64,000 nucleotides of DNA, from assembly GCF_900631955.1 (NCBI RefSeq), contig NZ_UZWD01000018.1, positions 1-64,000 on the forward strand, in the 5' to 3' direction. Below, in pieces: positions 1 through 64,000 of the stretch. Numbering within the stretch: the stretch's first letter is position 1; each line of letters opens with the position of its first letter. The stretch is from Devosia equisanguinis (GTDB lineage: Bacteria; Pseudomonadota; Alphaproteobacteria; Rhizobiales; Devosiaceae). Under the pieces are notes generated by a model. The model was not told the origin of the DNA. It did no database searches and was given only the letters and a program-made list of their open reading frames with translations. The translations under genes were made by a program, and so were the position numbers.

Positions 1-283
1 GGGCGGCGTCGGGGGTGGGCGCGGCGGATTGGGCCATGGCCCCCTGATGCTCCATGAGGATGACATCATCGCGCAAAGCGGCCGGCGCCTGGGCGGCGGC
101 GGGGCTCGACCGGGCGAGAATGCCCGCCAAACCATTGATCAACAAGGCAGAAAGCCGACGGGTGAAGAGCAGCGGCACCAGCTGCTGCTCCTGCCCGCGC
201 AGCCAGACGACCAGGCGATCCTCAACCGCGCTATAGGCAATGGTGAGCCCGGATACAGGCAGAATCGGCACCGAATCAGTCAA
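1..283 (-). CDS. Partial hypothetical protein, C-terminus beyond left edge
   Basis: An open leftward frame of 94 codons begins at a TTG (283-281) and runs off the left edge without a stop. An in-frame TGA lies just upstream of the TTG, so the start must be this TTG or the GTG a few codons later. A GAGG element sits about 10 bases before the TTG. The visible protein opens LTDSVPILPVSGLTIAY and continues as a mixed, partly hydrophobic sequence with an Ala/Pro-rich stretch. I recognise no domain. It lies 76 bases downstream of the SapC-family gene on the same strand and could be co-transcribed with it. The protein-like composition favours a real gene, but the non-ATG start and the missing end keep confidence moderate. 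Confidence 0.45.
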   Translation of the reverse strand, partial: MTDSVPILPVSGLTIAYSAVEDRLVVWLRGQEQQLVPLLFTRRLSALLINGLAGILARSSPAAAQAPAALRDDVILMEHQGAMAQSAAPTPDAA

Positions 284-359
284 AAGTCTCTTGCCTCATT
301 TCGAACACAAGCCCTGCCGCGATATGAACGGAGTATGAATGGATGTTCATGTCGCCGGT

Positions 360-1163
360 TCAGTCGGTCTTAAGAACCTCATCCCAATCGATATCGTCGT
401 CCGCTTTAGCCGATGCAAACATCGACGCAACATCTTCATGCTGCGACCTGCTTCTCTCCGCATACTGGGCATGGGCATTTGCCAGGCGCCCCAGCTTTGC
501 CAAATTGGCCATAGAGATAAGCTGAGCGTATGCCACAGCCAAGGTACCACCCTCGCGCAAAGCTGCGAATGATACCGCGTCCAATTGTGTCAGCGCGCTT
601 TCACTGACGCGCAACAGGCCATTTATGGGCACCTTGTTCTCACCGTCCTGTATCACAAGCGGCCAAGGTTCAAGAAGTCCCCGTTCCTTTAGGCGTCCTA
701 TGGCTTCGTTCGTGGTGCGAATTCCTCTATGCAGATTCACCAGAAACTGCAGAATTTTGCTAACTCGCTCCGTGGGCCTTTCCTGATCATCGAAAAAGGC
801 CTCTGCCTCTCCCGCTGATGCCAGGAGGCCGCTGCCTTCGTCGAAGGCGAGCGCAAATTCACCTGATTCAGCTGGGATGAGCTTGAAAGGATAGCTGCGC
901 ATTACCGCGGGCACATAGTCACCCAACCAGCGGCCATCAGGTCCGACAAAAAGGTTTGTGCCAGGGGTCAGCGACAGCAGAGCCACCATCGATGGTATTT
1001 CGCCATCTATCACGCCGAGCACGTACTGCGTTGCCATAAGGCCCAACTCTTCGCCAGCGATCTGAGTGACGTTGGAGGTGGAGGCAAATGCGTAGCCCGA
1101 ACTTGGCTTCCAGGCCAATTCGCGATGAGTAGCCAGACGTACAGGCCGAATTTCGCTATGCAT
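360..1163 (-). CDS. SapC family protein
   Basis: This 267-residue protein matches the SapC family (PF07277), named after a gene of a Campylobacter S-layer locus and of poorly defined function. The diagnostic core is visible at about residues 65-100: a G-x-N-L-F-V block, then DGRWLGDYVPAVMRSYPF, then an acidic stretch with FDEGSG. There is no signal peptide, so it is probably cytoplasmic. The ATG is preceded by AGGGG at good spacing (GAAGGGGTAAAA). It lies 112 bases downstream of the S-layer-like gene on the same strand, behind that gene's terminator, so readthrough or its own promoter would drive it. The linkage to an S-layer-like gene fits the family's name, but a direct role in S-layer export or assembly is inference. 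Confidence 0.85.
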   Translation of the reverse strand: MHSEIRPVRLATHRELAWKPSSGYAFASTSNVTQIAGEELGLMATQYVLGVIDGEIPSMVALLSLTPGTNLFVGPDGRWLGDYVPAVMRSYPFKLIPAESGEFALAFDEGSGLLASAGEAEAFFDDQERPTERVSKILQFLVNLHRGIRTTNEAIGRLKERGLLEPWPLVIQDGENKVPINGLLRVSESALTQLDAVSFAALREGGTLAVAYAQLISMANLAKLGRLANAHAQYAERSRSQHEDVASMFASAKADDDIDWDEVLKTD

Positions 1164-1216
1164 TTTTACCCCTTCATCAAATTACATCTAGCGACACATA
1201 GCAAAACTGGTCGTCG

Positions 1217-1255
1217 TAAAAAACAAAAAACCCCCGGCGAGGTGCCGGGGGTTCG
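1217..1255 (-). terminator. Rho-independent terminator of the S-layer-like gene
   Basis: A perfect 10-bp inverted repeat (1229-1238 and 1244-1253, arm AACCCCCGGC) encloses a 5-base loop. In the leftward direction it is followed by a T-rich tract (TTTTTTGTTTTTTA). It sits about 20 bases after the stop of the 969-residue protein gene and fits its strong, independent transcription. Confidence 0.9.
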
Positions 1256-1275
1256 ATACGTCAGATGATGACGTC

Positions 1276-4185
1276 TTAGGCGGTAAAGACGCCCCAAGTA
1301 GCGGAAAAGTCCACGAGACCAACGATCTTGGCAGCATGATCGTTAGCGTCAAGAACATTATTGGCAGTGGCGTTGGAGAAGAGATACGTGTTGCCTTCGA
1401 ACTGGAAGAACTTGGTACCTGCGCCAGTAGCCGCAGCTTCAACGAAAGCCAGATCAAGCGTGGTGGCGCTTGCGGTCAAGGCTACCTTCACCGCCTGATT
1501 AGCAACCAGACCGTTAAGGGCGACACCGTTGAAGTTAAGAACGTCAGTCGTAGACTTGGCGTCGTTCGTCTCCTTCACCGCATCGAAACCAATGATAGTA
1601 TCGAGCTTATCGTAGGTGGAACGAATGTTCACGGTGTCCTTGCCAGCACCGAGGGTGATGGACTCGACCAGATCAGCTTTACCGGTATAGGTCAGACCAT
1701 TGCCAATTTCACCGGCATTGGCACCAAAGGACTGTACGTTGGTCAAGCCAGACGCATCAACAGTCGTCAGCTTGCTGCCAAGAGTATTGTCAATGGTAGC
1801 CGAACCATTACCCGAGAGCGTAACACTGTTCAGGTAGGCATTACCAACCACCGGAGAGACTGCAACGTCGGCCGTTGTAATAGATACAGACGCAAGCTGA
1901 TCGTCGTTGGCAGCATTACCACCGCTCTTCAGTACGATATTGGCCGTAAGTACGTCACCGGACAAGACCACAGCAGTCGGAGCAGTATTCGAAGCGTTAA
2001 CGTTCAGCGTCAAATCGGCGCCAAAAGCCTTAACGCTGCCGGAACCAGTCGAAGTGAGGTTGAGGTTGCCGCCCTGCGCATCAGCTTCAGTGCCTGCATC
2101 CGCACCATCGGCCTTGTAGCCAGTGGCGTATGCCTCGATGCTTGCCTTAGTGGTGACGGCAACAGCAGATGCTTCGGTGATCTTGTCTCCGGCATTACCA
2201 GCAAAGGTATAAGCAGTGAAAGCAAGCTTTGACGCATCAACAACCGCATCAGAGTTGCCGGTAAACTCGACTTGCTCAACATTTTTGATGGCATTGTTGA
2301 ACAGGACATAGTCTTCAGCAATCAGAGACTTGCCAGCCAGAGACAGCGTGTCAACGCCTTCGCCACCATCGATGGAGGTGCGAGTGTTCAAAGTGCCAGT
2401 GAAGATGATCTTGTCATCACCAGCACCTGCGTTGATAGTAGTCGTACCGGTGCCCGTGGTCTGCACCGTGATCTCGTCATTGCCTGCGCCAGTATTGACG
2501 AGAGCAGAGACGGTTGCACTTGTAACTGTGTTGATCGTCACCTTGTCTGCACCGGACCCGGTAGTGACAGTTTTCACATTCGTACCAGCGGTGGTGAAAG
2601 TTACAGCACCAGTGCTTGCAGCTGCTTCAATTGCGGTAACATTCTTCGTGCTGGCACCATCCTGAGTAAACGTCAAAGTAGTGGTGACGGCAGAATTAAC
2701 GGAGATGGTTTCCACGTCCTTACCAGCGGCAACAGCAAGAGCCAGCGACTGATCCGGGACAGCCACACCCTGCTGCGTGATAGCGACGACAGGAGCTGCA
2801 ACGGCACCAGTAACCGCAAAATTAGCAGCGGTCACATCCGGCACGCTGGTATTAGCGGACTTCGACACAAAAGTAACAACCCCGCCTGGACCAGCAGTTG
2901 CGGTCCAGTTTGCTGCCGCTCCGTTATAAGCGGTAACAAATGCAGCAGCTTGGGCGTCGGCATTCGCCAGTGGCGCACTGGCTACCGTGTAAACGCGACC
3001 ATCAAACGTAACAGTATCGCCATCCGCACCGGCTGCAGTGAAAGTAGCAGTAAAAGTCTCTGTCGCACCGGCTGCGCCAGCGACGGATGCGTTCGCAACA
3101 GCACCCGAAACGATCACAGAAGAAACGGCCTTACCGCCAACACTGAGGTTAACGACGTTATCTGTCGCGTCCTTGACGCCGTCAAGATTCACAGCGACTG
3201 AGGCGGCGGCATCAGCAGCAGTGACGGACAAAGTACCGCTGGTATCAATGTTCTTGAAACCAGCCGTGGAAGTATCTGCAAGCTTGGTAACAGCAGACGC
3301 CTTACCAATCTGGTTCACAACTTCAACGCCAGCAAACTTGGACGCATCGACAGCAGAACCAGCACCCGCGTGACCAGCAGCAGAAGCGGCAACGGTGTTG
3401 TCGATGTTGATGGTTTCGATATTCGACGTGCTGTACAGCGTCTGATTAAAGCCAGTCTTGACTTCAACATTCAGCGTATCACGACCACCAGCACCATCGA
3501 AGGAATCCGAGGAATTCCAAGTGGTAGCATCAGCGCCCGACACATTGTTAGTTGCAATGACCTTGAACAGATCATTAGCAGAGGTGCCGATAAAATTGTC
3601 GATACCAACAGTGGTTTCGAAGGTGTCGCCGGTGACGACGTTGTCGAAGAAGGTGTCGACCTTTGCATTGGCCGCGACAACCGATGCATCAGACGCATCG
3701 ACATTAGCAAGCACGCTGCCAGCAGACGACTTGGCGGCAGCATTGAACTCGAAGCTCGGCGTATTGGCGGCCTGATCAACCCAGTTGGACGCAACAGCAA
3801 CCTTGTTAGCCAGAACCTGGCCATCGGTGTTGTTGGGGTTGGTGTTGGCGTTTGCCTGGATCTCGGCAATGATCTGACCCGGGGTGGTTGCACCCGAAGC
3901 GAGCTTGCCAGCGTAGTAAGCAAGGCCTTCAGCATCCGGAGCGCGATTGAACAGGTTCTGGTAAACCTGGTTCAGGAAGTTCTGAGCGCTGGCGACGTTC
4001 GGCAGGGCCAGGTAGGGATAGGCGGCCAGGGCTTCCGGGGAAGCAGCAAAGGAGTCAGCGATGTCAGCGAGCGAAACGCCAGCGTTGACACGGCCGATCC
4101 AGTAGTTCAGGCCTTCCGGATCGGGGGCGCGGTTGTAGTAACCAACATAGAGCTGAGTGATCAGCTGTGCTGTGGTGAGTGCCAT
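1276..4185 (-). CDS. S-layer-like DUF4214 protein with RTX-type motifs, probable T1SS substrate
   Basis: The protein has 969 residues. The N-terminus carries two DUF4214 units (about residues 1-145), with the hallmarks NRAPDPEGLNYW and NRAPDAEGLAYY. A long Ala/Thr/Val/Asn-rich, beta-type region follows, with a few RTX-like turns near residues 570-630 (GAGNDEI, GAGDDKI, DGGEGVDTLSL). It has no cysteine and no Sec signal peptide, and it ends in an aliphatic/aromatic tail (SATWGVFTA). This profile is typical of type I secreted surface or S-layer proteins such as Caulobacter RsaA, although I see no direct homology to RsaA. A T1SS exporter pair lies at 9994-13095. The ATG is preceded by AGAGG. A strong terminator follows the gene and an inverted repeat sits in the putative promoter, both suggesting high, regulated expression. 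It could instead be a large adhesin. Confidence 0.85.
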   Translation of the reverse strand: MALTTAQLITQLYVGYYNRAPDPEGLNYWIGRVNAGVSLADIADSFAASPEALAAYPYLALPNVASAQNFLNQVYQNLFNRAPDAEGLAYYAGKLASGATTPGQIIAEIQANANTNPNNTDGQVLANKVAVASNWVDQAANTPSFEFNAAAKSSAGSVLANVDASDASVVAANAKVDTFFDNVVTGDTFETTVGIDNFIGTSANDLFKVIATNNVSGADATTWNSSDSFDGAGGRDTLNVEVKTGFNQTLYSTSNIETINIDNTVAASAAGHAGAGSAVDASKFAGVEVVNQIGKASAVTKLADTSTAGFKNIDTSGTLSVTAADAAASVAVNLDGVKDATDNVVNLSVGGKAVSSVIVSGAVANASVAGAAGATETFTATFTAAGADGDTVTFDGRVYTVASAPLANADAQAAAFVTAYNGAAANWTATAGPGGVVTFVSKSANTSVPDVTAANFAVTGAVAAPVVAITQQGVAVPDQSLALAVAAGKDVETISVNSAVTTTLTFTQDGASTKNVTAIEAAASTGAVTFTTAGTNVKTVTTGSGADKVTINTVTSATVSALVNTGAGNDEITVQTTGTGTTTINAGAGDDKIIFTGTLNTRTSIDGGEGVDTLSLAGKSLIAEDYVLFNNAIKNVEQVEFTGNSDAVVDASKLAFTAYTFAGNAGDKITEASAVAVTTKASIEAYATGYKADGADAGTEADAQGGNLNLTSTGSGSVKAFGADLTLNVNASNTAPTAVVLSGDVLTANIVLKSGGNAANDDQLASVSITTADVAVSPVVGNAYLNSVTLSGNGSATIDNTLGSKLTTVDASGLTNVQSFGANAGEIGNGLTYTGKADLVESITLGAGKDTVNIRSTYDKLDTIIGFDAVKETNDAKSTTDVLNFNGVALNGLVANQAVKVALTASATTLDLAFVEAAATGAGTKFFQFEGNTYLFSNATANNVLDANDHAAKIVGLVDFSATWGVFTA

Positions 4186-4578
4186 TGGATCGATATCCTC
4201 TTTATCAATGACGGTTGCTCAAACGCGCGGGACGCCCCGACACGCAGATTCCTTCTCACCGACCTAGCTTAAGGTTCTCTAAAGAACAATGCCAAGTCGA
4301 TGTATTTCCCCTGAAAGACCGAAGTAACCTCCCCCAGTCCCCAAGCCGCAAATGACAGTACCGACATGAATCACAGATCAGCCCGGCATTTGACATGGCG
4401 AATTGTGTACTCGCTCAATCGAGCCGCCGCAAGAGGGGTGTGCAGTAAAATTCATACCAAGGGGAATTGACGGAAAAGCTGGGGTTTGAGAGAACGGGGG
4501 CACGAAATAAATGTGACCCCCAGGCCACAGGCGAGAGACAATCATTTCGCCACCGGCCAGAGAGCGGAGAGCGGCGCC
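4186..4578. other. Divergent intergenic region, S-layer-like gene / XRE regulator
   Basis: This 393-base gene-free stretch separates two divergent transcription units and must contain promoters for both. On the leftward side a promoter-like TTGGCA-N17-TTAAGC with an internal inverted repeat leaves an untranslated leader of roughly 70 bases. On the rightward side I see no convincing promoter, only a TTGACG at about 4467. No ORF in it looks protein-like. Confidence 0.6.
4267..4295 (-). promoter_or_regulatory. Candidate promoter and operator of the S-layer-like gene
   Basis: Reading leftward, TTGGCA (4295-4290) and TTAAGC (4272-4267) are spaced by 17 bases. The spacer contains a perfect inverted repeat GTTCT-CTAA-AGAAC (4274-4287). 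A repressor bound there would block RNA polymerase. The XRE protein encoded divergently is an obvious candidate, but nothing in the sequence proves it. Confidence 0.4.
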
Positions 4579-4905
4579 ATGTTGGCGAAGATGGGCCAGG
4601 CCCAGAGCAGCGAAACCACTGAACTGCGGCAGGCCGCCGGCGCGTGGATGCGCGAGGCGCGCGAGGCGCGCGGCATTTCGCAGCGCGAATTGGCCAAACT
4701 CTTGCAGCTGGACTATTATACCTTCATCTCGCAGCTGGAAAACGGTCGCGGCCGCATTCCGCCGAACCGCTATCGCGACTGGGCGGAAGCGCTGGGGATG
4801 GACCACAAAATATTCGCCAAGCAATTGCTGATGTATTACGATCCCGTCACGTACGAGATCCTGTTCGCTGACGATGTGACCGCGGCGGGCCATCAGGAGG
4901 GCTGA
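4579..4905 (+). CDS. XRE-family helix-turn-helix transcriptional regulator
   Basis: The protein has 108 residues from the chosen ATG, which has GGAGA 8 bases upstream; the frame is open further upstream but without a comparable ribosome site. The Cro/CI-type HTH spans about residues 15-75: LRQAAGAWMREAREARG, then ISQRELAKLLQLDYYTFISQLENG and IPPNRYRDWAEALG. The ending (FAKQLLMYYDPVTYEILF) recalls small regulators found beside surface and capsule loci in Hyphomicrobiales. It overlaps the next gene by one base (TGATG) with a strong AGGAGG before that start, so the two are translationally coupled. It may regulate the surrounding surface genes or the divergent S-layer-like gene; the target is inference. 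Confidence 0.85.
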   Translation: MLAKMGQAQSSETTELRQAAGAWMREAREARGISQRELAKLLQLDYYTFISQLENGRGRIPPNRYRDWAEALGMDHKIFAKQLLMYYDPVTYEILFADDVTAAGHQEG

Positions 4906-6599
4906 TGTCCACAGTGCTGAGCTTTCCGGCGGCGGGTGAGGCCCGGTCCGGTTCCGGCGGCGATTGGAGCCGGCAGGAACTGGCCGATCTTTATCGCGTC
5001 GAGGCTCTGCTCATCCAGGCAAATATGCGCATCGAGACCGAGCGCGGCACATCCGACGAGGGTGAGCCGTGGTTCGTGTTTTGCCGCCCGGATGGCGACG
5101 TGTTCGTGCACCTCTGCCGAATCGACGGGCTGTACCTGCTCGATAGCCCGGGGCTCGACACGCCGCTGCGCGGGAGCGATTTCGCGGGGCTGATCGATCA
5201 GTTCGTGCGCGGGGTGGCGGCGCGGGCGGCCACCAGCAATGTGGTGCAGCTGCGCAAGGCGCGGCATGACAGCGTGGTGCGGTTGCATCCGGGCGTGATG
5301 ATGGCGGCGCTGATCTGGTCGCTGTATCTGGCCAGCGATCACCTGATGGAAGCCGCGCATGCGGCGGAGGCGTCGCTGGATGGTGTCGACGATGCGCCGA
5401 TGGGGCCGGTGGCGCTGAGCGATACCGACGCATTGCAGATCATTCAGGCCATCGAGGCGCAGCTGCGGGCCGAAGAGGCCGGGGAACAGCCGTCCGGGGA
5501 TGGCGCAGCGCATGGCGTGCAGGCGCGGGCCGGCGTCGAGGTGGCGCGCGATCACCATGGCGAAAGCGGGCGCAGCGGTTTTGGCGGGCATGTGGCCACG
5601 GGCAGCCTGGCGGCGACGCTGACGGCGATTGCGGCTACCTATGGATTGCACCTGGCGACACAGACCGATGGCGAGAGCGAAAAGTCGAGCGAGGTTGCGC
5701 AGGCCGAAACGATCCGCCTGGCAGTCTTGCCGGAGCATGAGGTCGTGGTTGCCGCAGTGGTGCGCGAAGAGAGCACCGAGCCGGTGCGGTTCGTGCACGA
5801 GGCGGCAGACCGGGTGGTGGTGAGCGGGCCGCAGGTGGCGAGCGTCGCGGATCTGGTCGTGGTTTCGCACTATGTGCCGATCGAAGAGCCGAATTTCGAG
5901 CATTGGGCCGGAAATGTACTGGCGGCTCCCACAAAATTCGCGCCGGCGGCACCGGTATTCGTGGCGATGCCCGAACAGGTGGCGGTAGCGGCGCGGAGCA
6001 CGAGCGAGTCGGTGGGCAATCAGAAGAGCGCCGACGTCAAGGCGCTGCTGGCGGCGGCCGAGCAGCATCTGGGTGTGCTCAAGACGTTTTCGCTTGGCGG
6101 AACGGTGGTTTCGGCGACGTTTGAACTGCTGACGCCGATCGTTGCGAGCAAGGATGGGACCGGACTGCTGACGGCGACCGACCTGGTGGCGGCCATCAAT
6201 GCGGAAGCCCCCCCTGCCCCCTATGATGCGCCCTCGCTGGCCCCCAAGGACAGCGACATCATCATGCTGCCCAGCCTGCCGGTTCCGGTGGTTGGCGGCA
6301 CGTCGCCGAATGGCGGGGGAGGCACGACACAGCCGAACAAGCCCTCGGTCAATGGCAATAATAGCGGCTTTGCGGACTATGATGCCCGCGCGCAGTCGTT
6401 CATCCTCGATTTCATGATGAAGTCTGACAAGATCGAGATGATCAAGATGGACACGGCATTGGTGCTGATCGACCTGACGGCGATCGACCAGCCGACGGAC
6501 CGCTATGTGTCCAAGAGCTGGGTGGTGGACGACATCATGACCATCACCGCTATCGGCCATTACGCCGATTTCTACGCCAGCGGCATGCTTTTCGCGTGA
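4905..6599 (+). CDS. Uncharacterised membrane-associated protein coupled to XRE regulator
   Basis: I do not recognise a named family for these 564 residues. The first 120 residues form a compact soluble region (WSRQELADLYRVEALL, WFVFCRPDGDVFVHLCRIDG, FAGLIDQFVRG). Two hydrophobic segments lie near residues 128-146 (HPGVMMAALIWSLYLASDHL) and 228-247 (TGSLAATLTAIAATYGLHLA). A long low-complexity Ala/Val/Glu-rich region follows, with Pro/Gly-rich linkers near residues 440-490, then a more ordered end (FILDFMMKSDKIEMIKMDTALVLIDL). It could be membrane-bound with both soluble parts on one side. Its start codon overlaps the XRE gene's stop, so the pair probably acts together, and the glycosylation module follows 79 bases later. 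Confidence 0.75.
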   Translation: MSTVLSFPAAGEARSGSGGDWSRQELADLYRVEALLIQANMRIETERGTSDEGEPWFVFCRPDGDVFVHLCRIDGLYLLDSPGLDTPLRGSDFAGLIDQFVRGVAARAATSNVVQLRKARHDSVVRLHPGVMMAALIWSLYLASDHLMEAAHAAEASLDGVDDAPMGPVALSDTDALQIIQAIEAQLRAEEAGEQPSGDGAAHGVQARAGVEVARDHHGESGRSGFGGHVATGSLAATLTAIAATYGLHLATQTDGESEKSSEVAQAETIRLAVLPEHEVVVAAVVREESTEPVRFVHEAADRVVVSGPQVASVADLVVVSHYVPIEEPNFEHWAGNVLAAPTKFAPAAPVFVAMPEQVAVAARSTSESVGNQKSADVKALLAAAEQHLGVLKTFSLGGTVVSATFELLTPIVASKDGTGLLTATDLVAAINAEAPPAPYDAPSLAPKDSDIIMLPSLPVPVVGGTSPNGGGGTTQPNKPSVNGNNSGFADYDARAQSFILDFMMKSDKIEMIKMDTALVLIDLTAIDQPTDRYVSKSWVVDDIMTITAIGHYADFYASGMLFA

Positions 6600-6678
6600 T
6601 ATCGGCCGCTGGCCGTTGCGAAAGGTGAAGGACGGGGATAGAGCCGTCCGCCTCCGCTCAACAACCGGCGATAGAGCT

Positions 6679-8313
6679 ATGAATAGAATTTCCATGAGTT
6701 CCGTGCGCGCGCACTGGCTCAACATTGCCGGTTTTGTCGCGTCCTGCCTCGTCGGCGCGCTGTTTCTCTGGATTATTACGCCCGATGATTTCATCAAGGG
6801 CTATTCCAGCTACTGGCAGTCCCAGGTCGAGGACGTATCCCAGTACATATCCGGCTATCGGGCCTATCTCGCGGCGCCATGGCAGTGGCCGCTGCTCGGC
6901 ATTCCGTCGCTGAACTGGCCGCATGGCACGACATTGACTTTCGTCGATGCGATTCCCGCCTTTTCCTTCGTGCTCAAGCTGCTCAACACGGTCATCCATG
7001 TCCCGCTCAATCCGCTCGGGTACTGGATGCTGGTCTGTTATGGCATGCAGGGCGGGGCGGCCTGGCTGCTCGGGCGGCAGCTGGCCGGCTCGGACCTGCT
7101 GCGCGTCGGGCTGGTCGTCGCGCTCTGCATCCTCATGCCGTCGCTGACGGCACGCATGGGTCATTCCAGCCTGCAGGCGCATTTCCTGCTGCTGCTGGCG
7201 CTGACCCTCTACTTCCGCGGACGCGCGGCGGCCCGGCCCGACATCGTCTTGTGGACCGTGCTGCTGCTGGTTTCGTTCTACGTCAATTTCTACATTACCG
7301 CGATGGTCGCGGCGGTGATGGTGGCAAGCACCGGCGACCGCTGGCTCAAGACGCGCAAGGCTGGGGAAGTGCTGGCGAGCGTCGTGCCTGTCATTGCGGT
7401 TGTGGCCAGCGTGCCAATCATGTTGGGCACGGCGTTCGGTCAGGCGGTGCCCGATACCGGCTTCGGCTTCTACTCGATGAATGTCCTGTCGCCGATCGGC
7501 CACGGCTTCCTGGTCCGGCTGCCCTTCTACGTGCCCGGCACGGGCGGACAATATGAAGGCTATAACTATCTCGGTCTTGGACTGATCGCGCTCCTTGCCC
7601 TCAGTGTCTGGCTGCGACAGCGGCAGGGCAAGACCGAGCCAGCCGGGGCTGCTTCATACTTCGGACCGGTGCTGGTCTGCATTTTGGCGCTCTGCGTCAT
7701 CTATGCGCTGTCCAATCATGTCTATGTCAGCGACGTGCAGGTGCTCGAGTGGCAAATTCCGTCATTCCTGACCGGATTGTTCGAAGCCTTCCGGTCTTCG
7801 GGTCGATTCTTCTGGGTGGTCTCCTATGCCCTTGTTGCCGTTGCGGCGCTTAGCCTTGGTCGTGTCGCGCTGCCGCTCCGCGCGATATTGGTGGTTGTCG
7901 CCCTGGTCATCCAGCTGGCAGACATGATCCCGACCTATCGCGAGGTGGGACATAGTCTGGAGCGCGAGCCGCATATTCTTGCCGATATGGATGAGTGGCG
8001 GGCGGAACTGGCGGGGGTAACCACCATTCATGCTTTCCCGAAGTTCAAATGCCCCGGGGGCTATGCGCGGGAAGTGCTACCCCTGCAGTCGGTGGCGGCC
8101 GAGGGTGGCTATAATCTGACTACCGGCTTTATTTCGCGCTATGGCGCCGATTGCGAGGCCATTGCATCCGAGATCGATGCCTCTGACCCGGCGACATCGG
8201 CTTATGTCTTTGCGACGACGCATTTCACGCCAGAGCAGATTGCCAGTTACATGCCGGAAAATGCCCAGTGCAAGACGCTGGAGATCTGGTCGATTTGCAG
8301 AGTCACGCCATGA
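6679..8313 (+). CDS. Polytopic membrane protein, DUF6311-like, putative lipid-linked sugar transferase
   Basis: From the ATG at 6679 the protein has 544 residues; upstream in-frame codons read as non-coding leader. It has about ten hydrophobic segments, beginning WLNIAGFVASCLVGALFLWI. The first periplasmic loop contains SYWQSQVEDVSQYISGYRAYL and LNWPHGTTLTFVDAIP, which resemble DUF6311 and the GtrII/GT-C style of multi-membrane glycosyltransferases. A soluble tail of about 130 residues contains CPGGYAREVLPLQ. The stop overlaps the GT2 gene start (ATGA), and GT2 and GtrA follow. That is the layout of Gtr modules that glucosylate O-antigen or other envelope glycans: flippase, undecaprenyl-phosphate sugar synthase and final transferase. 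The function follows from this context. Confidence 0.75.
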   Translation: MNRISMSSVRAHWLNIAGFVASCLVGALFLWIITPDDFIKGYSSYWQSQVEDVSQYISGYRAYLAAPWQWPLLGIPSLNWPHGTTLTFVDAIPAFSFVLKLLNTVIHVPLNPLGYWMLVCYGMQGGAAWLLGRQLAGSDLLRVGLVVALCILMPSLTARMGHSSLQAHFLLLLALTLYFRGRAAARPDIVLWTVLLLVSFYVNFYITAMVAAVMVASTGDRWLKTRKAGEVLASVVPVIAVVASVPIMLGTAFGQAVPDTGFGFYSMNVLSPIGHGFLVRLPFYVPGTGGQYEGYNYLGLGLIALLALSVWLRQRQGKTEPAGAASYFGPVLVCILALCVIYALSNHVYVSDVQVLEWQIPSFLTGLFEAFRSSGRFFWVVSYALVAVAALSLGRVALPLRAILVVVALVIQLADMIPTYREVGHSLEREPHILADMDEWRAELAGVTTIHAFPKFKCPGGYAREVLPLQSVAAEGGYNLTTGFISRYGADCEAIASEIDASDPATSAYVFATTHFTPEQIASYMPENAQCKTLEIWSICRVTP

Positions 8314-9245
8314 CCGAGGATATCGAATTTTCCATTGTCGTGCCCTGCTACAACGAGGCGGACGGTATCGCCGCTTTCTGGGCACGGCTGCAGGACGTGA
8401 TGGCGACGACGGGGTCGCGGTGGGAAGCCATATTCGTCAATGACGGCAGCGGCGACGAAACATTGACGCGCCTCAACGCGCTCAGCACCGAAGCAGCCCA
8501 TATCCGCATCGTCGATTTCAGCCGCAATTTCGGCAAGGAGGCGGCCATCACCGCTGGGCTCGACAATGTGCGCGGCAAGGCGTGCATCGTCATAGACGCC
8601 GACCTGCAGCATCCGCCCGAGACCATCCTGTTGATGATCAAGTTGTGGCGCGACGGCGCGGAGGTGGTGCTGGGCAAGCGCAAGACGCGTGATACCGATT
8701 CTGCCCTGCGCAAATGGTTCAGCAGCCGTTTCTACGACCTGGCCGCCAGGCTGTTCGAAGTGCCTATTCCCAAGGACGTGGGTGATTTTCGACTGATGGA
8801 CCGCAAGGTGGTCGAGGCGCTCAAGCAGGTGCGCGAGAACCAGCGCTTCATGAAAGGGCTGTTTGCCTGGGTGGGTTTTCGGACCCAGGTGGTCGAGTTC
8901 GAAGTGGCGGAGCGAGAGTTCGGCACGTCGAGCTTCAACCTGTGGCGGCTGATGAACTTTGCCGTCGATGGCATAACCAGCTTCACCACAGCCCCACTGC
9001 GCCTCTGGTTCTATGTAGGTTCGACCATCTCGCTGTGTGCCCTGCTCTACGGCCTCTATATCGTGGTCACCGCCATCGCCTTCGGCAATTCGGTGGCGGG
9101 CTATCCTTCGCTGGCCGCCTTGCTGTCCTTCATCGGCGGCGTACAACTGATCGGCATCGGCGTGCTTGGCGAGTATATCGGGCGCATCTACAAGGAAGCC
9201 AAATATCGACCGATCTATATCGTCCGCGACATCATCGACAAATAG
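8310..9245 (+). CDS. GT2 glycosyltransferase, GtrB/DPM1-like
   Basis: The protein has 311 residues. The ATG overlaps the previous stop (ATGA). An N-terminal GT-A fold opens with FSIVVPCYNEADGI, then NDGSGDET, and DADLQHPPE near residue 96 supplies the DXD metal site. Also visible are GDFRLMDRKVVEAL and RFMKGLFAWVGF. Two C-terminal membrane helices follow (about residues 230-290). This architecture is that of bactoprenol-phosphate glucosyltransferases (GtrB) and ArnC-like enzymes, which load a sugar onto undecaprenyl phosphate on the cytoplasmic face. The neighbouring GtrA would flip the product. The sugar cannot be read from the sequence. Confidence 0.92.
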   Translation: MTEDIEFSIVVPCYNEADGIAAFWARLQDVMATTGSRWEAIFVNDGSGDETLTRLNALSTEAAHIRIVDFSRNFGKEAAITAGLDNVRGKACIVIDADLQHPPETILLMIKLWRDGAEVVLGKRKTRDTDSALRKWFSSRFYDLAARLFEVPIPKDVGDFRLMDRKVVEALKQVRENQRFMKGLFAWVGFRTQVVEFEVAEREFGTSSFNLWRLMNFAVDGITSFTTAPLRLWFYVGSTISLCALLYGLYIVVTAIAFGNSVAGYPSLAALLSFIGGVQLIGIGVLGEYIGRIYKEAKYRPIYIVRDIIDK

Positions 9246-9246
9246 C

Positions 9247-9672
9247 ATGATGGACAACTGGATCGCCCGGACACTGCGCAAGTACCGGAAATTCCTGATT
9301 TTCGGGACTATTGGCGCCGCCAATACGGTCGTGCATGCCGGCGGGGTGATCCTGCTGGTCGAGCTGTTCCACGCCAATCCCACAGTGGCCAATTTCTGCG
9401 CCTTCATGGTGGCGAACGTGTCTTCCTACGTGCTCAATTCGCTGATCACCTTCAAGGCATCACTGCATGTCTATCGCTACGTAAAATTCTTCTTCTCGTC
9501 TTTGTTCACGCTTGGCATGACATTGACGATTTCTCAGATCGGACAGTTTTTCAACGTCCACTATCTGTATTCGCTGGCCGCGATCATTGTGCTGACGCCC
9601 GTGGTCAGCTTTCTTATTTTAAACAAATTCGTCTTCAACAAACCTGCCCCAATTCGGAGCGAGGCGGAGTGA
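9247..9672 (+). CDS. GtrA family membrane protein, putative lipid-linked sugar flippase
   Basis: The protein has 141 residues and begins with tandem ATG codons right after the GT2 stop. Four hydrophobic segments are visible. The GtrA (PF04138) pattern is clear: RKFLIFGTIGAANTVVHAG, then FCAFMVANVSSYVLNSLITF, then LSFLILNKFVF near the end with its characteristic N-K-F/Y-V-F signature. GtrA proteins are thought to move undecaprenyl-phosphate-linked sugars across the inner membrane. It closes the apparent operon that starts at the XRE gene. Confidence 0.9.
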   Translation: MMDNWIARTLRKYRKFLIFGTIGAANTVVHAGGVILLVELFHANPTVANFCAFMVANVSSYVLNSLITFKASLHVYRYVKFFFSSLFTLGMTLTISQIGQFFNVHYLYSLAAIIVLTPVVSFLILNKFVFNKPAPIRSEAE

Positions 9673-9993
9673 TTTGCCGGCGGCCGGATGCTCCGCTACG
9701 TGGATGCCCGACCCAGATGCGCCCCTGCCCAAGCAATGACCCAAATGGCCGGAACAAGACCGCTACGCGCAGCGCGCCATTGCGCTCCCCGCCGCCTGCC
9801 AATTGCGCCGCCGGAGGCGCTGCGAACAGGCTGCAGAAGACGTCACCAAACAGTGTGATGAGGTCGCACCAATTGGCGATGTTTCTGCCTGCAATTTCCG
9901 ATAATGGGCTGTTATATGTTGGCGTGGCACTGTATTGGAGACTGCCGTTCATGACCGGCATTTTTCCGCGGCGACCTTTTGCGCCCTCAGGGA
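9673..9993. other. Gene-free gap before the T1SS operon
   Basis: About 320 bases separate the GtrA gene from the T1SS exporter. No frame looks protein-like. The right half becomes more AT-rich (near TTCCGATAATGGGCTG and TTATATG), as expected of a promoter region for the exporter operon, but I cannot point to a clear -35/-10 pair or terminator. Confidence 0.5.
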
Positions 9994-11733
9994 ATGAGTG
10001 AAAGCAACATTATGGCGACACAGAATCCGTTCAAAGCGGCTCTTCAGACCTATCGTACGATCCTGGTGGCAACGATCGTGTTCAGCGTTGCCATCAATCT
10101 GCTGATGTTCGTGTCGCCCTTGTATATGCTGCAGGTCTACGATCGCGTGCTGCACAGCCGCAGCGAGACGACGCTGTTGATGATCACTTTCATCGCACTG
10201 GCGCTGCTCGGCATTTACGCCATTCTCGAATGGATCCGCTCGCGCGTGCTGGTTCGCGCCGGCATGCGGTTCGACGAAATGATCGCCAAGGCGCTGTTCA
10301 ACCGCGTGGTGACCAGCACGATCCGCCAGCCCAACGGCAAATCCGAATTCGTGCTCGCCGACGTCGACCGGCTGCGCGAGTTCCTTACCGGCTCGGGCCT
10401 GATTGCCTTGTGCGACGTGCCGTGGGTGCCGATCTTCCTGCTCGTCTGCTTCCTCTTCCATCCTATGGTGGGCTGGGTGGCTCTTTGTGGTGCAGTCATT
10501 GTGCTGGCGCTGGCGCTGGCCAACGAATTCTTGACCAAGAAGACGCTGAATGAGGCTTCGGGCATGGGCCAGTCGGCCCAGCACTTCGCCAATACTACGC
10601 TGCAGAATGTGGAAGCCATCCGTGCCCTTGGCATGGAAGGCAGCCTGCGCAGCCGCTGGCACGACATGCATCGGGGCATGTTGGTCAAGCAGGCGATCGC
10701 CAGCGATCGGGCGGGCGCCATCCAGTCTCTCTCCAAATTCGTACGCATGGGCCTGCAGACGGCGATCCTGGGCGTCGGCGCCTACTTGGTGCTCGAGGGC
10801 GAAATCTCGCCCGGCTCGATGATCGCCTGTTCGATCCTCATGGGCCGCGCGCTACAGCCGGTTGATCAGGTCGTCGGCCAGTGGAAGCAGTTCGTTGGCG
10901 CTCGCCAGGCCTATGGCCGTTTGTCGAACCTGTTCAAGCAGATGCCCGAACAGGAAGAAAAAACCGCCCTGCCCGCGCCGTCCGGTCGGCTTTCGATCAA
11001 TGGCCTGGCGGTAGTGGCACCCGGCGCCCGCACCGCCCTCTTGCAGGGCGTCACTTTCGACGTGCAGCCTGGCGAGGCCGTGGCCCTGGTGGGCCCGAGC
11101 GGCGCAGGCAAGTCGAGCCTGATGCGCGCCCTGGTCGGCATCTGGCCGGCCTTTTCCGGCAGCATCCGCCTCGACGGCGCCGAGTTGCAGCACTGGGATC
11201 CGGACGTGCTGGGCAAGCATCTGGGCTATCTGCCGCAGTCGGTTGAGCTGTTCAACGGCACAGTGGCCGAGAACATTGCCCGCTTCCAGGCTGACGCCGA
11301 CGACAAGGACGTGCTGGCTGCCGCCACCCAGGCGCGCGTGCACCAGATGATCCAGAACCTGCCGGACGGCTACAACACCCAGATCGGCATTGGCGGTCGC
11401 TCGCTTTCGGGCGGGCAGCGGCAGCGTATCGGTCTGGCCCGCGCGCTCTATGGCAACCCTTCGCTGATCATTCTGGACGAACCCAACGCCAATCTCGACA
11501 GTGAAGGCGAAGAGTCGCTATTCCAGATCGTCCAGGAGCTCAAAGCCCAGGGCAAGGCAATCCTGTTCGTCAGCCACAAGATGAGCCTCGTAAGTCTGGC
11601 CGAAAAGGCGCTGATCCTGGCCGAAGGCCGCATGCGCTCCTTCGGCCCGACGCAGGAACTGCTCAAGATCAAGCCGGCACTGAAACCCGTGCAGCCACCG
11701 ACCGACCCCACTCCGACCCGCAGCATTGCTTAA
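9994..11733 (+). CDS. Type I secretion ABC transporter, PrtD/HlyB family
   Basis: From the ATG at 9994 the protein has 579 residues; an ATG at 10012 (MATQNPF) is equally possible because neither has a strong ribosome site. An exporter membrane domain with about six helices (residues 20-310, including LQVYDRVLHSRSETTL) is fused to a nucleotide-binding domain. The Walker A motif GPSGAGKSS lies near residue 367, LSGGQRQR near 471, and Walker B LIILDEPNANLD near 490, followed by the H-loop SHK. There is no N-terminal C39 peptidase domain, so it is of the PrtD type that exports RTX proteins by uncleaved C-terminal signals. The HlyD partner follows after 9 bases. Likely cargoes are the DUF4214 and M10 proteins here. 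No TolC-type outer membrane gene is in the window. Confidence 0.93.
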   Translation: MSESNIMATQNPFKAALQTYRTILVATIVFSVAINLLMFVSPLYMLQVYDRVLHSRSETTLLMITFIALALLGIYAILEWIRSRVLVRAGMRFDEMIAKALFNRVVTSTIRQPNGKSEFVLADVDRLREFLTGSGLIALCDVPWVPIFLLVCFLFHPMVGWVALCGAVIVLALALANEFLTKKTLNEASGMGQSAQHFANTTLQNVEAIRALGMEGSLRSRWHDMHRGMLVKQAIASDRAGAIQSLSKFVRMGLQTAILGVGAYLVLEGEISPGSMIACSILMGRALQPVDQVVGQWKQFVGARQAYGRLSNLFKQMPEQEEKTALPAPSGRLSINGLAVVAPGARTALLQGVTFDVQPGEAVALVGPSGAGKSSLMRALVGIWPAFSGSIRLDGAELQHWDPDVLGKHLGYLPQSVELFNGTVAENIARFQADADDKDVLAAATQARVHQMIQNLPDGYNTQIGIGGRSLSGGQRQRIGLARALYGNPSLIILDEPNANLDSEGEESLFQIVQELKAQGKAILFVSHKMSLVSLAEKALILAEGRMRSFGPTQELLKIKPALKPVQPPTDPTPTRSIA

Positions 11734-11742
11734 GGAACGGCC

Positions 11743-13095
11743 ATGTCCCTCGCTACCCTCTCAGGCGACGACTCCCAGGACCTTGCCTATGGCAAGAGCG
11801 TGCGCAATCAGGAGTTTTCTCCGCGCCGCTATGTGGTCCTCGGCTATATCACGCTGGTATTGACCTTTGGCGTGTTCGGCGTCTGGGCCTTCACCGCTCC
11901 GCTGGCCAGCGGCGTGGTGGCCGGTGGCACGGTGTCGGTGGAATCGAGCCGCAAGACCGTTCAGCATCTTGAGGGCGGTATCGTCGCTGAGATCCTGGCG
12001 CGCGAAGGCGAGATCGTGGAGGCCGGCCAGGCGGTTTTGCGGCTGGAATCGACCCAGGCGCAGAGCAATTACGCCTTCCTCAGCTCGCGGCTTTCCATGC
12101 TGCAGGCACAGGAAGCCCGGCTGATCGCGGAAAGCACCAATGCGCCGACGCTGGTCATTCCCGATGCACTGCGCAATTCCACGAGCCCGGAAGTGCAGCA
12201 GCAGGTGGCGTTGCAGGAAACGCTGTTCGAGGATCGCACCACAAGCCGCGACGGGCAGATCGCCATCTTCACTTCGCGTGTCGGGCAGGTGAACGAGGCC
12301 ATCAACGGGCTGCTGCTGCAGCGCGACGCCATCGAAGGGCAGATGACGTCTCTGACCGACGAAATCACCCGCATGACGCGGGGCCAGGAAAGCGGCATCG
12401 TTGCCACCAACCAATTGTCGTCGATGAACCGCTCGCGCCTCGAATTGCAGGGTGAGCTGGGCCGACTGACCTCGGAAATCGCCAAGCTGCGGCAGACAAT
12501 CTCGGAGACGGAACTGCAGATCGTGCAGTTGCGGCAGGAATTCGTGGAGCGCGCCAGCGGCGAATTGCGCGATCTGCGCGAAATGCTGAACGAAACCACC
12601 GAGCGGGCCAATGTGGCGCGGGACGTGCTGGACCGCACCGTGGTGCGGGCGCCGGTGCGCGGCAAGCTGCAGAACATCCGCGTGCACACGGTAGGCGGCG
12701 TGATCCGTCCCGCCGAGCCGGTGATGGACATCATCCCGCTCGACGACGACCTGATCATCTCGGCGCAGGTGCGCCCGATCGACATCGACAGCGTCTCGGT
12801 GGGCCAGCAGGCGGAAGTCCGCTTCCCGGCTTTTTCGTCCAAAACCACGCCGGCGATCTTCGGCACCATTTCGGTGGTGTCGCAGGACGTAATCGAGCCG
12901 ACCAATCCCAATATGGCGCCCTATTACAGCGCCCGTATCGAGGTGCGGGATTCGGAAGTGCCGCAGGATATTCGCGAGCGGCTGTTGCCGGGCATGCCGG
13001 TGGACGTGATCGTCTCCACTGGCGAGCGCACCCTGGCCGAATATTTCATCCGCCCGATGTCGGACATGTTCCACAAGGGCATGCGAGAGAAATAG
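11743..13095 (+). CDS. HlyD family type I secretion periplasmic adaptor
   Basis: The protein has 450 residues and the start is preceded by AAGGAACG. It has a short cytoplasmic N-terminus, one membrane helix (about residues 28-52), and the lipoyl/barrel half-motif VSVESSRKTVQHLEGGIVAEI. Long coiled coils follow (about 95-290, rich in Gln/Glu/Arg), then the second barrel half RTVVRAPVRGKLQNIRVHTVGGVI and an HlyD-type C-terminus with LLPGMPVDVIVSTGERT. It bridges the inner-membrane ABC exporter to an outer-membrane TolC channel encoded elsewhere. It forms a two-gene operon with the exporter and is followed by a terminator. Confidence 0.93.
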   Translation: MSLATLSGDDSQDLAYGKSVRNQEFSPRRYVVLGYITLVLTFGVFGVWAFTAPLASGVVAGGTVSVESSRKTVQHLEGGIVAEILAREGEIVEAGQAVLRLESTQAQSNYAFLSSRLSMLQAQEARLIAESTNAPTLVIPDALRNSTSPEVQQQVALQETLFEDRTTSRDGQIAIFTSRVGQVNEAINGLLLQRDAIEGQMTSLTDEITRMTRGQESGIVATNQLSSMNRSRLELQGELGRLTSEIAKLRQTISETELQIVQLRQEFVERASGELRDLREMLNETTERANVARDVLDRTVVRAPVRGKLQNIRVHTVGGVIRPAEPVMDIIPLDDDLIISAQVRPIDIDSVSVGQQAEVRFPAFSSKTTPAIFGTISVVSQDVIEPTNPNMAPYYSARIEVRDSEVPQDIRERLLPGMPVDVIVSTGERTLAEYFIRPMSDMFHKGMREK

Positions 13096-13113
13096 GCGCC
13101 CGTTGCTGCGATC

Positions 13114-13145
13114 AAGCCGCCGGACCCGGGTCCGGCGGTTTTTCA
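13114..13145 (+). terminator. Rho-independent terminator after the T1SS operon
   Basis: A perfect palindrome (arms CCGCCGGACCC and its complement, 13117-13138) is followed directly by a run of five T residues. It lies about 20 bases after the HlyD gene's stop and separates the secretion operon from the polysaccharide operon. Confidence 0.9.
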
Positions 13146-13226
13146 TTTGGGCATGCGCTTTCCATCTCGCCCGGTAGGGGTGAGAACGATTGGTGCGGCG
13201 CGGCTCCCTACCCCGTTCAAAACAAT

Positions 13227-13273
13227 GCCTCGCCACGGTGACAAAGCGCGGATGACCGGCTATCACCCGAGGC
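13227..13273 (+). promoter_or_regulatory. Structured leader before manC
   Basis: Two nested inverted repeats can form one long stem: GCCTCG (13227-13232) with CGAGGC (13268-13273), and GGTGA (13237-13241) with TCACC (13263-13267). It ends about 24 bases before the chosen manC start. Just upstream, GGTAGGGG and CCCTACC form another pairing. This may be a 5' untranslated control structure, or simply the proximal boundary of the operon. Confidence 0.3.
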
Positions 13274-13296
13274 AAGACAATCAACATTCGACGCAG

Positions 13297-14721
13297 ATGA
13301 CCCAGACAATCGTTCCCGTGATCCTCGCCGGTGGCCAAGGCACCCGTCTTTGGCCCATGTCCCGCTCGGCCCGGCCGAAGCAGTTCATCGATCTGGTGGG
13401 AGACAAGTCGCTGTTTCAGCAGACTCTGGATCGGATTTCGGACACCTCGCGCTATAGCGCGCCGATCGTGCTGACCAATACCGACTACCGGTTCCTGGTG
13501 GCCGAACAGGCGCAGGAAGGCGGCGTCGCGCTGGCATCGATCCTGCTCGAGCCAGTGGCGCGCAACACAGCTGTCGCCATCGCGGCAGCTGCCGTCGTGG
13601 CCATGGCCGATGACGCTGATGCCGTGCTGCATATTCTGGCTTCCGATCACGCCATTACCGCCGACAGCAGTTATTTCAGCGCTGTCGACGCCGCTGCTGC
13701 TGCCGCGCGCGAAGGGAAGCTCGTGACGTTCGGCATCAAGCCGAGCCATCCGGAAACCGGCTATGGCTATATCGCGGTGGGCGAAGGGCTGTCCCATGGC
13801 GTGCGCAAGGTCGAGCGTTTCGTAGAAAAGCCAGACCTGGCCGGTGCGGAAGCCATGCTGGCCCAGGGCGGGTTCGTCTGGAATTCGGGCATGTTCATGT
13901 TCTCGGCCAAGGCTTTCCTGGCCGAATGCGAGCGACTGGCCCCCGAGACCTACGCCGCAGCCCGCGGTGCGGTGGAACAGGGCCATAGCGACCTCGACTT
14001 CACACGTCTCGATGCCGCCGCTTTCGAGACGGCACCCAATATCTCGGTCGACTATGCCATTTTCGAAAAGACCGACAAGGCGGCAGTGCTGCCGGTCGAC
14101 TTCAAGTGGTCGGACCTGGGCGCCTGGGATGCGGTGTGGAATGCCCACGAGGCCGACAGTGCCGGCAATGTGGTGATCGGCCCGGCCATGATGTCGAATA
14201 CACGCAACAGCATGGTGATGTCGGACAAGGCCCATGTGGTGGTGGACGGGCTGGAAGACGTTGCCGTGATCGTCAGCGAGGACGCGGTATTCGTGGGTCG
14301 GCTGTCGCAGGCCCAGAATGTCGGCAAGCTGGTCAAGGCGCTCAAGGCTGACGAGACGACGCGCAGCCTGACCGAAATCCACAAGACCGCCTATCGCCCC
14401 TGGGGCGGCTATTCCTCGGTGCTGAGCGGAGAGCGTTTCCAGGTGAAGCGCCTGTTCGTGCAGCCGGGCAAGAAGCTGTCGCTGCAAAAGCACCATCACC
14501 GCTCCGAACACTGGGTGGTGGTGAGCGGCACGGCCGAGGTAACCGTCGATGGCAAGGTGACGATGCTCACCGAAAACCAGTCGATCTACCTGCCGCTGGG
14601 TTGCGTGCATCGACTCGCCAATCCCGGCAAGATCCTGTTGGAACTGGTGGAGGTCCAGACGGGGTCGTATCTGGGCGAAGACGACATCATCCGCATCGAG
14701 GACGAATTCGGGCGCGCATGA
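13297..14721 (+). CDS. manC: Mannose-1-phosphate guanylyltransferase / mannose-6-phosphate isomerase
   Basis: This bifunctional type II enzyme isomerises fructose-6-P to mannose-6-P and makes GDP-mannose from mannose-1-P. From the ATG at 13297 it has 474 residues, the usual length; the open frame extends upstream but the extra sequence is not protein-like. The nucleotidyltransferase signature is ILAGGQGTRLWPMSRSARPKQF. FVEKP marks the sugar-binding site at about residue 180. The C-terminal cupin carries KLSLQKHHHRSEHWVVVSG with the metal histidines. It is the first gene of the polysaccharide operon. Only a phosphomannomutase (ManB) is missing from the local GDP-mannose pathway and must be encoded elsewhere. 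Confidence 0.95.
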   Translation: MTQTIVPVILAGGQGTRLWPMSRSARPKQFIDLVGDKSLFQQTLDRISDTSRYSAPIVLTNTDYRFLVAEQAQEGGVALASILLEPVARNTAVAIAAAAVVAMADDADAVLHILASDHAITADSSYFSAVDAAAAAAREGKLVTFGIKPSHPETGYGYIAVGEGLSHGVRKVERFVEKPDLAGAEAMLAQGGFVWNSGMFMFSAKAFLAECERLAPETYAAARGAVEQGHSDLDFTRLDAAAFETAPNISVDYAIFEKTDKAAVLPVDFKWSDLGAWDAVWNAHEADSAGNVVIGPAMMSNTRNSMVMSDKAHVVVDGLEDVAVIVSEDAVFVGRLSQAQNVGKLVKALKADETTRSLTEIHKTAYRPWGGYSSVLSGERFQVKRLFVQPGKKLSLQKHHHRSEHWVVVSGTAEVTVDGKVTMLTENQSIYLPLGCVHRLANPGKILLELVEVQTGSYLGEDDIIRIEDEFGRA

Positions 14722-14779
14722 TGCGCCCGCTTGCTTGCTCCGGCACAATGAACGCGGCCATTGCCCGCGAGGCGGCGCA

Positions 14780-15871
14780 ATGAACGTCCTGCATGTCTAT
14801 AAAACCTATTTGCCGGAGGACTTTACCGGTGTGCCGCGCGTGATCCACGCGCTGGCCGAGGGCATGGCGGAACAGGGCGTGCGCTCACAGGTGCTGGCTC
14901 TGGGCCCCGGCAAGACCGGCACCGAGATCCCAATCGACCACCATACGGTGCATATCGCACATCGTGATCTCGACATCGCCTCGACCGGCATGTCGTTTTC
15001 GGCCCTCGGACTGTTTCGCAGACTCAGCAAAAGCGCGGATGTGGTGCACTACCACTTTCCCTGGCCGTTTGCGGACCTGCTGCACTTTTCGGCACGGCCG
15101 AATTGCCCGACCGTGGTCACCTACCACTCTGACATCGTCAAGCAGAAGCGGCTGCTGGCGGCCTATGCGCCGCTGCGCGACCGCTTCCTGCGCGACTTGG
15201 ATGCGGTGGTGGCAACCTCGCCCAATTATGTGCAATCGAGCGCCGTGCTGAAGGCTCTGGATGATGTGCAGGTCATTCCCATCGGCATTCCCGACGTGCC
15301 TGAGCCGCAACCAGATCTCGTGGCGCAATGGCGCGAACGGGTGGGGCAGGACTTTTTTCTCTTTGTCGGGGCGCTGCGCTATTACAAGGGCCTGTCGTTC
15401 CTCGCGGATGCCGCAGGCAAGACGCAGGCGCGTATCGTGGTCGCCGGAGCCGGAGACAGCAGCGAATGGCCGGGGCTCGACCGTGACAATGTCAGCTATG
15501 TCGGGCCGATTTCGGACGAGGACAAAATCGCGCTTTTGAGCCTCTGCCGCGCCTTCGTCTTTCCCTCGCATCTGCGCTCCGAAGCTTTCGGCATCGCGCT
15601 TCTGGAAGCCGCGCGCGCCGGCAAGGCGATGATCTCGTGCGAGATGGGCACGGGGACTACCTATATCAATCTCGACAATGTGACCGGCCTGACCGTGCCG
15701 CCTGCGGACGCCATGGCACTGGCCGCGGCGATCGATACGCTGGAGGCAGCGCCCGAGCGCGCCGCAGCCATGGGCGCAGCGGCCCGGCAACGCTATCTGT
15801 CGCTGTTTCGCGCAGAAATGCAGACAGCCGCCTATCTTGAGCTTTATCGCCAAGTCGGGGTTGGCTCGTAG
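14780..15871 (+). CDS. GT4 glycosyltransferase, WbdC-like putative mannosyltransferase
   Basis: The protein has 363 residues. The ATG at 14780 follows GAGG by 7 bases, and an upstream in-frame start lacks a ribosome site. The GT-B fold opens with MNVLHVYKTYLPEDFTGVPRVI, a start shared by WbdC/WbaZ-type transferases. It carries a phosphate-loop region FFLFVGALRYYKGL and the donor-site block HLRSEAFGIALLEAARAGK near residue 265. In E. coli O8/O9 clusters such enzymes build the adaptor mannose residues between core primer and polymer. The acceptor and linkage here are inferred from context only. Confidence 0.88.
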   Translation: MNVLHVYKTYLPEDFTGVPRVIHALAEGMAEQGVRSQVLALGPGKTGTEIPIDHHTVHIAHRDLDIASTGMSFSALGLFRRLSKSADVVHYHFPWPFADLLHFSARPNCPTVVTYHSDIVKQKRLLAAYAPLRDRFLRDLDAVVATSPNYVQSSAVLKALDDVQVIPIGIPDVPEPQPDLVAQWRERVGQDFFLFVGALRYYKGLSFLADAAGKTQARIVVAGAGDSSEWPGLDRDNVSYVGPISDEDKIALLSLCRAFVFPSHLRSEAFGIALLEAARAGKAMISCEMGTGTTYINLDNVTGLTVPPADAMALAAAIDTLEAAPERAAAMGAAARQRYLSLFRAEMQTAAYLELYRQVGVGS

Positions 15872-15942
15872 CCGGACCGCGACTTGCAAGTTAGGCCTTT
15901 GGGGCCTAGAAACCGGGCTCGATTGCGCCCCTGGAGACCTGC

Positions 15943-16733
15943 ATGCAGGGCATTTTCCGCAGCCTCTGGCTCTATAGGTTCTTTATCTGGACCTCGATCA
16001 AGAACGACTTTCGGGCGCGGTTCGTCCGCAGCAAGCTGGGTGGCCTATGGGTTATCCTGCAACCGCTGTCGCAAGTGATGATCTATGCCTTCATTCTCTC
16101 CAACCTATTGTCCAACCGCCTGCCGGGTATAGACAGCACCTATGGCTATGCGGTGTACCTGATGGCGGGCCTGCTGGCATGGAACCTGTTCACCGAGATC
16201 GTCGACAGGTGCCTCAAGATCTTCATCAACAACGCCAATACTCTGAAGAAAGTGAATTTCCCGCGCATCACCCTGCCGGTGATCGCCATCGGTTCGGCGC
16301 TGGTCAACAATCTGGCGCTGTTCCTGGTGATGAACGTCATCTTTCTGCTGCTGGGCCACTGGGTGAGCGGATACCTGCTCTACTACTTCCTCCTGGCGCC
16401 CATCGTGGCGGCATTTGCCGCGGGGATCGGGCTTCTGCTGGGCGTGATAAACGTCTTCGTGCGCGACACCGAACAGGTGGTGCCCATCGTTTTGCAGGTG
16501 CTGTTCTGGTTCACGCCCATCGTCTACCCGGCCAATGTGGTGCCGGAAGCCTATCAGGGACTTCTGGGATTGAGCCCGCTCTATGTGCTGGTGGAGGCCT
16601 ACCACAATATCGTGCTCTATCATCAGCCACCGCATCTGATGCCGATTGCCGTCATCGCGGTAATGTCGGCGCTGCTCTGCGGCTTTGCCCTGGTGCTGTT
16701 CCGCAAGGCCGGTCCTGACATGGTGGATGCGCT

Positions 16734-16737
<4 letters not shown>
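15943..16737 (+). CDS. wzm: Polysaccharide ABC exporter permease (Wzm)
   Basis: The protein has 264 residues and about six membrane helices of the ABC-2 type. It opens with the amphipathic FIWTSIKNDFRARFVRSKLGGLWVILQP, the classic interface of Wzm/KpsM permeases. It moves undecaprenyl-pyrophosphate-linked polysaccharide across the inner membrane together with Wzt. A GGAG element precedes the ATG. Its stop overlaps the Wzt start (ATGA), which implies stoichiometric coupled translation. Confidence 0.95.
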
Positions 16738-17947
<1,210 letters not shown>

Positions 17948-17951
<4 letters not shown>

Positions 17952-19207
17952 GCGACGCGAACTTCTACCACGAATTCGAGCGCAATTTCCGCGGCAGCCG
18001 CGAGGAAATCCATGGCCGGCTGGAGCGCGGCTATGCCGATTTCCTGTCGGTGCTGGTGCGCCACATGCCCGAGCCCAAGGCGCTCGACCTGGGCTGCGGG
18101 CGCGGCGAATGGCTGGAACTGGCACAATCCATGGGCTTTTCTGCCCATGGCGTCGATCTCGATGCGGGCATGCTGGCGGACTGCATCGAGCGGGGCCTGT
18201 CGGTGACCCATGGCGATGCCATCGATTATCTTGCCAACGAGCCCGATAACAGCCTGGCGGTGGTGTCGGGCTTTCACATCGCCGAGCATCTGCCGTTCGA
18301 TGTGTTGCAGAAGCTGATCAGCGAAGCGGCGCGGGCCCTGCGGCCGGGCGGGTTGTTGATCCTCGAAACGCCGAATGCGGAAAATATCAGCGTCGGCACA
18401 CTGAGCTTTCACATGGACCCCACCCATAACAAGCCGTTGCCGCCGGGGCTGTTGTCCTTTCTGCCGCGGCATCACGGTTTTGAGCGGGCCGAGGTCTTGC
18501 GACTGCAGGAGAATGCGCTCCTGCGGGATGGCGGGGATGTGGGGCTGATCAATGTGTTCACCGGCGTCAGCCCCGATTATTCGGTGGTGGCGCAGAAGGC
18601 CGGCCCGGACGACATCACCGCCGAGATGGCCGAAGTCTATGCACGCGATCGCGGGCTGACGCTGGAAACGCTGGCCGGGCGGTTCGAGGGGACGCTGGAG
18701 CAGAAGAGCGCGGCGCGGGTCGACGCGGCCCGGGCGGAGCTCGAGGCGCGGATGGAGGCCCGCATCGGCGAACTCATGGAGATCAATCGCCGTCAGGACC
18801 AGGCGCTCGGCGACTTGCGCGGACTGGTTGAGCAGCAGCACCGGCGGCTGGACGAGCAATGGGCGCAGATCGGCGCCATCTATACCAGCACGTCCTGGCG
18901 CCTCACCTGGCCGGTGCGGTTTGCCGGCAAGGCCTTGAAGCGCGCCCGCGCCATGCTGGTGCGGATCGCCAAGGCGATGTTGCGCCGTCTGATCAAGGTG
19001 CCGGCGGTGCGGCAATTGTCCAAATGGGCGGAACCGCGCTTTCCGGCGCTGGCCAACCGGGCGAGGCAGGCGCTGCATGGCACGGCGGCGTCGGCCGGTG
19101 TGGACGCTGCCGGCTTTCGCCAGGAGTTGGGCGACCGACTATTGTCGCCACGCGCCCGGATGATCTACGCCCAACTTGCAGACCGCGCTGAGGATAGCCA
19201 AAAATGA
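17948..19207 (+). CDS. WbdD-like SAM methyltransferase with coiled coil, putative chain terminator
   Basis: From the overlapping ATG the protein has 419 residues. The class I methyltransferase domain (about 40-170) shows ALDLGCGRGEWLELAQ as the SAM loop, FHIAEHLPFD and LRPGGLLILETPN. A Glu/Arg/Gln-rich heptad region follows (about 235-315), which should form a coiled coil. Near its end, TSTSWRLTWPVRF is a motif often seen at membrane-associated tails of LPS glycan enzymes. In E. coli WbdD the same order of methyltransferase and length-setting coiled coil measures and caps polymannan. Unlike E. coli O9a WbdD I see no kinase domain, so capping by methylation alone is likely. Confidence 0.82.
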
Positions 19208-22200
19208 CCCGCATCCTGATCGACCTGCAAGCCTGCCAGAACGAGAGCAGGTTTCGCGGGCTGGGCCGCTATGTGAAGAATATGGCGCGCGAGATCGCCA
19301 AGATCGCCGCGCCGGGCAGCGTGCACCTGTTGCTCAACAGCAGGTTCGGACACACTATCCTGCCGCTGCGACAGTATTTTTCGGACTTCGTGCCGGATGC
19401 GAACATCCATGTAGTGGAATTGCTCGACCAGGCGGACGACCGCTCGGAGCGTGGGCGGTGGCGCAATGATGCCTCGGCCCTGCTGCGCGAAGCCTATATC
19501 GAAATGCTGGCGCCCGACGTCGTGTTCATGCCCAGCTTCTTCGAAGGCTTTATCGACGACGTGGTGCTGAGCGTGCACCGGCTGTCGCGTGTGCCGGTGG
19601 TGGCGACGGTGCATGACCTGATCCCGCTGATCCTCGAAGAGCGCTATCTCAAGCCGGATCAGAACTATTCCCGCTTCTATCGCGGCAAACTGGCAGAGTT
19701 CGTTGGTGCCGACGGGTTAATCGCCATTTCCGAGCAGTCGTTCAAGGAAGCGGTGGAACTGCTGCATTATCCGGCCGAGAAGGCGGTAAATGCTTCGGAA
19801 GGCGCCGAGCCGGAGTTTCGGCCGCTGGGCCTGTCGGACGAGCAAAAGGCGGCCGCGCGCGCGCGGTTCGGGGTGGGTGACCAGTTCATCTTTTACACCG
19901 GCGGCGCAGACTCGCGCAAAAACCTCGATCGGCTGATGGCAGCCTTTGCGCGCCTGCCGCAAGCGCTGCGGCGCGAGCACCAACTGGTTCTGGCCGGCAG
20001 TATTTCGCCGGGCGAGCGGCAGCATTTGCTGGAAAAAGCCGATGCAGTTGGTCTCGATCGCAGCGAATACAAGCTGCTCGGCTTCGTCAGCGATGCTGAC
20101 CTGGTCGAGCTCTACAATCTCTGCGAAGTCTTCGTCTTTCCGTCGCTGCATGAAGGATTTGGGCTGCCGTGCCTCGAGGCCATGCAATGCGGGGCAGCGG
20201 TGATCGGCTCCAATGTCTCGAGCATCCCCGAAGTGATGGGCAATGACGACGCCATGTTCGATCCTCATTCGGTGGATGACATGGCGCGGCTGCTCGACCG
20301 GGTCCTGACCGACGACGCCTTTCGCGCCGCGCTGGTGGCCAAGGGCGCTGTGCAGGCAGCCAAGTTCTCCTGGAGCAAGAGCGCCGAAATAGCTTTGGCC
20401 ACGTTGCTGGAAACCGCGCAGCCGAATGAACCCGGCTCTGACTGGACTGCAACCAGGCTCCGCCTTGACGCGGTAGAACAGCAATTGATCGCGGCGCTCA
20501 AGACCCTGCCGGGCCAGTTCGGCCACCCCAGCGCGTCCGATCTCGCCCAGATTGCTCAGGCCATGGCGATCAACCGCGTGAGAGTGGCCAATCTCTTACG
20601 ATCCTATGACTTGCCCGAAGTCATCGACTGGCGCATCGAGGGCCCGTTCGACAGCAGCTACAGTCTGGCGCTGGTCAATCGCGAGTTGGCGCTGGGCTTG
20701 GAACAGACGGGGGCCCGCGCGGCACTGCATGCCTCCGAGGGGCCCGGTGATTACGAGGCGGACAAGGGGTTCCTAAAGGCCAATCCGCAAATAGCCGCCC
20801 TGCATGCTCGCTCGAGCGATAGCGCTGCTGCACAGGTCGTCAGTCGCAACATGTATCCGCCCCGAGCGGTGGACATGGACAGCCAGATCAATGGATTATC
20901 TTGCTACGCTTGGGAGGAGACTGGCTTTCCGTTCGCCTATGCCGAAGGCATCAACGAGGGTGCGCAATTCGTCACAGTGACGGCAGAGCACGTCAAGAAG
21001 GTGCTGATCGATGCCGGCGTGTCGGTGCCTGTGACCGTTGTGGGCAATGGCGTCGACCATTGGTTGGCGGTGGAGGCAGACAAGAGCTACCGCGTCGAGA
21101 CCGCGGGACACACTTTTTTGCACGTCTCGTCCTGCTTTCCGCGCAAGGGCGCCGATGTGCTGCTCAAGAGCTATGGCGCGGCGTTCCGCAAGGACGACGA
21201 TGTGCTGCTGGTGATCAAGACTTTTGCCAACCCGCACAACACCATCGAGCAGCAATTGGCGGCACTGCGCGCCACCAATCCGGACTTTCCAGCGGTGACG
21301 ATCATCATGGATGATCTCTCGGACGGTGCGCTGAAGGCGCTTTACGAACAGTGCGACACGCTGGTGGCGCCGAGCCGCGCAGAAGGTTTTGGCCTGCCGA
21401 TCGCGGAAGCCATGCTGAGCGGGCTGCATGTGATCACCACCGGCTGGAGCGGGCAGATGGATTTCTGCACGCCCGAAAACAGCGCGCTGATCGATTTTAC
21501 CTTTGCCTCGGCCTCAACTCACGAAGCCAGCAAGCCACTCAGCGCCTGGGCCGAGCCGGACGGCGAGCACCTGACGCAATTGCTGCGCGAGGCGCTGGAG
21601 CGCAAGGCCGGCGATGCCACCAAGACGCTATTGCCCCGCTGGAGCTGGGCCGAAGTGGCCCGTCGCAACCAGCAGGCGGCGCGCGCACTCAGCGTCGAGG
21701 CGCTGACCGCGGAGCCGAGGCTGGGCTGGGTGTCGACCTATCGCAAACGTTGCGGCATCGCCACCTATTCGGAGCATCTGCTCGATGTCTTGGGCATGCC
21801 CGCGATCATCCTCGCCGACGCCCCGGACGACTTGCCCACCGGCGAGCCCGAAAATATCGTCCGATGCTGGCGCGAGGGCAAGGTCGACGATTTTTCCAAC
21901 CTGCTAGCCGCCGTAAAACGGCACCAGCTGGATATGGTCGTTATCCAGTTCAACTACGGATTTTTCGACTTCGCTGCGTTCGGCAAGCTGCTCCACAGCC
22001 TGTGCGACGCCGGTACGCGGGTTGTGGTGACCATGCACGCGACCATTGACCCCGCACATGATCCCGACCGCAAGCTGGCCCATATCGCTGACGCCCTGGC
22101 GCGCTGCGATCGCCTGCTGGTGCACTCGATCACGGATCTCAACCGGCTGAAGGCGCTGGGCCTCGTCGACAATGTCGGGCTGTTTCCCCATGGCGTGCTC

Positions 22201-22842
22201 GCTTCGCCCGCCGGCAACACGTCGCGGCCTGTCGCCCATGCACCGGTGCACCTGGCCAGCTATGGCTTCTTCCTGCCCAATAAGGGGCTGATCGAACTGG
22301 TCGAGGCCGCCCGTCTGCTCAAGGCGGAAAACTTTGCCTTCAAGCTCGATATGGTCAATGCGGCCTTCCCGGCCGAAGTCTCACAAAAGCTGATCGAACA
22401 GGCGCGTGGATTGATCGACCGCTATGGGCTCGGCAGCGAGGTCAAGCTGCATACCGATTTCCTGCCCGACGCGGAGAGCCTGAGGCTGCTGTCACAGGCC
22501 GAAATCGTGGTCTATCCCTATCAAAGCACGGGTGAATCGGCGAGCGGCGCAGTGCGCTACGGCCTGGCGGCGGGCAAGGCCGTGGCGGTGACGCCGCTGC
22601 CGATTTTCGACGATGTGGCCGGCAGCGTCTTCGCCCTGCCGGGCATTTCCCCGGCCGATATCGCGACTGGACTCAAGCAATTGTCGCGCGACCTGCGTGC
22701 CAATGCCGCTGAAAGCCAGGCCGTGCTCGAGCGGGCGCAGCAATGGCGAGACGTGCATGCCTATCCGGTGCTCGGCCGCAAGCTGGCCGGTACGTTACGC
22801 GGCATTTTCCGCAACAGCCTCGACAAGGAAACCATGCACTGA
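19204..22842 (+). CDS. Three-domain GT4 glycosyltransferase, WbdA-like putative mannan polymerase
   Basis: The protein has 1212 residues. The first GT-B domain (about 1-405) opens RILIDLQACQNESRFRGLGRYV and has the donor motif HEGFGLPCLEAM near 315. The second (about 440-830) has SRAEGFGLPIAEAM near 722. The third (about 840-1205) opens LGWVSTYRKRCGIATYSEHLL and has a divergent donor block TGESASGAVRYGLAAGK near 1102. Multi-domain WbdA enzymes of E. coli O8 (three domains) and O9a (two) build repeating mannose linkages, one per active site. A three-site enzyme predicts a repeat with up to three linkage types, if all domains are active. The start overlaps the methyltransferase stop and the end overlaps the next GT4. 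Confidence 0.9.
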   Translation: MTRILIDLQACQNESRFRGLGRYVKNMAREIAKIAAPGSVHLLLNSRFGHTILPLRQYFSDFVPDANIHVVELLDQADDRSERGRWRNDASALLREAYIEMLAPDVVFMPSFFEGFIDDVVLSVHRLSRVPVVATVHDLIPLILEERYLKPDQNYSRFYRGKLAEFVGADGLIAISEQSFKEAVELLHYPAEKAVNASEGAEPEFRPLGLSDEQKAAARARFGVGDQFIFYTGGADSRKNLDRLMAAFARLPQALRREHQLVLAGSISPGERQHLLEKADAVGLDRSEYKLLGFVSDADLVELYNLCEVFVFPSLHEGFGLPCLEAMQCGAAVIGSNVSSIPEVMGNDDAMFDPHSVDDMARLLDRVLTDDAFRAALVAKGAVQAAKFSWSKSAEIALATLLETAQPNEPGSDWTATRLRLDAVEQQLIAALKTLPGQFGHPSASDLAQIAQAMAINRVRVANLLRSYDLPEVIDWRIEGPFDSSYSLALVNRELALGLEQTGARAALHASEGPGDYEADKGFLKANPQIAALHARSSDSAAAQVVSRNMYPPRAVDMDSQINGLSCYAWEETGFPFAYAEGINEGAQFVTVTAEHVKKVLIDAGVSVPVTVVGNGVDHWLAVEADKSYRVETAGHTFLHVSSCFPRKGADVLLKSYGAAFRKDDDVLLVIKTFANPHNTIEQQLAALRATNPDFPAVTIIMDDLSDGALKALYEQCDTLVAPSRAEGFGLPIAEAMLSGLHVITTGWSGQMDFCTPENSALIDFTFASASTHEASKPLSAWAEPDGEHLTQLLREALERKAGDATKTLLPRWSWAEVARRNQQAARALSVEALTAEPRLGWVSTYRKRCGIATYSEHLLDVLGMPAIILADAPDDLPTGEPENIVRCWREGKVDDFSNLLAAVKRHQLDMVVIQFNYGFFDFAAFGKLLHSLCDAGTRVVVTMHATIDPAHDPDRKLAHIADALARCDRLLVHSITDLNRLKALGLVDNVGLFPHGVLASPAGNTSRPVAHAPVHLASYGFFLPNKGLIELVEAARLLKAENFAFKLDMVNAAFPAEVSQKLIEQARGLIDRYGLGSEVKLHTDFLPDAESLRLLSQAEIVVYPYQSTGESASGAVRYGLAAGKAVAVTPLPIFDDVAGSVFALPGISPADIATGLKQLSRDLRANAAESQAVLERAQQWRDVHAYPVLGRKLAGTLRGIFRNSLDKETMH

Positions 22843-23966
22843 TGGCGCAAGTGCCGGCCGGCTCAAGGCATTTGCAGGTCTATCACGACTATTTCGCCAT
22901 TCGCGGTGGCGGTGAACGGCTGGTGCTGGAATTGGCCAATGCCATCTCGGCAGAGCTGATCTATGGCTACCGCACTGCGGAGAGCTATGACGAGGCCGCT
23001 TTTCCACCGGCGCACAAGGATCTCAACCTTTCCGGCATTCGCAAGGTACGCGGCGCAGCCTCCATTGCCTTGTCAACAGCCTTTGCACAGCAGCGTGGCC
23101 ACGCCGCCCAGGCGGATCTGCGCATCTATAGCGGCGTGGCGGCGCCTTTCGCCGCGCCAGCCCGCGACAAGCCGGGCGTCAACGTCTTTTACTGCCACAC
23201 GCCGCCGCGTTTTCTCTACGACCAGAAGGCATTTTTCCGGGAGCAGAGCGGGCCATTGCGCAAGCTGGGCCTCGACGTGGTGGGGCCGCTATTCCAGCGC
23301 GCCTATGAACACGCCGTCGGGCGGATGCATGTGATCGTCGCCAATTCGGTCAATATCCAGAAGCGTATTCGCGAGCATCTGGGGCGTGAGAGCATCGTGG
23401 TCTATCCGCCGGTGGATACCTGTGGCTTCGCCTGGGAACCCCAGCAAGGCTATTATCTGTCAACCGCGCGCCTGACCCCGCTCAAGCGCATCGCTACCAT
23501 CATCGACGCATTCCTCGCCATGCCCGACAAACGGCTGATCATCGCCTCGGGTGGCGACCAGGAGGCGGAATTGCGGGCGCGTGCCGCCGGTGCCGCCAAT
23601 ATTGAATTTGCGGGTTGGACCAGCGACGAGCAGCTGCGCAGCCTGATCGCCGGGGCCATTGCCACCATCTATATTCCGGTGGAAGAGGATTTCGGCATGT
23701 CGCCGGTGGAATCCATGGCCGCCGGCAAGCCTGTGATCGGCGTGGCCGAAGGCGGGCTGCTGGAGACCGTGCTCCCCGGCGAAACCGGACTGCTGCTTCC
23801 CCCTGCCCCATCGGCCAGCGACCTTATCGGTGCGATCAATTCCCTGCCCCCCGAGCGAGCACTCGCCATGCGGCCGGCCTGCGAAACTCAAGCGCTCAGG
23901 TTCGGTCGCGCACAGTTCATCGACAACATGCGCGCCGTGATCGACCAGGCGCTGGCGCGAAGCTGA
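22842..23966 (+). CDS. GT4 glycosyltransferase, WbdB-like putative mannosyltransferase
   Basis: The protein has 374 residues; the ATG shares one base with the previous stop (TGATG). The GT-B fold opens LQVYHDYFAIRGGGERLVLELAN. It contains FYCHTPPRFLYDQ, the re-start YYLSTARLTPLKRIATIIDAF, and the donor motif EEDFGMSPVESMAAGKPVIG near residue 280. It is the last gene of the polysaccharide operon. By analogy with the E. coli O8/O9 gene order it would add an adaptor mannose before polymerisation by the large enzyme upstream. Confidence 0.88.
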   Translation: MAQVPAGSRHLQVYHDYFAIRGGGERLVLELANAISAELIYGYRTAESYDEAAFPPAHKDLNLSGIRKVRGAASIALSTAFAQQRGHAAQADLRIYSGVAAPFAAPARDKPGVNVFYCHTPPRFLYDQKAFFREQSGPLRKLGLDVVGPLFQRAYEHAVGRMHVIVANSVNIQKRIREHLGRESIVVYPPVDTCGFAWEPQQGYYLSTARLTPLKRIATIIDAFLAMPDKRLIIASGGDQEAELRARAAGAANIEFAGWTSDEQLRSLIAGAIATIYIPVEEDFGMSPVESMAAGKPVIGVAEGGLLETVLPGETGLLLPPAPSASDLIGAINSLPPERALAMRPACETQALRFGRAQFIDNMRAVIDQALARS

Positions 23967-24392
23967 ATTGGCGGATCGCGGGCCAGAACCCTTCGCCCTG
24001 CGATGACGCTTTGGCGAGCCCGCGAAAATCGTGGGACGCGGCGGACTTCTGTCCGGGACCGCACAGTTCATCAGCAAGCGCAAAACGAAACGAGCCCCTT
24101 CGCCCCCGCGCAAGTGCCGTGGCGTATGCACAGCGCGAAGCGCAACCATCGACCGGCCCTTCGTATACTTACGTATAGATGGTGAGCAGCAAGCATCGCA
24201 AAGGCGAAATTCTGTCCACAATCAGACATTTTTCCGGCATCCGTGAAAAAATGGTTAATTCTTTGTTACAAAAGAGTCTTTTACAGAATCCGAAGGAATA
24301 GGGCACAGGCACTACAATTGCCCGCAATTGACGCCCCATGAATTGTCAGATTAACAATTCGTTAATCGATTTAATCCCTGGGGAGTTGAGTG
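23967..24392. other. Gene-free gap with promoter region of the 711-residue DUF4214 gene
   Basis: The first ~200 bases are GC-rich and carry no recognisable element. The second half is clearly AT-rich (TTAATTCTTTGTTACAAAAG and around 24340-24375) and holds the candidate promoter and inverted repeats annotated separately. No terminator for the polysaccharide operon is evident. Confidence 0.55.
24328..24366 (+). promoter_or_regulatory. Candidate promoter with overlapping inverted repeats
   Basis: TTGACG (24328-24333) is followed after 17 bases by TTAACA (24351-24356). A perfect inverted repeat ATTAAC-AATTC-GTTAAT (24350-24366) overlaps the -10 element, and AATTG/CAATT (24341-24345 and 24355-24359) pairs within it. 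The layout suggests a regulator site on the promoter of the DUF4214 gene that starts at 24393. Confidence 0.35.
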
Positions 24393-26528
24393 ATGGATTT
24401 CGATATCAGCGTGGAAGTGTCGCGCCTCTATGTGTCGTTCTTCAACCGTGCCGCCGATCCGGAAGGCCTGCAATATTGGGTGAAGCGCTATAACGACGAG
24501 GTTGCTGCCGGTCGCGACGGCAAGATGTTCCTCGAAGACATGGCGGACTCGTTCGCCCAGAGCCCGGAAGCCAAGGCGATCTATGAGACGACCGCCTCCC
24601 CAACCGACGCCGAGATCAAGGCCTATATTTCCGAGGCCTATATGAACATGTTCGGGCGCACGCCCGACGACGAAGGGCTCGACTACTGGGCCGGCCGCTG
24701 GAAGACCGAGATGGACCAGGGCAAGCCCGGTGTCCGCGTGCTGTTCGAAATTGAAAATGCTGCTCGCAACAGCACCAACCAGAACGATGTTGACGCGCTG
24801 AAGAACAAGGCGGAAGTGGCCGCCAAGTTCACTAGTGATTTCGTGGCTTCGGGCGCCGACTGGAAGAGCGAAGACATGGCCTCGGCCAAGTCCATCGTCG
24901 ATAAGGTCGACCACACGCCGGCTTCCGTGCAGAGCGCCAATGACGAGATCGCCAAGTTCATCGAGGAAAAGACCAATCCCGATGGCGGCCAGGAGCCGGG
25001 CGGCGGTGACCCCGATGGCGGCAATGGCGGGGGCCCGGTGGTACCCGATCCGCTGCCGGCGGCGTCAATTGCAAATGGCGTGATTTCGATCGCTGCTGGT
25101 ACCGAAGTGACGCTGTCGGAAAACAATGGTGTGCTGACGCTCAGCCGACCGGGCTATTACAGCGTGGCTTTCAATGATGCGAGCGTCACCGAAATCAACG
25201 TTGCCGCCGGCGGCAAGGTGAACGTGGCGTCGACGGGGTCGTTTGCCAAATTTGGTGGCGATGGCGTGGTAAATGTGACCGGGGTGGTGATTGCGGAGGC
25301 GACCCTCGGCCAATCCATCAACTACGCAACGTATATCGAGACGATTTACAATCTTGGTCACAACAACCAAGGCGGCCAGACAGGCATCGATGTCTCGGTG
25401 AATGGCTCAGAGGGCGACACGATCAAGGCGCTCTGGGACATTTGGGACGACGTCTATACGTCGACTGAGAATGCGTATTACAATAAAAACATCAATACTG
25501 CGACATTGGAGCTGGCGCTTAGATATGTGGAATATCTGAAAGACGGTGGAATTCCATTCTCCGACTTCTCCGCAAAGGTTGAGGCGGGTCGCGATCAGAG
25601 CCTTCACGACAATCTTCTTGGAAATTTCCACGTTGGCACGATTCAAGATCGGTGGCCGACCGACGAAGCCGCTGAGCTGATTCAGCGGATCAAGGACGAA
25701 GCAGGCGAAGGCTATGTGGCACGCGGAGTCTTCAGTGGGCGCAGCACTGATGTGGGCAGCGACGCCCACAAGGTCGTTCTTGCATTCGACTACGCGATGG
25801 GCTGGAACCGTTCGGATTATTCCGGCCCGGTCAACGAATTTGGAAAGCTCGACGCAAGTGCGATCTACAACAATAAGGAAATGTGGAACGGAAACGGCAT
25901 TGACGCTCTTTCGAATTTCACAATTTCTACCAACGAAGAGGCAGGTATTGAACTGGCGCTGAGAGCGCGCGGTCGAGACAACGCAAATTCAGTAACGTAC
26001 GATAGCACAGATAAGCAGTATGACGCCGCCGGTGGCATATTTGGTGACAAGGCCAAGTGGAACTTTGATCTGTCCATTACGTCTGGTCTGAACGGCTCGC
26101 CGCTTTCGATGAAAGACTTCGACATTTTCCTCAAGGTAGACATCGACCCGACCGAGAAAAACGACTTCATCACTCTAAAGCTGACAGATGGCCCGACCAT
26201 TGATGGAGCGTTCGAGTCCTTCTTGCTGACTGGCTCCCAGACCGTGGGTTTCTCGGACAATGTCGGCGGACATCATGCTACTGAACTGGGTTCTAACAAT
26301 CGCCCGCTTGATATTGCTGGTGACAAGATTGCTCAGAACTCCCAAAACTTCCATTTTGGATGGATCAAGCACCTCATCGACGCAAATCACCCTAATTGGG
26401 ATTTCCAAGACGGTCAGTTTGAAATTGAACTACTGGCTGAACGGAATGGGGATTTGGTTGCCTCGACCGAGATTACTGTGATCGTAGGCCAAGGCGGCGC
26501 GTTCGCTTTTGATATCGGCCCCCAGTAG
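24393..26528 (+). CDS. DUF4214 protein with unrecognised C-terminal region
   Basis: The protein has 711 residues. The ATG is chosen over an adjacent in-frame GTG and is preceded by GGGGAG. Residues 1-125 hold two DUF4214 units (FNRAADPEGLQYW, FGRTPDDEGLDYW). A helical stretch follows, then a Gly/Pro/Asp linker at about 195-222. A short beta-rich segment (230-310) leads to about 400 residues I cannot assign, including WDIWDDVYTSTENAYYN, YVARGVFSGRSTD and FHFGWIKHLIDANHPNWDF. There is no Sec signal, no cysteine and no obvious RTX nonapeptide array, so export by the local T1SS is plausible but unproven. The C-terminal part could be an enzyme, adhesin or surface-filament domain. Confidence 0.8.
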   Translation: MDFDISVEVSRLYVSFFNRAADPEGLQYWVKRYNDEVAAGRDGKMFLEDMADSFAQSPEAKAIYETTASPTDAEIKAYISEAYMNMFGRTPDDEGLDYWAGRWKTEMDQGKPGVRVLFEIENAARNSTNQNDVDALKNKAEVAAKFTSDFVASGADWKSEDMASAKSIVDKVDHTPASVQSANDEIAKFIEEKTNPDGGQEPGGGDPDGGNGGGPVVPDPLPAASIANGVISIAAGTEVTLSENNGVLTLSRPGYYSVAFNDASVTEINVAAGGKVNVASTGSFAKFGGDGVVNVTGVVIAEATLGQSINYATYIETIYNLGHNNQGGQTGIDVSVNGSEGDTIKALWDIWDDVYTSTENAYYNKNINTATLELALRYVEYLKDGGIPFSDFSAKVEAGRDQSLHDNLLGNFHVGTIQDRWPTDEAAELIQRIKDEAGEGYVARGVFSGRSTDVGSDAHKVVLAFDYAMGWNRSDYSGPVNEFGKLDASAIYNNKEMWNGNGIDALSNFTISTNEEAGIELALRARGRDNANSVTYDSTDKQYDAAGGIFGDKAKWNFDLSITSGLNGSPLSMKDFDIFLKVDIDPTEKNDFITLKLTDGPTIDGAFESFLLTGSQTVGFSDNVGGHHATELGSNNRPLDIAGDKIAQNSQNFHFGWIKHLIDANHPNWDFQDGQFEIELLAERNGDLVASTEITVIVGQGGAFAFDIGPQ

Positions 26529-26563
26529 CAGAGCTGTCTAGTTTAGCTGTTTCGTACGAACTG

Positions 26564-26596
26564 TGGCGCCCGATAACCCTATCGGGCGCCATTTTT
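26564..26596 (+). terminator. Rho-independent terminator after the 711-residue DUF4214 gene
   Basis: A perfect 12-bp stem (26564-26575 with 26580-26591, arm TGGCGCCCGATA) with a 4-base loop is followed by five T residues, 36 bases after the stop codon. Confidence 0.92.
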
Positions 26597-26701
26597 CGCT
26601 TGGTGTCACGTCCTGGGCAACTCACCCTTGACGCCGACACCGTCTGCGACAACAACAGCACTCACGCTTTTGCGCCCTGCCCTCAACCCCCGTGAGTATT
26701 C

Positions 26702-27991
26702 ATGAGCCAAACTCGCCAAAGCCAGAATGGCCTGCAGGCGGTGATCGATCTGGGGGCGCGGCGGCGGGCGCATAATAATGTGCTGCTGATCAAGGCCGCA
26801 CTGCCGGCGACGATCAGCGCCGCGCTTTTGGCCTTTGCCATCTATGTGCTGGTGATGGTCAGCGCCGACCGGGTCGACTGGCACAATATCCTGCCTGTCG
26901 GACTGGTCGTGGCCATGGTCCCCGCCATTGCCGTCAGCCTGCTGGTCATTGCCAGCCGCCGCAATCACCCCTTCAGCATGGCCGTGGCCGTGACGGTCTT
27001 TGCGCTGAGCTTTGCCATCTCCATCCTGGCGGCGACGCGTATTCCGGTGAGTTTCGTGGGTATCGCGCTGACCATTCCCTCAACCCTGCTCTGCGTCACG
27101 CTGGCGAACCTGGCCATGGCGCGGTCCCTCTCGCGCCGGGCGTGCCTCCTCGACTTTCCCGGCGCCGCGGCGGTGGCGCAAAAGCTCGATGGACGGGTGC
27201 AGGTGGTGTCGCCCGAAGAAATTGGGCCCGATATCCGGCGGGTGCTGATCGATCCGGCCTTTCACCACAGCGCCGAATGGGCGCCGGTCCTTGCGCGCCT
27301 CTATACGCGCGGGCTCGAAATGGAAGCCTGGCCGCGCTATCTGGAAACCTATGCCGGCCGCGTCGACATCGACAGTTTCGAGCTGGCCGATGTGTCCTAC
27401 AGCCCGAGCCAGATTTTCTACTATCGCTTCAAGCGGGTGGTCGATCTGGTCGGCGTGCTGGTGCTGGCCGTGCCGGTGCTGGTCGTGGGCGGTCTGCTCT
27501 GGCTCTATATCCGCCTCGTCGATGGCGGCCCATCCTTCTTCATCCAGGAGCGACGGGGTTATGGCGGTGGTACGTTCCGCCTCTACAAATTCCGCACCAT
27601 GTACAAGAATGCCGATGGCGCCTCGACCTCGGCCAATGATAGCCGCGTATTGCCGGGATGCCATCTGGTGCGGCAATTGCGCCTCGACGAGCTACCGCAA
27701 CTGATCAATATCGCGCGCGGCGAAATGAGCTTTATCGGGCCTCGCCCGGTCTCGGTGGCGATTGCAGAGGCGCTGGAAGCCCGTATTCCGCAATATATCA
27801 ACCGATCTATCCTTCTGCCCGGGCTCACCGGCTGGGCGCAGGTATCCCATGGCTATGCCGAAACGCAGGACGAGGAGATCGAAAAGCTCTCCTACGACCT
27901 CTACTATCTCAAGCACGTCTCCTTCGATCTCGACGTGATCATCTCCGTGCGCACGATCAAGACGCTTTTGTTGCGGAAAGGTGCGCGCTGA
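26702..27991 (+). CDS. ExoY/WcaJ-type sugar-phosphate transferase
   Basis: The protein has 429 residues. It has four N-terminal hydrophobic segments (about 28-145), a soluble middle, one more membrane segment near 245-270, and the catalytic bacterial sugar transferase domain (PF02397). Hallmarks are FYYRFKRVVDLVGVLVLAVP, GGTFRLYKFRTMY, RLDELPQLINI and GEMSFIGPRPV, then LPGLTGWAQVSHGY. Such enzymes start lipid-linked glycan assembly by moving a sugar-1-phosphate onto undecaprenyl phosphate. It could prime the mannan-type polymer or a separate exopolysaccharide. It stands alone behind a terminator, with no Wzx or Wzy gene nearby. Confidence 0.92.
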   Translation: MSQTRQSQNGLQAVIDLGARRRAHNNVLLIKAALPATISAALLAFAIYVLVMVSADRVDWHNILPVGLVVAMVPAIAVSLLVIASRRNHPFSMAVAVTVFALSFAISILAATRIPVSFVGIALTIPSTLLCVTLANLAMARSLSRRACLLDFPGAAAVAQKLDGRVQVVSPEEIGPDIRRVLIDPAFHHSAEWAPVLARLYTRGLEMEAWPRYLETYAGRVDIDSFELADVSYSPSQIFYYRFKRVVDLVGVLVLAVPVLVVGGLLWLYIRLVDGGPSFFIQERRGYGGGTFRLYKFRTMYKNADGASTSANDSRVLPGCHLVRQLRLDELPQLINIARGEMSFIGPRPVSVAIAEALEARIPQYINRSILLPGLTGWAQVSHGYAETQDEEIEKLSYDLYYLKHVSFDLDVIISVRTIKTLLLRKGAR

Positions 27992-28013
27992 GGCGATTTT
28001 GGCTCGGTTTTTA

Positions 28014-28042
28014 TTGGCAGAAACACTTGCGACATGATTAGA
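28014..28042 (+). promoter_or_regulatory. Candidate promoter of the first M10 protease gene
   Basis: TTGGCA (28014-28019) and ATTAGA (28037-28042) are spaced by 17 bases, about 40 bases before the protease start. The same TTGGCA hexamer and spacing occur in the candidate promoter of the S-layer-like gene. A short TTAG-AGCG-CTAA inverted repeat (28038-28049) overlaps the -10. Confidence 0.35.
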
Positions 28043-28079
28043 GCGCTAAAGTGCGTCGGCAGCCGCGATGGAGATGAAG

Positions 28080-29444
28080 ATGGCCACTTACGTCCGCGAC
28101 TATACCGCGCTTGTCAGCGCCGACTCGACCTGGAACCAGGCGGTTGGCGGGGCGCTGAAGCCCACCCCGGTTTTCGTCAGCTATTCCTTCACCGCGACAC
28201 GGCCCGAGGGGATCAACGACCGCATGGGCTTTGCCGACCCCAACTTTTTCCGGCAGCTGAGCGCGGCCGAGCAGCAGCTGGTGCGCGATGCCTTCAAGAC
28301 CTGGGACGATGTCTCGGGGATTACCTTCTTCGAAGTCCCAGCCGGCATGGGCGACATCGATATCGGCGTCTACGACCTTGCGACCGGTATTGCCGGCTAT
28401 GGCAGCATGCCGAGCTCGAAGTTTTTCCTGCGCGATGGTCAGTTCAAGATCTATGGTCCGGGCGACAATCCGCACCAGGGCCTCTACCTCGACTATCAGA
28501 GCGGGCTTGATCGGCATGTCATCCTGCACGAGATCGGGCATGCCCTTGGTCTTGAGCACCCGCATGAGGGCGATCGCCGGCTGCCTGCCGATCTCGACAA
28601 TGGCAATGTCACGGTCATGAGCTACAAGGATTACTTCCCCAAGCTCGGTACCATGGACCTGCAGGCGATCCAGGCGCTTTATGGCACCGATGCCCAGGAC
28701 GGCACGCAGGTGGCGAACTGGAGCTGGAACGACCAGACACACACGCTGACCCAATGGGGCACCGCGGCCTCCGAGACCTTCAAGGGCACCAATTCCGACG
28801 ACATCATCTATGGCGGCGGTGGACGCGATATCATCATCGCCCGCGCCGGCAACGACACCATTTATGTGTCGGGCAAGTCCTTCGAGATTTCGGCCGGGCC
28901 CGGCTTCGACGTCATTCACACCGATTTCGCGTATTCCGAGATCGGCTGGACCAGCCTCAAGGACAATTATCTCAGCTTCTATCTCACGGGCGGCAGCGGC
29001 TGGGACATGGTCATCTCCGAAGGTGAGCGCGTTGTGTTCACCGACGGCATGCTGGCCACCGATATCGATGGCAATGCGGGGCAGATGTACCGGCTTTACC
29101 AGGCGGCCTTCGACCGCACGCCTGACCATAGCGGGCTGGGCTACTGGATCCGCGAACTGGACAAGGGCATCAAGGTCGCCGCCATCGCCGAGAGCTTCCT
29201 GGCGTCCGACGAATTCCAGAAAACCTTCGGCACTCAGGACACGGTGACCAATAGCCGGTTCATCGACCTGCTTTATACCAACACGCTGGGGCGCCAATAC
29301 GATCAGGGCGGTTTCAATTACTGGGTGGGCAAGCTCAACGCCAACGAGACCAACCGCAGTGATCTGCTGGCGTTCTTTTCCAACAGCGACGAGAACAAGC
29401 TCAAGGTTGCCGCACAGGTGGAAGACGGCATCTGGTACGTCTGA
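28080..29444 (+). CDS. M10 serralysin-like metalloprotease with C-terminal DUF4214 units
   Basis: The start is chosen at 28080 because GGAG lies 6 bases upstream, inside an ATG-GAG-ATG-AAG-ATG run; this gives 454 residues. The protease domain carries the zinc site HEIGHALGLEHPHE (His150, Glu151, His154, His160) and the Met-turn VMSYKDY (Met180). A short RTX region (GTNSDDIIYGGGGRDIII, ARAGNDTIYV; about 236-265) should bind calcium. Two DUF4214 units close the protein (about 330-454; FDRTPDHSGLGYW, GRQYDQGGFNYW). It has no propeptide or Sec signal, as usual for type I secreted proteases; the nearby PrtD/HlyD pair is the likely exporter. Placing DUF4214 after the RTX block differs from the usual M10_C ending. 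Confidence 0.92.
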   Translation: MATYVRDYTALVSADSTWNQAVGGALKPTPVFVSYSFTATRPEGINDRMGFADPNFFRQLSAAEQQLVRDAFKTWDDVSGITFFEVPAGMGDIDIGVYDLATGIAGYGSMPSSKFFLRDGQFKIYGPGDNPHQGLYLDYQSGLDRHVILHEIGHALGLEHPHEGDRRLPADLDNGNVTVMSYKDYFPKLGTMDLQAIQALYGTDAQDGTQVANWSWNDQTHTLTQWGTAASETFKGTNSDDIIYGGGGRDIIIARAGNDTIYVSGKSFEISAGPGFDVIHTDFAYSEIGWTSLKDNYLSFYLTGGSGWDMVISEGERVVFTDGMLATDIDGNAGQMYRLYQAAFDRTPDHSGLGYWIRELDKGIKVAAIAESFLASDEFQKTFGTQDTVTNSRFIDLLYTNTLGRQYDQGGFNYWVGKLNANETNRSDLLAFFSNSDENKLKVAAQVEDGIWYV

Positions 29445-29577
29445 CCCGGCGGTTTGCGACGCGCGCCCCGCAATGGGCGCGTGTTCCCCTGGGCGGGTTA
29501 GGTCCGTTCATGCCGCGCTGAGTTCACTCATGCACGCCTTGGTGGCTGGCAAGGAAGGTCCGTCGCCTGCCGACGGT

Positions 29578-29598
29578 CCCTCGGGTCAAGCCCGAGGG
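29578..29598. repeat. Dispersed palindrome, family 1, copy 1
   Basis: Perfect 8-bp arms CCCTCGGG and CCCGAGGG enclose the loop TCAAG. It lies between the two tandem M10 protease genes. Related copies are at 42113, 45545, 47834 and 59085. Confidence 0.85.
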
Positions 29599-29840
29599 CG
29601 GAACTGTGGATGTGCAACGCCGTGCGATATGACGCGCCAAGTCGCGCTTCCGCTCGTGTGGGATCAGGACTCAAACATATATGCGATAGCCCTCGCCTCG
29701 CGCGTACTGACGCGAAGCGTATCGGGTATTCGCCAGACTATATCCCGGCACACCTCACGCCTCCAAGCCGGCGCGGATTTCAGCGCAGGGTAAACGAATT
29801 ACCGCCATCGCCTGCGCAAAATTATGCATCAATTTCAATG

Positions 29841-29854
29841 ATGACCCTAGTCAT
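29841..29854 (+). promoter_or_regulatory. Inverted repeat upstream of the second M10 protease
   Basis: ATGAC and GTCAT flank CCTA in an AT-rich context about 115 bases before the protease start. It is a candidate operator; no regulator can be assigned. Confidence 0.25.
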
Positions 29855-29970
29855 GGTTAGCGGATGATTTCCCGCATGCTGACAATTTGAAGCCATTTTC
29901 CAACGGAGCCTGAAAGTCTGTTCTCTAGCACTGCAGTCAACCCACAACGCATCCTGGGATTGGCGCAGTT

Positions 29971-31860
29971 ATGTCGACGATTACTCTGACGACGTCTTCC
30001 GGTGACAAATATGTCGACGACCTGCTTGGCTCCCGGAAGTGGACCAGCGACAGCGTAAGCTTCGGCTTTTCGCAGTCGGCCTCTGTTTATGGGGCCAAAT
30101 ATGGACGCGGCGAGAGCGCAAGCTTTGCAGCGCTCAACACTGCGCAGCAGAAGGCCACCCTCGACGCCATGAAGATGTGGGGGGAGTTGATTGACCTCGA
30201 CATCATCCAGACGACTGCGAACAATGCGGAGATCCGAATCGGCGTTTCCAGCATGCCATCGACGGCTTGGGCCTATACGCCATCAGCAATGGCACAAGGT
30301 GGTGATGTCTGGCTCGGCACGAAATATCTGGCCGCACCCGAGAAGGGCAACTATGCCCACTTCACCATCATGCATGAAATCGGCCATGCGCTGGGACTGA
30401 GCCACCCCCATGAAGCCGCGGCCAAGCAGGCCGGCGGGACGCCAGATGGCGGGCTCTGCCCCTGCTGCGCCGGCACCCTGCACGGCCAGAGCACGACCAC
30501 ACCTCTCACCACTGCCGTCGAAGTTGCATCGCCGGTGGATGCCATGGCGTGGTCGGTGATGAGCTATCGCTCCTATGAGGGCCAGGCGATTTCCAATGGC
30601 TATAGCAACGAGAAATTCGGCTATGCACAGACGCCGATGGCGCGCGATATCGCGGCGCTGCAACATCTGTACGGCGCCAATTACCAGACGCGCGCCGAGG
30701 ACACCGTCTATCGCTGGAGCGAGACGACGGGCGAAAAATTCATCGATGGCATTGGCCAAGGCAAGCCGGGCGCCAACAAGGTGTTCGAGACCGTTTGGGA
30801 CGGTGGCGGGCGCGATACGTTCGATCTGTCCAACAATGCCACCAACCTGAGCGTCGATCTCAGCCCGGGTGGCTGGACCAATTTTGGCAACAAACAGCTG
30901 GCGAATCTTGGAAACGGGCAGATGGCTCCGGGTAATGTGGCCGTGGCCATGCTGCATGAGGACAATCCGCTGGCGCTGATCGAGAACGCCATCGGCGGTG
31001 CCGGCGATGACAGGATCAGCGGCAATATTGCCGACAATGTGCTGATCGGCGGTGCCGGGAACGATGTGCTCGAGGGTGTGGCCGGTCGCAATATTCTGGT
31101 GGGCGACAGCATCGGGGGCGAGCTCATGCTTGTCGGCCTCGACATCGCCGATTTCATCACTGCGACCCTGCCCCCGGCACCGGCCAAGGCCGGCAACGAT
31201 ATTCTTCTCGGCGGCACCGGCAATGACATCTTCGTTCCGGGCCTGGGCAGCAATACCATCGAGGGCGGCGAGGGCTATGACACGCTCGTGCTCGACTTCG
31301 TGCTCGATATGCTCACCATTTCCTTCGACGCCAACGATCTTGTCAGCATCCTCTATGAGGGCGGCTCGGTCATTGCCAGCAGCCTGGAATTCCTGGCGGT
31401 TCGCGACGGCATTTTCTCGCTGATCGGGGCAATCGTGCCGGAGAGCAACCACGCGATGGCAGACGACGTGATCCTGCTCTATCGCGCCGGACTTGGGTTT
31501 GGTCCAAGCAACGAGAGTCTCAATTTCTGGACCTCCGAATTCGACCAGGGTCAGGACCTGGCCAGCCTCGCGACCGAACTGACAACCGATGCGGGTTTCG
31601 CGGAGCGCTTTGGTGCGGCGGACAGCACAGCCAACGGGGACTTTGTCCAGGCGCTCTATCACAACATCCTGGGCCGCGATGGCGACGCCGAGGGTGTGCA
31701 GTACTGGCAGGATCAGCTCTCTTTGGGCGCATCGCGCCAGGACCTGCTGGTGGCATTTGCGCTCAGCCAGGAGCACCGCAATGACGTGTTTGCGCCAGCA
31801 GGAAACGAGACTGGCTTGGTCGCGGTATCGCAGAGCCAGTGGGCCGAGCTCTGGGCGTAG
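29971..31860 (+). CDS. M10 serralysin-like RTX metalloprotease with Cys insert and C-terminal DUF4214
   Basis: The protein has 629 residues and starts MSTITLTTSSGDKYVDDLL. The zinc site is HEIGHALGLSHPHE (His135, Glu136, His139, His145) and the Met-turn is VMSYRSY (Met197). Between them sits an extra segment with a CPCC cluster (residues 163-166), odd for type I secreted RTX proteins, which usually lack cysteine. RTX repeats follow at about 340-430 (GGAGDDRISGNIADN, GGAGNDVLEG, GGTGNDIFVPG, EGGEGYDTL). Two DUF4214 units occupy about 500-610 (NILGRDGDAEGVQYW is the clearest). It is probably exported by the T1SS in this window. It is a longer paralogue of the preceding protease, transcribed separately across a 526-base gap. 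Confidence 0.92.
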   Translation: MSTITLTTSSGDKYVDDLLGSRKWTSDSVSFGFSQSASVYGAKYGRGESASFAALNTAQQKATLDAMKMWGELIDLDIIQTTANNAEIRIGVSSMPSTAWAYTPSAMAQGGDVWLGTKYLAAPEKGNYAHFTIMHEIGHALGLSHPHEAAAKQAGGTPDGGLCPCCAGTLHGQSTTTPLTTAVEVASPVDAMAWSVMSYRSYEGQAISNGYSNEKFGYAQTPMARDIAALQHLYGANYQTRAEDTVYRWSETTGEKFIDGIGQGKPGANKVFETVWDGGGRDTFDLSNNATNLSVDLSPGGWTNFGNKQLANLGNGQMAPGNVAVAMLHEDNPLALIENAIGGAGDDRISGNIADNVLIGGAGNDVLEGVAGRNILVGDSIGGELMLVGLDIADFITATLPPAPAKAGNDILLGGTGNDIFVPGLGSNTIEGGEGYDTLVLDFVLDMLTISFDANDLVSILYEGGSVIASSLEFLAVRDGIFSLIGAIVPESNHAMADDVILLYRAGLGFGPSNESLNFWTSEFDQGQDLASLATELTTDAGFAERFGAADSTANGDFVQALYHNILGRDGDAEGVQYWQDQLSLGASRQDLLVAFALSQEHRNDVFAPAGNETGLVAVSQSQWAELWA

Positions 31861-31880
31861 GGTTTTATCGCCCCAAGGAC

Positions 31881-31915
31881 AAACAAAAACCCCGGCCTCT
31901 CGCGAGACCGGGGTT
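31881..31915 (-). terminator. Terminator of tRNA-Pro, possibly also of the M10 gene
   Basis: Arms AACCCCGG (31888-31895) and CCGGGGTT (31908-31915) enclose a second inner pairing TCTCG/CGAGA. In the leftward direction a T-rich run follows, fitting a terminator just after the tRNA 3' end. It also lies 20 bases after the rightward protease stop and may act on both strands. Confidence 0.75.
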
Positions 31916-31918
31916 GAT

Positions 31919-31995
31919 TGGTCGGAGTAGAGTGATTCGAACACTCGACCCCCTGCTCCCGAAGCAGGTGCGCTACCAGGCTGCGCTATACTCCG
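31919..31995 (-). tRNA. tRNA-Pro (anticodon CGG)
   Basis: A 77-nt cloverleaf is encoded leftward with the 3' CCA in the DNA. The acceptor arms are CGGAGTA/TACTCCG, the D-arm has AGCGCAGCCTGGTAGCGC, and the anticodon stem CCTGC/GCAGG holds the loop TTCGGGA (anticodon CGG, codon CCG). The T-arm has GTTCGAATC. No integration signature is seen at its 3' end. Confidence 0.95.
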
Positions 31996-32166
31996 TCAGG
32001 ATTCATCGAGAGGGTCGTAAGCCGGCGTCGGGGCGCCGCGACGTCATCGCGATTGGCGGCTTTATAACTGCGAGGCTTGCTGTGTTCAAGCTGTTCCGAC
32101 ATAGTTTTCTACCGCTGTTTCACCGTGTTGCGAAGCACGGGCAAACCGTGTAGGAACCGCGCCAGT

Positions 32167-32241
32167 TGGGGTGTCGCCAAGTGGTAAGGCACCGGTTTTT
32201 GGTACCGGCATTCCTAGGTTCGAATCCTAGCACCCCAGCCA
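32167..32241 (+). tRNA. tRNA-Gln (anticodon TTG)
   Basis: A 75-nt cloverleaf with acceptor TGGGGTG/CACCCCA, D-arm GTCGCCAAGTGGTAAGGC, an anticodon arm centred on TTTTGGT (anticodon TTG, codon CAA), T-arm GGTTCGAATCC, and encoded CCA. It is the opposite strand to the nearby tRNA-Pro. Confidence 0.96.
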
Positions 32242-32268
32242 TTTTCCCTTGATTTCAGCATTTTGGAC

Positions 32269-33081
32269 TCACGCCGGCGCGCGTGCGGCGTCGTGCTGGG
32301 CCGCGGCGAGGCCATAGGGTACGCAGAGGAGCTTGCCGCTGCGCGGGTCGCGGAGCATGTCGGCGAGGATACCGAAGGCGGCCGCGAGGGTCTGGGGCGT
32401 CAACACGGTCTCGGGATCGCCGGCACTCATGATCTTGCCGGCGCGCACCAGGATCACATGATGGGCGAAGCGCAGGGCGTGATTGATGTCGTGCACTACC
32501 ATGACGATGGTGCGCCCTTCCTCCCGATTGAGCCGCTCGAGCAGGTTCAGCACTTCGAGCTGGTGGGCCATGTCTAGGAAGGTGGTGGGCTCGTCGAGCA
32601 GCAGCACCGGGCTGGTCTGGGCGAGCGCCATGGCAATCCACACCCGCTGCCGCTGGCCGCCCGAGAGCGTACCGACCGGTCGATTGGCGAAGGCAGTGAG
32701 GCCGGTGAGGCGGAGCGCGGTATCGATGGCGGCGCGATCCTCGGCGCTCATGGCGGCGAGCGGCTTTTGCCAAGGGAAGCGGCCATAGCCGACCAGCTCG
32801 CGCACCAGAAGGCCGGCCGGGGCCTCGGGGCTCTGCGGCAGCACGGCCATGCGGCGGGCTATGGCCTTGGTGGAGAGGTCGGCGAGGGCGTGACGGTCGA
32901 GATAGACCGCGCCATGGCTGGGCTTGAGAATGCGGGCCAGGTTCTTGAGGATGGTGCTCTTGCCCGAACCATTAGGACCGACCAGGGCGGTGATGCGGCC
33001 CTCGGGGATTTCGAGATCGAGGCCTTCGAGCACCGTACCCTCGCCATAGGCGAAGCCGAGATTGTGGGTCTGCAGGATCAT
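32269..33081 (-). CDS. Siderophore/iron ABC transporter ATPase, FepC/FecE-like
   Basis: The protein has 270 residues from the ATG that overlaps the permease stop by 4 bases (ATGA). Walker A is GPNGSGKST, the signature is LSGGQRQR, Walker B is VLLLDEPTTFLD, and the D/H-loop region reads VVHDINHAL. The CYGRFPW-type segment (VGYGRFPWQKP) and ITPQTLAAAFG-like tail are typical of FepC/FecE ATPases of iron-siderophore import. It is the last gene of a four-gene leftward operon with two FecCD permeases and a binding protein. Confidence 0.95.
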   Translation of the reverse strand: MILQTHNLGFAYGEGTVLEGLDLEIPEGRITALVGPNGSGKSTILKNLARILKPSHGAVYLDRHALADLSTKAIARRMAVLPQSPEAPAGLLVRELVGYGRFPWQKPLAAMSAEDRAAIDTALRLTGLTAFANRPVGTLSGGQRQRVWIAMALAQTSPVLLLDEPTTFLDMAHQLEVLNLLERLNREEGRTIVMVVHDINHALRFAHHVILVRAGKIMSAGDPETVLTPQTLAAAFGILADMLRDPRSGKLLCVPYGLAAAQHDAARAPA

Positions 33082-34079
33082 GCTGAAAGCGCCCGCTGGT
33101 TGGACCTGACGAGCAGGTAAAGAAAATAGGGCGCGCCGATCACCGCGACGACGACGCCGACGGGGATTTCGATGGGCGCGAGCAGGGTGCGGCCGATGAG
33201 ATCGGCGATGACCACCAGCGTGGCGCCGACCAGGGCTGCCGCGGGCAAGAGGGCATGGTGACGGGGGCCCACCATCAGCCGCGCGATGTGCGGACCGAGC
33301 AGTCCGACAAAGCCGATGGCCCCGGCCAGCGCCACGGCGGCGCCGGCAAAGGCCACGGCGATGGCCAGCAGCGCCAGCCGCGACGCCTCGACCCGCACAC
33401 CGACGCCCGTGGCAGCCTCGTCGCCGACGCCGAGAATGTCGAGTGAACGGACAAGGGCGATGAGCATGGGAACCAGCAGGATAAACCAGGGCAGGATTGC
33501 CATGACATCGGCCCATTTGGAGCCCGACAGGCTGCCGGCCAGCCAGACGGCGGCAGCATCATAGACCCGACGGTCGAGCCGCATGGAGAGGACCAGCATG
33601 GCGGCGGAGAAGCCGGCATTGATGGCGATGCCGGCCAGAAGCATGCGGGCCGGATCCACCTGACCGCGGCGCTGCGCCAATAGGTAGATGCTGATGGCGC
33701 CGATCATGGCGCCGACAAAGGCGACCGCCGGCCAGACTATCCCGGGCACATCGAGAATGGCTTGCTGATGCAGGTAGAGCAGCGCGACGATGGTGAGCCC
33801 GGCGCCGGAATTGAGCCCCAAAATGCCCGGATCGGCGAGGCCGTTGCGGGACACGCCCTGCAGGATGGCGCCGGAAAGGGCGAGACCGGCGCCGACCAGC
33901 ATGGCCATGACGAGGCGCGGCAGGCGAATGGCGTAAAGCGCCAGTTCCTGCTTGGGGGTGCCCTGCCCCAATATGGTCGCCATGAGATCTGACGGGCTGA
34001 TGGCGAAGGAACCGAGATTGAGGCTGACCAGTGCGGCAATGGCGAGCAGGCCGGCCAGCAGTAGGAAGCGGATGGCCAT
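33078..34079 (-). CDS. Siderophore/iron ABC transporter permease, FecD-like
   Basis: The protein has 333 residues; the start MAIRFLLLAGLLAIAALVSLNLG was chosen because it begins the first membrane helix and lies 2 bases after the other permease's stop, although the frame is open further upstream. It has nine to ten helices of the FecCD/BtuC family (PF01032). Diagnostic segments are RLPRLVMAMLVGAGLALSGA, ADPGILGLNSGAG and GAIGFVGLLGPHIARLMVG, the latter being the ATPase-contact loop. It forms a heterodimeric channel with the neighbouring permease. Confidence 0.95.
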   Translation of the reverse strand: MAIRFLLLAGLLAIAALVSLNLGSFAISPSDLMATILGQGTPKQELALYAIRLPRLVMAMLVGAGLALSGAILQGVSRNGLADPGILGLNSGAGLTIVALLYLHQQAILDVPGIVWPAVAFVGAMIGAISIYLLAQRRGQVDPARMLLAGIAINAGFSAAMLVLSMRLDRRVYDAAAVWLAGSLSGSKWADVMAILPWFILLVPMLIALVRSLDILGVGDEAATGVGVRVEASRLALLAIAVAFAGAAVALAGAIGFVGLLGPHIARLMVGPRHHALLPAAALVGATLVVIADLIGRTLLAPIEIPVGVVVAVIGAPYFLYLLVRSNQRALSA

Positions 34080-34081
34080 GG

Positions 34082-35068
34082 CTACATGCCCCTTTCGTCG
34101 CGGCGGACCAGCCACAGGAAAAACGGCACGCCGATCAGGGCAGTGATCAGTCCGAGCGGGGTTTCGAACGGCGGATTGACCATGCGGGCGAGGAGATCGG
34201 CCACCACCAAGAGGCAGGCCCCGCCTACGGCCGAGCAGGGAATGATCCAGCGATAGTCGAGCCCGACGAGAAAGCGGGAGAAATGCGGGATGATTAGGCC
34301 GACAAAGCCGACGCCGCCTGCCACCGCCACGGCGCTGCCGGCGAGGAACAGCGTGGCGAGAATGCCGCCGGCGCGCACCAGGCCGGTGCGCTGCCCAAGG
34401 CCGGTGGCGACATCCTGGCCCAGGCTCAACAGCGAAATGCCGCGCGAGAGCAGCAGCGCCAGCACGAGCCCTGCCCCCATCCAGGGCAGCGCCAGCAGCA
34501 GGTGGGGCCATCGAATGCCCTGCACGCCGCCCGCTGTGTAGAACAGCACGTCCTGGGCGATGCCGGTGACGATGACGATGCCAGTGGTCAAGGCGCCGAG
34601 CAGCGCCGAAACGGCGGCACCGGCCAGCGCCAGGCGAACGGGTGTCAGGCCGCCACGCTGCAGCGCGCCGAGACCGAAGACGAGGGCTGCACCGAGGCCA
34701 GCACCGAGAAAGCTGAGAACGATGAGGCCGGTGAAATCGAGCCAAGGAAGGAGCACCATGCCGATGACCAGCATGAAACCTGCGCCGGCATTGAGGCCCA
34801 TCAGGGAGGGGCTGGCCAGGGGATTTCGGGTCATGCCTTGCATGACGGCACCGGCGACGCCCAAGCACGCGCCCACCGCTGCCGATGCGAGCACACGCGG
34901 CAGGCGGAATTCCTGGATGACGAGATGGTTGGGCTGGGTCGAGTCGAACTGGACCATGGCCTGCCAGATGGTGAAAGGATCGATCTCCGCCGCACCGGCA
35001 GAGATCGATCCCACAATGGCCACGAGCAGGCAGATTGCGGCAGCGCCCAGAACGAGGCTAGCGCGCAA
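34082..35068 (-). CDS. Siderophore/iron ABC transporter permease, FecC-like, TTG start
   Basis: The protein has 328 residues. The start is a TTG three bases after the binding-protein stop, which suggests translational coupling; no in-frame ATG lies near the expected N-terminus. FecCD hallmarks are RLPRVLASAAVGACLGVAGA, ASPSLMGLNAGAG and GGVGFVGLIIPHFSRFLVG. It is the partner of the FecD-like permease. Confidence 0.93.
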   Translation of the reverse strand: MRASLVLGAAAICLLVAIVGSISAGAAEIDPFTIWQAMVQFDSTQPNHLVIQEFRLPRVLASAAVGACLGVAGAVMQGMTRNPLASPSLMGLNAGAGFMLVIGMVLLPWLDFTGLIVLSFLGAGLGAALVFGLGALQRGGLTPVRLALAGAAVSALLGALTTGIVIVTGIAQDVLFYTAGGVQGIRWPHLLLALPWMGAGLVLALLLSRGISLLSLGQDVATGLGQRTGLVRAGGILATLFLAGSAVAVAGGVGFVGLIIPHFSRFLVGLDYRWIIPCSAVGGACLLVVADLLARMVNPPFETPLGLITALIGVPFFLWLVRRDERGM

Positions 35069-35071
35069 AAG

Positions 35072-36031
35072 TCAGTCCGCCTTGCCCATATGGTCAGCGA
35101 CGTCTTCGACGATGCGGCCGAAGCTGATCGGGCCTGTCGACTGGTTCCAGGGCTGGATATCGACGCGATAGACGTGGCCGGCCTTGACTGCCGGCAGTCC
35201 TTGCCAGAGCGCAGTGGCTTCGATGCCCGACATCTTCGCCTCGTCCTCGACCATGAGGAAAATATGGTCGGCGGTCAGCTGCGGGATGATTTCGTTGGAG
35301 ACGGTCTCGTGCTCGACCTCGAGCGGCACCAGCGGATGCGGGGTCAGCCCCAAGTCCTGGTAGAGCACGGGGCCAGACCGGCGCGAGCCGCCATAGACGC
35401 GAATATCCTTTTCGCGCACGCGCAGCAGCAGCACAGTTTCGTCGGGATGAAGATCTGCGACCTCGGCCTTTACCTCGGCGGCGCGGGCATCGTAGGCGGC
35501 GATGGCGGCATCGGCCTGCTCGGCGTGGCCGAGCGCTTCGCCTAGGCCATGCAGCCACTCCCGCCACGGCCCCTCGGGTTCGTCGAGCAGCAAGGTGGGC
35601 GCGATGGCGCTCAGCAGCTCGTAATTGTCACCGATCTTGTCGGCCTGGGCGAGGATAAGGTCGGGCTCGAGGCCGAGAATGGCCTCGAAATCGGGGGCGG
35701 ACTGGTCGCCGACGGGCTGGGTATCCTTGAGCGCATCCTGCAGCTGACCGGGCATGCCATTCACCCGCGCCACGGCACCAACGGGAGCAATGCCCATGGC
35801 AACAAGCGCTTCGGAGAACATGTTGTGCAGCGCCACGATGCGATGCGGTGCGAGCGGCACTTCCACTTCGCCGCGCGCGTCCTTGACGATGCGGGCCGTG
35901 GCCGTGGTGTCGAGAATTTCGGCAACCTGTGCCATGGCCGGCGCCAGCGGCGCGCAGGCGAGGAGCAAGGCAAGCCCCATAGACGCGGATTGACGGAGGA
36001 GAGAGAGCCCCATGAGATTTAACCTGACCAT
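35072..36031 (-). CDS. Iron-siderophore ABC transporter substrate-binding protein
   Basis: The protein has 319 residues and starts MVRLNLMGLSLLRQSASMG, with a Sec signal peptide cut after APAMA near residue 34. The FepB/FecB-type fold (PF01497) shows VPLAPHRIVALHNMFSEALVAMGI, LGLEPDLILAQ and APTLLLDEP, with a tail of VYRVDIQPWNQSTGPISFGRIVEDV. The ATG is preceded by AGGA at 5 bases. As first gene of the importer operon it would be controlled by iron; an imperfect inverted repeat lies directly upstream. The siderophore cannot be named from sequence, and no TonB receptor or biosynthesis gene is near. Confidence 0.92.
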   Translation of the reverse strand: MVRLNLMGLSLLRQSASMGLALLLACAPLAPAMAQVAEILDTTATARIVKDARGEVEVPLAPHRIVALHNMFSEALVAMGIAPVGAVARVNGMPGQLQDALKDTQPVGDQSAPDFEAILGLEPDLILAQADKIGDNYELLSAIAPTLLLDEPEGPWREWLHGLGEALGHAEQADAAIAAYDARAAEVKAEVADLHPDETVLLLRVREKDIRVYGGSRRSGPVLYQDLGLTPHPLVPLEVEHETVSNEIIPQLTADHIFLMVEDEAKMSGIEATALWQGLPAVKAGHVYRVDIQPWNQSTGPISFGRIVEDVADHMGKAD

Positions 36032-36038
36032 AATTGTC

Positions 36039-36056
36039 CTGTTTAGGAGCTAACAG
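36039..36056 (-). promoter_or_regulatory. Candidate operator before the iron importer operon
   Basis: CTGTTTAG and CTAACAG flank GAG, forming an inverted repeat with one unpaired T. It begins 8 bases upstream of the first start codon, so it overlaps the leader or ribosome region. Iron regulators of this group (RirA, Irr, Fur-like) are the natural candidates, but the sequence does not clearly match any one of their consensus sites. Confidence 0.3.
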
Positions 36057-36105
36057 ACGGCGGAACGGCCGTCAACGCGCATTGCACAGGACCAATCAGG
36101 GCATG

Positions 36106-36132
36106 AAAAAGGGCCGGTGCTGCCACCGGCCC
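36106..36132 (-). terminator. Rho-independent terminator of bioY
   Basis: Perfect 9-bp arms GGGCCGGTG and CACCGGCCC (36111-36119, 36124-36132) with a 4-base loop; leftward the hairpin is followed by five T residues. It lies 30 bases after the bioY stop. Confidence 0.92.
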
Positions 36133-36161
36133 TCATAGAACTCGTGTCAGTCGGAAAACCC

Positions 36162-36776
36162 TTAGCGCTTGGCGCCAAACAGCTTCCAGGCACCGGTGAC
36201 GGTCAGGGTGGCGAAAGCCATCTTGAGGATGTCCCAGACGATGAAGGGCTGGACGGCCTTGGCGAAGGCGGAGCCCACGACATTGGCCTGATCGACCCAC
36301 TGGGCCTGACCGGCCATGGCCACGAGCCAGGCGAAACCGAAGGCAAACATGACGCTGCCGCCGACGAGCATCGAGGCGAACAGCACGGCCGGACGCGAAG
36401 AGGCGCCACGATCGGCCGCGGCGCCGATAATGGCGGCCATGGCAAGGAAACCGATGAGGAAGCCGCCCGTGGGGCCGACGAGGTAAGCCATGCCGCCGCC
36501 AGTGGCGAATACGGGCAGGCCCATGGCACCTTCGAGCAGGTAAAGGGCGACAGTGGCGGTGGCAATGCGCATGCCGAAGGCTGCGGCAAGCGCGGCAATG
36601 GCAAAGGACTGCAGGGTCACCGGAACGGGCCAGACCGGGACATTGACCTTGGCGGCTGCCGTGATCAACAGGGTCCCGAGGACGACGGTGGCCAGATTGG
36701 TCGCCAGCTTGGCAACATTGCCCTTGGGCTGGAACACGCCGAGCAGCGTGTTGGGCGTGGTCAAAGTCACTGCCAT
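36162..36776 (-). CDS. bioY: Biotin transporter BioY (ECF substrate-binding component)
   Basis: The protein has 204 residues and six membrane helices. BioY (PF02632) features are VNVPVWPVPVTLQSFAI, YLLEGAMGLPVFA, and GGGMAYLVGPTGGFLIGF with its G-P-T-G-G-Y/F signature. BioY binds biotin in the inner membrane and works alone or with an ECF energising module; no bioM/bioN genes are in the window. It stands alone with its own terminator and is divergent from the MBL-fold gene. Confidence 0.95.
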   Translation of the reverse strand: MAVTLTTPNTLLGVFQPKGNVAKLATNLATVVLGTLLITAAAKVNVPVWPVPVTLQSFAIAALAAAFGMRIATATVALYLLEGAMGLPVFATGGGMAYLVGPTGGFLIGFLAMAAIIGAAADRGASSRPAVLFASMLVGGSVMFAFGFAWLVAMAGQAQWVDQANVVGSAFAKAVQPFIVWDILKMAFATLTVTGAWKLFGAKR

Positions 36777-36869
36777 TTCATACCTTCCATGCTAGGTAGA
36801 ACCGCCCGCCCATGAGAGCATCGCGCGGTTCACTCCCCTGCTTCTTACTTTCTCGTTCATGACCGCGCA

Positions 36870-37790
36870 ATGGCCAGCCCACTTTCCGCCCCCCGCTTCA
36901 GCACCGACTTTCGTCCGGATACCGGCATGCCGGTAAGCGAATCGCCCGGCGTGGTGCGGGTCACGGCGCCCAATGCTTCGGCCTATACCTTTACCGGCAC
37001 CAACAGCTTTCTGCTCGGACATGAGCGGTTGGCACTGGTCGATCCGGGGCCGGCTGATGCAGCGCATGCCGCAGCCTTGCGCGCCGCCATTGGCGGCAGG
37101 CCAGTTTCGGCCATTCTGCTCACCCACACGCATCGCGACCACAGCGCCTCGGCAGCGGCCTGGGCAAAGGAGCTGGCCGCCCCACTATGGTTCGGCGGCC
37201 CACATCGGCTATCGCGACCGCTGCGGCGATTCGAGCTCAATCCCATCCGCAACTCCTGCGATTGGGATCTTGTGCCGGACCGCACGCTCTCGGATGGGGA
37301 GGGCATCATGGCCGGCGACCTTGCCATCACCGTATATGCGACGCCCGGCCATTGCGCCAACCATCTGGCCTTCGGTGTTGCAGGCACAGAGGTGTTGTTG
37401 TCGGGCGACCATGTGATGGGGTGGAATTCAACGCTGGTTTCAGTGCCGGACGGCTCGATGGCGGATTACTTAGCGTCGCTGGACAGGCTGATCGCCCTGC
37501 CCTATCGCCGCTATCTGCCGGCACATGGCGGCCCCATCGCCGATGGCCCGACCCATGCCAGCGCCCTCAAGGCGCATCGGCGGCTGCGCAATAGCCAGGT
37601 GATCGCGGCGGTGCGGGACGGTGCCCGCCGCATCGGCCAGGTGGTCGGCTGCATCTACCCCCAGCAGCCAGCCAAGGTGCGCTTCGCAGCGCGCCTGACC
37701 ATCACCGCCCATATCGAATATCTCGAAGCCAGCGGCGATTTAACGGTGCACCGCCGGCTGTTCGGCACGCGACTTTCCCTGCCGCGCTGA
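36870..37790 (+). CDS. MBL-fold metallohydrolase, LACTB2/RNase Z-like
   Basis: The protein has 306 residues. The metallo-beta-lactamase fold is shown by HTHRDH (His86, His88, Asp90, His91), TPGHCANH for the third metal ligand, and LLSGDHVMGW. A C-terminal winged-helix-like tail follows (ALKAHRRLRNSQVIAAV to YLEASGDLTVHR). This arrangement is that of the LACTB2-like branch, some members of which are RNases and others glyoxalase-II-like hydrolases, so the substrate is open. The ribosome site is weak. Its stop lies 3 bases from the stop of the convergent methyltransferase gene. Confidence 0.9.
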   Translation: MASPLSAPRFSTDFRPDTGMPVSESPGVVRVTAPNASAYTFTGTNSFLLGHERLALVDPGPADAAHAAALRAAIGGRPVSAILLTHTHRDHSASAAAWAKELAAPLWFGGPHRLSRPLRRFELNPIRNSCDWDLVPDRTLSDGEGIMAGDLAITVYATPGHCANHLAFGVAGTEVLLSGDHVMGWNSTLVSVPDGSMADYLASLDRLIALPYRRYLPAHGGPIADGPTHASALKAHRRLRNSQVIAAVRDGARRIGQVVGCIYPQQPAKVRFAARLTITAHIEYLEASGDLTVHRRLFGTRLSLPR

Positions 37791-37793
37791 GTT

Positions 37794-39353
37794 TCAGACG
37801 ATACCGAGGGCGCGGAAGATCGGCAGGCGCGCTTCGAATGCGGCGTGACGCTGACGCAGCTCACTGATGTTTTCCTCGGCGGTTTGCAGCATGGAGCCGT
37901 CCTTGAGGAGGCGTTGCCCCTGCGCATCCAGCATGCGCCAGGCGAAGGCCGCCGGATCGGCTTCATTGCTCAGTTGGGCCAGAAGGAACAATTGCTGGAA
38001 GCGATCGACGGTGATGCCGCCGCCGGTCGTCGGGGTGGCGAGATAACCAAGATCGGCGCTGTAACGCGCCTTTTCGAGCACCACGCGATTGAAGCGGGTC
38101 GCCGACTCGGCCCATACAGCATCGTCGTCCGCATTGCCATGGGGACAGGGCTGCAGGTGGCCGGCACCGACGAGAACGAGGATTGCCTGTTGTATGCGGC
38201 CCCAGCCCAGTTCGCCCAGGTTCGGATTGTCGGCCAGCACTTGCCTGAGGCTGATGGCTGCAGACCGGCCCGCCTCCACTGGCCGCGCGAAAGCCTCCAC
38301 AATCGGTGCATAGACCTCTTCCTGGAGATTGGCTTCACCCAAGGCGCCATTGACCTTCATGGTTATCTCGCTGCGCGGGGAGGACAGGGCAAAGCGGGTT
38401 TCGAGCCAGATCGCCTGTGCCTCGCCCGCCGAAAGGGCGACGCTGCCGCGGGCAAAGATATCGCGGCGGAACTGCTGGTTGATCATGTAGTCGCGATAGG
38501 TTTCGCGCAGCACGGGGTCGGCCGTTTCGTTGAGAATGGCCTGCTGGTCGGCGGTGAGATTGACGGCGTCGACATGGTCGAGCAGATGCGCCGAGCCCAG
38601 ATAGGACAGGCGGGCATGCGACAGCTCGCGCGCAACGTCGGAATGGTAGAACAGCGTCCAATCCGCGTTCATATATTCATGCGCGAGATAGTTGCGGTTC
38701 TGCGCCTTGATGCGCTCGATGCGTTCGGTGATGCCGGGCACTGTGGCAAAGTAGCGGGCATTGGCCGCTTTCATGCGGTCGATGAAGGCGAGGCCGGCAT
38801 CGATCTTCTGCAGCATATGGCCGGGAGCGGCGCCACCGGCGAGCAGCATCAACTGGCGGACCGGCGACGGCCCAGCCCAGCCCGGCAGGCAATTGTAGGA
38901 AATGTAGACGAGGCCACCCGGCTTCAGCCGCTTGTCGATGAAGCGGACGATGGTGTCGCGGTGCTCGGCCGCGATCCAGCTATAGATGCCGTGCAAGGCG
39001 ATGATGTCGAACTGCGGTAGGTCGGTGCGCGCCTCGAACTGGGCGAAACTGTCGTCGAAAAAATGCACATTCTCCGTTCCGGCCTGATCCGCCAGTTGGC
39101 GGGCGCCCGCAATTTGCGCGGGATTGAAGTCGGTGGCGTAAAAATCGATCTCCGGATTGGCCGCTGCCAAGAGATTGGTGGAGAAGCCCTGCCCGCAGCC
39201 CAATTCGCAAAATGCGAGGCGCTCGCGCGATGATTTCGAGGTGGACACGCCTTTGGTCAGGCCGCTGAATTGCAGGATTTGCGGGGTGAGTTCGCGGTAA
39301 AAGCCATAGGTATAGCCAAGCTCGGCCACATAACCCGAAGTCCAGTCGAACAT
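37794..39353 (-). CDS. SAM methyltransferase with PKMT-type regulatory domain
   Basis: The protein has 519 residues from MFDWTSGYVAELGYTYGFY; the ATG is chosen because GGAG lies 6 bases upstream, whereas an upstream ATG lacks a site. The class I methyltransferase domain (about 35-200) has FCELGCGQGFSTNLLAA as the SAM loop, YATDFNPAQI, and FDIIALHGIYSWI. A methyltransferase regulatory domain (PF10119) follows, and a C-terminal region of about 200 residues includes AQLSNEADP. The closest characterised relatives by layout are the rickettsial protein-lysine methyltransferases that modify surface proteins. Whether this one modifies a surface protein is unknown. Confidence 0.85.
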   Translation of the reverse strand: MFDWTSGYVAELGYTYGFYRELTPQILQFSGLTKGVSTSKSSRERLAFCELGCGQGFSTNLLAAANPEIDFYATDFNPAQIAGARQLADQAGTENVHFFDDSFAQFEARTDLPQFDIIALHGIYSWIAAEHRDTIVRFIDKRLKPGGLVYISYNCLPGWAGPSPVRQLMLLAGGAAPGHMLQKIDAGLAFIDRMKAANARYFATVPGITERIERIKAQNRNYLAHEYMNADWTLFYHSDVARELSHARLSYLGSAHLLDHVDAVNLTADQQAILNETADPVLRETYRDYMINQQFRRDIFARGSVALSAGEAQAIWLETRFALSSPRSEITMKVNGALGEANLQEEVYAPIVEAFARPVEAGRSAAISLRQVLADNPNLGELGWGRIQQAILVLVGAGHLQPCPHGNADDDAVWAESATRFNRVVLEKARYSADLGYLATPTTGGGITVDRFQQLFLLAQLSNEADPAAFAWRMLDAQGQRLLKDGSMLQTAEENISELRQRHAAFEARLPIFRALGIV

Positions 39354-39723
39354 TTGTTTCTCCGTGCATCCGGCAACTTTTTGACCATATCGATCCGCAG
39401 CGTGCAAAGAAAAATGACCTCGAATATGCCAGGCGAGAAGAATTGTGACCGGAGGGCAAGGCCGCAGGAGATGGACTTGCGCCAGGCGCCGGCGGCCCGA
39501 AGACCGTCATGCGAATACGGTCTGCCGTCCGCGAAAACCTAACACCGCCGATCACGATGCTGTCAGACCGCACGCTGCCCCTTTGGCGCCACAGGGACGC
39601 CTTGGGGTGGGCTTGTTGGCGATTTACTCCCTGCTAACCCTAATGAGAGATGATCCGGATCAGCGGCATTTGAGCGTCACATTTGTCGGCTTTGAGTTGT
39701 GTTAGTAGCGTTGAGTAGAGTTT
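39354..39723. other. Divergent gap, methyltransferase / SleB-like hydrolase
   Basis: This 370-base stretch separates two divergent genes. I see a short palindrome TGATCCGGATCA (39650-39661) about 60 bases before the hydrolase start and no other clear element. No frame looks protein-like. Confidence 0.5.
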
Positions 39724-40821
39724 ATGGCCCAGTCCCACCAGCCGGTGGTGCGTTCGCGCCCGGCTAGAGCGGTCCGCCTTCTTGTTCCTGCCGCCCGTGT
39801 GGTGGTGGCAGGCTTGGCGCTTTCCCTCTCCTATATCGGTCTTGCAACCGGCGCCTTCGGGCCCGGGACGGAACTTGCCGCGGATGTCGGTATCGGCACG
39901 GCCGCCACGCCGGCGGAAGTGGCGAGCCTGAGCTATTTCGGCGTTGATCCGGTGATTACCGGGTCGGTCGACCATCTTTTCGAAACGGCCAGCTTCACCG
40001 GTCCCAACCGCGCTGCCAAAACCGACCGTTTTCGGCCTGAAGTGGATGCCTTGGCAATTTCGCGCAGCTTCGAGGAAGCGCGCATTCAGATCGCGGCGCT
40101 GCGCGGCACGCCGCTTGATCCCACCGATCTCGGCCAGACGCGCATAGCCGATCTCGACACGCCGGCCGCAGTTCAGGGCAGCCAGGACGGTCCGCGCATG
40201 TCGGTGGCCTCGATCGATCCCTCGACTGCTGCAGCTCTGGACGCCATTGCCGGCATTGCCCCGCAAATGGCCTCGCTCGGCGCGCCGCCCGCTTTCGGAA
40301 CGCCGCAGGGCATGCCCATGCCGGCCATCGCCTCCGAGCAATTGGCCTATGCCCGCGCCAATGCCCCGGTGACCGGCGCATTCGACAGCGGCCCCATCAC
40401 TGCGGCATCGGACAAGGAATTGTGGTGCCTCGCCACCGCCATCTATTTCGAAGCGCGCGGCGAGACCTATCGCGGCCAGGTCGGGGTGGCGCAGGTGGTG
40501 CTGAACCGGGTCAAGGATCACCGTTATCCCAACACCATCTGCGGCGTCGTGTTCCAGAACCAGCACCGCCGCAATGCCTGCCAGTTCTCCTTTGCCTGCG
40601 ACGGCATTGCCGATGTGGTGACCGAGCGCAAGCCTTGGGAACAGGCTGAGGAAATCGCCAAGAAGACGACCAGTGGCGAGCTTTACCTAACCGAAGTGGG
40701 CGATGCGACGCACTACCACGCCACCTATGTTCGCCCCGCCTGGGCGCCGCGCATGACCAAGGTGACCCAGATCGGCCTGCATGTCTTCTACAAGTTCAAG
40801 CCCGGCTGGTTGTTCGGCTGA
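39724..40821 (+). CDS. SleB-like cell wall hydrolase
   Basis: The protein has 365 residues. It has an N-terminal signal anchor (about 20-45; AARVVVAGLALSLSYIGLATG), a low-complexity Ala/Ser/Pro linker of about 190 residues, and a C-terminal Hydrolase_2/SleB domain (PF07486). The domain reads WCLATAIYFEARGETYRGQVGVAQV, VLNRVKDHRYPNTICGVVFQ and ACQFSFACDG, then ATHYHATYVRPAWA. The Glu of the EARGE motif is the expected catalytic residue. Such proteins cleave peptidoglycan and are common in Hyphomicrobiales. Its end lies 4 bases from the convergent gene's end. Confidence 0.93.
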   Translation: MAQSHQPVVRSRPARAVRLLVPAARVVVAGLALSLSYIGLATGAFGPGTELAADVGIGTAATPAEVASLSYFGVDPVITGSVDHLFETASFTGPNRAAKTDRFRPEVDALAISRSFEEARIQIAALRGTPLDPTDLGQTRIADLDTPAAVQGSQDGPRMSVASIDPSTAAALDAIAGIAPQMASLGAPPAFGTPQGMPMPAIASEQLAYARANAPVTGAFDSGPITAASDKELWCLATAIYFEARGETYRGQVGVAQVVLNRVKDHRYPNTICGVVFQNQHRRNACQFSFACDGIADVVTERKPWEQAEEIAKKTTSGELYLTEVGDATHYHATYVRPAWAPRMTKVTQIGLHVFYKFKPGWLFG

Positions 40822-40825
40822 CGCC

Positions 40826-41275
40826 TCAGCAATAGGTGAAGCTGGCGGTGGAGATGCAGGTGCGTGCCGGGGTGCTGACAATGGTCGTGCCCCGGTTGCG
40901 CAGATAGACAAAGGAATTGCCGCTATAGCTCAGCACCGCGACGCGGTTGGGCTGGGTGGTGACCGCCTCGACGGCAATGCCGGGATAGAGCACGTTTGGC
41001 GAGGTCATGCCGTCGGTCGAATACGTGCCGGTGGCGGTCTGGGTGACGGTCACGTAACTCACCCTGCCCCCCTCGACCTTCTTGATGCGGCTGGCGCTCA
41101 GCGGCTCGGTCGAGACCCAATCCTCATAGTCGACCAGATAGTCGCGGTCCGCGAACTTGACGAGACGGCTGGTATCGAAGCCGGACGGCATTTCATCGGC
41201 CATGATCGGGGCAGCGGTGGTGCAGAGCAGGCCCGAAAGCAGGCTCAGGGCGACAAGACGGTGCGGCAGGTTCAT
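40826..41275 (-). CDS. Small secreted protein of unknown function
   Basis: The protein has 149 residues from MNLPHRLVALSLLSGLLCTTAAPIMA, a clear Sec signal peptide; upstream in-frame codons are leader-like. The mature part contains VKFADRDYLVDYEDWVSTEPLSASRIKKVEGG and ends TRTCIS-like (ARTCISTASFTYC), with two cysteines near the C-terminus that could form a disulfide in the periplasm. I do not recognise a family. A 6-bp hairpin (AAGGCG/CGCCTT, 41298-41315) lies 22-40 bases upstream of the start. Confidence 0.75.
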   Translation of the reverse strand: MNLPHRLVALSLLSGLLCTTAAPIMADEMPSGFDTSRLVKFADRDYLVDYEDWVSTEPLSASRIKKVEGGRVSYVTVTQTATGTYSTDGMTSPNVLYPGIAVEAVTTQPNRVAVLSYSGNSFVYLRNRGTTIVSTPARTCISTASFTYC

Positions 41276-41297
41276 GGCTATTGTCCCGATTTGATCC

Positions 41298-41383
41298 AAG
41301 GCGGCATGACGCCTTAACCAATCAGTAACCATAAGGCAGCAGATCAGGCGAATTTTATCTTTCGTTAAGGTTAATTTGCCTGA
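41298..41383 (-). promoter_or_regulatory. Two hairpins between HD gene and small secreted gene
   Basis: TCAGGCGAATT (41344-41354) pairs with AATTTGCCTGA (41373-41383) just after the HD gene's stop, and AAGGCG (41298-41303) pairs with CGCCTT (41310-41315) before the next start. Neither has a following T-run, so terminator function is uncertain. Confidence 0.3.
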
Positions 41384-41386
41384 CGA

Positions 41387-42001
41387 TCAGCCGACGAGCG
41401 TCGCGGCGGCAGTTTCGAAGACTTCGACGAAGCGAGCATGGGCCTGCTGGGTCGGCCAGGGCCGGATCAGACGATCGAAAGCCTCGACGTCGAAGGCAGG
41501 CTGGTTGGGTTCGCCGAAAAACTTGCGCGCCTCGTCGGGATCGAAGCCAGCCAGATGGGTAGCCTCGAAATAGGCGGCTTCCCGATCAGCCTTCTTGACC
41601 TGCTTGGTGAGGGCCACGCTCATGGTGGCGGGCAGCGAAAAGCGCAGGAAGATTGCCGAAAGCAGGCGGTTTTCGACGTCCTTGTAATTGCCGCCCATCG
41701 CCGCCTTGAAGGGCGAGATGATGTCGCCCATGACATATTCGGGGGCGTCATGCAGGAGCGCCTGCAAGAGCGCGGCAGCCGAGGCATCCGGATTGGCCTG
41801 GCGGAATAGCTCGAACACCAGCACCGAATGTTGCGCCACCGAAAAGGGATAATCGCCCTGGGTCTGGCCGTTCCAGCGGGCCACGCGGGCCAGGCCATGG
41901 GCGATATCGGAGAGTTCGACATCGACGGGCGAGGGATCGAGAATATCGAGGCGGCGACCGGACAGCATACGCTGCCAGGCACGGGAACTGTTGCGGGACA
42001 T
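41387..42001 (-). CDS. HD-domain hydrolase, YfbR-like
   Basis: The protein has 204 residues from MSRNSSRAWQRMLSGRRLDILDP; the open frame continues upstream but without protein-like sequence. The HD metal site is spread over FSVAQHSVLVFELF, ALLHDAPEYVMGDIISP and KKADREAAYFEA, the pattern of YfbR-type HD phosphohydrolases (5'-deoxynucleotidases). The actual substrate is not certain from sequence. It is followed downstream by the small secreted gene on the same strand. Confidence 0.85.
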   Translation of the reverse strand: MSRNSSRAWQRMLSGRRLDILDPSPVDVELSDIAHGLARVARWNGQTQGDYPFSVAQHSVLVFELFRQANPDASAAALLQALLHDAPEYVMGDIISPFKAAMGGNYKDVENRLLSAIFLRFSLPATMSVALTKQVKKADREAAYFEATHLAGFDPDEARKFFGEPNQPAFDVEAFDRLIRPWPTQQAHARFVEVFETAAATLVG

Positions 42002-42112
42002 GAGCGAGATCGCGTTTGCGGACTGTTGCCGAAAGACTAGCAGAGACAGCCGATTCGAGAATGATGGCTGTGTGACGGAGGGTAAATTGCCAGCAGGGCA
42101 TGGGTCATCAGA

Positions 42113-42133
42113 CCCTCGGATCAAGTCCGAGGG
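42113..42133. repeat. Dispersed palindrome, family 1, copy 2 (compensated)
   Basis: Arms CCCTCGGA and TCCGAGGG enclose TCAAG. Relative to copy 1 the terminal G-C pair of the stem has become A-T by changes on both sides, so pairing is kept. It lies between the SRAP gene's stop and the HD gene's start. Confidence 0.85.
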
Positions 42134-42171
42134 CGGCGCTGTGCAAGCGGGTATGTTTCCGCGCGGGCGGA

Positions 42172-42900
42172 CTAAAAGAGATCCAGCTGGCCCCCGGCGG
42201 CTTTTTTGAGCACTGGGGCGGGCTTTTCGAGGGTGATGGGTTCGATCAGACCGGAATCGTCGTCGCGGGCGGAATTGACGCGCGTGGAGACCGGATGGAA
42301 TTTGAGCACACCATCTTCGAGCGGCAGGGCCATTTGCGCGGCTTCGGCGGCGTGGACCTCGCGCACATTGAGCCACTCGTCCTGCTGCTGCCGATCCATG
42401 AGAATGGCCGGCATGCGATCGTGGATTTCCGACAGTTGTGCATTGGCCGCCACGGTAATGGTAGCGACGCTGTCGATCTCCTCGCCATTGGGACCGGACC
42501 AGGTGGCATAGAGGCCGGCCAGCGCCATGGGCTGCCCATCGGCGCGGGTAATGTAATAAGGCTGTTTCTTCTTGTCGGGCCCAGTGTGCCATTCATAGTA
42601 GCCGCTGGCCGGGACGATGCAGCGGCCATGCTTGAGCGGATCGCGAAAGGCCGGTTTCTCAGCCATGCTTTCGGCACGCGCATTGACCAGAAGCGGAAAC
42701 TCGCGCGGGTCCTTGACCCAGCCGGGGACCAGTCCCCAGCGGGCAAAATGTGCCTCGCGCTGGCCCTGGGCTTCCCAGATGGCGACAATGGGCTGAGTGG
42801 GCGCGATATTGAAGCGCGGGATGATATCGAGCCCTTTGATGAGCTTGAACAGTTCCACCATCATTTCGGGCGGCAAAGTCGAGGCATAACGCCCACACAT
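42172..42900 (-). CDS. SOS response-associated peptidase, SRAP/HMCES family
   Basis: The protein has 242 residues. Cys2 directly follows the initiator Met (MCGRYAS) and is the nucleophile that links to abasic sites in single-stranded DNA. Other conserved sites are NIAPTQP, ARWGLVPGW, NARAES, CIVPASGYYEW and EIHDRMPAIL with the catalytic His. The family protects abasic sites through a covalent crosslink and can self-reverse it. It is divergent from the Nudix gene, with 67 bases between starts. Confidence 0.95.
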   Translation of the reverse strand: MCGRYASTLPPEMMVELFKLIKGLDIIPRFNIAPTQPIVAIWEAQGQREAHFARWGLVPGWVKDPREFPLLVNARAESMAEKPAFRDPLKHGRCIVPASGYYEWHTGPDKKKQPYYITRADGQPMALAGLYATWSGPNGEEIDSVATITVAANAQLSEIHDRMPAILMDRQQQDEWLNVREVHAAEAAQMALPLEDGVLKFHPVSTRVNSARDDDSGLIEPITLEKPAPVLKKAAGGQLDLF

Positions 42901-42967
42901 GGCATGTCTCCTTCACCTGTTGGGAGATAAGCTCATCGGAAACGAATCGCAAACCAACCCAAGGGCT

Positions 42968-43369
42968 ATGACAGATCTTCCTAACGCCGCCAGCGTCGGC
43001 ATCGTTCGCCATGGCAAGATCCTGCTGATCAAGCGTGCCTTCGCGCCGTATCAGAATTTGTGGACCTTTCCCGGCGGCCGGATGGATGATGGCGAGACCA
43101 TAGAGCAATGCGCCATCCGCGAAGTACAGGAGGAGCTGGGCCTGACCGTGCGCAATCCGCGCCATGTCATCACCCAGGAACTCGGCCGCGACGGCACCTA
43201 CCGGCTGGCCGTGTTCACTACAACCGACTATGTCGGCACCATACGGCCCAGCAACGAGATCTCGGACTATAAATGGGCCGATCCGGGCATGCTGCTGGCC
43301 CTGCGCACCACCTCGCGGCTCGACGATGTGATCCGGGAATGCTTCTCCGTTCTGGGGCAGAGCTGGTAA
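42968..43369 (+). CDS. Nudix hydrolase
   Basis: The protein has 133 residues from the ATG at 42968 (MTDLPNAASVGIV); the frame is open upstream but overlaps the divergent SRAP gene. The complete Nudix box reads GGRMDDGETIEQCAIREVQEELG (about residues 37-59, fitting GX5EX7REUXEEXGU). The remainder is a minimal Nudix fold, similar to ADP-ribose or NTP-cleaning members. The substrate cannot be told. It sits next to the DNA-repair SRAP gene, which may be coincidence. Confidence 0.92.
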   Translation: MTDLPNAASVGIVRHGKILLIKRAFAPYQNLWTFPGGRMDDGETIEQCAIREVQEELGLTVRNPRHVITQELGRDGTYRLAVFTTTDYVGTIRPSNEISDYKWADPGMLLALRTTSRLDDVIRECFSVLGQSW

Positions 43370-43571
43370 GGGAGGCGGATGAGGTTGCCCGTGCATCAGC
43401 AAATCCCCAACCCCACTGTGTGCTCCTCGCACCCCGATGGTCTTGATGACGGTGTTGCTGGCATCACTGCGGTCTCGGGCTCCCATCCCCCCCTGGGGTG
43501 GCGGTTCTGCAGGCTTGGAAAACTCCCATTTCCGAACGGATTCGGGGAAGGTTCAGCACCCCCACCCTCAA

Positions 43572-43594
43572 TCCCTCCCCTCAAGGGGGAGGGA
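43572..43594. repeat. GC-rich hairpin, family 2, copy 1
   Basis: Perfect 9-bp arms TCCCTCCCC and GGGGAGGGA enclose the loop TCAAG, the same loop as most copies of family 1. It lies in the gap between the Nudix gene and the TIGR02301 gene. Confidence 0.75.
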
Positions 43595-43648
43595 GGAGAA
43601 AGAGCGCTGACATCGGTTATTGATAAGCCTGCCCTAGACATTGCCGTA

Positions 43649-44050
43649 TTGAAGGTCGCAAAGCGCGCGGCTGCTTGGCGAAAGCGCGTCCTGTATCCAC
43701 TATTTGCCATCCTGCTGCTGCTACCGCTCGCCGCCCCTGCCCTCGCCATCGACCCGCCCTATCAGCGGCAGATGGAGCGGTTGTCGGAGATCATGGGGAG
43801 CCTCTATTTCCTGCAGCCACTATGCAAGGCGGGGACCGAGGACTGGCGGGCACAGATGGCGGATCTGATCGCGCTGGATGAGCCGGATGAAGATCGGCGG
43901 CAGCGTTTGGCCGGGGCGTTCAATTCCGGCTATGAGGCTTTTGCCCGTTTCCATCACCAGTGTACGCCGGCTTCGCGGGAAGCGTTGCGGCGGCTGCTCG
44001 GCGAAGCGCAAAAGCTGGCGCGGGAAATCCACACGCGTTTTGCCGAATAG
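43649..44050 (+). CDS. TIGR02301 family secreted protein
   Basis: The protein has 133 residues if translation starts at the TTG at 43649. The same frame is open back to an ATG at 43379, but that stretch contains the family 2 hairpin and reads as non-protein. From the TTG, a good signal peptide appears (KRAAAWRKRVLYPLFAILLLLPLAAPALA). The mature part (ERLSEIMGSLYFLQPLC, EDWRAQMADLIALDEPDEDRRQRLAGAFNSGYEAF and HQCT) matches the TIGR02301 family, so far uncharacterised and known mainly from Hyphomicrobiales. Two conserved cysteines could bond in the periplasm. Confidence 0.8.
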   Translation: MKVAKRAAAWRKRVLYPLFAILLLLPLAAPALAIDPPYQRQMERLSEIMGSLYFLQPLCKAGTEDWRAQMADLIALDEPDEDRRQRLAGAFNSGYEAFARFHHQCTPASREALRRLLGEAQKLAREIHTRFAE

Positions 44051-44057
44051 GCGCGGG

Positions 44058-44085
44058 GCCCGGTCGGTAGAATTGCCTACCGGGC
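44058..44085. terminator. Hairpin after the TIGR02301 gene
   Basis: GCCCGGT and ACCGGGC form a stem, with an alternative inner pairing CGGTAG/CTACCG. It lies 8 bases after the stop but lacks a T-run, so a terminator or processing role is only possible. Confidence 0.35.
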
Positions 44086-44141
44086 GTTAACCTTCGGGTT
44101 ACTTCTCACGCGCGGCGTGGTTCGTGGCGTGCTATGCCGCC

Positions 44142-44423
44142 ATGATGAGCACGACCAAGTCCTTATTTTCCGCATCGTCGGGTCAAGGCCCGTTTGACCG
44201 CAGCCAGGCCGAACGCCAGCTGGCGCTCGAATATCTGGCCGAAGCCTGGAATTCGGCCGAAGAAGACGGGCTGGAAAGCGCCTCGCTGGCCCATGCGTCG
44301 CTGTTCGCTGCCTTGGCCACCTTTGTGCGCATGCATGGCGACGAGGCCACCGCGGACCTGGTGGCGCAATTGCCTGACCGTATCCGCAACGGCGAGTACA
44401 ATCTCGAGCGGATCCTGCAATAG
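44142..44423 (+). CDS. Small conserved-looking protein of unknown function
   Basis: The protein has 93 residues from the first of two tandem ATG codons; an upstream in-frame ATG is less likely. It is soluble, acidic and mainly helical: DRSQAERQLALEYLAEAWNSAEEDGL, SLAHASLFAALATFVRMHGDEATADLVAQLPDRI. It has no signal peptide and no recognised domain. Its placement among small housekeeping genes and its protein-like composition support a real gene. Confidence 0.7.
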   Translation: MMSTTKSLFSASSGQGPFDRSQAERQLALEYLAEAWNSAEEDGLESASLAHASLFAALATFVRMHGDEATADLVAQLPDRIRNGEYNLERILQ

Positions 44424-44488
44424 GCCTGCCTTGCCTTAGTGAGGGCACGGAGTGATCCTAGGCTTCCTCGCAAAAGGGAGACCGATCC

Positions 44489-45037
44489 ATGCGCCTTGCC
44501 CCACTGTTGTGCACCGCCATGCTGTTGTCGACGCCGGTCCTGGCGCAGGAGGCGGCGGAATGGGACTGGCCGGAACCCCAGATCAGCAGCGATATCTCGG
44601 CCCTGCCCCCAGCGGTGCAGGAAAAGCGCGCGGCGCTGATCGAAGCGGCCCGGAGCGGCGACATCGAGGCGCTGCGCCCCATCATCGACGCTCAGAAATC
44701 CCGGCCCAATGTCAGCTTCGGCGCGCCCGACGACCCGGTGGCCTTTCTCAAGGACGTGTCGGAGGATGACGAGGGCAGGCAGATATTGGGGCTGATGCTG
44801 GACCTGTTCGACCAGCCTTATGCCTATTATCCCGATAGTGGCGGGGAGACCTATTACATCTGGCCCTATCTCTCCGAACTCGATCCCAACAACCTGACCG
44901 CCGAGCAGACGGTGGACGCCTATCGGCTGATCGACAGCGAGGGCATAGAGGAGCTCAAGCAATTCGGAGGCTGGTATTACTGGCGTCTCCATATCAGCGA
45001 GAGCGGGGAATGGTCGGCTTTCGTGGCCGGGGATTGA
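44489..45037 (+). CDS. Secreted protein of unknown function
   Basis: The protein has 182 residues, with a strong AAGGGAGA before the ATG. The signal peptide is MRLAPLLCTAMLLSTPVLA. The mature part is acidic and aromatic, with an ankyrin-like opening (AALIEAARSGDIEALRPIIDAQK), then FLKDVSEDDEGRQILGLMLDLF, TYYIWPYLSELDPNNLT and FGGWYYWRLHISESGEWSAFVAGD. I recognise it only as a type of periplasmic protein found in Hyphomicrobiales; the function is unknown. Confidence 0.8.
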   Translation: MRLAPLLCTAMLLSTPVLAQEAAEWDWPEPQISSDISALPPAVQEKRAALIEAARSGDIEALRPIIDAQKSRPNVSFGAPDDPVAFLKDVSEDDEGRQILGLMLDLFDQPYAYYPDSGGETYYIWPYLSELDPNNLTAEQTVDAYRLIDSEGIEELKQFGGWYYWRLHISESGEWSAFVAGD

Positions 45038-45117
45038 GCCCCTGCCCCATCGGGAATGCGGGCGTTTTCTCGCCCAACGCCCCGATGTAGAATGGTACCA
45101 ATTCAAAGGAGAGCCTC

Positions 45118-45531
45118 ATGCTGAAACGCTATCTTTTCGTCCTGCCGATGCTTTTGCTGATCAGCCCAGGCCAGGCCGACGATGTGCTCGACGAGCTTTC
45201 CGCGCGCAGCCACGTGCCGGTGGGCGAGCTCGAGGATATCCTGGCCGATTGCGAGACCACGCAGATGGCGATGAATCTGTGCGCGTTCTACGATTTCGTC
45301 GAAGCGGACATGAACCTGGAAAAGATCGTGCAAGACAATGCCGAAGGCATGAGCAAGACCGAGACCAAGGCCCATCTCGATGAAATTGCTGCCTGGCGCA
45401 GCGAGGCGGAAGGTGAATGCAACGCCGCTGCCGACGAGGAAGCCGAGGGCGGCAGCATGCGACCGATGGTCTATTCGTATTGCATGCAGGAAAAGCTGGA
45501 CCAGCGCGCCACCGAGGAGGTGGAGGGATAG
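45118..45531 (+). CDS. LprI-like (DUF1311) secreted protein
   Basis: The protein has 137 residues, with AAAGGAGAG before the ATG. A signal peptide (about 1-20) is followed by a Cys-containing region that matches the LprI-type fold (PF07007): DCETTQMAMNLCAFYDFVEADMNLEKIV, then WRSEAEGECNAAADEEAEGGSMRPMVYSYCM. Four cysteines would pair into two disulfides. Some relatives inhibit lysozymes, but that is not shown for this branch. Confidence 0.88.
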   Translation: MLKRYLFVLPMLLLISPGQADDVLDELSARSHVPVGELEDILADCETTQMAMNLCAFYDFVEADMNLEKIVQDNAEGMSKTETKAHLDEIAAWRSEAEGECNAAADEEAEGGSMRPMVYSYCMQEKLDQRATEEVEG

Positions 45532-45544
45532 CGTAGAGCCAGGG

Positions 45545-45565
45545 CCCTCGGGTCAGGCCCGAGGG
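45545..45565. repeat. Dispersed palindrome, family 1, copy 3
   Basis: Arms CCCTCGGG and CCCGAGGG enclose TCAGG. It lies between the converging ends of the LprI-like gene and pyrC, so it could act as a bidirectional transcript end. Confidence 0.85.
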
Positions 45566-45596
45566 TGACGATCGGGTAGGCGATCGCTGCAGGACA

Positions 45597-46925
45597 CTAA
45601 CCCTGCGGCAGGGCTTCGAGGAAGCGCATGGGTTGGCCCTTGTTGGGGGTGAGCAATTCGCCCTGCCACATGACCTTGTGACCACGCACCACGGCGCCTA
45701 CCGGCCAGCCGGTGACAGTGACACCGTCATAGGGGGTCCAGCCGGCACGGCTCCTGATCCAGTCATTGGTGATGGTCTCGCGGCGCTTCATGTCGACGAT
45801 GGTGAGGTCGGCGTCATAGCCGACGGCGATGCGGCCCTTGTTGGCGATACCGAAGAGGCGATTGGAGCCATGGCTGGTCATGTCGACGAAGCGTTGCAGG
45901 CTCAGCCGCCCGGCATTGACGTGATCGAGCATGGTCGGGACCAGCGTCTGCACGCCAGTCATGCCGGAATGGCTCTGCGGATAGGGATGGTCCTTTTCTT
46001 CGCGCGTATGCGGCGCGTGGTCTGAGCCCAGAATGTCGGCGACGCCATTGGCGACGCCCTTCCAGATGCCCTCGCGATGCGCCTTGTCGCGCACCGGCGG
46101 GTTCATCTGGGCATAGGTGCCGAGACGTGTGTAAGCGGTTTCGTCGAGGGTCAGGTGGTGCGGGGTGACCTCGACCGAGGCCACGTCCTTGTGGTCGGCG
46201 AGATAGGCGATTTCTTCCCTGGTCGAGATATGCAGAACGTGGATGCGTTTGCCGGTCTTGCGGGCGAGGTTGACGAGGCGCGTGGTGCAGCTCATCGCCA
46301 CTTCGGGCGAGCGCCAGACGGGATGGCTGGAGGGATCGCCTGGGACGCGTAGATGCTTGCGCTCCTCGAGCATATATTCGTCTTCGGAATGGAAGGCAGC
46401 GCGGCGGGAAATCGCCTGCAAAATGGCCTCGACGCCGGCATCGTCCTGGACCAGCAGCGATCCGGTGGAAGAGCCCATAAACACCTTTACGCCAGCGCAG
46501 CCGGGGAGCTTTTCGAGCATGGGCAGTTCGGCGACATTGTCGTGAGTGCCGCCGATATAGAAAGCGAAATCGCAGTGCATGCGGTTGGTGCCGGCGGCGA
46601 TCTTGGCTTCAAAGGTCTCGCGCGTGGTGGTCAGCGGATTGGTATTGGGCATTTCGAAGACGCCGGTGACGCCGCCCATAACGGCGCCGAGCGAGCCGGT
46701 TTCGAGGTCTTCCTTGTGGGTGAGGCCGGGCTCGCGGAAGTGGACCTGGGTGTCGATGACGCCGGGGAGGATATGCAGGCCCTTGCAGTCGACGATTTCG
46801 GCGGCACTGCCGTCGATGGCGCCCAGCGCCACGATGCGACCGTCCTTCACCGCAATGTCGGCCAGCCCCTCGCCATCGTGATTGACCAGGGTGGCGTTCT
46901 TGAAAATCGTGTCGTACTGCGCCAT
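45597..46925 (-). CDS. pyrC: Dihydroorotase
   Basis: The protein has 442 residues from MAQYDTIFKNATLVNHDGEG; the open frame extends about 60 codons upstream across the ygfZ promoter and is not protein-like. It is a type of dihydroorotase found free or in multifunctional complexes, and closes carbamoyl-aspartate to dihydroorotate in pyrimidine synthesis. The amidohydrolase metal sites are DTQVHFREPG, GVKVFMGSSTG (carbamylated Lys region), HVLHIST, TPHHLTL and GSDHAPHT with the catalytic Asp. It is divergent from ygfZ. Confidence 0.93.
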   Translation of the reverse strand: MAQYDTIFKNATLVNHDGEGLADIAVKDGRIVALGAIDGSAAEIVDCKGLHILPGVIDTQVHFREPGLTHKEDLETGSLGAVMGGVTGVFEMPNTNPLTTTRETFEAKIAAGTNRMHCDFAFYIGGTHDNVAELPMLEKLPGCAGVKVFMGSSTGSLLVQDDAGVEAILQAISRRAAFHSEDEYMLEERKHLRVPGDPSSHPVWRSPEVAMSCTTRLVNLARKTGKRIHVLHISTREEIAYLADHKDVASVEVTPHHLTLDETAYTRLGTYAQMNPPVRDKAHREGIWKGVANGVADILGSDHAPHTREEKDHPYPQSHSGMTGVQTLVPTMLDHVNAGRLSLQRFVDMTSHGSNRLFGIANKGRIAVGYDADLTIVDMKRRETITNDWIRSRAGWTPYDGVTVTGWPVGAVVRGHKVMWQGELLTPNKGQPMRFLEALPQG

Positions 46926-46990
46926 GTCTTCGGTCCTGCTGCTGGTCACCTCCGGCCGGTTTAGCATGGGTGTTCCGAGAGGCAAGCCAG

Positions 46991-47818
46991 ATGACCACCT
47001 ATCTTCGCGCCGACCGCGCCGTCTTCCGCTTTTCGGGGCCCGAGGCCCATCGCCTGCTGAACGATGTAGTGACAGGGCAAATTCCGGATAGCGGCGAGGT
47101 CGCGGCGGCATGGGCGCTGCTATCGCCGCAGGGCAAGATCCTGGCCGAGGGGTTGGCGGGCCATGCCGAGGAGGCGCTGTGGCTGGATGTGCACCAGTCG
47201 GTGGCCGACGATTTTTTCAAGCGCATGCGCATGTACAAGCTGCGCGCCAAGGTCGAAATCGAGGATTTGCGCGCTACACATCGCGCGGGTTTTGCGCAGG
47301 AGGCCGGACTGGAGGGGGTACGCCATACTGACCGGCTTGGTCCTGTGGACCTGGGGTGGCGCGTGATTGCGCCGGTGGAGGATACCACAGGCTGGGTGCA
47401 GGATGACGGCGTCTACCAAAAAGAGCGCATCGCTGCCGGCATCCTGCATCAGGGCAATGACTTCCCCGCCAATGACGCCTTTGCCCACGATATCGGTCTC
47501 GACATTCTCGACGGCATCGACTTCGCCAAGGGGTGTTATGTCGGGCAGGAAGTGGTCAGCCGCATGAAGCATCGCGGCACGGCGCGGCGGCGGCCGGTGA
47601 TCGTTTCGGGCATTGACGCGCCGGCGGGCAGCGCAGTGGTCGCGGGCGGGCGCGAGGCGGGCACGATCGGCCAGGTGGTCGATGGACAGGCCGTCGCCAT
47701 TTTGCGGCTCGACCGGATCAGCGATGCTGGTGCGGCGACGGTGGATGGCAAGCCGGTGAGTTTGGAACTGCCGGTCTGGGCAAGCTACACTTTTGGCGAG
47801 GCCGGCGCGGAGGAGTAG
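46991..47818 (+). CDS. ygfZ: YgfZ/IBA57-type folate-binding Fe-S cluster maintenance protein
   Basis: The protein has 275 residues from MTTYLRADRAVFRFSGPEA, with GAGG upstream. It has the GcvT-like fold (HRLLNDVVTGQI, ALLSPQGKILAE) and the YgfZ signature KGCYVGQEVVSRMKHRG at about residue 180, with its invariant cysteine. The family supports assembly or repair of [4Fe-4S] enzymes through tetrahydrofolate. Several Fe-S enzyme clients are likely, including IspH encoded further right. Confidence 0.93.
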   Translation: MTTYLRADRAVFRFSGPEAHRLLNDVVTGQIPDSGEVAAAWALLSPQGKILAEGLAGHAEEALWLDVHQSVADDFFKRMRMYKLRAKVEIEDLRATHRAGFAQEAGLEGVRHTDRLGPVDLGWRVIAPVEDTTGWVQDDGVYQKERIAAGILHQGNDFPANDAFAHDIGLDILDGIDFAKGCYVGQEVVSRMKHRGTARRRPVIVSGIDAPAGSAVVAGGREAGTIGQVVDGQAVAILRLDRISDAGAATVDGKPVSLELPVWASYTFGEAGAEE

Positions 47819-47833
47819 GGCTGGCGGTTGAAG

Positions 47834-47854
47834 CCCTCGGGTCGAGCCCTAGGG
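47834..47854. repeat. Dispersed palindrome, family 1, copy 4
   Basis: Arms CCCTCGGG and CCCTAGGG (one mismatch) enclose TCGAG. It lies between the converging ends of ygfZ and the hemerythrin gene. Confidence 0.75.
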
Positions 47855-47903
47855 CGGAATGGGGCACGGGGAGGCAGTTTGCCAGAGGCCAAGCTGGCTG
47901 GCC

Positions 47904-48467
47904 TTAAACCCCGATGTCGAAATAGCCCAGGGCGTCGCCAATGGCGTCTTCTTCGTAGCCGAGATGGCTGAGGAGGACGGTTTCGAGGGCGCGGAAAACG
48001 CTGACGGCGGCATCAAAATTGTCACGACCGGGCGCATCGGCGAGGGCAATCAGCCCATCGATCAGCTTTTCGAGCAGGGTGTGCACCACCACATGCTCAG
48101 CCTGCAGGCGATCGGCAATCGCCTTGAAGGCGGGGCTCTGATCGGCCAGCGCCGGGAAGATGGCCACGTCCTCGATGGAGTGATGGCCATGGACGAACTG
48201 GCAATATTGGCCACACAGCGTGCCGAAGCGCCGATAGTTCGAGACCATGACGAGGTCGGCGGTTTCTGTCTTGACTTCGGCGACGCTGGCCTTGCCTTCA
48301 CCGGCGCGCTCGATCAGGCGGCCAAGCACGACCATGTTGTCGCGCAGATGGTCATGGATCATGCGCAGGTGCTGGCCGGGCAGCTTTTGCACTTCGGTTA
48401 TGCCCGGAAGATCGGGAATGGCAGGGCGCGTGGCGTCGTCGAGAAATTGGATATCTTTGAGTAGCAT
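47904..48467 (-). CDS. Hemerythrin domain-containing protein
   Basis: The protein has 187 residues. A four-helix hemerythrin fold (PF01814) is suggested by regularly placed His/Glu/Asp: QHLRMIHDHLRDNMVVL, CQFVHGHHSIEDVAIFP, EHVVVHTLLEKLIDGL and ETVLLSHLGYEEDAIGDAL. These would bind a di-iron centre for oxygen, NO or redox sensing. The two central cysteines (LCGQYCQ) are extra. Related stand-alone hemerythrins lack a known specific role. Confidence 0.9.
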   Translation of the reverse strand: MLLKDIQFLDDATRPAIPDLPGITEVQKLPGQHLRMIHDHLRDNMVVLGRLIERAGEGKASVAEVKTETADLVMVSNYRRFGTLCGQYCQFVHGHHSIEDVAIFPALADQSPAFKAIADRLQAEHVVVHTLLEKLIDGLIALADAPGRDNFDAAVSVFRALETVLLSHLGYEEDAIGDALGYFDIGV

Positions 48468-48583
48468 GTAGCAGAGATGGTGCTGCCGGAGTGCCGTCGC
48501 AAGAAGGCACAGTGGGAGAACCGGGAAGAAAGAAGTCCCCGACTTCGTGCCATTCGAGCGTAGCTCTCATGGCCTTCTCAGTT

Positions 48584-48606
48584 AAAAACGCGCCACTGGC
48601 GCGTTT
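48584..48606 (-). terminator. Rho-independent terminator of the FAD oxidase gene
   Basis: Perfect 9-bp arms AAACGCGCC and GGCGCGTTT (48586-48594, 48598-48606) enclose a 3-base loop; leftward, T residues follow. It lies 3 bases after the stop. Confidence 0.9.
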
Positions 48607-48609
48607 GCC

Positions 48610-50034
48610 CTATGGCACAGTTCGAAGCATTTTTCCCGGATTGAGAATGCCATTGGGGTCTAGGGCGAACTTGATGGCGCGCATCATTTCGAGGGCGACG
48701 GGATCTTTGACGCGCTGCAGCAGGTCGACCTTGAGCTGGCCGATGCCGTGTTCGGCAGAAACCGAGCCGCCATGGCGCAGCACCACCTCATAGATCACCT
48801 CGTGCATGGCCTCGTCATATTGGGCCATGAAGGCCTTGGGGTCGGCGCCGAGCGGCATGGAGAAGTTGAAGTGGATATTGCCGTCGCCCATATGGCCGAA
48901 CGGCACCGGGCGAATGCCCGGCACCAGCTTTTCGGCGGCGGCGCTGCCCTCGCGGATCAGCGCGGGAATGGCGGCGATGGGCACCGAGACGTCGTGCTTG
49001 ATCGAGGCGCCCTCGCGCGACTGGCACTCGCTCATCTGCTCGCGGAAGGCCCACATGCGGGTGCGGTCGGCCAGCGATTCGGCGATTGTGGCGTCGGCGA
49101 TGAGGTTTTCCTCGAAGGCGGCTTCCAGAGCCGATTGCAACGCGCCGGGAGCGGAACCGGCCATGCGGCTCATTTCGATCAGCGCATACCAGGGAGAGGC
49201 ACTGGCGGTGGGATCGGCATCGAGCATGCCGTGACGCAGCTGGATGTCGAGGCCGATATGGGGGATGAGCTCGAAGGCGTTGAGGCGGCCGCCGGCGCGC
49301 TGGCGCATCAGCTGAAACAGATCGAGCGCCGCATCGGGCGAGGCGACATTGACCAGCGCGGTCTCATAATCCTCGGGCAAGGGATAAAGCTTCAGCGATG
49401 CCGCGGTGATGATGCCCAGCGTGCCTTCGGCGCCGACAAGCAGGTCCTTGAGATCATAGCCGGTATTGTCCTTTTTGAGGGCGTTGAGCCCATGATAGAG
49501 CCGGCCGTCGGCGAGGACTGCCTCGACACCCATGGTCAGTTCGCGGGCATTGCCATAGGCGAGGACGTTGACGCCACCGGCATTGGAGGAGAGCACGCCG
49601 CCAATGCGGGCCGAACCCTGCGAGGCCAGCCATAGCGGGAAAATCGTCCCGGCGGCTTCGGCGGCCTTATGGGCGTTTTCGAGGATGACGCCGGCTTCGG
49701 CGACCATGACACCGGCGGCACTGTCGACAGAGCGGATGCGGTCGAGCCGGGCAAGGCTCATAATGACCTCATCGCCCCGCAGCGGCACCTGGGCACCCAC
49801 AAGGCCAGTATTGCCGCCTTGTGGGATGATAGCCACGCGGTTCTGGTTGGCCCAGCGCAGCACTGCCTGCACCGCCGCGACATCGGGCGGTGTGACCACG
49901 GCAGCAGCCGTCGTGTGGAAGCGCTTGCGCGGCTCGTTGAGCCAGGCGCCCATTTTCTCGACCTCACCGACGACATGGGCGCTGCCGACGATATCGGCGA
50001 GGGCAGAGACGATCTGGGCGGCGGAAAGGGACAT
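48610..50034 (-). CDS. FAD-binding oxidoreductase, GlcD / D-2-hydroxyglutarate dehydrogenase-like
   Basis: The protein has 474 residues from [22 protein letters not shown]; the frame runs further upstream into the fabI leader and is not coding there. The FAD-binding domain (PF01565) has [18 protein letters not shown] and [13 protein letters not shown]; the C-terminal FAD-oxidase domain (PF02913) has [17 protein letters not shown] and [15 protein letters not shown], with the zinc-type histidines. The family oxidises D-2-hydroxyacids such as D-2-hydroxyglutarate, D-lactate or glycolate. Single-subunit form and motifs favour the D2HGDH group. It is divergent from fabI. Confidence 0.9.
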
Positions 50035-50137
50035 GGAAAACCCCGGAAACAGGAGAGACGCGCGGCAGGCAACCTTGCCCGCCCCTGCCCCCATGTGCCA
50101 CAACCGGACAAACGACTCCAGCAAGGGAAATCCAACA

Positions 50138-50947
50138 ATGGCCACTGGATTGATGGCAGGCAAGCGCGGACTGATCATGGGCCTCGCCAACAACCGCTCG
50201 ATCGCCTGGGGCATTGCCAAGCAATTGCACGCACAGGGCGCCGAGCTGGCGTTTTCCTATCAGGGCGAGGCGCTGAAGCGCCGCGTCGAGCCTTTGGCTG
50301 CCGAGGTCGGCTCGGACTTCCTCGTGGAATGCGACGTGTCCGACGAAGCCGCGATGGACGAGACCTTCCGCCAGATCAAGGACAAGTGGGGCTCGATCGA
50401 TTTCGTGGTGCACGCCATCGGCTTTTCCAACAAGGAAGAACTCGAAGGCCGCTATATCGAGACCAGCCGCGACAATTTTGCGCTGACCATGGACATCTCG
50501 GTCTATTCCTTCACCGCCGTCGCCAAGCGCGCCGAACCGCTGATGAACCCGGGCGGGGCGCTGTTGACGCTGACCTATTACGGCGCGGTCAAATATGTGC
50601 CGAACTACAATGTGATGGGCGTGGCCAAGGCGGCGCTGGAAGCTTCGGTGCGCTACCTGGCGGTCGATCTCGGCAAGAAGGGCATTCGCGTCAACGGCAT
50701 TTCGGCCGGGGCCATCAAGACCCTGGCCGCCTCTGGCATTTCCGGCCTGCGCGACATGCTGCACTGGCAGGAAGCCAATTCGGCGCTGCGCAAGAACGTC
50801 TCGATCGACGATGTGGGCGGCGCGGCCACCTATCTGCTGTCGGACCTGGCGGGCGGCGTGACCGGCGAAATCCACTATGTCGATGCCGGTTTCAATGTCG
50901 TCGGCATGAAACTTCTGGATGATAATTCCACCGAAGCCGAAGCCTAG
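50138..50947 (+). CDS. fabI: Enoyl-[acyl-carrier-protein] reductase (NADH)
   Basis: The protein has 269 residues from [33 protein letters not shown] precedes the ATG. It is an SDR of the FabI type, reducing trans-2-enoyl-ACP in the last step of fatty acid elongation. The nucleotide loop is [13 protein letters not shown], the active site has Tyr147/148, Tyr157 and Lys164 ([18 protein letters not shown]), and [17 protein letters not shown] covers the substrate lid. The downstream histidine phosphatase gene follows at 54 bases and may be co-transcribed. Confidence 0.95.
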
Positions 50948-51001
50948 ACCCGTTCATAGGCCCAACGAAAGGGGCGCGCCGGTGGCGGCGCGCATGTGAC
51001 C

Positions 51002-51622
51002 ATGGTTGCCCTTGTCTGGCCGGAAATCTACTTCATCCGGCATGGCGAAACGCCCTGGAACGCCGAACGGCGCTATCAGGGCCGCCGCGACATTCCGCTC
51101 AATGACAAGGGCCGTGGCCAGGCGAGCCAGAACGGCAAGACGCTGGCCGCCCTTTTCAAGGCGCGCGGGCTCGACCCGCTTGCCTTCGAGTGGCATGCCT
51201 CGCCTTTGGGACGCACCCGCGAAACCATGGATCGCGTCCGCGCCGGTTTCGACCAGCACCTGCCTGACGTACAGTACGATGTGCGGCTGATGGAAATTTC
51301 CTTCGGCGTGCTCGAGGGCAGCCTTCATGACGAGCTGCCGGAACATATGGCGGTGGCCCCTGGCGATCGTGATGAAAGCTATTGGGAATTCCGCCCCGAG
51401 GCCGGCGAAAACTATCGCGACGTCGAGGCCCGGCTGGTGGAATTTGCTGGCGTGCTCAAGGGGCCCTCGGTGGTGGTTTCCCATGGCGGCATTGCCCGGA
51501 CGCTGCGCGCACTGATCGAACGCGCACCCATTGTCGAAGTGATCAACTGGGCCCCGCCGCAGGACGTGATCATGCATTTCACGCCCGGCAAGATGGAATT
51601 GCTCACGGCTGCAGACGTCTAG
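51002..51622 (+). CDS. Histidine phosphatase family protein
   Basis: The protein has 206 residues from MVALVWPEIYFIRHGETPWN; a GTG two codons upstream is an alternative. The phosphohistidine motif RHGETPWN, the second Arg in SPLGRTRET, the Glu region EISFGVLEGS and the late His in VVSHGGIARTL form the complete catalytic set of the phosphoglycerate mutase-like superfamily (PF00300). A phosphatase role is more likely than mutase; the substrate is unknown. The stop shares a base with the next gene's GTG. Confidence 0.92.
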   Translation: MVALVWPEIYFIRHGETPWNAERRYQGRRDIPLNDKGRGQASQNGKTLAALFKARGLDPLAFEWHASPLGRTRETMDRVRAGFDQHLPDVQYDVRLMEISFGVLEGSLHDELPEHMAVAPGDRDESYWEFRPEAGENYRDVEARLVEFAGVLKGPSVVVSHGGIARTLRALIERAPIVEVINWAPPQDVIMHFTPGKMELLTAADV

Positions 51623-52665
51623 TGCGGTGCGTGAGGGGACACGCGCTCGGGCGCTTGCTTGCTGCACTGGGCTTTGCGGTAGCACTATCGGCCTCCTGTG
51701 CGCCTTCGTGGGCGCAGGGCGAGGGTGACGACTACATTGTCGAATTCGGAGTGCTCGAGAGAGGTGGCATGAAGCGTCTCGCGGCCGTGCTCAACGATAT
51801 GGATAGCCTGCTCGCAGACGGCCCGACATCCACAGCGCAACTGCGTCCGCTTGCCGATCTCGATCCGGATGCGCTCTATACCAACGCCACGGGCAAGCTG
51901 CCCGGCATTTTCGAGGTGCAGCGCGACATCAATGACGGCTCGCCCCATCAGGTGAAGCTGTCGGTAATTTTTGGCTCGACGCAGAACCGGGACAGTTTCG
52001 AGGCGCTGCTGACACGTCGATTTGGAGCGCCTGACGACGCCTGCAGCATCAGCGGCTACCAGCATTGGCAGCTTGCCCGAGACCGGTCGATGCGCTGGCA
52101 GCAACTCGACTACAATAGCAACCATGTCGAAATCGCAGTGCGCGCTTCTCCTCCGCTTGACGCCAATTGCGTGCCCAGCGCCACCGATAGCGCACAGCTT
52201 CTCGTGCCCGAGCAATTGATGGAATTCATGCAGCGCCTCCGCGACGAGCTGGTGCCGTTCGGCGACGAACATGCCTTTCGCGCGTGGATGAGCCGCTATG
52301 GCAAGGCGGAGGAAAACAGATCGGACGAGTGCACGCTCAGTATCAGCATGCCGGCTCCGTCGCTGGATGCGCCTGTCATTGAAGGGCTCAACGGCTTTGT
52401 GTTCCTGCATGGCCAGGCGGATATCTGCAGCGGCGAAGCGTTGTCCGCCCTCATCCTCTCCTCACAGGTGGAAGCCGATATGTTTGCCATGGACAAGTTT
52501 ACTGCTGCAGCGGAAGCCGTTCTTGGTTCCTCAATCCCTGGTTGCAGCGATGCATCCCAGACCGTCTGGCCATTGGGCGAGGACCGGAGCTTTGTTCTGG
52601 CCAAGACCTATATGTCGGTCTCAGCCTATGTCTATAACCAGCCGCCGAACGATATCGGCTGCTAG
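51622..52665 (+). CDS. Secreted/periplasmic protein of unknown function, GTG start
   Basis: The protein has 347 residues from a GTG that overlaps the preceding TAG by one base; a GTG three codons on is also possible. A signal peptide (RGHALGRLLAALGFAVALSASCAPSWA) is followed by a soluble protein rich in Asp, Gln and Ser. It includes FEVQRDINDGSPHQVKLSVIFGS, DYNSNHVEIAVRASPP and AYVYNQPPNDIGC. Six or so cysteines suggest disulfides. I recognise no family. Coupling to the phosphatase gene suggests shared expression only. Confidence 0.7.
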   Translation: MRCVRGHALGRLLAALGFAVALSASCAPSWAQGEGDDYIVEFGVLERGGMKRLAAVLNDMDSLLADGPTSTAQLRPLADLDPDALYTNATGKLPGIFEVQRDINDGSPHQVKLSVIFGSTQNRDSFEALLTRRFGAPDDACSISGYQHWQLARDRSMRWQQLDYNSNHVEIAVRASPPLDANCVPSATDSAQLLVPEQLMEFMQRLRDELVPFGDEHAFRAWMSRYGKAEENRSDECTLSISMPAPSLDAPVIEGLNGFVFLHGQADICSGEALSALILSSQVEADMFAMDKFTAAAEAVLGSSIPGCSDASQTVWPLGEDRSFVLAKTYMSVSAYVYNQPPNDIGC

Positions 52666-52739
52666 GGGCCGCGCGATGAAAGCGGTTTCCCTCGCGCCGC
52701 AAAAGGCTTTATGAAGGCGCCAATACGAGGCGAGCATCC

Positions 52740-53855
52740 ATGTCTTTCAATACGTTCGGGCATCTTTTCCGTTTTACCACCTGGGGCGAAAGCCATGGGC
52801 CGGCGCTTGGCGTGGTGGTGGATGGCTGCCCGCCGGGTATTGCCCTCACCCCCGAAATGATCCAGCGGGACCTCGATCGCCGCAAGCCGGGGCAATCCAA
52901 GTTTACCACCCAGCGCCGCGAAGCGGACGAGGTGAAAATTCTCTCCGGCGTGTTCGAGGACGAGCGCACGGATGGGCCGCGTACCACGGGCACGCCGATT
53001 TCGCTGGTGATCGAGAATACCGACCAGCGTTCCAAGGACTATTCGGATATCCGCGACAAATATCGTCCGGGCCATGCCGACTACACCTATGACCAGAAAT
53101 ACGGCATTCGCGACTATCGCGGTGGCGGCCGCACCTCGGCGCGCGAAACGGCGGCGCGCGTGGCGGCGGGGGCCATTGCCCGGCAGGTTCTCTCGGGCGT
53201 CACCATTCGCGCCAGCCTCGTGCAAGTGGGGCCGCACAAGATCGACTACAACAATTTCGACTGGGACCAGGTCGACCAGAACCCGCTATTCTGTGCCGAT
53301 GCCCAGGCGGCGGCGCTGTGGGCCGACTATCTCGATGGCATCCGCAAGGACGGCAACTCGGTGGGCGCGGTGATTGAGGTGGTCGCCGAAGGCGTGCCCG
53401 CCGGCTGGGGCGCGCCGATCTATGGCAAGCTGAGCGCGGATCTGGCCTCGGCGATGATGAGCATCAATGCGGTCAAAGCTGTCGAAATCGGCGATGGGTT
53501 CGATGCGGCTGGTCTCACCGGTGTGGAGAACGCCGACCAAATGCGCGCGGGGACGGACCGACCCTATTTCCTCTCCAATCATGCCGGCGGCATTCTCGGC
53601 GGGATTTCCAACGGCGATCCCATCGTCTGCCGCTTTGCGGTCAAGCCGACATCCTCGATCATCACCCCGCGCCAGACGGTGACGACGGGCAATGAGGATA
53701 CCGACATCATCACCAAGGGTCGCCATGACCCCTGCGTCGGCATCCGCGCCGTGCCGGTGGGCGAGGCGATGATGGCGCTGGTCCTGGCCGATCACATGCT
53801 GCGCCACCGCGGCCAGACCGGGCGCGAAGGCGCGGTGGGTTTTCAGCGGAACTGA
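52740..53855 (+). CDS. aroC: Chorismate synthase
   Basis: The protein has 371 residues and starts [20 protein letters not shown]. It converts EPSP to chorismate, using reduced FMN. Conserved parts are [65 protein letters not shown] and the late [11 protein letters not shown] and [14 protein letters not shown]. Length and motifs are those of a complete enzyme. It ends near a family 2 hairpin, facing a convergent gene. Confidence 0.97.
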
Positions 53856-53888
53856 ATTTTTCCCAGGTTTTAGCGCAGTGAGCGCCAT

Positions 53889-53910
53889 CCTCTCCCGCGA
53901 AGGGAAGAGG
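53889..53910. repeat. GC-rich hairpin, family 2, copy 2
   Basis: CCTCTCCC and GGGAAGAGG form an imperfect stem around GCGAA. It lies between the converging ends of aroC and the small secreted gene. Confidence 0.6.
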
Positions 53911-53943
53911 GAAGGCCACGCGGCGCGCAGACGGCAATCACGC

Positions 53944-54492
53944 TTAGGGGCAGGTGGCGACGACCGGCTCGGCGGCTTGCAGAATGGCGTCGACCTGGAA
54001 GCGCACCGAGAGCGTCCTGGTATTGGCCGGGGTCATGCGCAGGGTCAGGTTGGTGACGCCGGCCAGGCTATCGACGAAGGCGCGAGCGTCGCGCGGGTTA
54101 TCGATGAGGATGGCCGTATTGTCGGGATTGACCGGCAGGGTGCTGGAGCGGCGTTGCAGATCGTATTGTAGCGTCAGGCCCGCATCGCGTCCGAGCGCGG
54201 AAATGTTGTTTCCGGCAAAGCCGAAAGCGATCTGCAGGCCTTTTGCTTCGCAGGAAATGGTGATCGTTGCCGGGGCACGGCCGCTGGGGCGTGCCGGGAT
54301 CAACTGTTCCGATTCGACCACTGCGCTGCTGGTGGCAACGGCACCGGGATCGGGGCGGAAAACGGCGTCATAGCAGGCGAGCCGTTCTTCGGCTGATGCA
54401 ATGGGTGCGCACTGGGCGCCGCTTTGGGCGAAGGCGGGTGCCGATGGCACGACGAGCAGTGGCAGAACAAGCAGTGCCGTCAGACTTTTCAC
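53944..54492 (-). CDS. Secreted protein with VasI-like N-terminal motif
   Basis: The protein has 182 residues. The signal peptide is MKSLTALLVLPLLVVPSAPAFA. The mature start has CAPIASAEERLACYDAVF, a two-Cys motif shared with VasI-type and other small periplasmic proteins. A beta-rich domain follows: ATITISCEAKGLQIAFGFAGN, LTLQYDLQRRSSTLPV, ILIDNPRDARAFVDSLAG. There is no type VI secretion gene in the window, so a VasI role is not implied. It lies 85 bases downstream of the PPDK-like gene on the same strand. Confidence 0.75.
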   Translation of the reverse strand: MKSLTALLVLPLLVVPSAPAFAQSGAQCAPIASAEERLACYDAVFRPDPGAVATSSAVVESEQLIPARPSGRAPATITISCEAKGLQIAFGFAGNNISALGRDAGLTLQYDLQRRSSTLPVNPDNTAILIDNPRDARAFVDSLAGVTNLTLRMTPANTRTLSVRFQVDAILQAAEPVVATCP

Positions 54493-54577
54493 GGGCGCAA
54501 TTTTCCTTCCCTTGCGTCCGGCCTTGTTGCGGCCGGATCGAACGCTTTGTCCTATATAGGCATAATGTCCCGCAAAT

Positions 54578-56866
54578 TTAAGCAGATGCTTGCGCCAGGG
54601 TCAGCCGGGCCACCGGAACACGATAGGGTGAGCAGGAGACGTAATCGACGCCGAGGCCGGCAAAGAAGCGCAGTGAGGCAGGATCGCCCGCATGTTCGCC
54701 GCAAATGCCGATCTTGAGGCGGGGATTGGCCGCCCTGCCCCGGGCAATGGCAATCTCGATCATTTCGCCGACGCCCTTTTCGTCGATGGTGACGAAGGGG
54801 TCGCGCTCATAGACGCCCTTACGCTGATAGGCGGCGAGGAAGGTGGGCGCGTCATCGCGCGAAATGCCGAAGGTGGTCTGCGTCAGATCATTGGTGCCGA
54901 AGGAGATGAAGTCGACCATGCCGGCAATGTCGCCGGCACGCAGGCAGGCGCGCGGCAATTCGATCATGGTGCCGAAGGCAAATTTGACGCGGTCCGAGCG
55001 CACAAGGCCGGAATTATTCAGGATATTAAACACCCGCTCGCGCACCCACGAGACCTCGGTGGCCGTAGACACGAAGGGGACCATGACCTCGACCGGAATG
55101 GTGAGGTTGAGGGCCTCGCTGGCCGCCCTGGCGCCGGCCAGCACCGCCTGCATCTGCATTTGCAGGATTTCGGGATAGGTAATCGCGAGCCGCACGCCGC
55201 GATGGCCCAACATGGGATTGATCTCGGCGATGCGCTCGAGGCGCAGGCGCAGGGCGCGGACGGCAAGACCCAGCGAAGCGGCGGTTTCCTCGATCTCCTC
55301 GTCGGTGCGCGGCAGGAATTCGTGCAAGGGCGGATCGAAGAGGCGCACGTTGACCGGCAGGCCGCGCATGGCGGAGAACAGCGCGGAATAGTCGCCGGTC
55401 TGAAAGTCGACCAGACCATTGATGGCGAGGCTGCGCTGGTCCTCATCTTCGGAGAGAATCATGCGGCGCAGCGCCACCATGCGCTCGGGCGAGAAGAACA
55501 TGTGTTCGGAACGGGCGAGGCCGATGCCTTCGGCACCGAAGCTCAGTGCGGTGGCGGCGGAATCGACGGTTTCGACATTGGTGCGCACAGCGATGGTGCG
55601 GCTGCTGTCGGACCAGCCGAGCAGCGTGCCTATGGCGCCGCCGATCTGTGGCTGGGCCAGCGGCAACGTTCCCACATAGACCGAGCCGTCGCCGCCATCG
55701 ATGGTCAGCCGATCGCCGGATCGGAATTCGCGGTCGCCGATGCGGGCGACCATTTCGGTAGTGTCGACCGAAAGATTGCGCACCCCAGCCACGCAGGGCT
55801 TGCCGGTAATGCGTGCGATGACGCCGGCATGGCTCGACATGCCGCCGCGGGCGGTGAGGATGCCGGTGGCGGCCTTCATGCCCTCGATGTCGGCGGGGCC
55901 GGTTTCGTTGACGACGAGGATGCAATGCTTGCCGCGCGCCCGCAGGCGGGCCGCATCCTCGGCATTGAAGACGATGGCGCCGCTGGCGGCACCCGGGGAC
56001 ACGCCAAGGCCCATGGCGATGGGCGAGACGCCTTCAGAGGATTTCAACCGCGGATGCAGCATCAGCGCCAGGCGGTTGGGATCGACGCGGGTGACGGCGC
56101 CCTGCGGCGTCCACACCTTGCGGTGCACCCGGTCCACCGCGGCGTTGAGATCGGCATCGCCACTGGCCTGGACCGGACGGGCAGACAGGAATAGGACCTT
56201 GCCCTTATCCACCGACACCAGGCACGCCATGTGGCGGCCGGCCTTGGCATCGAGCAAGGAGACCAGTGCACCAACGCTTTCCGGCAAGCGGGGCAGCGGG
56301 CTGCCGGGTAAGGCGGCCGGGCCGAGCGCCCCGGTGGTGGCGTGGCGGGTGAGGAATTGTTCGACCTCGCCGCCGGCCACGGCCTGCACCAAAACGATCT
56401 GGCGGGCGCGTTCCTCGTCGCTGCGCGAGGCGCCCCAGCCGGCGCCTGAAAATCCATAGCTTTCGAAGGCCTGCTTGATGGCACGGGCCAGCGGACGCGC
56501 GGGATCCACGGAGTCTTCCGGAGCTCCCGGCGCGGGAATGCCCACCTTGGCCGGCATCAGCCCGCCATTATGGCTGGCGGCGGAGGTGCGGACCACCAGC
56601 ATGGGCGGCTTGCCGTCCTTGTCGACGAGCTTATAGAGGCAGGCCACCCAATGGGCGCGCAGGCGCATGTCGCGACGGCCGCGTTCGGCCTGCAACTCAT
56701 CCCAGCAGGCGCGGGTGAGAACGATGGTGGGAACAGTGGGAAAACCGGCCTCGCAGACGCGGAAAATCCAGCGCGCCTTGCCGGCCAGCAATTTGAGTTG
56801 CCCAGCACTCAGGTTCGCCTTCCCCATTGCCGGGGCAATCGCAAACATTTCCTGGGTTAAACTCAC
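54578..56866 (-). CDS. Aberrant pyruvate phosphate dikinase-like protein with degraded ATP-binding domain
   Basis: The protein has 762 residues, against roughly 870-900 for PPDK. The central phosphohistidine domain is intact (TARGGMSSHAGVIAR, His346). The C-terminal PEP barrel is also intact: GIGLARSEHMFF, DFISFGTNDLTQTTFGISRDD and GICGEHAGDP with Cys722. In contrast the N-terminal ATP-grasp part is short and eroded. The usual VRSGA-type opening is RTSAASHNGG. The segment aligning with the acidic metal/ATP site and the LQTR motif reads MACLVSVDKGKVLFLSARPVQ (residues 213-233), without the Asp and Glu. It may therefore not use ATP normally. It lies near glyS, as PPDK does in other Hyphomicrobiales. 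Confidence 0.85.
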   Translation of the reverse strand: MSLTQEMFAIAPAMGKANLSAGQLKLLAGKARWIFRVCEAGFPTVPTIVLTRACWDELQAERGRRDMRLRAHWVACLYKLVDKDGKPPMLVVRTSAASHNGGLMPAKVGIPAPGAPEDSVDPARPLARAIKQAFESYGFSGAGWGASRSDEERARQIVLVQAVAGGEVEQFLTRHATTGALGPAALPGSPLPRLPESVGALVSLLDAKAGRHMACLVSVDKGKVLFLSARPVQASGDADLNAAVDRVHRKVWTPQGAVTRVDPNRLALMLHPRLKSSEGVSPIAMGLGVSPGAASGAIVFNAEDAARLRARGKHCILVVNETGPADIEGMKAATGILTARGGMSSHAGVIARITGKPCVAGVRNLSVDTTEMVARIGDREFRSGDRLTIDGGDGSVYVGTLPLAQPQIGGAIGTLLGWSDSSRTIAVRTNVETVDSAATALSFGAEGIGLARSEHMFFSPERMVALRRMILSEDEDQRSLAINGLVDFQTGDYSALFSAMRGLPVNVRLFDPPLHEFLPRTDEEIEETAASLGLAVRALRLRLERIAEINPMLGHRGVRLAITYPEILQMQMQAVLAGARAASEALNLTIPVEVMVPFVSTATEVSWVRERVFNILNNSGLVRSDRVKFAFGTMIELPRACLRAGDIAGMVDFISFGTNDLTQTTFGISRDDAPTFLAAYQRKGVYERDPFVTIDEKGVGEMIEIAIARGRAANPRLKIGICGEHAGDPASLRFFAGLGVDYVSCSPYRVPVARLTLAQASA

Positions 56867-56966
56867 TGACCGACCGTCCCCGCCAAACTGGCATCATATT
56901 GCCCGTGCCCTGTGTCTGCTGCAACAGCACTTGACTTGCAGGAGCGCGGAAAGCATCTGATCTGGC

Positions 56967-57938
56967 ATGGAAAAAAGGCCGCACCTCGACATTCTTCTCT
57001 GCGCCCCGCGTGGATTCTGCGCCGGGGTAGACCGCGCCATCCAGATCGTGGAGCTGGCGCTGCAAAAATACGGGGCGCCGGTGTATGTCCGGCACGCCAT
57101 CGTGCACAACAAATATGTGGTGCAGAGCCTGGAGGCAAAGGGCGCGATCTTTGTCGAGGAACTCGACGAAATCCCCGAGACCGAGGCGCCGGTGGTGTTT
57201 TCGGCCCATGGCGTGCCCAAGAGCGTGCCGGCCGATGCCAAGGCACGCAACATGTTCTTTCTCGACGCCACCTGCCCGCTCGTATCCAAGGTGCATGTGG
57301 AGGCGCAGCGCCATTTCGAGGAAGGCCACGAGATCGTGCTGATCGGCCACCAGGGCCACCCGGAAGTGATCGGGACCATGGGGCAATTGCCGCAAGGGGC
57401 GGTGACGCTGATCGAAACAGTTGCCGACGCCAAGGCCTTTACGCCCAAGCATCCGGAAACGCTGGCCTTTGTGACCCAGACCACGCTCAGCGTCGATGAC
57501 ACGCGCGAAATCGTCGCGGCGCTGCGGGCGCGCTTCCCGGCTATCAATGGGCCGCACAAGGAAGACATCTGCTACGCCACCACCAACCGGCAGGAATCGA
57601 TCAAGGCGGTGGCACCCCTTGTCGATGCGATGATTGTTGTGGGGTCGCCCCATTCGTCCAATTCGCAGCGCCTGGTCGAAGTCGCCCTGCGCTCGGGCTG
57701 CAAGATTGCCACGCTGGTGGATCGCGCCAGCGATATCGACTGGTCACTCTATGGCGATCTCAAGTCGCTGGGTGTCAGCGCCGGGGCCTCGGCGCCGGAA
57801 AGCCTTGTGGAAGAGGTGATCGACGCTTTTGCCGCCCGCTATGAGGTCAAGGTCGAGACCAAGACCACCGCCGAAGAGCATATCGCTTTCAACATTCCCA
57901 AGGTGCTGCGCAATCTGGAAGTGGCCTCGGGGCGATGA
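56967..57938 (+). CDS. ispH: 4-hydroxy-3-methylbut-2-enyl diphosphate reductase
   Basis: The protein has 323 residues. It performs the last step of the MEP isoprenoid pathway, making IPP and DMAPP with a [4Fe-4S] cluster held by three cysteines: Cys18 ([11 protein letters not shown]), Cys103 ([11 protein letters not shown]) and Cys202 ([11 protein letters not shown]). Also present are VHNKYVV, SAHGVP, the catalytic Glu133 in HPEVIG, and the late [15 protein letters not shown] and [14 protein letters not shown]. It is divergent from the PPDK-like gene and overlaps the acetyltransferase gene by 4 bases. Confidence 0.97.
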
Positions 57939-58453
57939 GCGATCTCGACCTGTTCGAAACCGAGCGGCTGGTGCTATCGGGCTGGCGCATGGACCAGATC
58001 GACGACCTAATGCGCCTGCACGGCAGCGAAAGTGCGACCCGTTATCTGACGTCGCGTGGCGTGCCGTTTACGCGGGCACAGTGCGAAGAGGCAATCGCGC
58101 ACTGGATCGACCTGTTCGAAACCCGGCAGCTGGGCAAGCTGCGAGTGCGCCGGAAGTCGGATGGCACGCTGGTGGGTCGAGCTGGGTTTGGCGTTTACCC
58201 GCCTACTGGCGAGGCGGAGATCGGTTACACGCTTTACGAAGAGTTCTGGGGACAGGGCTTTGCCAAGGAGGCCGCCGCTGGCCTGCGCGACTGGTTCTTT
58301 GCCAACGACAAGGGCGAACACTTTATCGGCATGGCGCATGTCGACAATGCGCCGTCTCGTGCCGTCCTGGAAAAGATCGGCATGGAGAAAACGCATCAGG
58401 CCGTCGACTATTACGGCCTTCCCTGCCAGTTCCATATCCTGAGGCGCCCCTAG
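57935..58453 (+). CDS. GNAT family N-acetyltransferase, RimJ-like
   Basis: The protein has 172 residues; the ATG overlaps the ispH stop (ATGA). A GNAT fold of the RimJ/RimL-type (PF13302) starts [23 protein letters not shown] and has [38 protein letters not shown] as the acetyl-CoA loop, then [13 protein letters not shown]. The substrate is unknown. It occupies the place between ispH and rnhA where many Hyphomicrobiales carry thrB. Confidence 0.92.
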
Positions 58454-58456
58454 GCC

Positions 58457-58927
58457 ATGTCAGAATCCGTTATCATTCATACTGACGGGGCCTGTTCCGG
58501 AAATCCCGGCCCCGGCGGCTGGGGCGCCATTCTGCAGTTCGGGCAGCACCGCAAGGAGCTCAAGGGCGGCGAGGCGCTGACCACCAATAATAAGATGGAG
58601 CTGACGGCGGCCATCGAGGCACTGAACGCGCTCAACCGTCCCTGCAAGATCGATCTGCATACCGACAGCCAATATGTGAAAAACGGCGTCCAAAGCTGGA
58701 TGCATGGCTGGAAGCGCAATGGCTGGAAGACCGCCGACAAGAAGCCGGTGAAGAATGTCGACCTTTGGCAGGCGCTGGATGAGGCGACCAAGCGGCACGA
58801 GATTTCGTGGCACTGGGTCAAGGGCCATGCCGGTGACGAACTGAACGAACGGGCCGACGAACTGGCCCGCGAAGGCATGGCGCCATTCAAGGGCAAAAAG
58901 CCCGAAGGCTTCACAGCACCGTTTTAA
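58457..58927 (+). CDS. rnhA: Ribonuclease HI
   Basis: The protein has 156 residues and is a complete RNase HI, cutting RNA in RNA-DNA hybrids. The catalytic residues are Asp10 ([14 protein letters not shown]), Glu48 (NNKMEL), Asp70 (HTDSQYV), His124 (VKGHAG) and Asp134 (NERADELA). The basic protrusion ([18 protein letters not shown]) is present. It follows the acetyltransferase gene by 3 bases. Confidence 0.97.
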
Positions 58928-59084
58928 GGCGGTGTGGTTGGGGCCGAAGCGAGCGACTGCCGGTTATATCGGGGCGCTTTCGCTGCGTCTCCGCTTGAGA
59001 GGCAGGAGCGCTTGCAGGCCGGCCAGGCTTGGATGAAATAGAACCAAAGCTTTTGGCACGACAGATGCAACGCGCATCATGCCG

Positions 59085-59105
59085 CCCTCTGGTCAAGCCC
59101 GAGGG
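59085..59105. repeat. Dispersed palindrome, family 1, copy 5
   Basis: Arms CCCTCTGG and CCCGAGGG (one mismatch) enclose TCAAG. The flanks add CATGCCG before and CGGCGGCATG after, which extend the pairing with a small offset. It lies between the converging ends of rnhA and glyS. Confidence 0.8.
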
Positions 59106-59154
59106 CGGCGGCATGGTGGGTGTGAAGCATCAACCAGAACGGTGCCTTACGGGC

Positions 59155-61179
59155 TTACCCAGCTACCTTTCCGAAATCGGCGACCAGATGCATGGTGTCG
59201 CGTAGGCGGGCGAGAAGGTTGAGGCGATTGGCGCGAACGGCAGGATCGGCATCGTTGACCAGCACTGCGGTGAAGAATGCATCTACGGGCGCGCGGAGCG
59301 TGGCGAGCTCGGTCATGGCGCCCTTGTAATCGTCCTTGGCCACATGCGCCGCCACGGCGGCATGGACGCCATCCACCGCAAAGGCCAGCGCTTCTTCTTC
59401 CGCCAGCTTCAATGCGCCCTGATCGATGGCGCCACCATAGGTTTTGCCATCCTTCTTTTCCTCAGCCGCTAGAATATTGGCCGCACGCTTGTAACCGGCC
59501 AGAAGATTGGCACCATCATCACTGGCCAGCAGCGAGGACAGGGCCTCGGCGCGCTGGGTGATCTGCAGGATATCGTTGCTGTCGGCAGAAATCACGGCAT
59601 CGACCAGATCGTGGCGAGCGCCGGCATCGCGCAGCGTCACCTTGAGACGGTCATGGAAGAAGGCCAGCAGATCCGGCTCCACCTGCAGCGGGAATTTGAG
59701 ATTGTTCTCGCTGACGATGCGGATCACGCCCAGTGCCGCGCGACGCAGCGCGAAGGGATCGCGCGAGCCGGTTGGCTTTTCGTCGATCGACCAGAAGCCG
59801 GAGAGCACGTTGAGCTTGTCGGCCAGCGCCACGGCGATCGACACCGGCTCGGTCGGCACGCGATCGGAGGGGCCCAGCGGCTTGTAGTGCATTTCAAGCG
59901 CATTGGCGATTTCAGCCGGCTCGCCCTGCGCCGTCGCATAATAGCGGCCCATCAAGCCCTGCAGTTCGGGGAATTCCCCGACCATGCCGGTAACGAGATC
60001 AGCCTTGGCGAGCACGGCCGCGCGCTTGGTCTTTTCCACATCGGCGCCAACCTGCGGCGCAATCTCGGCCGCCAGGTTGACCAGGCGCTGCACCATGGCG
60101 AACTGGGTGCCCAGCTTGGCGTGGAACACCATGTCTTCGAGCTTGGGCAGGCCGTGCTCTAGCGGAATGGCGAGGTCGCCCTGATAGAAGAAGGCAGCGT
60201 CGGACAGGCGGGCGCGAATGACGCGCTCATTGCCCGCGACCACGACCGCGCCGCCATCGGCGGGGATGGTATTGGACGTGATGATGAAATTGGGCGCCAG
60301 CTTGCCCGAAGCATCGCGCAGGCAGAAGCACTTCTGGTTGGCGCGGATCGTGGCGATGATCACTTCCTCGGGGAGCTTGAGGAATTCGGGATCGAACGAT
60401 CCCATCATCACCACCGGCCATTCGACCAGGCCGGCGACTTCCTCGAGCAAACCTTCGTCATGAATGACGCTCAGGCCCTGCGCGAAGGCCAGATTGTCGG
60501 CATCGGTGCGGATGATGTCCTTACGGCGATCGATATCGAGCACCACCTTGGCGCGTTCCAGAGCAACCAGATAGTCGTCGAACCGCTTGACGCGAATGGC
60601 GTCGGGCGACAGGAAACGATGACCGAACGTGGTCTGGCCGGATTGCAGCCCGGCGGCGGCGAAGGGCACCACGACAGGCTCGTCGTTCTCGGTGCCGAAA
60701 GTGGCGGTAATGGCGCGCAGCGGACGCACCCAGGTGAAGCTGCCAGAGCCCCAGCGCATCGGTTTGGCCCAGGCGAAGTCGGCCATCACCTTGGGCAGGA
60801 TGCCGGAGAGCAGCTCGACCGCGTCAGCACCCGGCTTTTCGATCTGAGCAACGTAGAAGTCACCCTTTTTGGGATCGCTTTCCACCTTGGCCTGATCCAG
60901 CGAGCTGAGCCCGGCCGACCGCAGGAAACCGTCGATAGCCGGCTGCGGCGCACCGACCTTGGGCCCCTTCTTTTCCTCGCGCGTGTCGGGCGAGCGCACC
61001 GGCAAGCCCGACACGGTCAGCGCCAGGCGGCGCGGCGTGGCGAAGGCCTTGGCACCTTCATAGACGAGACCCGCATCGACCAGTGCATTGGTGACGGCTT
61101 TCTTGAGATCATCGGCGGCGCGACGCTGGAAGCGGGCCGGGATTTCCTCGGAGAAGAGTTCGAGCAGGAGTTCGGGCAT
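59155..61179 (-). CDS. glyS: Glycyl-tRNA synthetase beta subunit
   Basis: The protein has 674 residues; start [25 protein letters not shown]. It is the beta chain of the bacterial alpha2-beta2 synthetase. Typical segments are [67 protein letters not shown], and the HD-like block [34 protein letters not shown]. The alpha subunit gene glyQ is not in the window; upstream on this strand lie the DUF2207 and LemA genes. Confidence 0.97.
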
Positions 61180-61283
61180 GAAAATGTACCGGATTTGAAG
61201 GCGTGTGCGTGATTAGCGCGGGGGCGCGGGCTTGTCTATGCGCATACGCGCACGCCATTGCGGAATGGCCTCACCTACCCTTC

Positions 61284-63176
61284 TCACCAGCCCCCGCCGC
61301 CTCCGCCGCCACCCCCGCCACCGGAGAAGCCGCCGCCGCTCGAGCCGGAAGAGCTGGCCTGCACAGGCTGCGCGGCGACCATGGCGGCGGCCATGCCAGT
61401 GGTTGCGGTGCTGATGGCCTTGGACAGACCGCCCGATGAGAAGGAGCGGCTGCCGGCATACCAGTTGGGCGAATAGTTGTTGGCGGTGGTCTCGGGCACG
61501 GCATTGCGCGCCAGTTCCGCCTCGAAATGCTCCGACCAGGGCTTTTCCACGTCGAGCGCAATGGCATAGGGCAGGATGCGTTCGAAGCGCTCCACTGTCA
61601 TTGGCGGTTCGTCATTGATGTTGAGCCGGTTCTTTTCGGCGGTCTCCAGGTAGAGCTTAAAGCCCTCGATCTGATCCATCACCTTGCGGCCCTGGATGGT
61701 CGGCGCGCGCATCAGTGCCGCGAACACCACGCTGATGATGATCAGGGACGCCGCGGCGATTGCCGCATTGTTGATGGTGATGCTGGTCAGCGATTCGATG
61801 AAGCCGCCACCCAAATTGAACAGCACGATGCCGACCCAGACCCCGACAATGACCTTCTGGATGATGCCGCTCTTGAATGCCGACATCATGAGGCTGCCGA
61901 TGATCCCGGCAAAGACCCCGAAGAACGCCGCCCCGACGAGGTAGATCGGATCGAGCACGTCGAACAGCACCATCAGCCCCAGGCAGGCTGCGGAAAGGAC
62001 GAAGCTGAACACCGCATATCCGGTATTGTTGCGGAACCAGAGCTGGCGGTTCTCGCTCTCGATGGCCTTGACGAATTCGGTGCGCTTGGCGCCCAGCTCA
62101 ACCCCATTGGCCTTGTCGATGGTGACCGACCGCTTGGACGAAAAGTAGCCGTAGAGCACGCGCTCGCCGGCGGGCAGTTCGCCCCCGGCTTGCTTATCGG
62201 TCGCGACCACGGTCAGCGTCTTGTCTGGGTTGTAGATCGTCACCAGCCCCTTCACGCCGAGACTGAAGATCGCCGCAGTCAGCGCCGTCCAGCCGGAATT
62301 GGCGAAGCCCCAGCGATGCACATAGTGCGTGAGAGCGGGTGAGAAGCCCTCGGGCGGATGAAACAGTGGAATGATCGTGCCCTTGGGCGGGTCGCGGCCC
62401 ACCTTGTTCCAGGCGATGAGATTGTAGCCCAGCACCAGCAGCACGGCCAAAATGGGCAGGATGACCTCGCGCAGATCCGATGCCGACTGCGCCAGGGCAT
62501 CCACGCCCTCGGGATAACTGACGATCCCTTTCTGGAACGACACCGCGACGCTCATGCCTTCGCCGGGCTGCAGCACGGTTTGGCTGCGGAACACAGCTTC
62601 ATTGTCGGAAACGCGCTTGATCGCGGCGTCCCGCGCGGTCGAGCCCAAAGGCCCGGTATAAACAGCCATGTTGGCGATGACTGCGCCAGCTGGCAGATGA
62701 ACCCGCGCCTCGGCATTGAGAATGGGGAAATTCCAGTAATTGCCGGTGGCGTTCCAATAGATTTCGTCGCCATCGGCGCTCGGCCGCGCCATGCGCTCGA
62801 GCCGATAGGTGATCACGTAGCGTTGTTCGCCGGGGCGAAGCAGCGCGTCGGGATTGCCGATCCGGATCCGGCGGAAATCGCCGTCGCGCTCGACATCGAA
62901 TTGCTCGGCCTGGCCATTGCGGGTGACGCTTTGCACTTCGAGCGCGATGCGGATCTTGTTTCCTGAATCGCCCAGCATGGTCACCGGAATATCGCGGAAA
63001 ATGCCGCGCCGGATCTGGTCGCCCTCGGCATTGACCACCAGCGTCTCGACCACCTGTACCGATCCATCGGGCGCCAGGGTCACATCCGACACCATGCTGC
63101 GGATTTCCTCGCGCGCCAGGCTGGGCACGGCGAGGGCAAGCAGCAGAAAAAGCGAAGCGAGGATGCGCATGATCAT
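61284..63176 (-). CDS. DUF2207 membrane protein with poly-glycine tail
   Basis: The protein has 630 residues. The signal peptide is MIMRILASLFLLLALAVPSLA. The DUF2207 periplasmic domain (about 22-240) shows SVQVVETLVVNAEGDQIRRGIFRDIP and YWNATGNYWNFPI. Membrane helices are near 240-260, 395-440 and 445-500. A tail of Ser and Gly ends in eleven consecutive glycines and Trp. Several DUF2207 proteins end this way. It is the second gene of the LemA-DUF2207 pair, a widespread combination with an unclear role in the envelope. Confidence 0.92.
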   Translation of the reverse strand: MIMRILASLFLLLALAVPSLAREEIRSMVSDVTLAPDGSVQVVETLVVNAEGDQIRRGIFRDIPVTMLGDSGNKIRIALEVQSVTRNGQAEQFDVERDGDFRRIRIGNPDALLRPGEQRYVITYRLERMARPSADGDEIYWNATGNYWNFPILNAEARVHLPAGAVIANMAVYTGPLGSTARDAAIKRVSDNEAVFRSQTVLQPGEGMSVAVSFQKGIVSYPEGVDALAQSASDLREVILPILAVLLVLGYNLIAWNKVGRDPPKGTIIPLFHPPEGFSPALTHYVHRWGFANSGWTALTAAIFSLGVKGLVTIYNPDKTLTVVATDKQAGGELPAGERVLYGYFSSKRSVTIDKANGVELGAKRTEFVKAIESENRQLWFRNNTGYAVFSFVLSAACLGLMVLFDVLDPIYLVGAAFFGVFAGIIGSLMMSAFKSGIIQKVIVGVWVGIVLFNLGGGFIESLTSITINNAAIAAASLIIISVVFAALMRAPTIQGRKVMDQIEGFKLYLETAEKNRLNINDEPPMTVERFERILPYAIALDVEKPWSEHFEAELARNAVPETTANNYSPNWYAGSRSFSSGGLSKAISTATTGMAAAMVAAQPVQASSSGSSGGGFSGGGGGGGGGGGW

Positions 63177-63207
63177 GAACTCGGCATAAGGCCCGGACGC
63201 GGTGCCA

Positions 63208-63253
63208 TCCCAACCCCTGGTTGGGACTACTTCGAGACCATCCTTCGATGGTC
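63208..63253 (-). repeat. Two adjacent hairpins between lemA and the DUF2207 gene
   Basis: TCCCAACC/GGTTGGGA (63208-63226, loop CCT) and GACCATC/GATGGTC (63236-63253, loop CTTC) are both perfect. They lie between two co-directional genes, where they could stabilise the upstream mRNA or reduce expression of the second gene. Confidence 0.6.
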
Positions 63254-63284
63254 CGCCTTGCTGGCTGATTTGGCTGCGAAAGGC

Positions 63285-63839
63285 TTAGAACTTCACCTGC
63301 GGCACGGCCCGATCGGCCTCGTTCTCCAGCTCGAAATACTCGCTCTGGGTAAACTTGAACATGTTGGCGATGATGTTGGACGGGAAGCTCTCGACCTGAA
63401 TATTCAGGTTGCGCACCGCACCATTGTAGTAGCGGCGGGCCATCTGGATTTCGTCTTCCACACCCTTGAGCGCGCTCTGGAATTCGAGAAAAGTCGTATT
63501 CGCCTTGAGATCGGGATAGGCCTCGGCAATGGCCAGCAAGCGGCCCAATGCAGCCGAGAGTTCGCCCTCGGCCTTGGCGCGAGCCTCGGGACCGGCCGCA
63601 GCGACGCTGGTGGCCTTGGCACGGGCGCTGACCACGGCCTCGAGTGTTTCGCGCTCATGGGCCATATAGCCCTTCACCGTCTCCATGAGATTGGGAATGA
63701 GGTCGGTGCGGCGCTTGAGCTGCACATCGATCCCCGACCAGCCCTCCTTGACCATCTGTCGGTTGGACACGAGGCTGTTGTAGATGACGATGGCATAGCC
63801 GACGATGCCGACCACCAGCGCGAGAATGACCCATTCCAT
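63285..63839 (-). CDS. LemA family protein
   Basis: The protein has 184 residues. One N-terminal membrane helix (MEWVILALVVGIVGYAIVIYNSLV) is followed by the helical LemA domain (PF04011): MVKEGWSGIDVQLKRRTDLIPNLMETVKGY, LLAIAEAYPDLKANTTFLEFQ, YYNGAVRNLNIQVESFPSNIIANMF. The C-terminus FELENEADRAVPQVKF is typical. Function is unknown. Confidence 0.95.
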   Translation of the reverse strand: MEWVILALVVGIVGYAIVIYNSLVSNRQMVKEGWSGIDVQLKRRTDLIPNLMETVKGYMAHERETLEAVVSARAKATSVAAAGPEARAKAEGELSAALGRLLAIAEAYPDLKANTTFLEFQSALKGVEDEIQMARRYYNGAVRNLNIQVESFPSNIIANMFKFTQSEYFELENEADRAVPQVKF

Positions 63840-63963
63840 GGCTTAGACTCCAAAGCTGTCCCCGGCTCCGGCGCGCCCCTTGGGCAGGCGCGGGCAGGCT
63901 GACGAATGGGGCGGAGACTGGCAGGTCAAGCGGCCCATTGCAACGGGCCACCAATGGGTCGGG

Positions 63964-63992
63964 CTTGACTTCCTGCGCGCAATCCCTAGCTT
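63964..63992 (+). promoter_or_regulatory. Candidate promoter reading off the right edge
   Basis: CTTGAC (63964-63969) and TAGCTT (63987-63992) are spaced by 17 bases, a common form of the housekeeping promoter in Alphaproteobacteria. It would drive a rightward gene beyond the window. An inverted repeat CCCATTG/CAATGGG lies just upstream (63932-63958). Confidence 0.35.
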
Positions 63993-64000
63993 TTATGCCA

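What the first reader, a model, noticed from the sequence alone, without database searches (positions are those of the whole stretch)
1276..31860. A surface locus combining T1SS, four DUF4214 proteins and a polymannan-type O-polysaccharide system
Four proteins with DUF4214 units (1276-4185, 24393-26528, 28080-29444, 29971-31860) bracket a T1SS exporter/adaptor pair and an ABC-dependent polysaccharide operon. They share a motif of the form F-N-R-x-P-D-x-E-G-L-x-Y-W. In Caulobacter, S-layer protein RsaA is exported by a T1SS and held by O-polysaccharide. The arrangement here suggests a parallel system in which DUF4214 serves as the glycan-anchoring or assembly domain for a structural protein, an accessory protein and two proteases. 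The gene content is seen; the anchoring role is inference.
Basis: partly seen in the sequence, partly recalled or inferred. Interest (0 to 1): 0.75.

Follow-up and report, generated by a model that had tools for sequence, protein, structure and literature searches.

The report
RsaA-like S-layer anchoring locus using DUF4214
A bacterium related to Devosia carries a gene block that appears to make, export and tether a protein coat to surface sugar chains, using a protein domain of unknown job that looks like a distant cousin of the one that anchors the well-studied Caulobacter coat.

Summary
The gene content is as described: four DUF4214 proteins, a PrtD/HlyD type I exporter and a Wzm/Wzt polysaccharide operon in one block. 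I read it as an RsaA-type S-layer system in which DUF4214 replaces RsaA's O-polysaccharide-binding domain. The two anchors look distantly homologous (profile-profile score 39; 300 column shuffles at most 24), though Foldseek does not link them. Both sit N-terminally in the coat-like protein and C-terminally in M10 proteases. The unnamed gene 4905-6599 accompanies both coat genes: 18 of 19 chosen anchor-positive genomes (14 of the 18 helped build the profile), 1 of 20 negatives. In 121 genomes of the family, 12 have DUF4214, all 12 with Wzt_C; 6 of the other 109 have Wzt_C. Named loci with N-terminal DUF4214 have Wzm/Wzt nearby in 14 of 39 cases, C-terminal ones in 0 of 33. Against: across the class, 9 of 11 DUF4214 genomes lack Wzt_C. 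Sugar binding and lattice formation are inferred; 'polymannan' is not shown. DUF4214 as a surface anchor is already suggested in print.

The parts
360..1163 (-). SapC-family protein, 267 aa, directly downstream of the coat-protein gene
   Evidence: Pfam PF07277 183.7 bits; a homologue in the stretches read in 8 of 11 other DUF4214 genomes
1276..4185 (-). Putative S-layer protein (P0001, 969 aa, no Cys, pI 4.15) with N-terminal tandem DUF4214 anchor
   Evidence: DUF4214 69.5 bits; residues 186-313 and 488-627 are 41% and 44% identical to one Caulobacteraceae RsaA homologue, E 3e-14 and 3e-13 in a five-protein database
3595..4185 (-). Anchor domain of P0001 (residues 1-197), all-helical model
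   Evidence: AlphaFold2 pLDDT 93.5; profile match to the RsaA N-terminal domain family, E 3.7e-5 for one comparison
4905..6599 (+). Conserved unnamed protein (ORF564, P0003), candidate S-layer biogenesis partner; conserved N-domain at 4938-5240
   Evidence: No convincing Pfam or PDB match for its N-domain; near the coat gene in Devosiaceae and Caulobacteraceae
6616..8313 (+). DUF6311 membrane protein, probable glycosyl-transfer step (function inferred)
   Evidence: PF19830 56.6 bits
8268..9245 (+). GT2 glycosyltransferase
   Evidence: PF00535 107.4 bits
9166..9672 (+). GtrA-like small membrane protein (name recalled from its sequence, not from a family search)
   Evidence: ORF; homologues beside GT2 in G081, G088 and G117
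9979..11733 (+). PrtD-type T1SS permease/ATPase
   Evidence: TIGR01842 719.6 bits, cut-off 510
11743..13095 (+). HlyD-type T1SS adaptor
   Evidence: TIGR01843 371.5 bits, cut-off 209
13147..14721 (+). ManC: mannose-1-phosphate guanylyltransferase / mannose-6-phosphate isomerase
   Evidence: PF00483 180.2 and PF01050 175.9 bits
14735..15871 (+). GT4 glycosyltransferase
   Evidence: PF00534 92.8 bits
15943..16737 (+). Wzm, polysaccharide ABC exporter permease
   Evidence: PF01061 76.6 bits
16734..17951 (+). Wzt, polysaccharide ABC exporter ATPase with carbohydrate-binding C-terminal domain
   Evidence: PF14524 129.7 bits; match over residues 35-399 to the solved ABC transporter 8dku, 279.6 bits
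17852..19207 (+). SAM methyltransferase of the polysaccharide operon
   Evidence: PF13489 52.9 bits; best solved match 3dli
19204..22842 (+). Three-domain GT4 glycosyltransferase
   Evidence: PF00534 in 3 stretches, 179.7 bits
22743..23966 (+). GT4 glycosyltransferase
   Evidence: PF00534 75.8 bits
24390..26528 (+). Second N-terminal DUF4214 protein (P0006, 712 aa, no Cys); no other Pfam match
   Evidence: DUF4214 50.9 bits; 32% identical to P0001 over its residues 9-295
26702..27991 (+). Polyprenyl-phosphate sugar-1-phosphate transferase
   Evidence: PF02397 162.3 bits
28068..29444 (+). M10 metalloprotease with RTX repeat and C-terminal tandem DUF4214 (P0008)
   Evidence: PF00413 40.1, PF00353 35.2, DUF4214 95.3 bits
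29971..31860 (+). Serralysin-type M10 metalloprotease with RTX repeats and C-terminal DUF4214 (P0009)
   Evidence: PF08548 47.7, PF00353 44.9, DUF4214 64.1 bits; serralysin model 184.7 bits, below cut-off 500

Best explanation
The block encodes an RsaA-type surface-layer system. Shown by sequence: a Cys-free acidic coat-like protein (P0001), a PrtD/HlyD exporter, a Wzm/Wzt polysaccharide exporter with GDP-mannose and sugar-transfer genes, and proteases carrying the same DUF4214 module at the other end. Inferred: P0001 leaves through the type I exporter, folds outside with calcium, and its N-terminal tandem DUF4214 domain grips the polysaccharide exported by Wzm/Wzt, while its C-terminal part assembles the coat. 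P0006 and the M10 proteases are held on the same polysaccharide by their own DUF4214 units and may edit or guard the coat (editing of the coat by SapA in Caulobacter is recalled, not from a call). The unnamed protein at 4905-6599 is a conserved partner, probably in export or assembly. DUF4214 is read as a divergent relative of the RsaA O-polysaccharide-binding domain.
For: RsaA_NTD family profile against 70 DUF4214 tandems: score 39.9 and 39.1, E 2.7e-5 and 3.7e-5; 300 column shuffles at most 24.3, 29 real family tiles at most 18.3. Under that alignment three helix starts of the two AlphaFold models agree within one residue, and RsaA's extra is its calcium/O-antigen loop. P0001 after the anchor matches one of five Caulobacteraceae RsaA homologues well, E 3e-14. 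The unnamed gene is in 10 of 11 other DUF4214 genomes and 8 of 8 chosen RsaA genomes, and in 0 of 14 and 1 of 6 chosen negatives (14 of the 18 positives had supplied rows of the profile). DUF4214 with Wzt_C: 12 of 12 against 6 of 109; 11 of 12 within 10.4 kb, about 1 expected (distance limit set after seeing the data). Same N-terminal coat / C-terminal M10 protease pattern with RsaA_NTD. N-terminal DUF4214 loci 14 of 39 with Wzm/Wzt, C-terminal 0 of 33.
Against: Foldseek with the DUF4214 model does not list RsaA among 32 matches, although the library holds it. The DUF4214 Pfam model does not match the Caulobacter vibrioides control genome, and single-sequence or profile-to-sequence searches do not link the families. 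P0001 has no match to any solved protein, RsaA included. A profile of C-terminal DUF4214 alone matches RsaA only at the motif (score 25.7; 200 shuffles up to 22.1). With RsaA as a single sequence the match was not clear of controls (5 of 945 at or above in one setting). Across the class, 9 of 11 DUF4214 genomes lack Wzt_C. RsaA's calcium loop falls in a gap of the alignment, so the binding chemistry must differ. 56 of 80 named loci show none of 15 marker genes. No binding, lattice or secretion data for this organism were available. Counts are not corrected for shared ancestry.
Confidence: 0.7

Rival explanations
1. DUF4214 is a surface-retention or oligomerisation module that binds protein, not sugar: it works like its other relatives, the phycobilisome linker domains, and the neighbouring polysaccharide genes merely share a surface-genes island.
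For: The significant matches among solved proteins are phycobilisome linkers (ApcE E 3.2e-6; Glr2806 E 1.3e-4). DUF4214 often occurs without Wzt_C across the class.
Against: RsaA_NTD, the nearest relative with a known ligand, binds O-polysaccharide (PMC6978808, passages read). N-terminal coat-like DUF4214 proteins sit beside Wzm/Wzt in 14 of 39 loci, C-terminal ones in 0 of 33. Some methyltransferases of polysaccharide loci carry DUF4214-like units: 4 of 9 scanned above Pfam's cut-off, but 8 of the 9 had been picked because the profile hit them.
Confidence: 0.2
2. DUF4214 is part of a type I secretion signal or folding aid for exported proteins and has no anchoring role.
For: In the two proteases and several other proteins of this genome it lies at the C-terminus, where type I signals lie.
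Against: In P0001, P0006 and 39 of 80 named loci it is N-terminal, and it occurs in methyltransferases that should stay in the cytosol.
Confidence: 0.07
3. P0001 is a loose exoprotein or adhesin held by DUF4214, not a crystalline S-layer.
For: No lattice evidence is available from sequence; other DUF4214 proteins in the same genome are an adhesin-like protein, subtilases and small RTX proteins.
Against: Composition and the post-anchor region resemble RsaA homologues, and the locus is built like the rsaA locus.
Confidence: 0.3

Closest known systems
RsaA S-layer system of Caulobacter crescentus (RsaA, type I exporter, O-polysaccharide)
   Same: Coat protein gene beside a PrtD/HlyD-type exporter; the same unnamed partner gene in 5 of 5 loci read; Cys-free acidic protein; related region after the anchor in one of five homologues; anchor domain distantly homologous
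   Different: Anchor is DUF4214, not PF19198; RsaA's calcium/O-antigen loop is missing; the polysaccharide exporter here has a Wzt_C domain, which the control C. vibrioides genome does not show
SapA protease of Caulobacter
   Same: M10 metalloprotease with RTX repeat and the anchor domain at the C-terminus
   Different: Window proteases score 30 and 122 bits against the SapA model (cut-off 1200) and carry DUF4214 in place of RsaA_NTD
DUF4214 surface proteins of segmented filamentous bacteria and Halomonas (PMC12780176, PMC11970703; passages read)
   Same: DUF4214 is suggested there as a surface-anchoring domain; 88 residues of a Halomonas DUF4214 protein were modelled on the Caulobacter S-layer protein
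   Different: The passages read describe no exporter or polysaccharide locus and no test of homology against controls
WzmWzt-type polysaccharide exporter with carbohydrate-binding domain (8dku, listed as 'ABC transporter'; the WzmWzt name is recalled)
   Same: Match to P0015 over residues 35-399, including the C-terminal domain
   Different: The exported sugar is unknown

Membership tests
RsaA-type S-layer protein | Gene beside a dedicated PrtD/HlyD-type type I exporter | tested here: met
   same arrangement in 5 of 5 Caulobacteraceae loci read
RsaA-type S-layer protein | N-terminal anchor of Pfam RsaA_NTD (PF19198) | tested here: not met
   P0001 matches only DUF4214 in Pfam at E 0.01; remote homology to RsaA_NTD by profiles
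RsaA-type S-layer protein | Lattice region homologous to RsaA | tested here: inconclusive
   41-44% identity over two stretches to one of five RsaA homologues, weaker to the others; no match to the solved C. crescentus protein; repeat-rich sequence
RsaA-type S-layer protein | Forms a two-dimensional lattice on cells | not testable with these tools
   Needs microscopy
RsaA-type S-layer protein | Anchor binds O-polysaccharide with calcium | not testable with these tools
   Needs a binding assay; RsaA's calcium loop falls in an alignment gap
DUF4214 (PF13946) | Profile match above the curated cut-off | tested here: met
   All four proteins
Protease SapA (NF051884) | Score above equivalog cut-off 1200 | tested here: not met
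   P0008 30 bits, P0009 121.6 bits
ABC-transporter-dependent O-polysaccharide system with chain-end recognition | Wzm plus Wzt with C-terminal carbohydrate-binding domain | tested here: met
Polymannan (O8/O9-type) O-antigen system | WbdA-type mannosyltransferases and WbdD-type capping enzyme (names recalled) | tested here: inconclusive
   P0016 best match is 3dli; P0017 matches general GT4 enzymes at E 1e-10; whether WbdA has a solved structure in that set was not checked; ManC is present

The most novel reading that the evidence does not exclude
DUF4214 and RsaA_NTD (with the phycobilisome linker domain as a further relative) form one superfamily, and in Gram-negative bacteria it is a general surface-polysaccharide anchor: one coat protein with an N-terminal anchor is encoded beside the polysaccharide and type I exporters, while proteases, adhesins and hydrolases with C-terminal anchors are scattered over the genome and decorate the same polysaccharide. 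The unnamed gene at 4905-6599 would be a shared, so far unrecognised S-layer biogenesis factor.
Probability: 0.4. Interest if true: 0.8.

Novelty: new variant of a known kind. Interest (0 to 1): 0.62.

Why it matters
DUF4214 has no assigned function in Pfam. Tying it to a Gram-negative S-layer anchor with a solved sugar complex (RsaA, PMC6978808) would give it a testable job, predict S-layer-like coats in some Devosia, Duganella, Rugamonas, Halomonas and Stutzerimonas strains (I did not check which of these have been reported; only Devosia was searched), and explain why proteases and adhesins in these bacteria share one module. The unnamed conserved gene beside both kinds of coat gene is a concrete candidate for S-layer biogenesis that can be deleted in Caulobacter.

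Tried and rejected
Direct sequence links between RsaA and DUF4214 failed: phmmer of RsaA against 5388 ORF segments gave nothing, and profile searches of the PDB gave phycobilisome linkers, not RsaA. RsaA as a single sequence against the profile was suggestive only: 26.2, with 0 of 60 shuffles and 0 of 150 controls at or above, in one setting; 23.0, with 0 of 400 shuffles but 5 of 945 controls at or above, in another. That is why I fetched RsaA relatives and compared profiles. Two weak RsaA hits in a sample of 385 genomes of the class look like chance (by eye a proton pyrophosphatase and a Calx-beta-like protein). RsaA relatives on plasmids: none. The paper search for the Caulobacter gene beside rsaA, by locus numbers recalled by me, listed only unrelated medical papers among the 10 of 157 shown. 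Foldseek did not link the folds. The idea that the DUF4214/Wzt_C link is general in the class was rejected.
Full report
What is there. The window belongs to a 4.13 Mb assembly. The best named relatives of its coat-protein anchor include Devosia and Maritalea, and contig-length matches put it in the genus Devosia (an inference). From 360 to 31860 the genes are: SapC; the 969-aa protein P0001 with an N-terminal DUF4214 tandem; an unnamed 564-aa protein (ORF564); DUF6311, GT2 and a GtrA-like protein; PrtD and HlyD; ManC, a GT4, Wzm, Wzt with Wzt_C, a methyltransferase, a three-domain GT4 and another GT4; P0006 with an N-terminal DUF4214 tandem; a sugar-phosphate transferase; and two M10 proteases with C-terminal DUF4214. 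Two tRNA genes follow at 31919-32241. The seven other DUF4214 genes of the genome are two subtilases, a cadherin-type protein, three small proteins (two with an RTX match) and a methyltransferase.

Is the association more than chance? In 121 genomes of the same family, DUF4214 occurs in 12 and Wzt_C in 18. All 12 are among the 18; the other 109 genomes have 6 (Fisher p 1.6e-12). This is not corrected for shared ancestry: 9 of the 12 are in one genus, for which I count 60 genomes in the table. In 11 of the 12 the nearest DUF4214 gene lies within 10.4 kb of Wzt_C, about 1 expected under random placement (the limit was set after seeing the distances, and for G076 the ORF edge was used); the twelfth, G118, has them on different contigs. 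PrtD is common in the family (87 of 121 over cut-off).

Synteny. I read 20-60 kb around Wzt_C in the 11 other positive genomes, and 6.7-20 kb in the 6 genomes with Wzt_C but no DUF4214, so the stretches are unequal. PrtD and HlyD are in 10 of 11, ORF564 in 9 of 11, SapC in 8 of 11, DUF4214 in 10 of 11; in the 6 controls none of these was found. PrtD genes over the cut-off in the controls lie on other contigs or, for one in G034, almost 1 Mb away; G082 has none over the cut-off.

Outside the family. Wzm or Wzt lies in the DNA held (up to 10 kb each side) for 15 of 80, type I genes for 9 of 80, both for 8 of 80; 56 of 80 show none of the 15 markers, and many loci are cut by contig ends. Split by position: N-terminal DUF4214 in longer proteins 14 of 39 with Wzm/Wzt and 9 of 39 with type I genes; C-terminal 0 of 33 and 0 of 33; the remaining 8 loci 1 and 0. 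The positives include Duganella, Rugamonas, Stutzerimonas and Halomonas; many of the C-terminal loci are from Marivita, so taxonomy is a confounder. In a sample of 385 genomes of the class, DUF4214 is in 11 and Wzt_C in 42, with only 2 genomes in both, one of them the window's own. Wzt_C is not a complete marker of O-polysaccharide export: the control genome of Caulobacter vibrioides does not match it.

Relation to RsaA. In Caulobacter crescentus the RsaA N-terminal domain (residues 2-243 modelled) binds the O-antigen, with a calcium loop at 77-100 (PMC6978808, passages read). Its Pfam family is RsaA_NTD, PF19198. A search of 149 genomes of what I take to be Caulobacteraceae found it in 13, with up to 18 matches scored per genome (a cap). 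A profile of 33 sequences (RsaA plus 32 segments) against 70 DUF4214 tandems aligned RsaA 62-153 with P0001 10-87, score 39.9, probability 74%, E 2.7e-5; a second alignment of 29 gave 39.1, 71% and 3.7e-5. These E-values are for one comparison. Controls: 300 column shuffles, mean 12.8, at most 24.3; reversed 12.2; 29 tiles of real families at most 18.3; the RsaA family itself 39.3 in that run. At the motif RsaA reads FFTGVAPSAAGLDFL, its homologue L168 (83% identical) FFTNRAPSAAGLDYL, and P0001 YYNRAPDPEGLNYW. The AlphaFold models (pLDDT 93.5 and 94.2) put the helices at matching places under this alignment: P0001 5-17, 23-34 and 67-79 fall on 57-69, 75-86 and 135-147; observed 58-69, 75-83 and 135-146. 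I did not compare the helices in the gapped part between them. What RsaA has in addition there is the calcium and O-antigen loop. Against this: Foldseek did not link the folds, though it found 6T72 at once for the RsaA-homologue model (TM 0.94), and a profile of only the 33 C-terminal DUF4214 domains matched RsaA at the motif alone (25.7; 200 shuffles up to 22.1).

Three further parallels. First, RsaA_NTD is N-terminal in the coat protein and C-terminal in two M10 proteases that pass the SapA cut-off (1229 and 1240 bits, cut-off 1200), the same two arrangements as DUF4214 in the window. [quoted passage not shown] papers not read). Second, P0001 matches an RsaA homologue (987 aa) right after the anchor: 41% over 134 columns, E 3e-14, and 44% over 149, E 3e-13, in a database of five proteins; the other four match less (E 6.5e-7, 1.5e-4, 1.6e-4, 0.05), and repeat-rich composition makes me treat this as inconclusive. 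Third, ORF564 homologues lie near rsaA in 5 of 5 Caulobacteraceae loci read. Its N-domain has ten invariant positions in 21 sequences, no PDB match below E 1 and no Pfam match better than E 0.09. Over 39 genomes chosen by me it is in 10 of 11 DUF4214-positive and 0 of 14 negative Devosiaceae, and in 8 of 8 RsaA-positive (of 13 known) and 1 of 6 negative Caulobacteraceae, the one being weaker (E 1e-17). Of the 18 positives, 14 had supplied rows of the profile; the four that had not (G118, G521, G537, G598) match as strongly, beside their coat-type gene. Five Caulobacteraceae carry a second, weaker copy elsewhere.

DUF4214 and sugars. Nine methyltransferases were scanned; eight had been picked from weak hits of the DUF4214 profile, so this is not a rate. 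DUF4214 is over Pfam's cut-off in 4 (L114, L108, the own-genome C76 protein, G097), below it in 4, and absent in the window's P0016. Eight of the nine come from polysaccharide loci. This hints that the domain follows the polysaccharide also inside the cell.

Mechanism. Shown: gene content, conservation, homology signals. Inferred from known families: type I export of P0001, P0006 and the proteases, in which I saw no signal peptide by eye; Wzm/Wzt export of a polysaccharide recognised by Wzt_C. Inferred by analogy: binding of that polysaccharide by DUF4214, lattice assembly, coat editing by the proteases. The sugar is unknown; ManC indicates GDP-mannose, not a polymannan.

What is known. In the held library DUF4214 appears in four papers; I read passages of two. 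One says that likely surface-anchoring domains of segmented filamentous bacteria include DUF4214 (PMC12780176). The other reports that modelling aligned 88 residues of a Halomonas DUF4214 protein to the Caulobacter S-layer protein, suggests an anchored enzyme, and found this gene mutated in 7 of 8 evolved populations (PMC11970703). The other two papers were not opened. In the listings of searches and the passages read I saw no statement that RsaA_NTD and DUF4214 are one family; most subscription papers are not held. ORF564 has no name to search by; one search by recalled locus numbers listed nothing relevant.

Noticed in passing
window 4905-6599; alignment A4: Unnamed protein with a conserved N-domain (DWxxQExA...RGxSDEGxPW...H..RIDG) that accompanies both DUF4214- and RsaA-type coat genes; no convincing Pfam or PDB match.
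   Followed up: partly
A2 against PDB: DUF4214 tandems match phycobilisome linker proteins (ApcE, E 3.2e-6), suggesting a wider superfamily.
   Followed up: no
L114:5527-6681, L108:217-1365, L025:1440-2306, L156:3962-5587: Methyltransferases, mostly of polysaccharide loci, fused to a DUF4214 unit above Pfam's cut-off.
   Followed up: partly
G521, G516, G598, G640: Some Caulobacteraceae carry 10-18 RsaA_NTD matches; proteins scanned include M10 proteases, a GH113-like protein, a CHRD protein and Ig-like proteins: a display module, not only an S-layer anchor.
   Followed up: partly
window 1-4000 and 24001-26000: G+C is 0.54-0.56 over the two N-terminal DUF4214 genes, against 0.58-0.66 in the other 2-kb steps.
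   Followed up: no
window 31919-32241: tRNA-Pro and tRNA-Gln genes sit right at the end of the block, a possible island border.
   Followed up: no
L147 (G076 C1, about 3843664-3846290): A 351-aa ORF 56-59% identical to the C-terminal third of P0001 lies next to a separate 367-aa DUF4214 protein; the coat gene may be split or shortened there.
   Followed up: no
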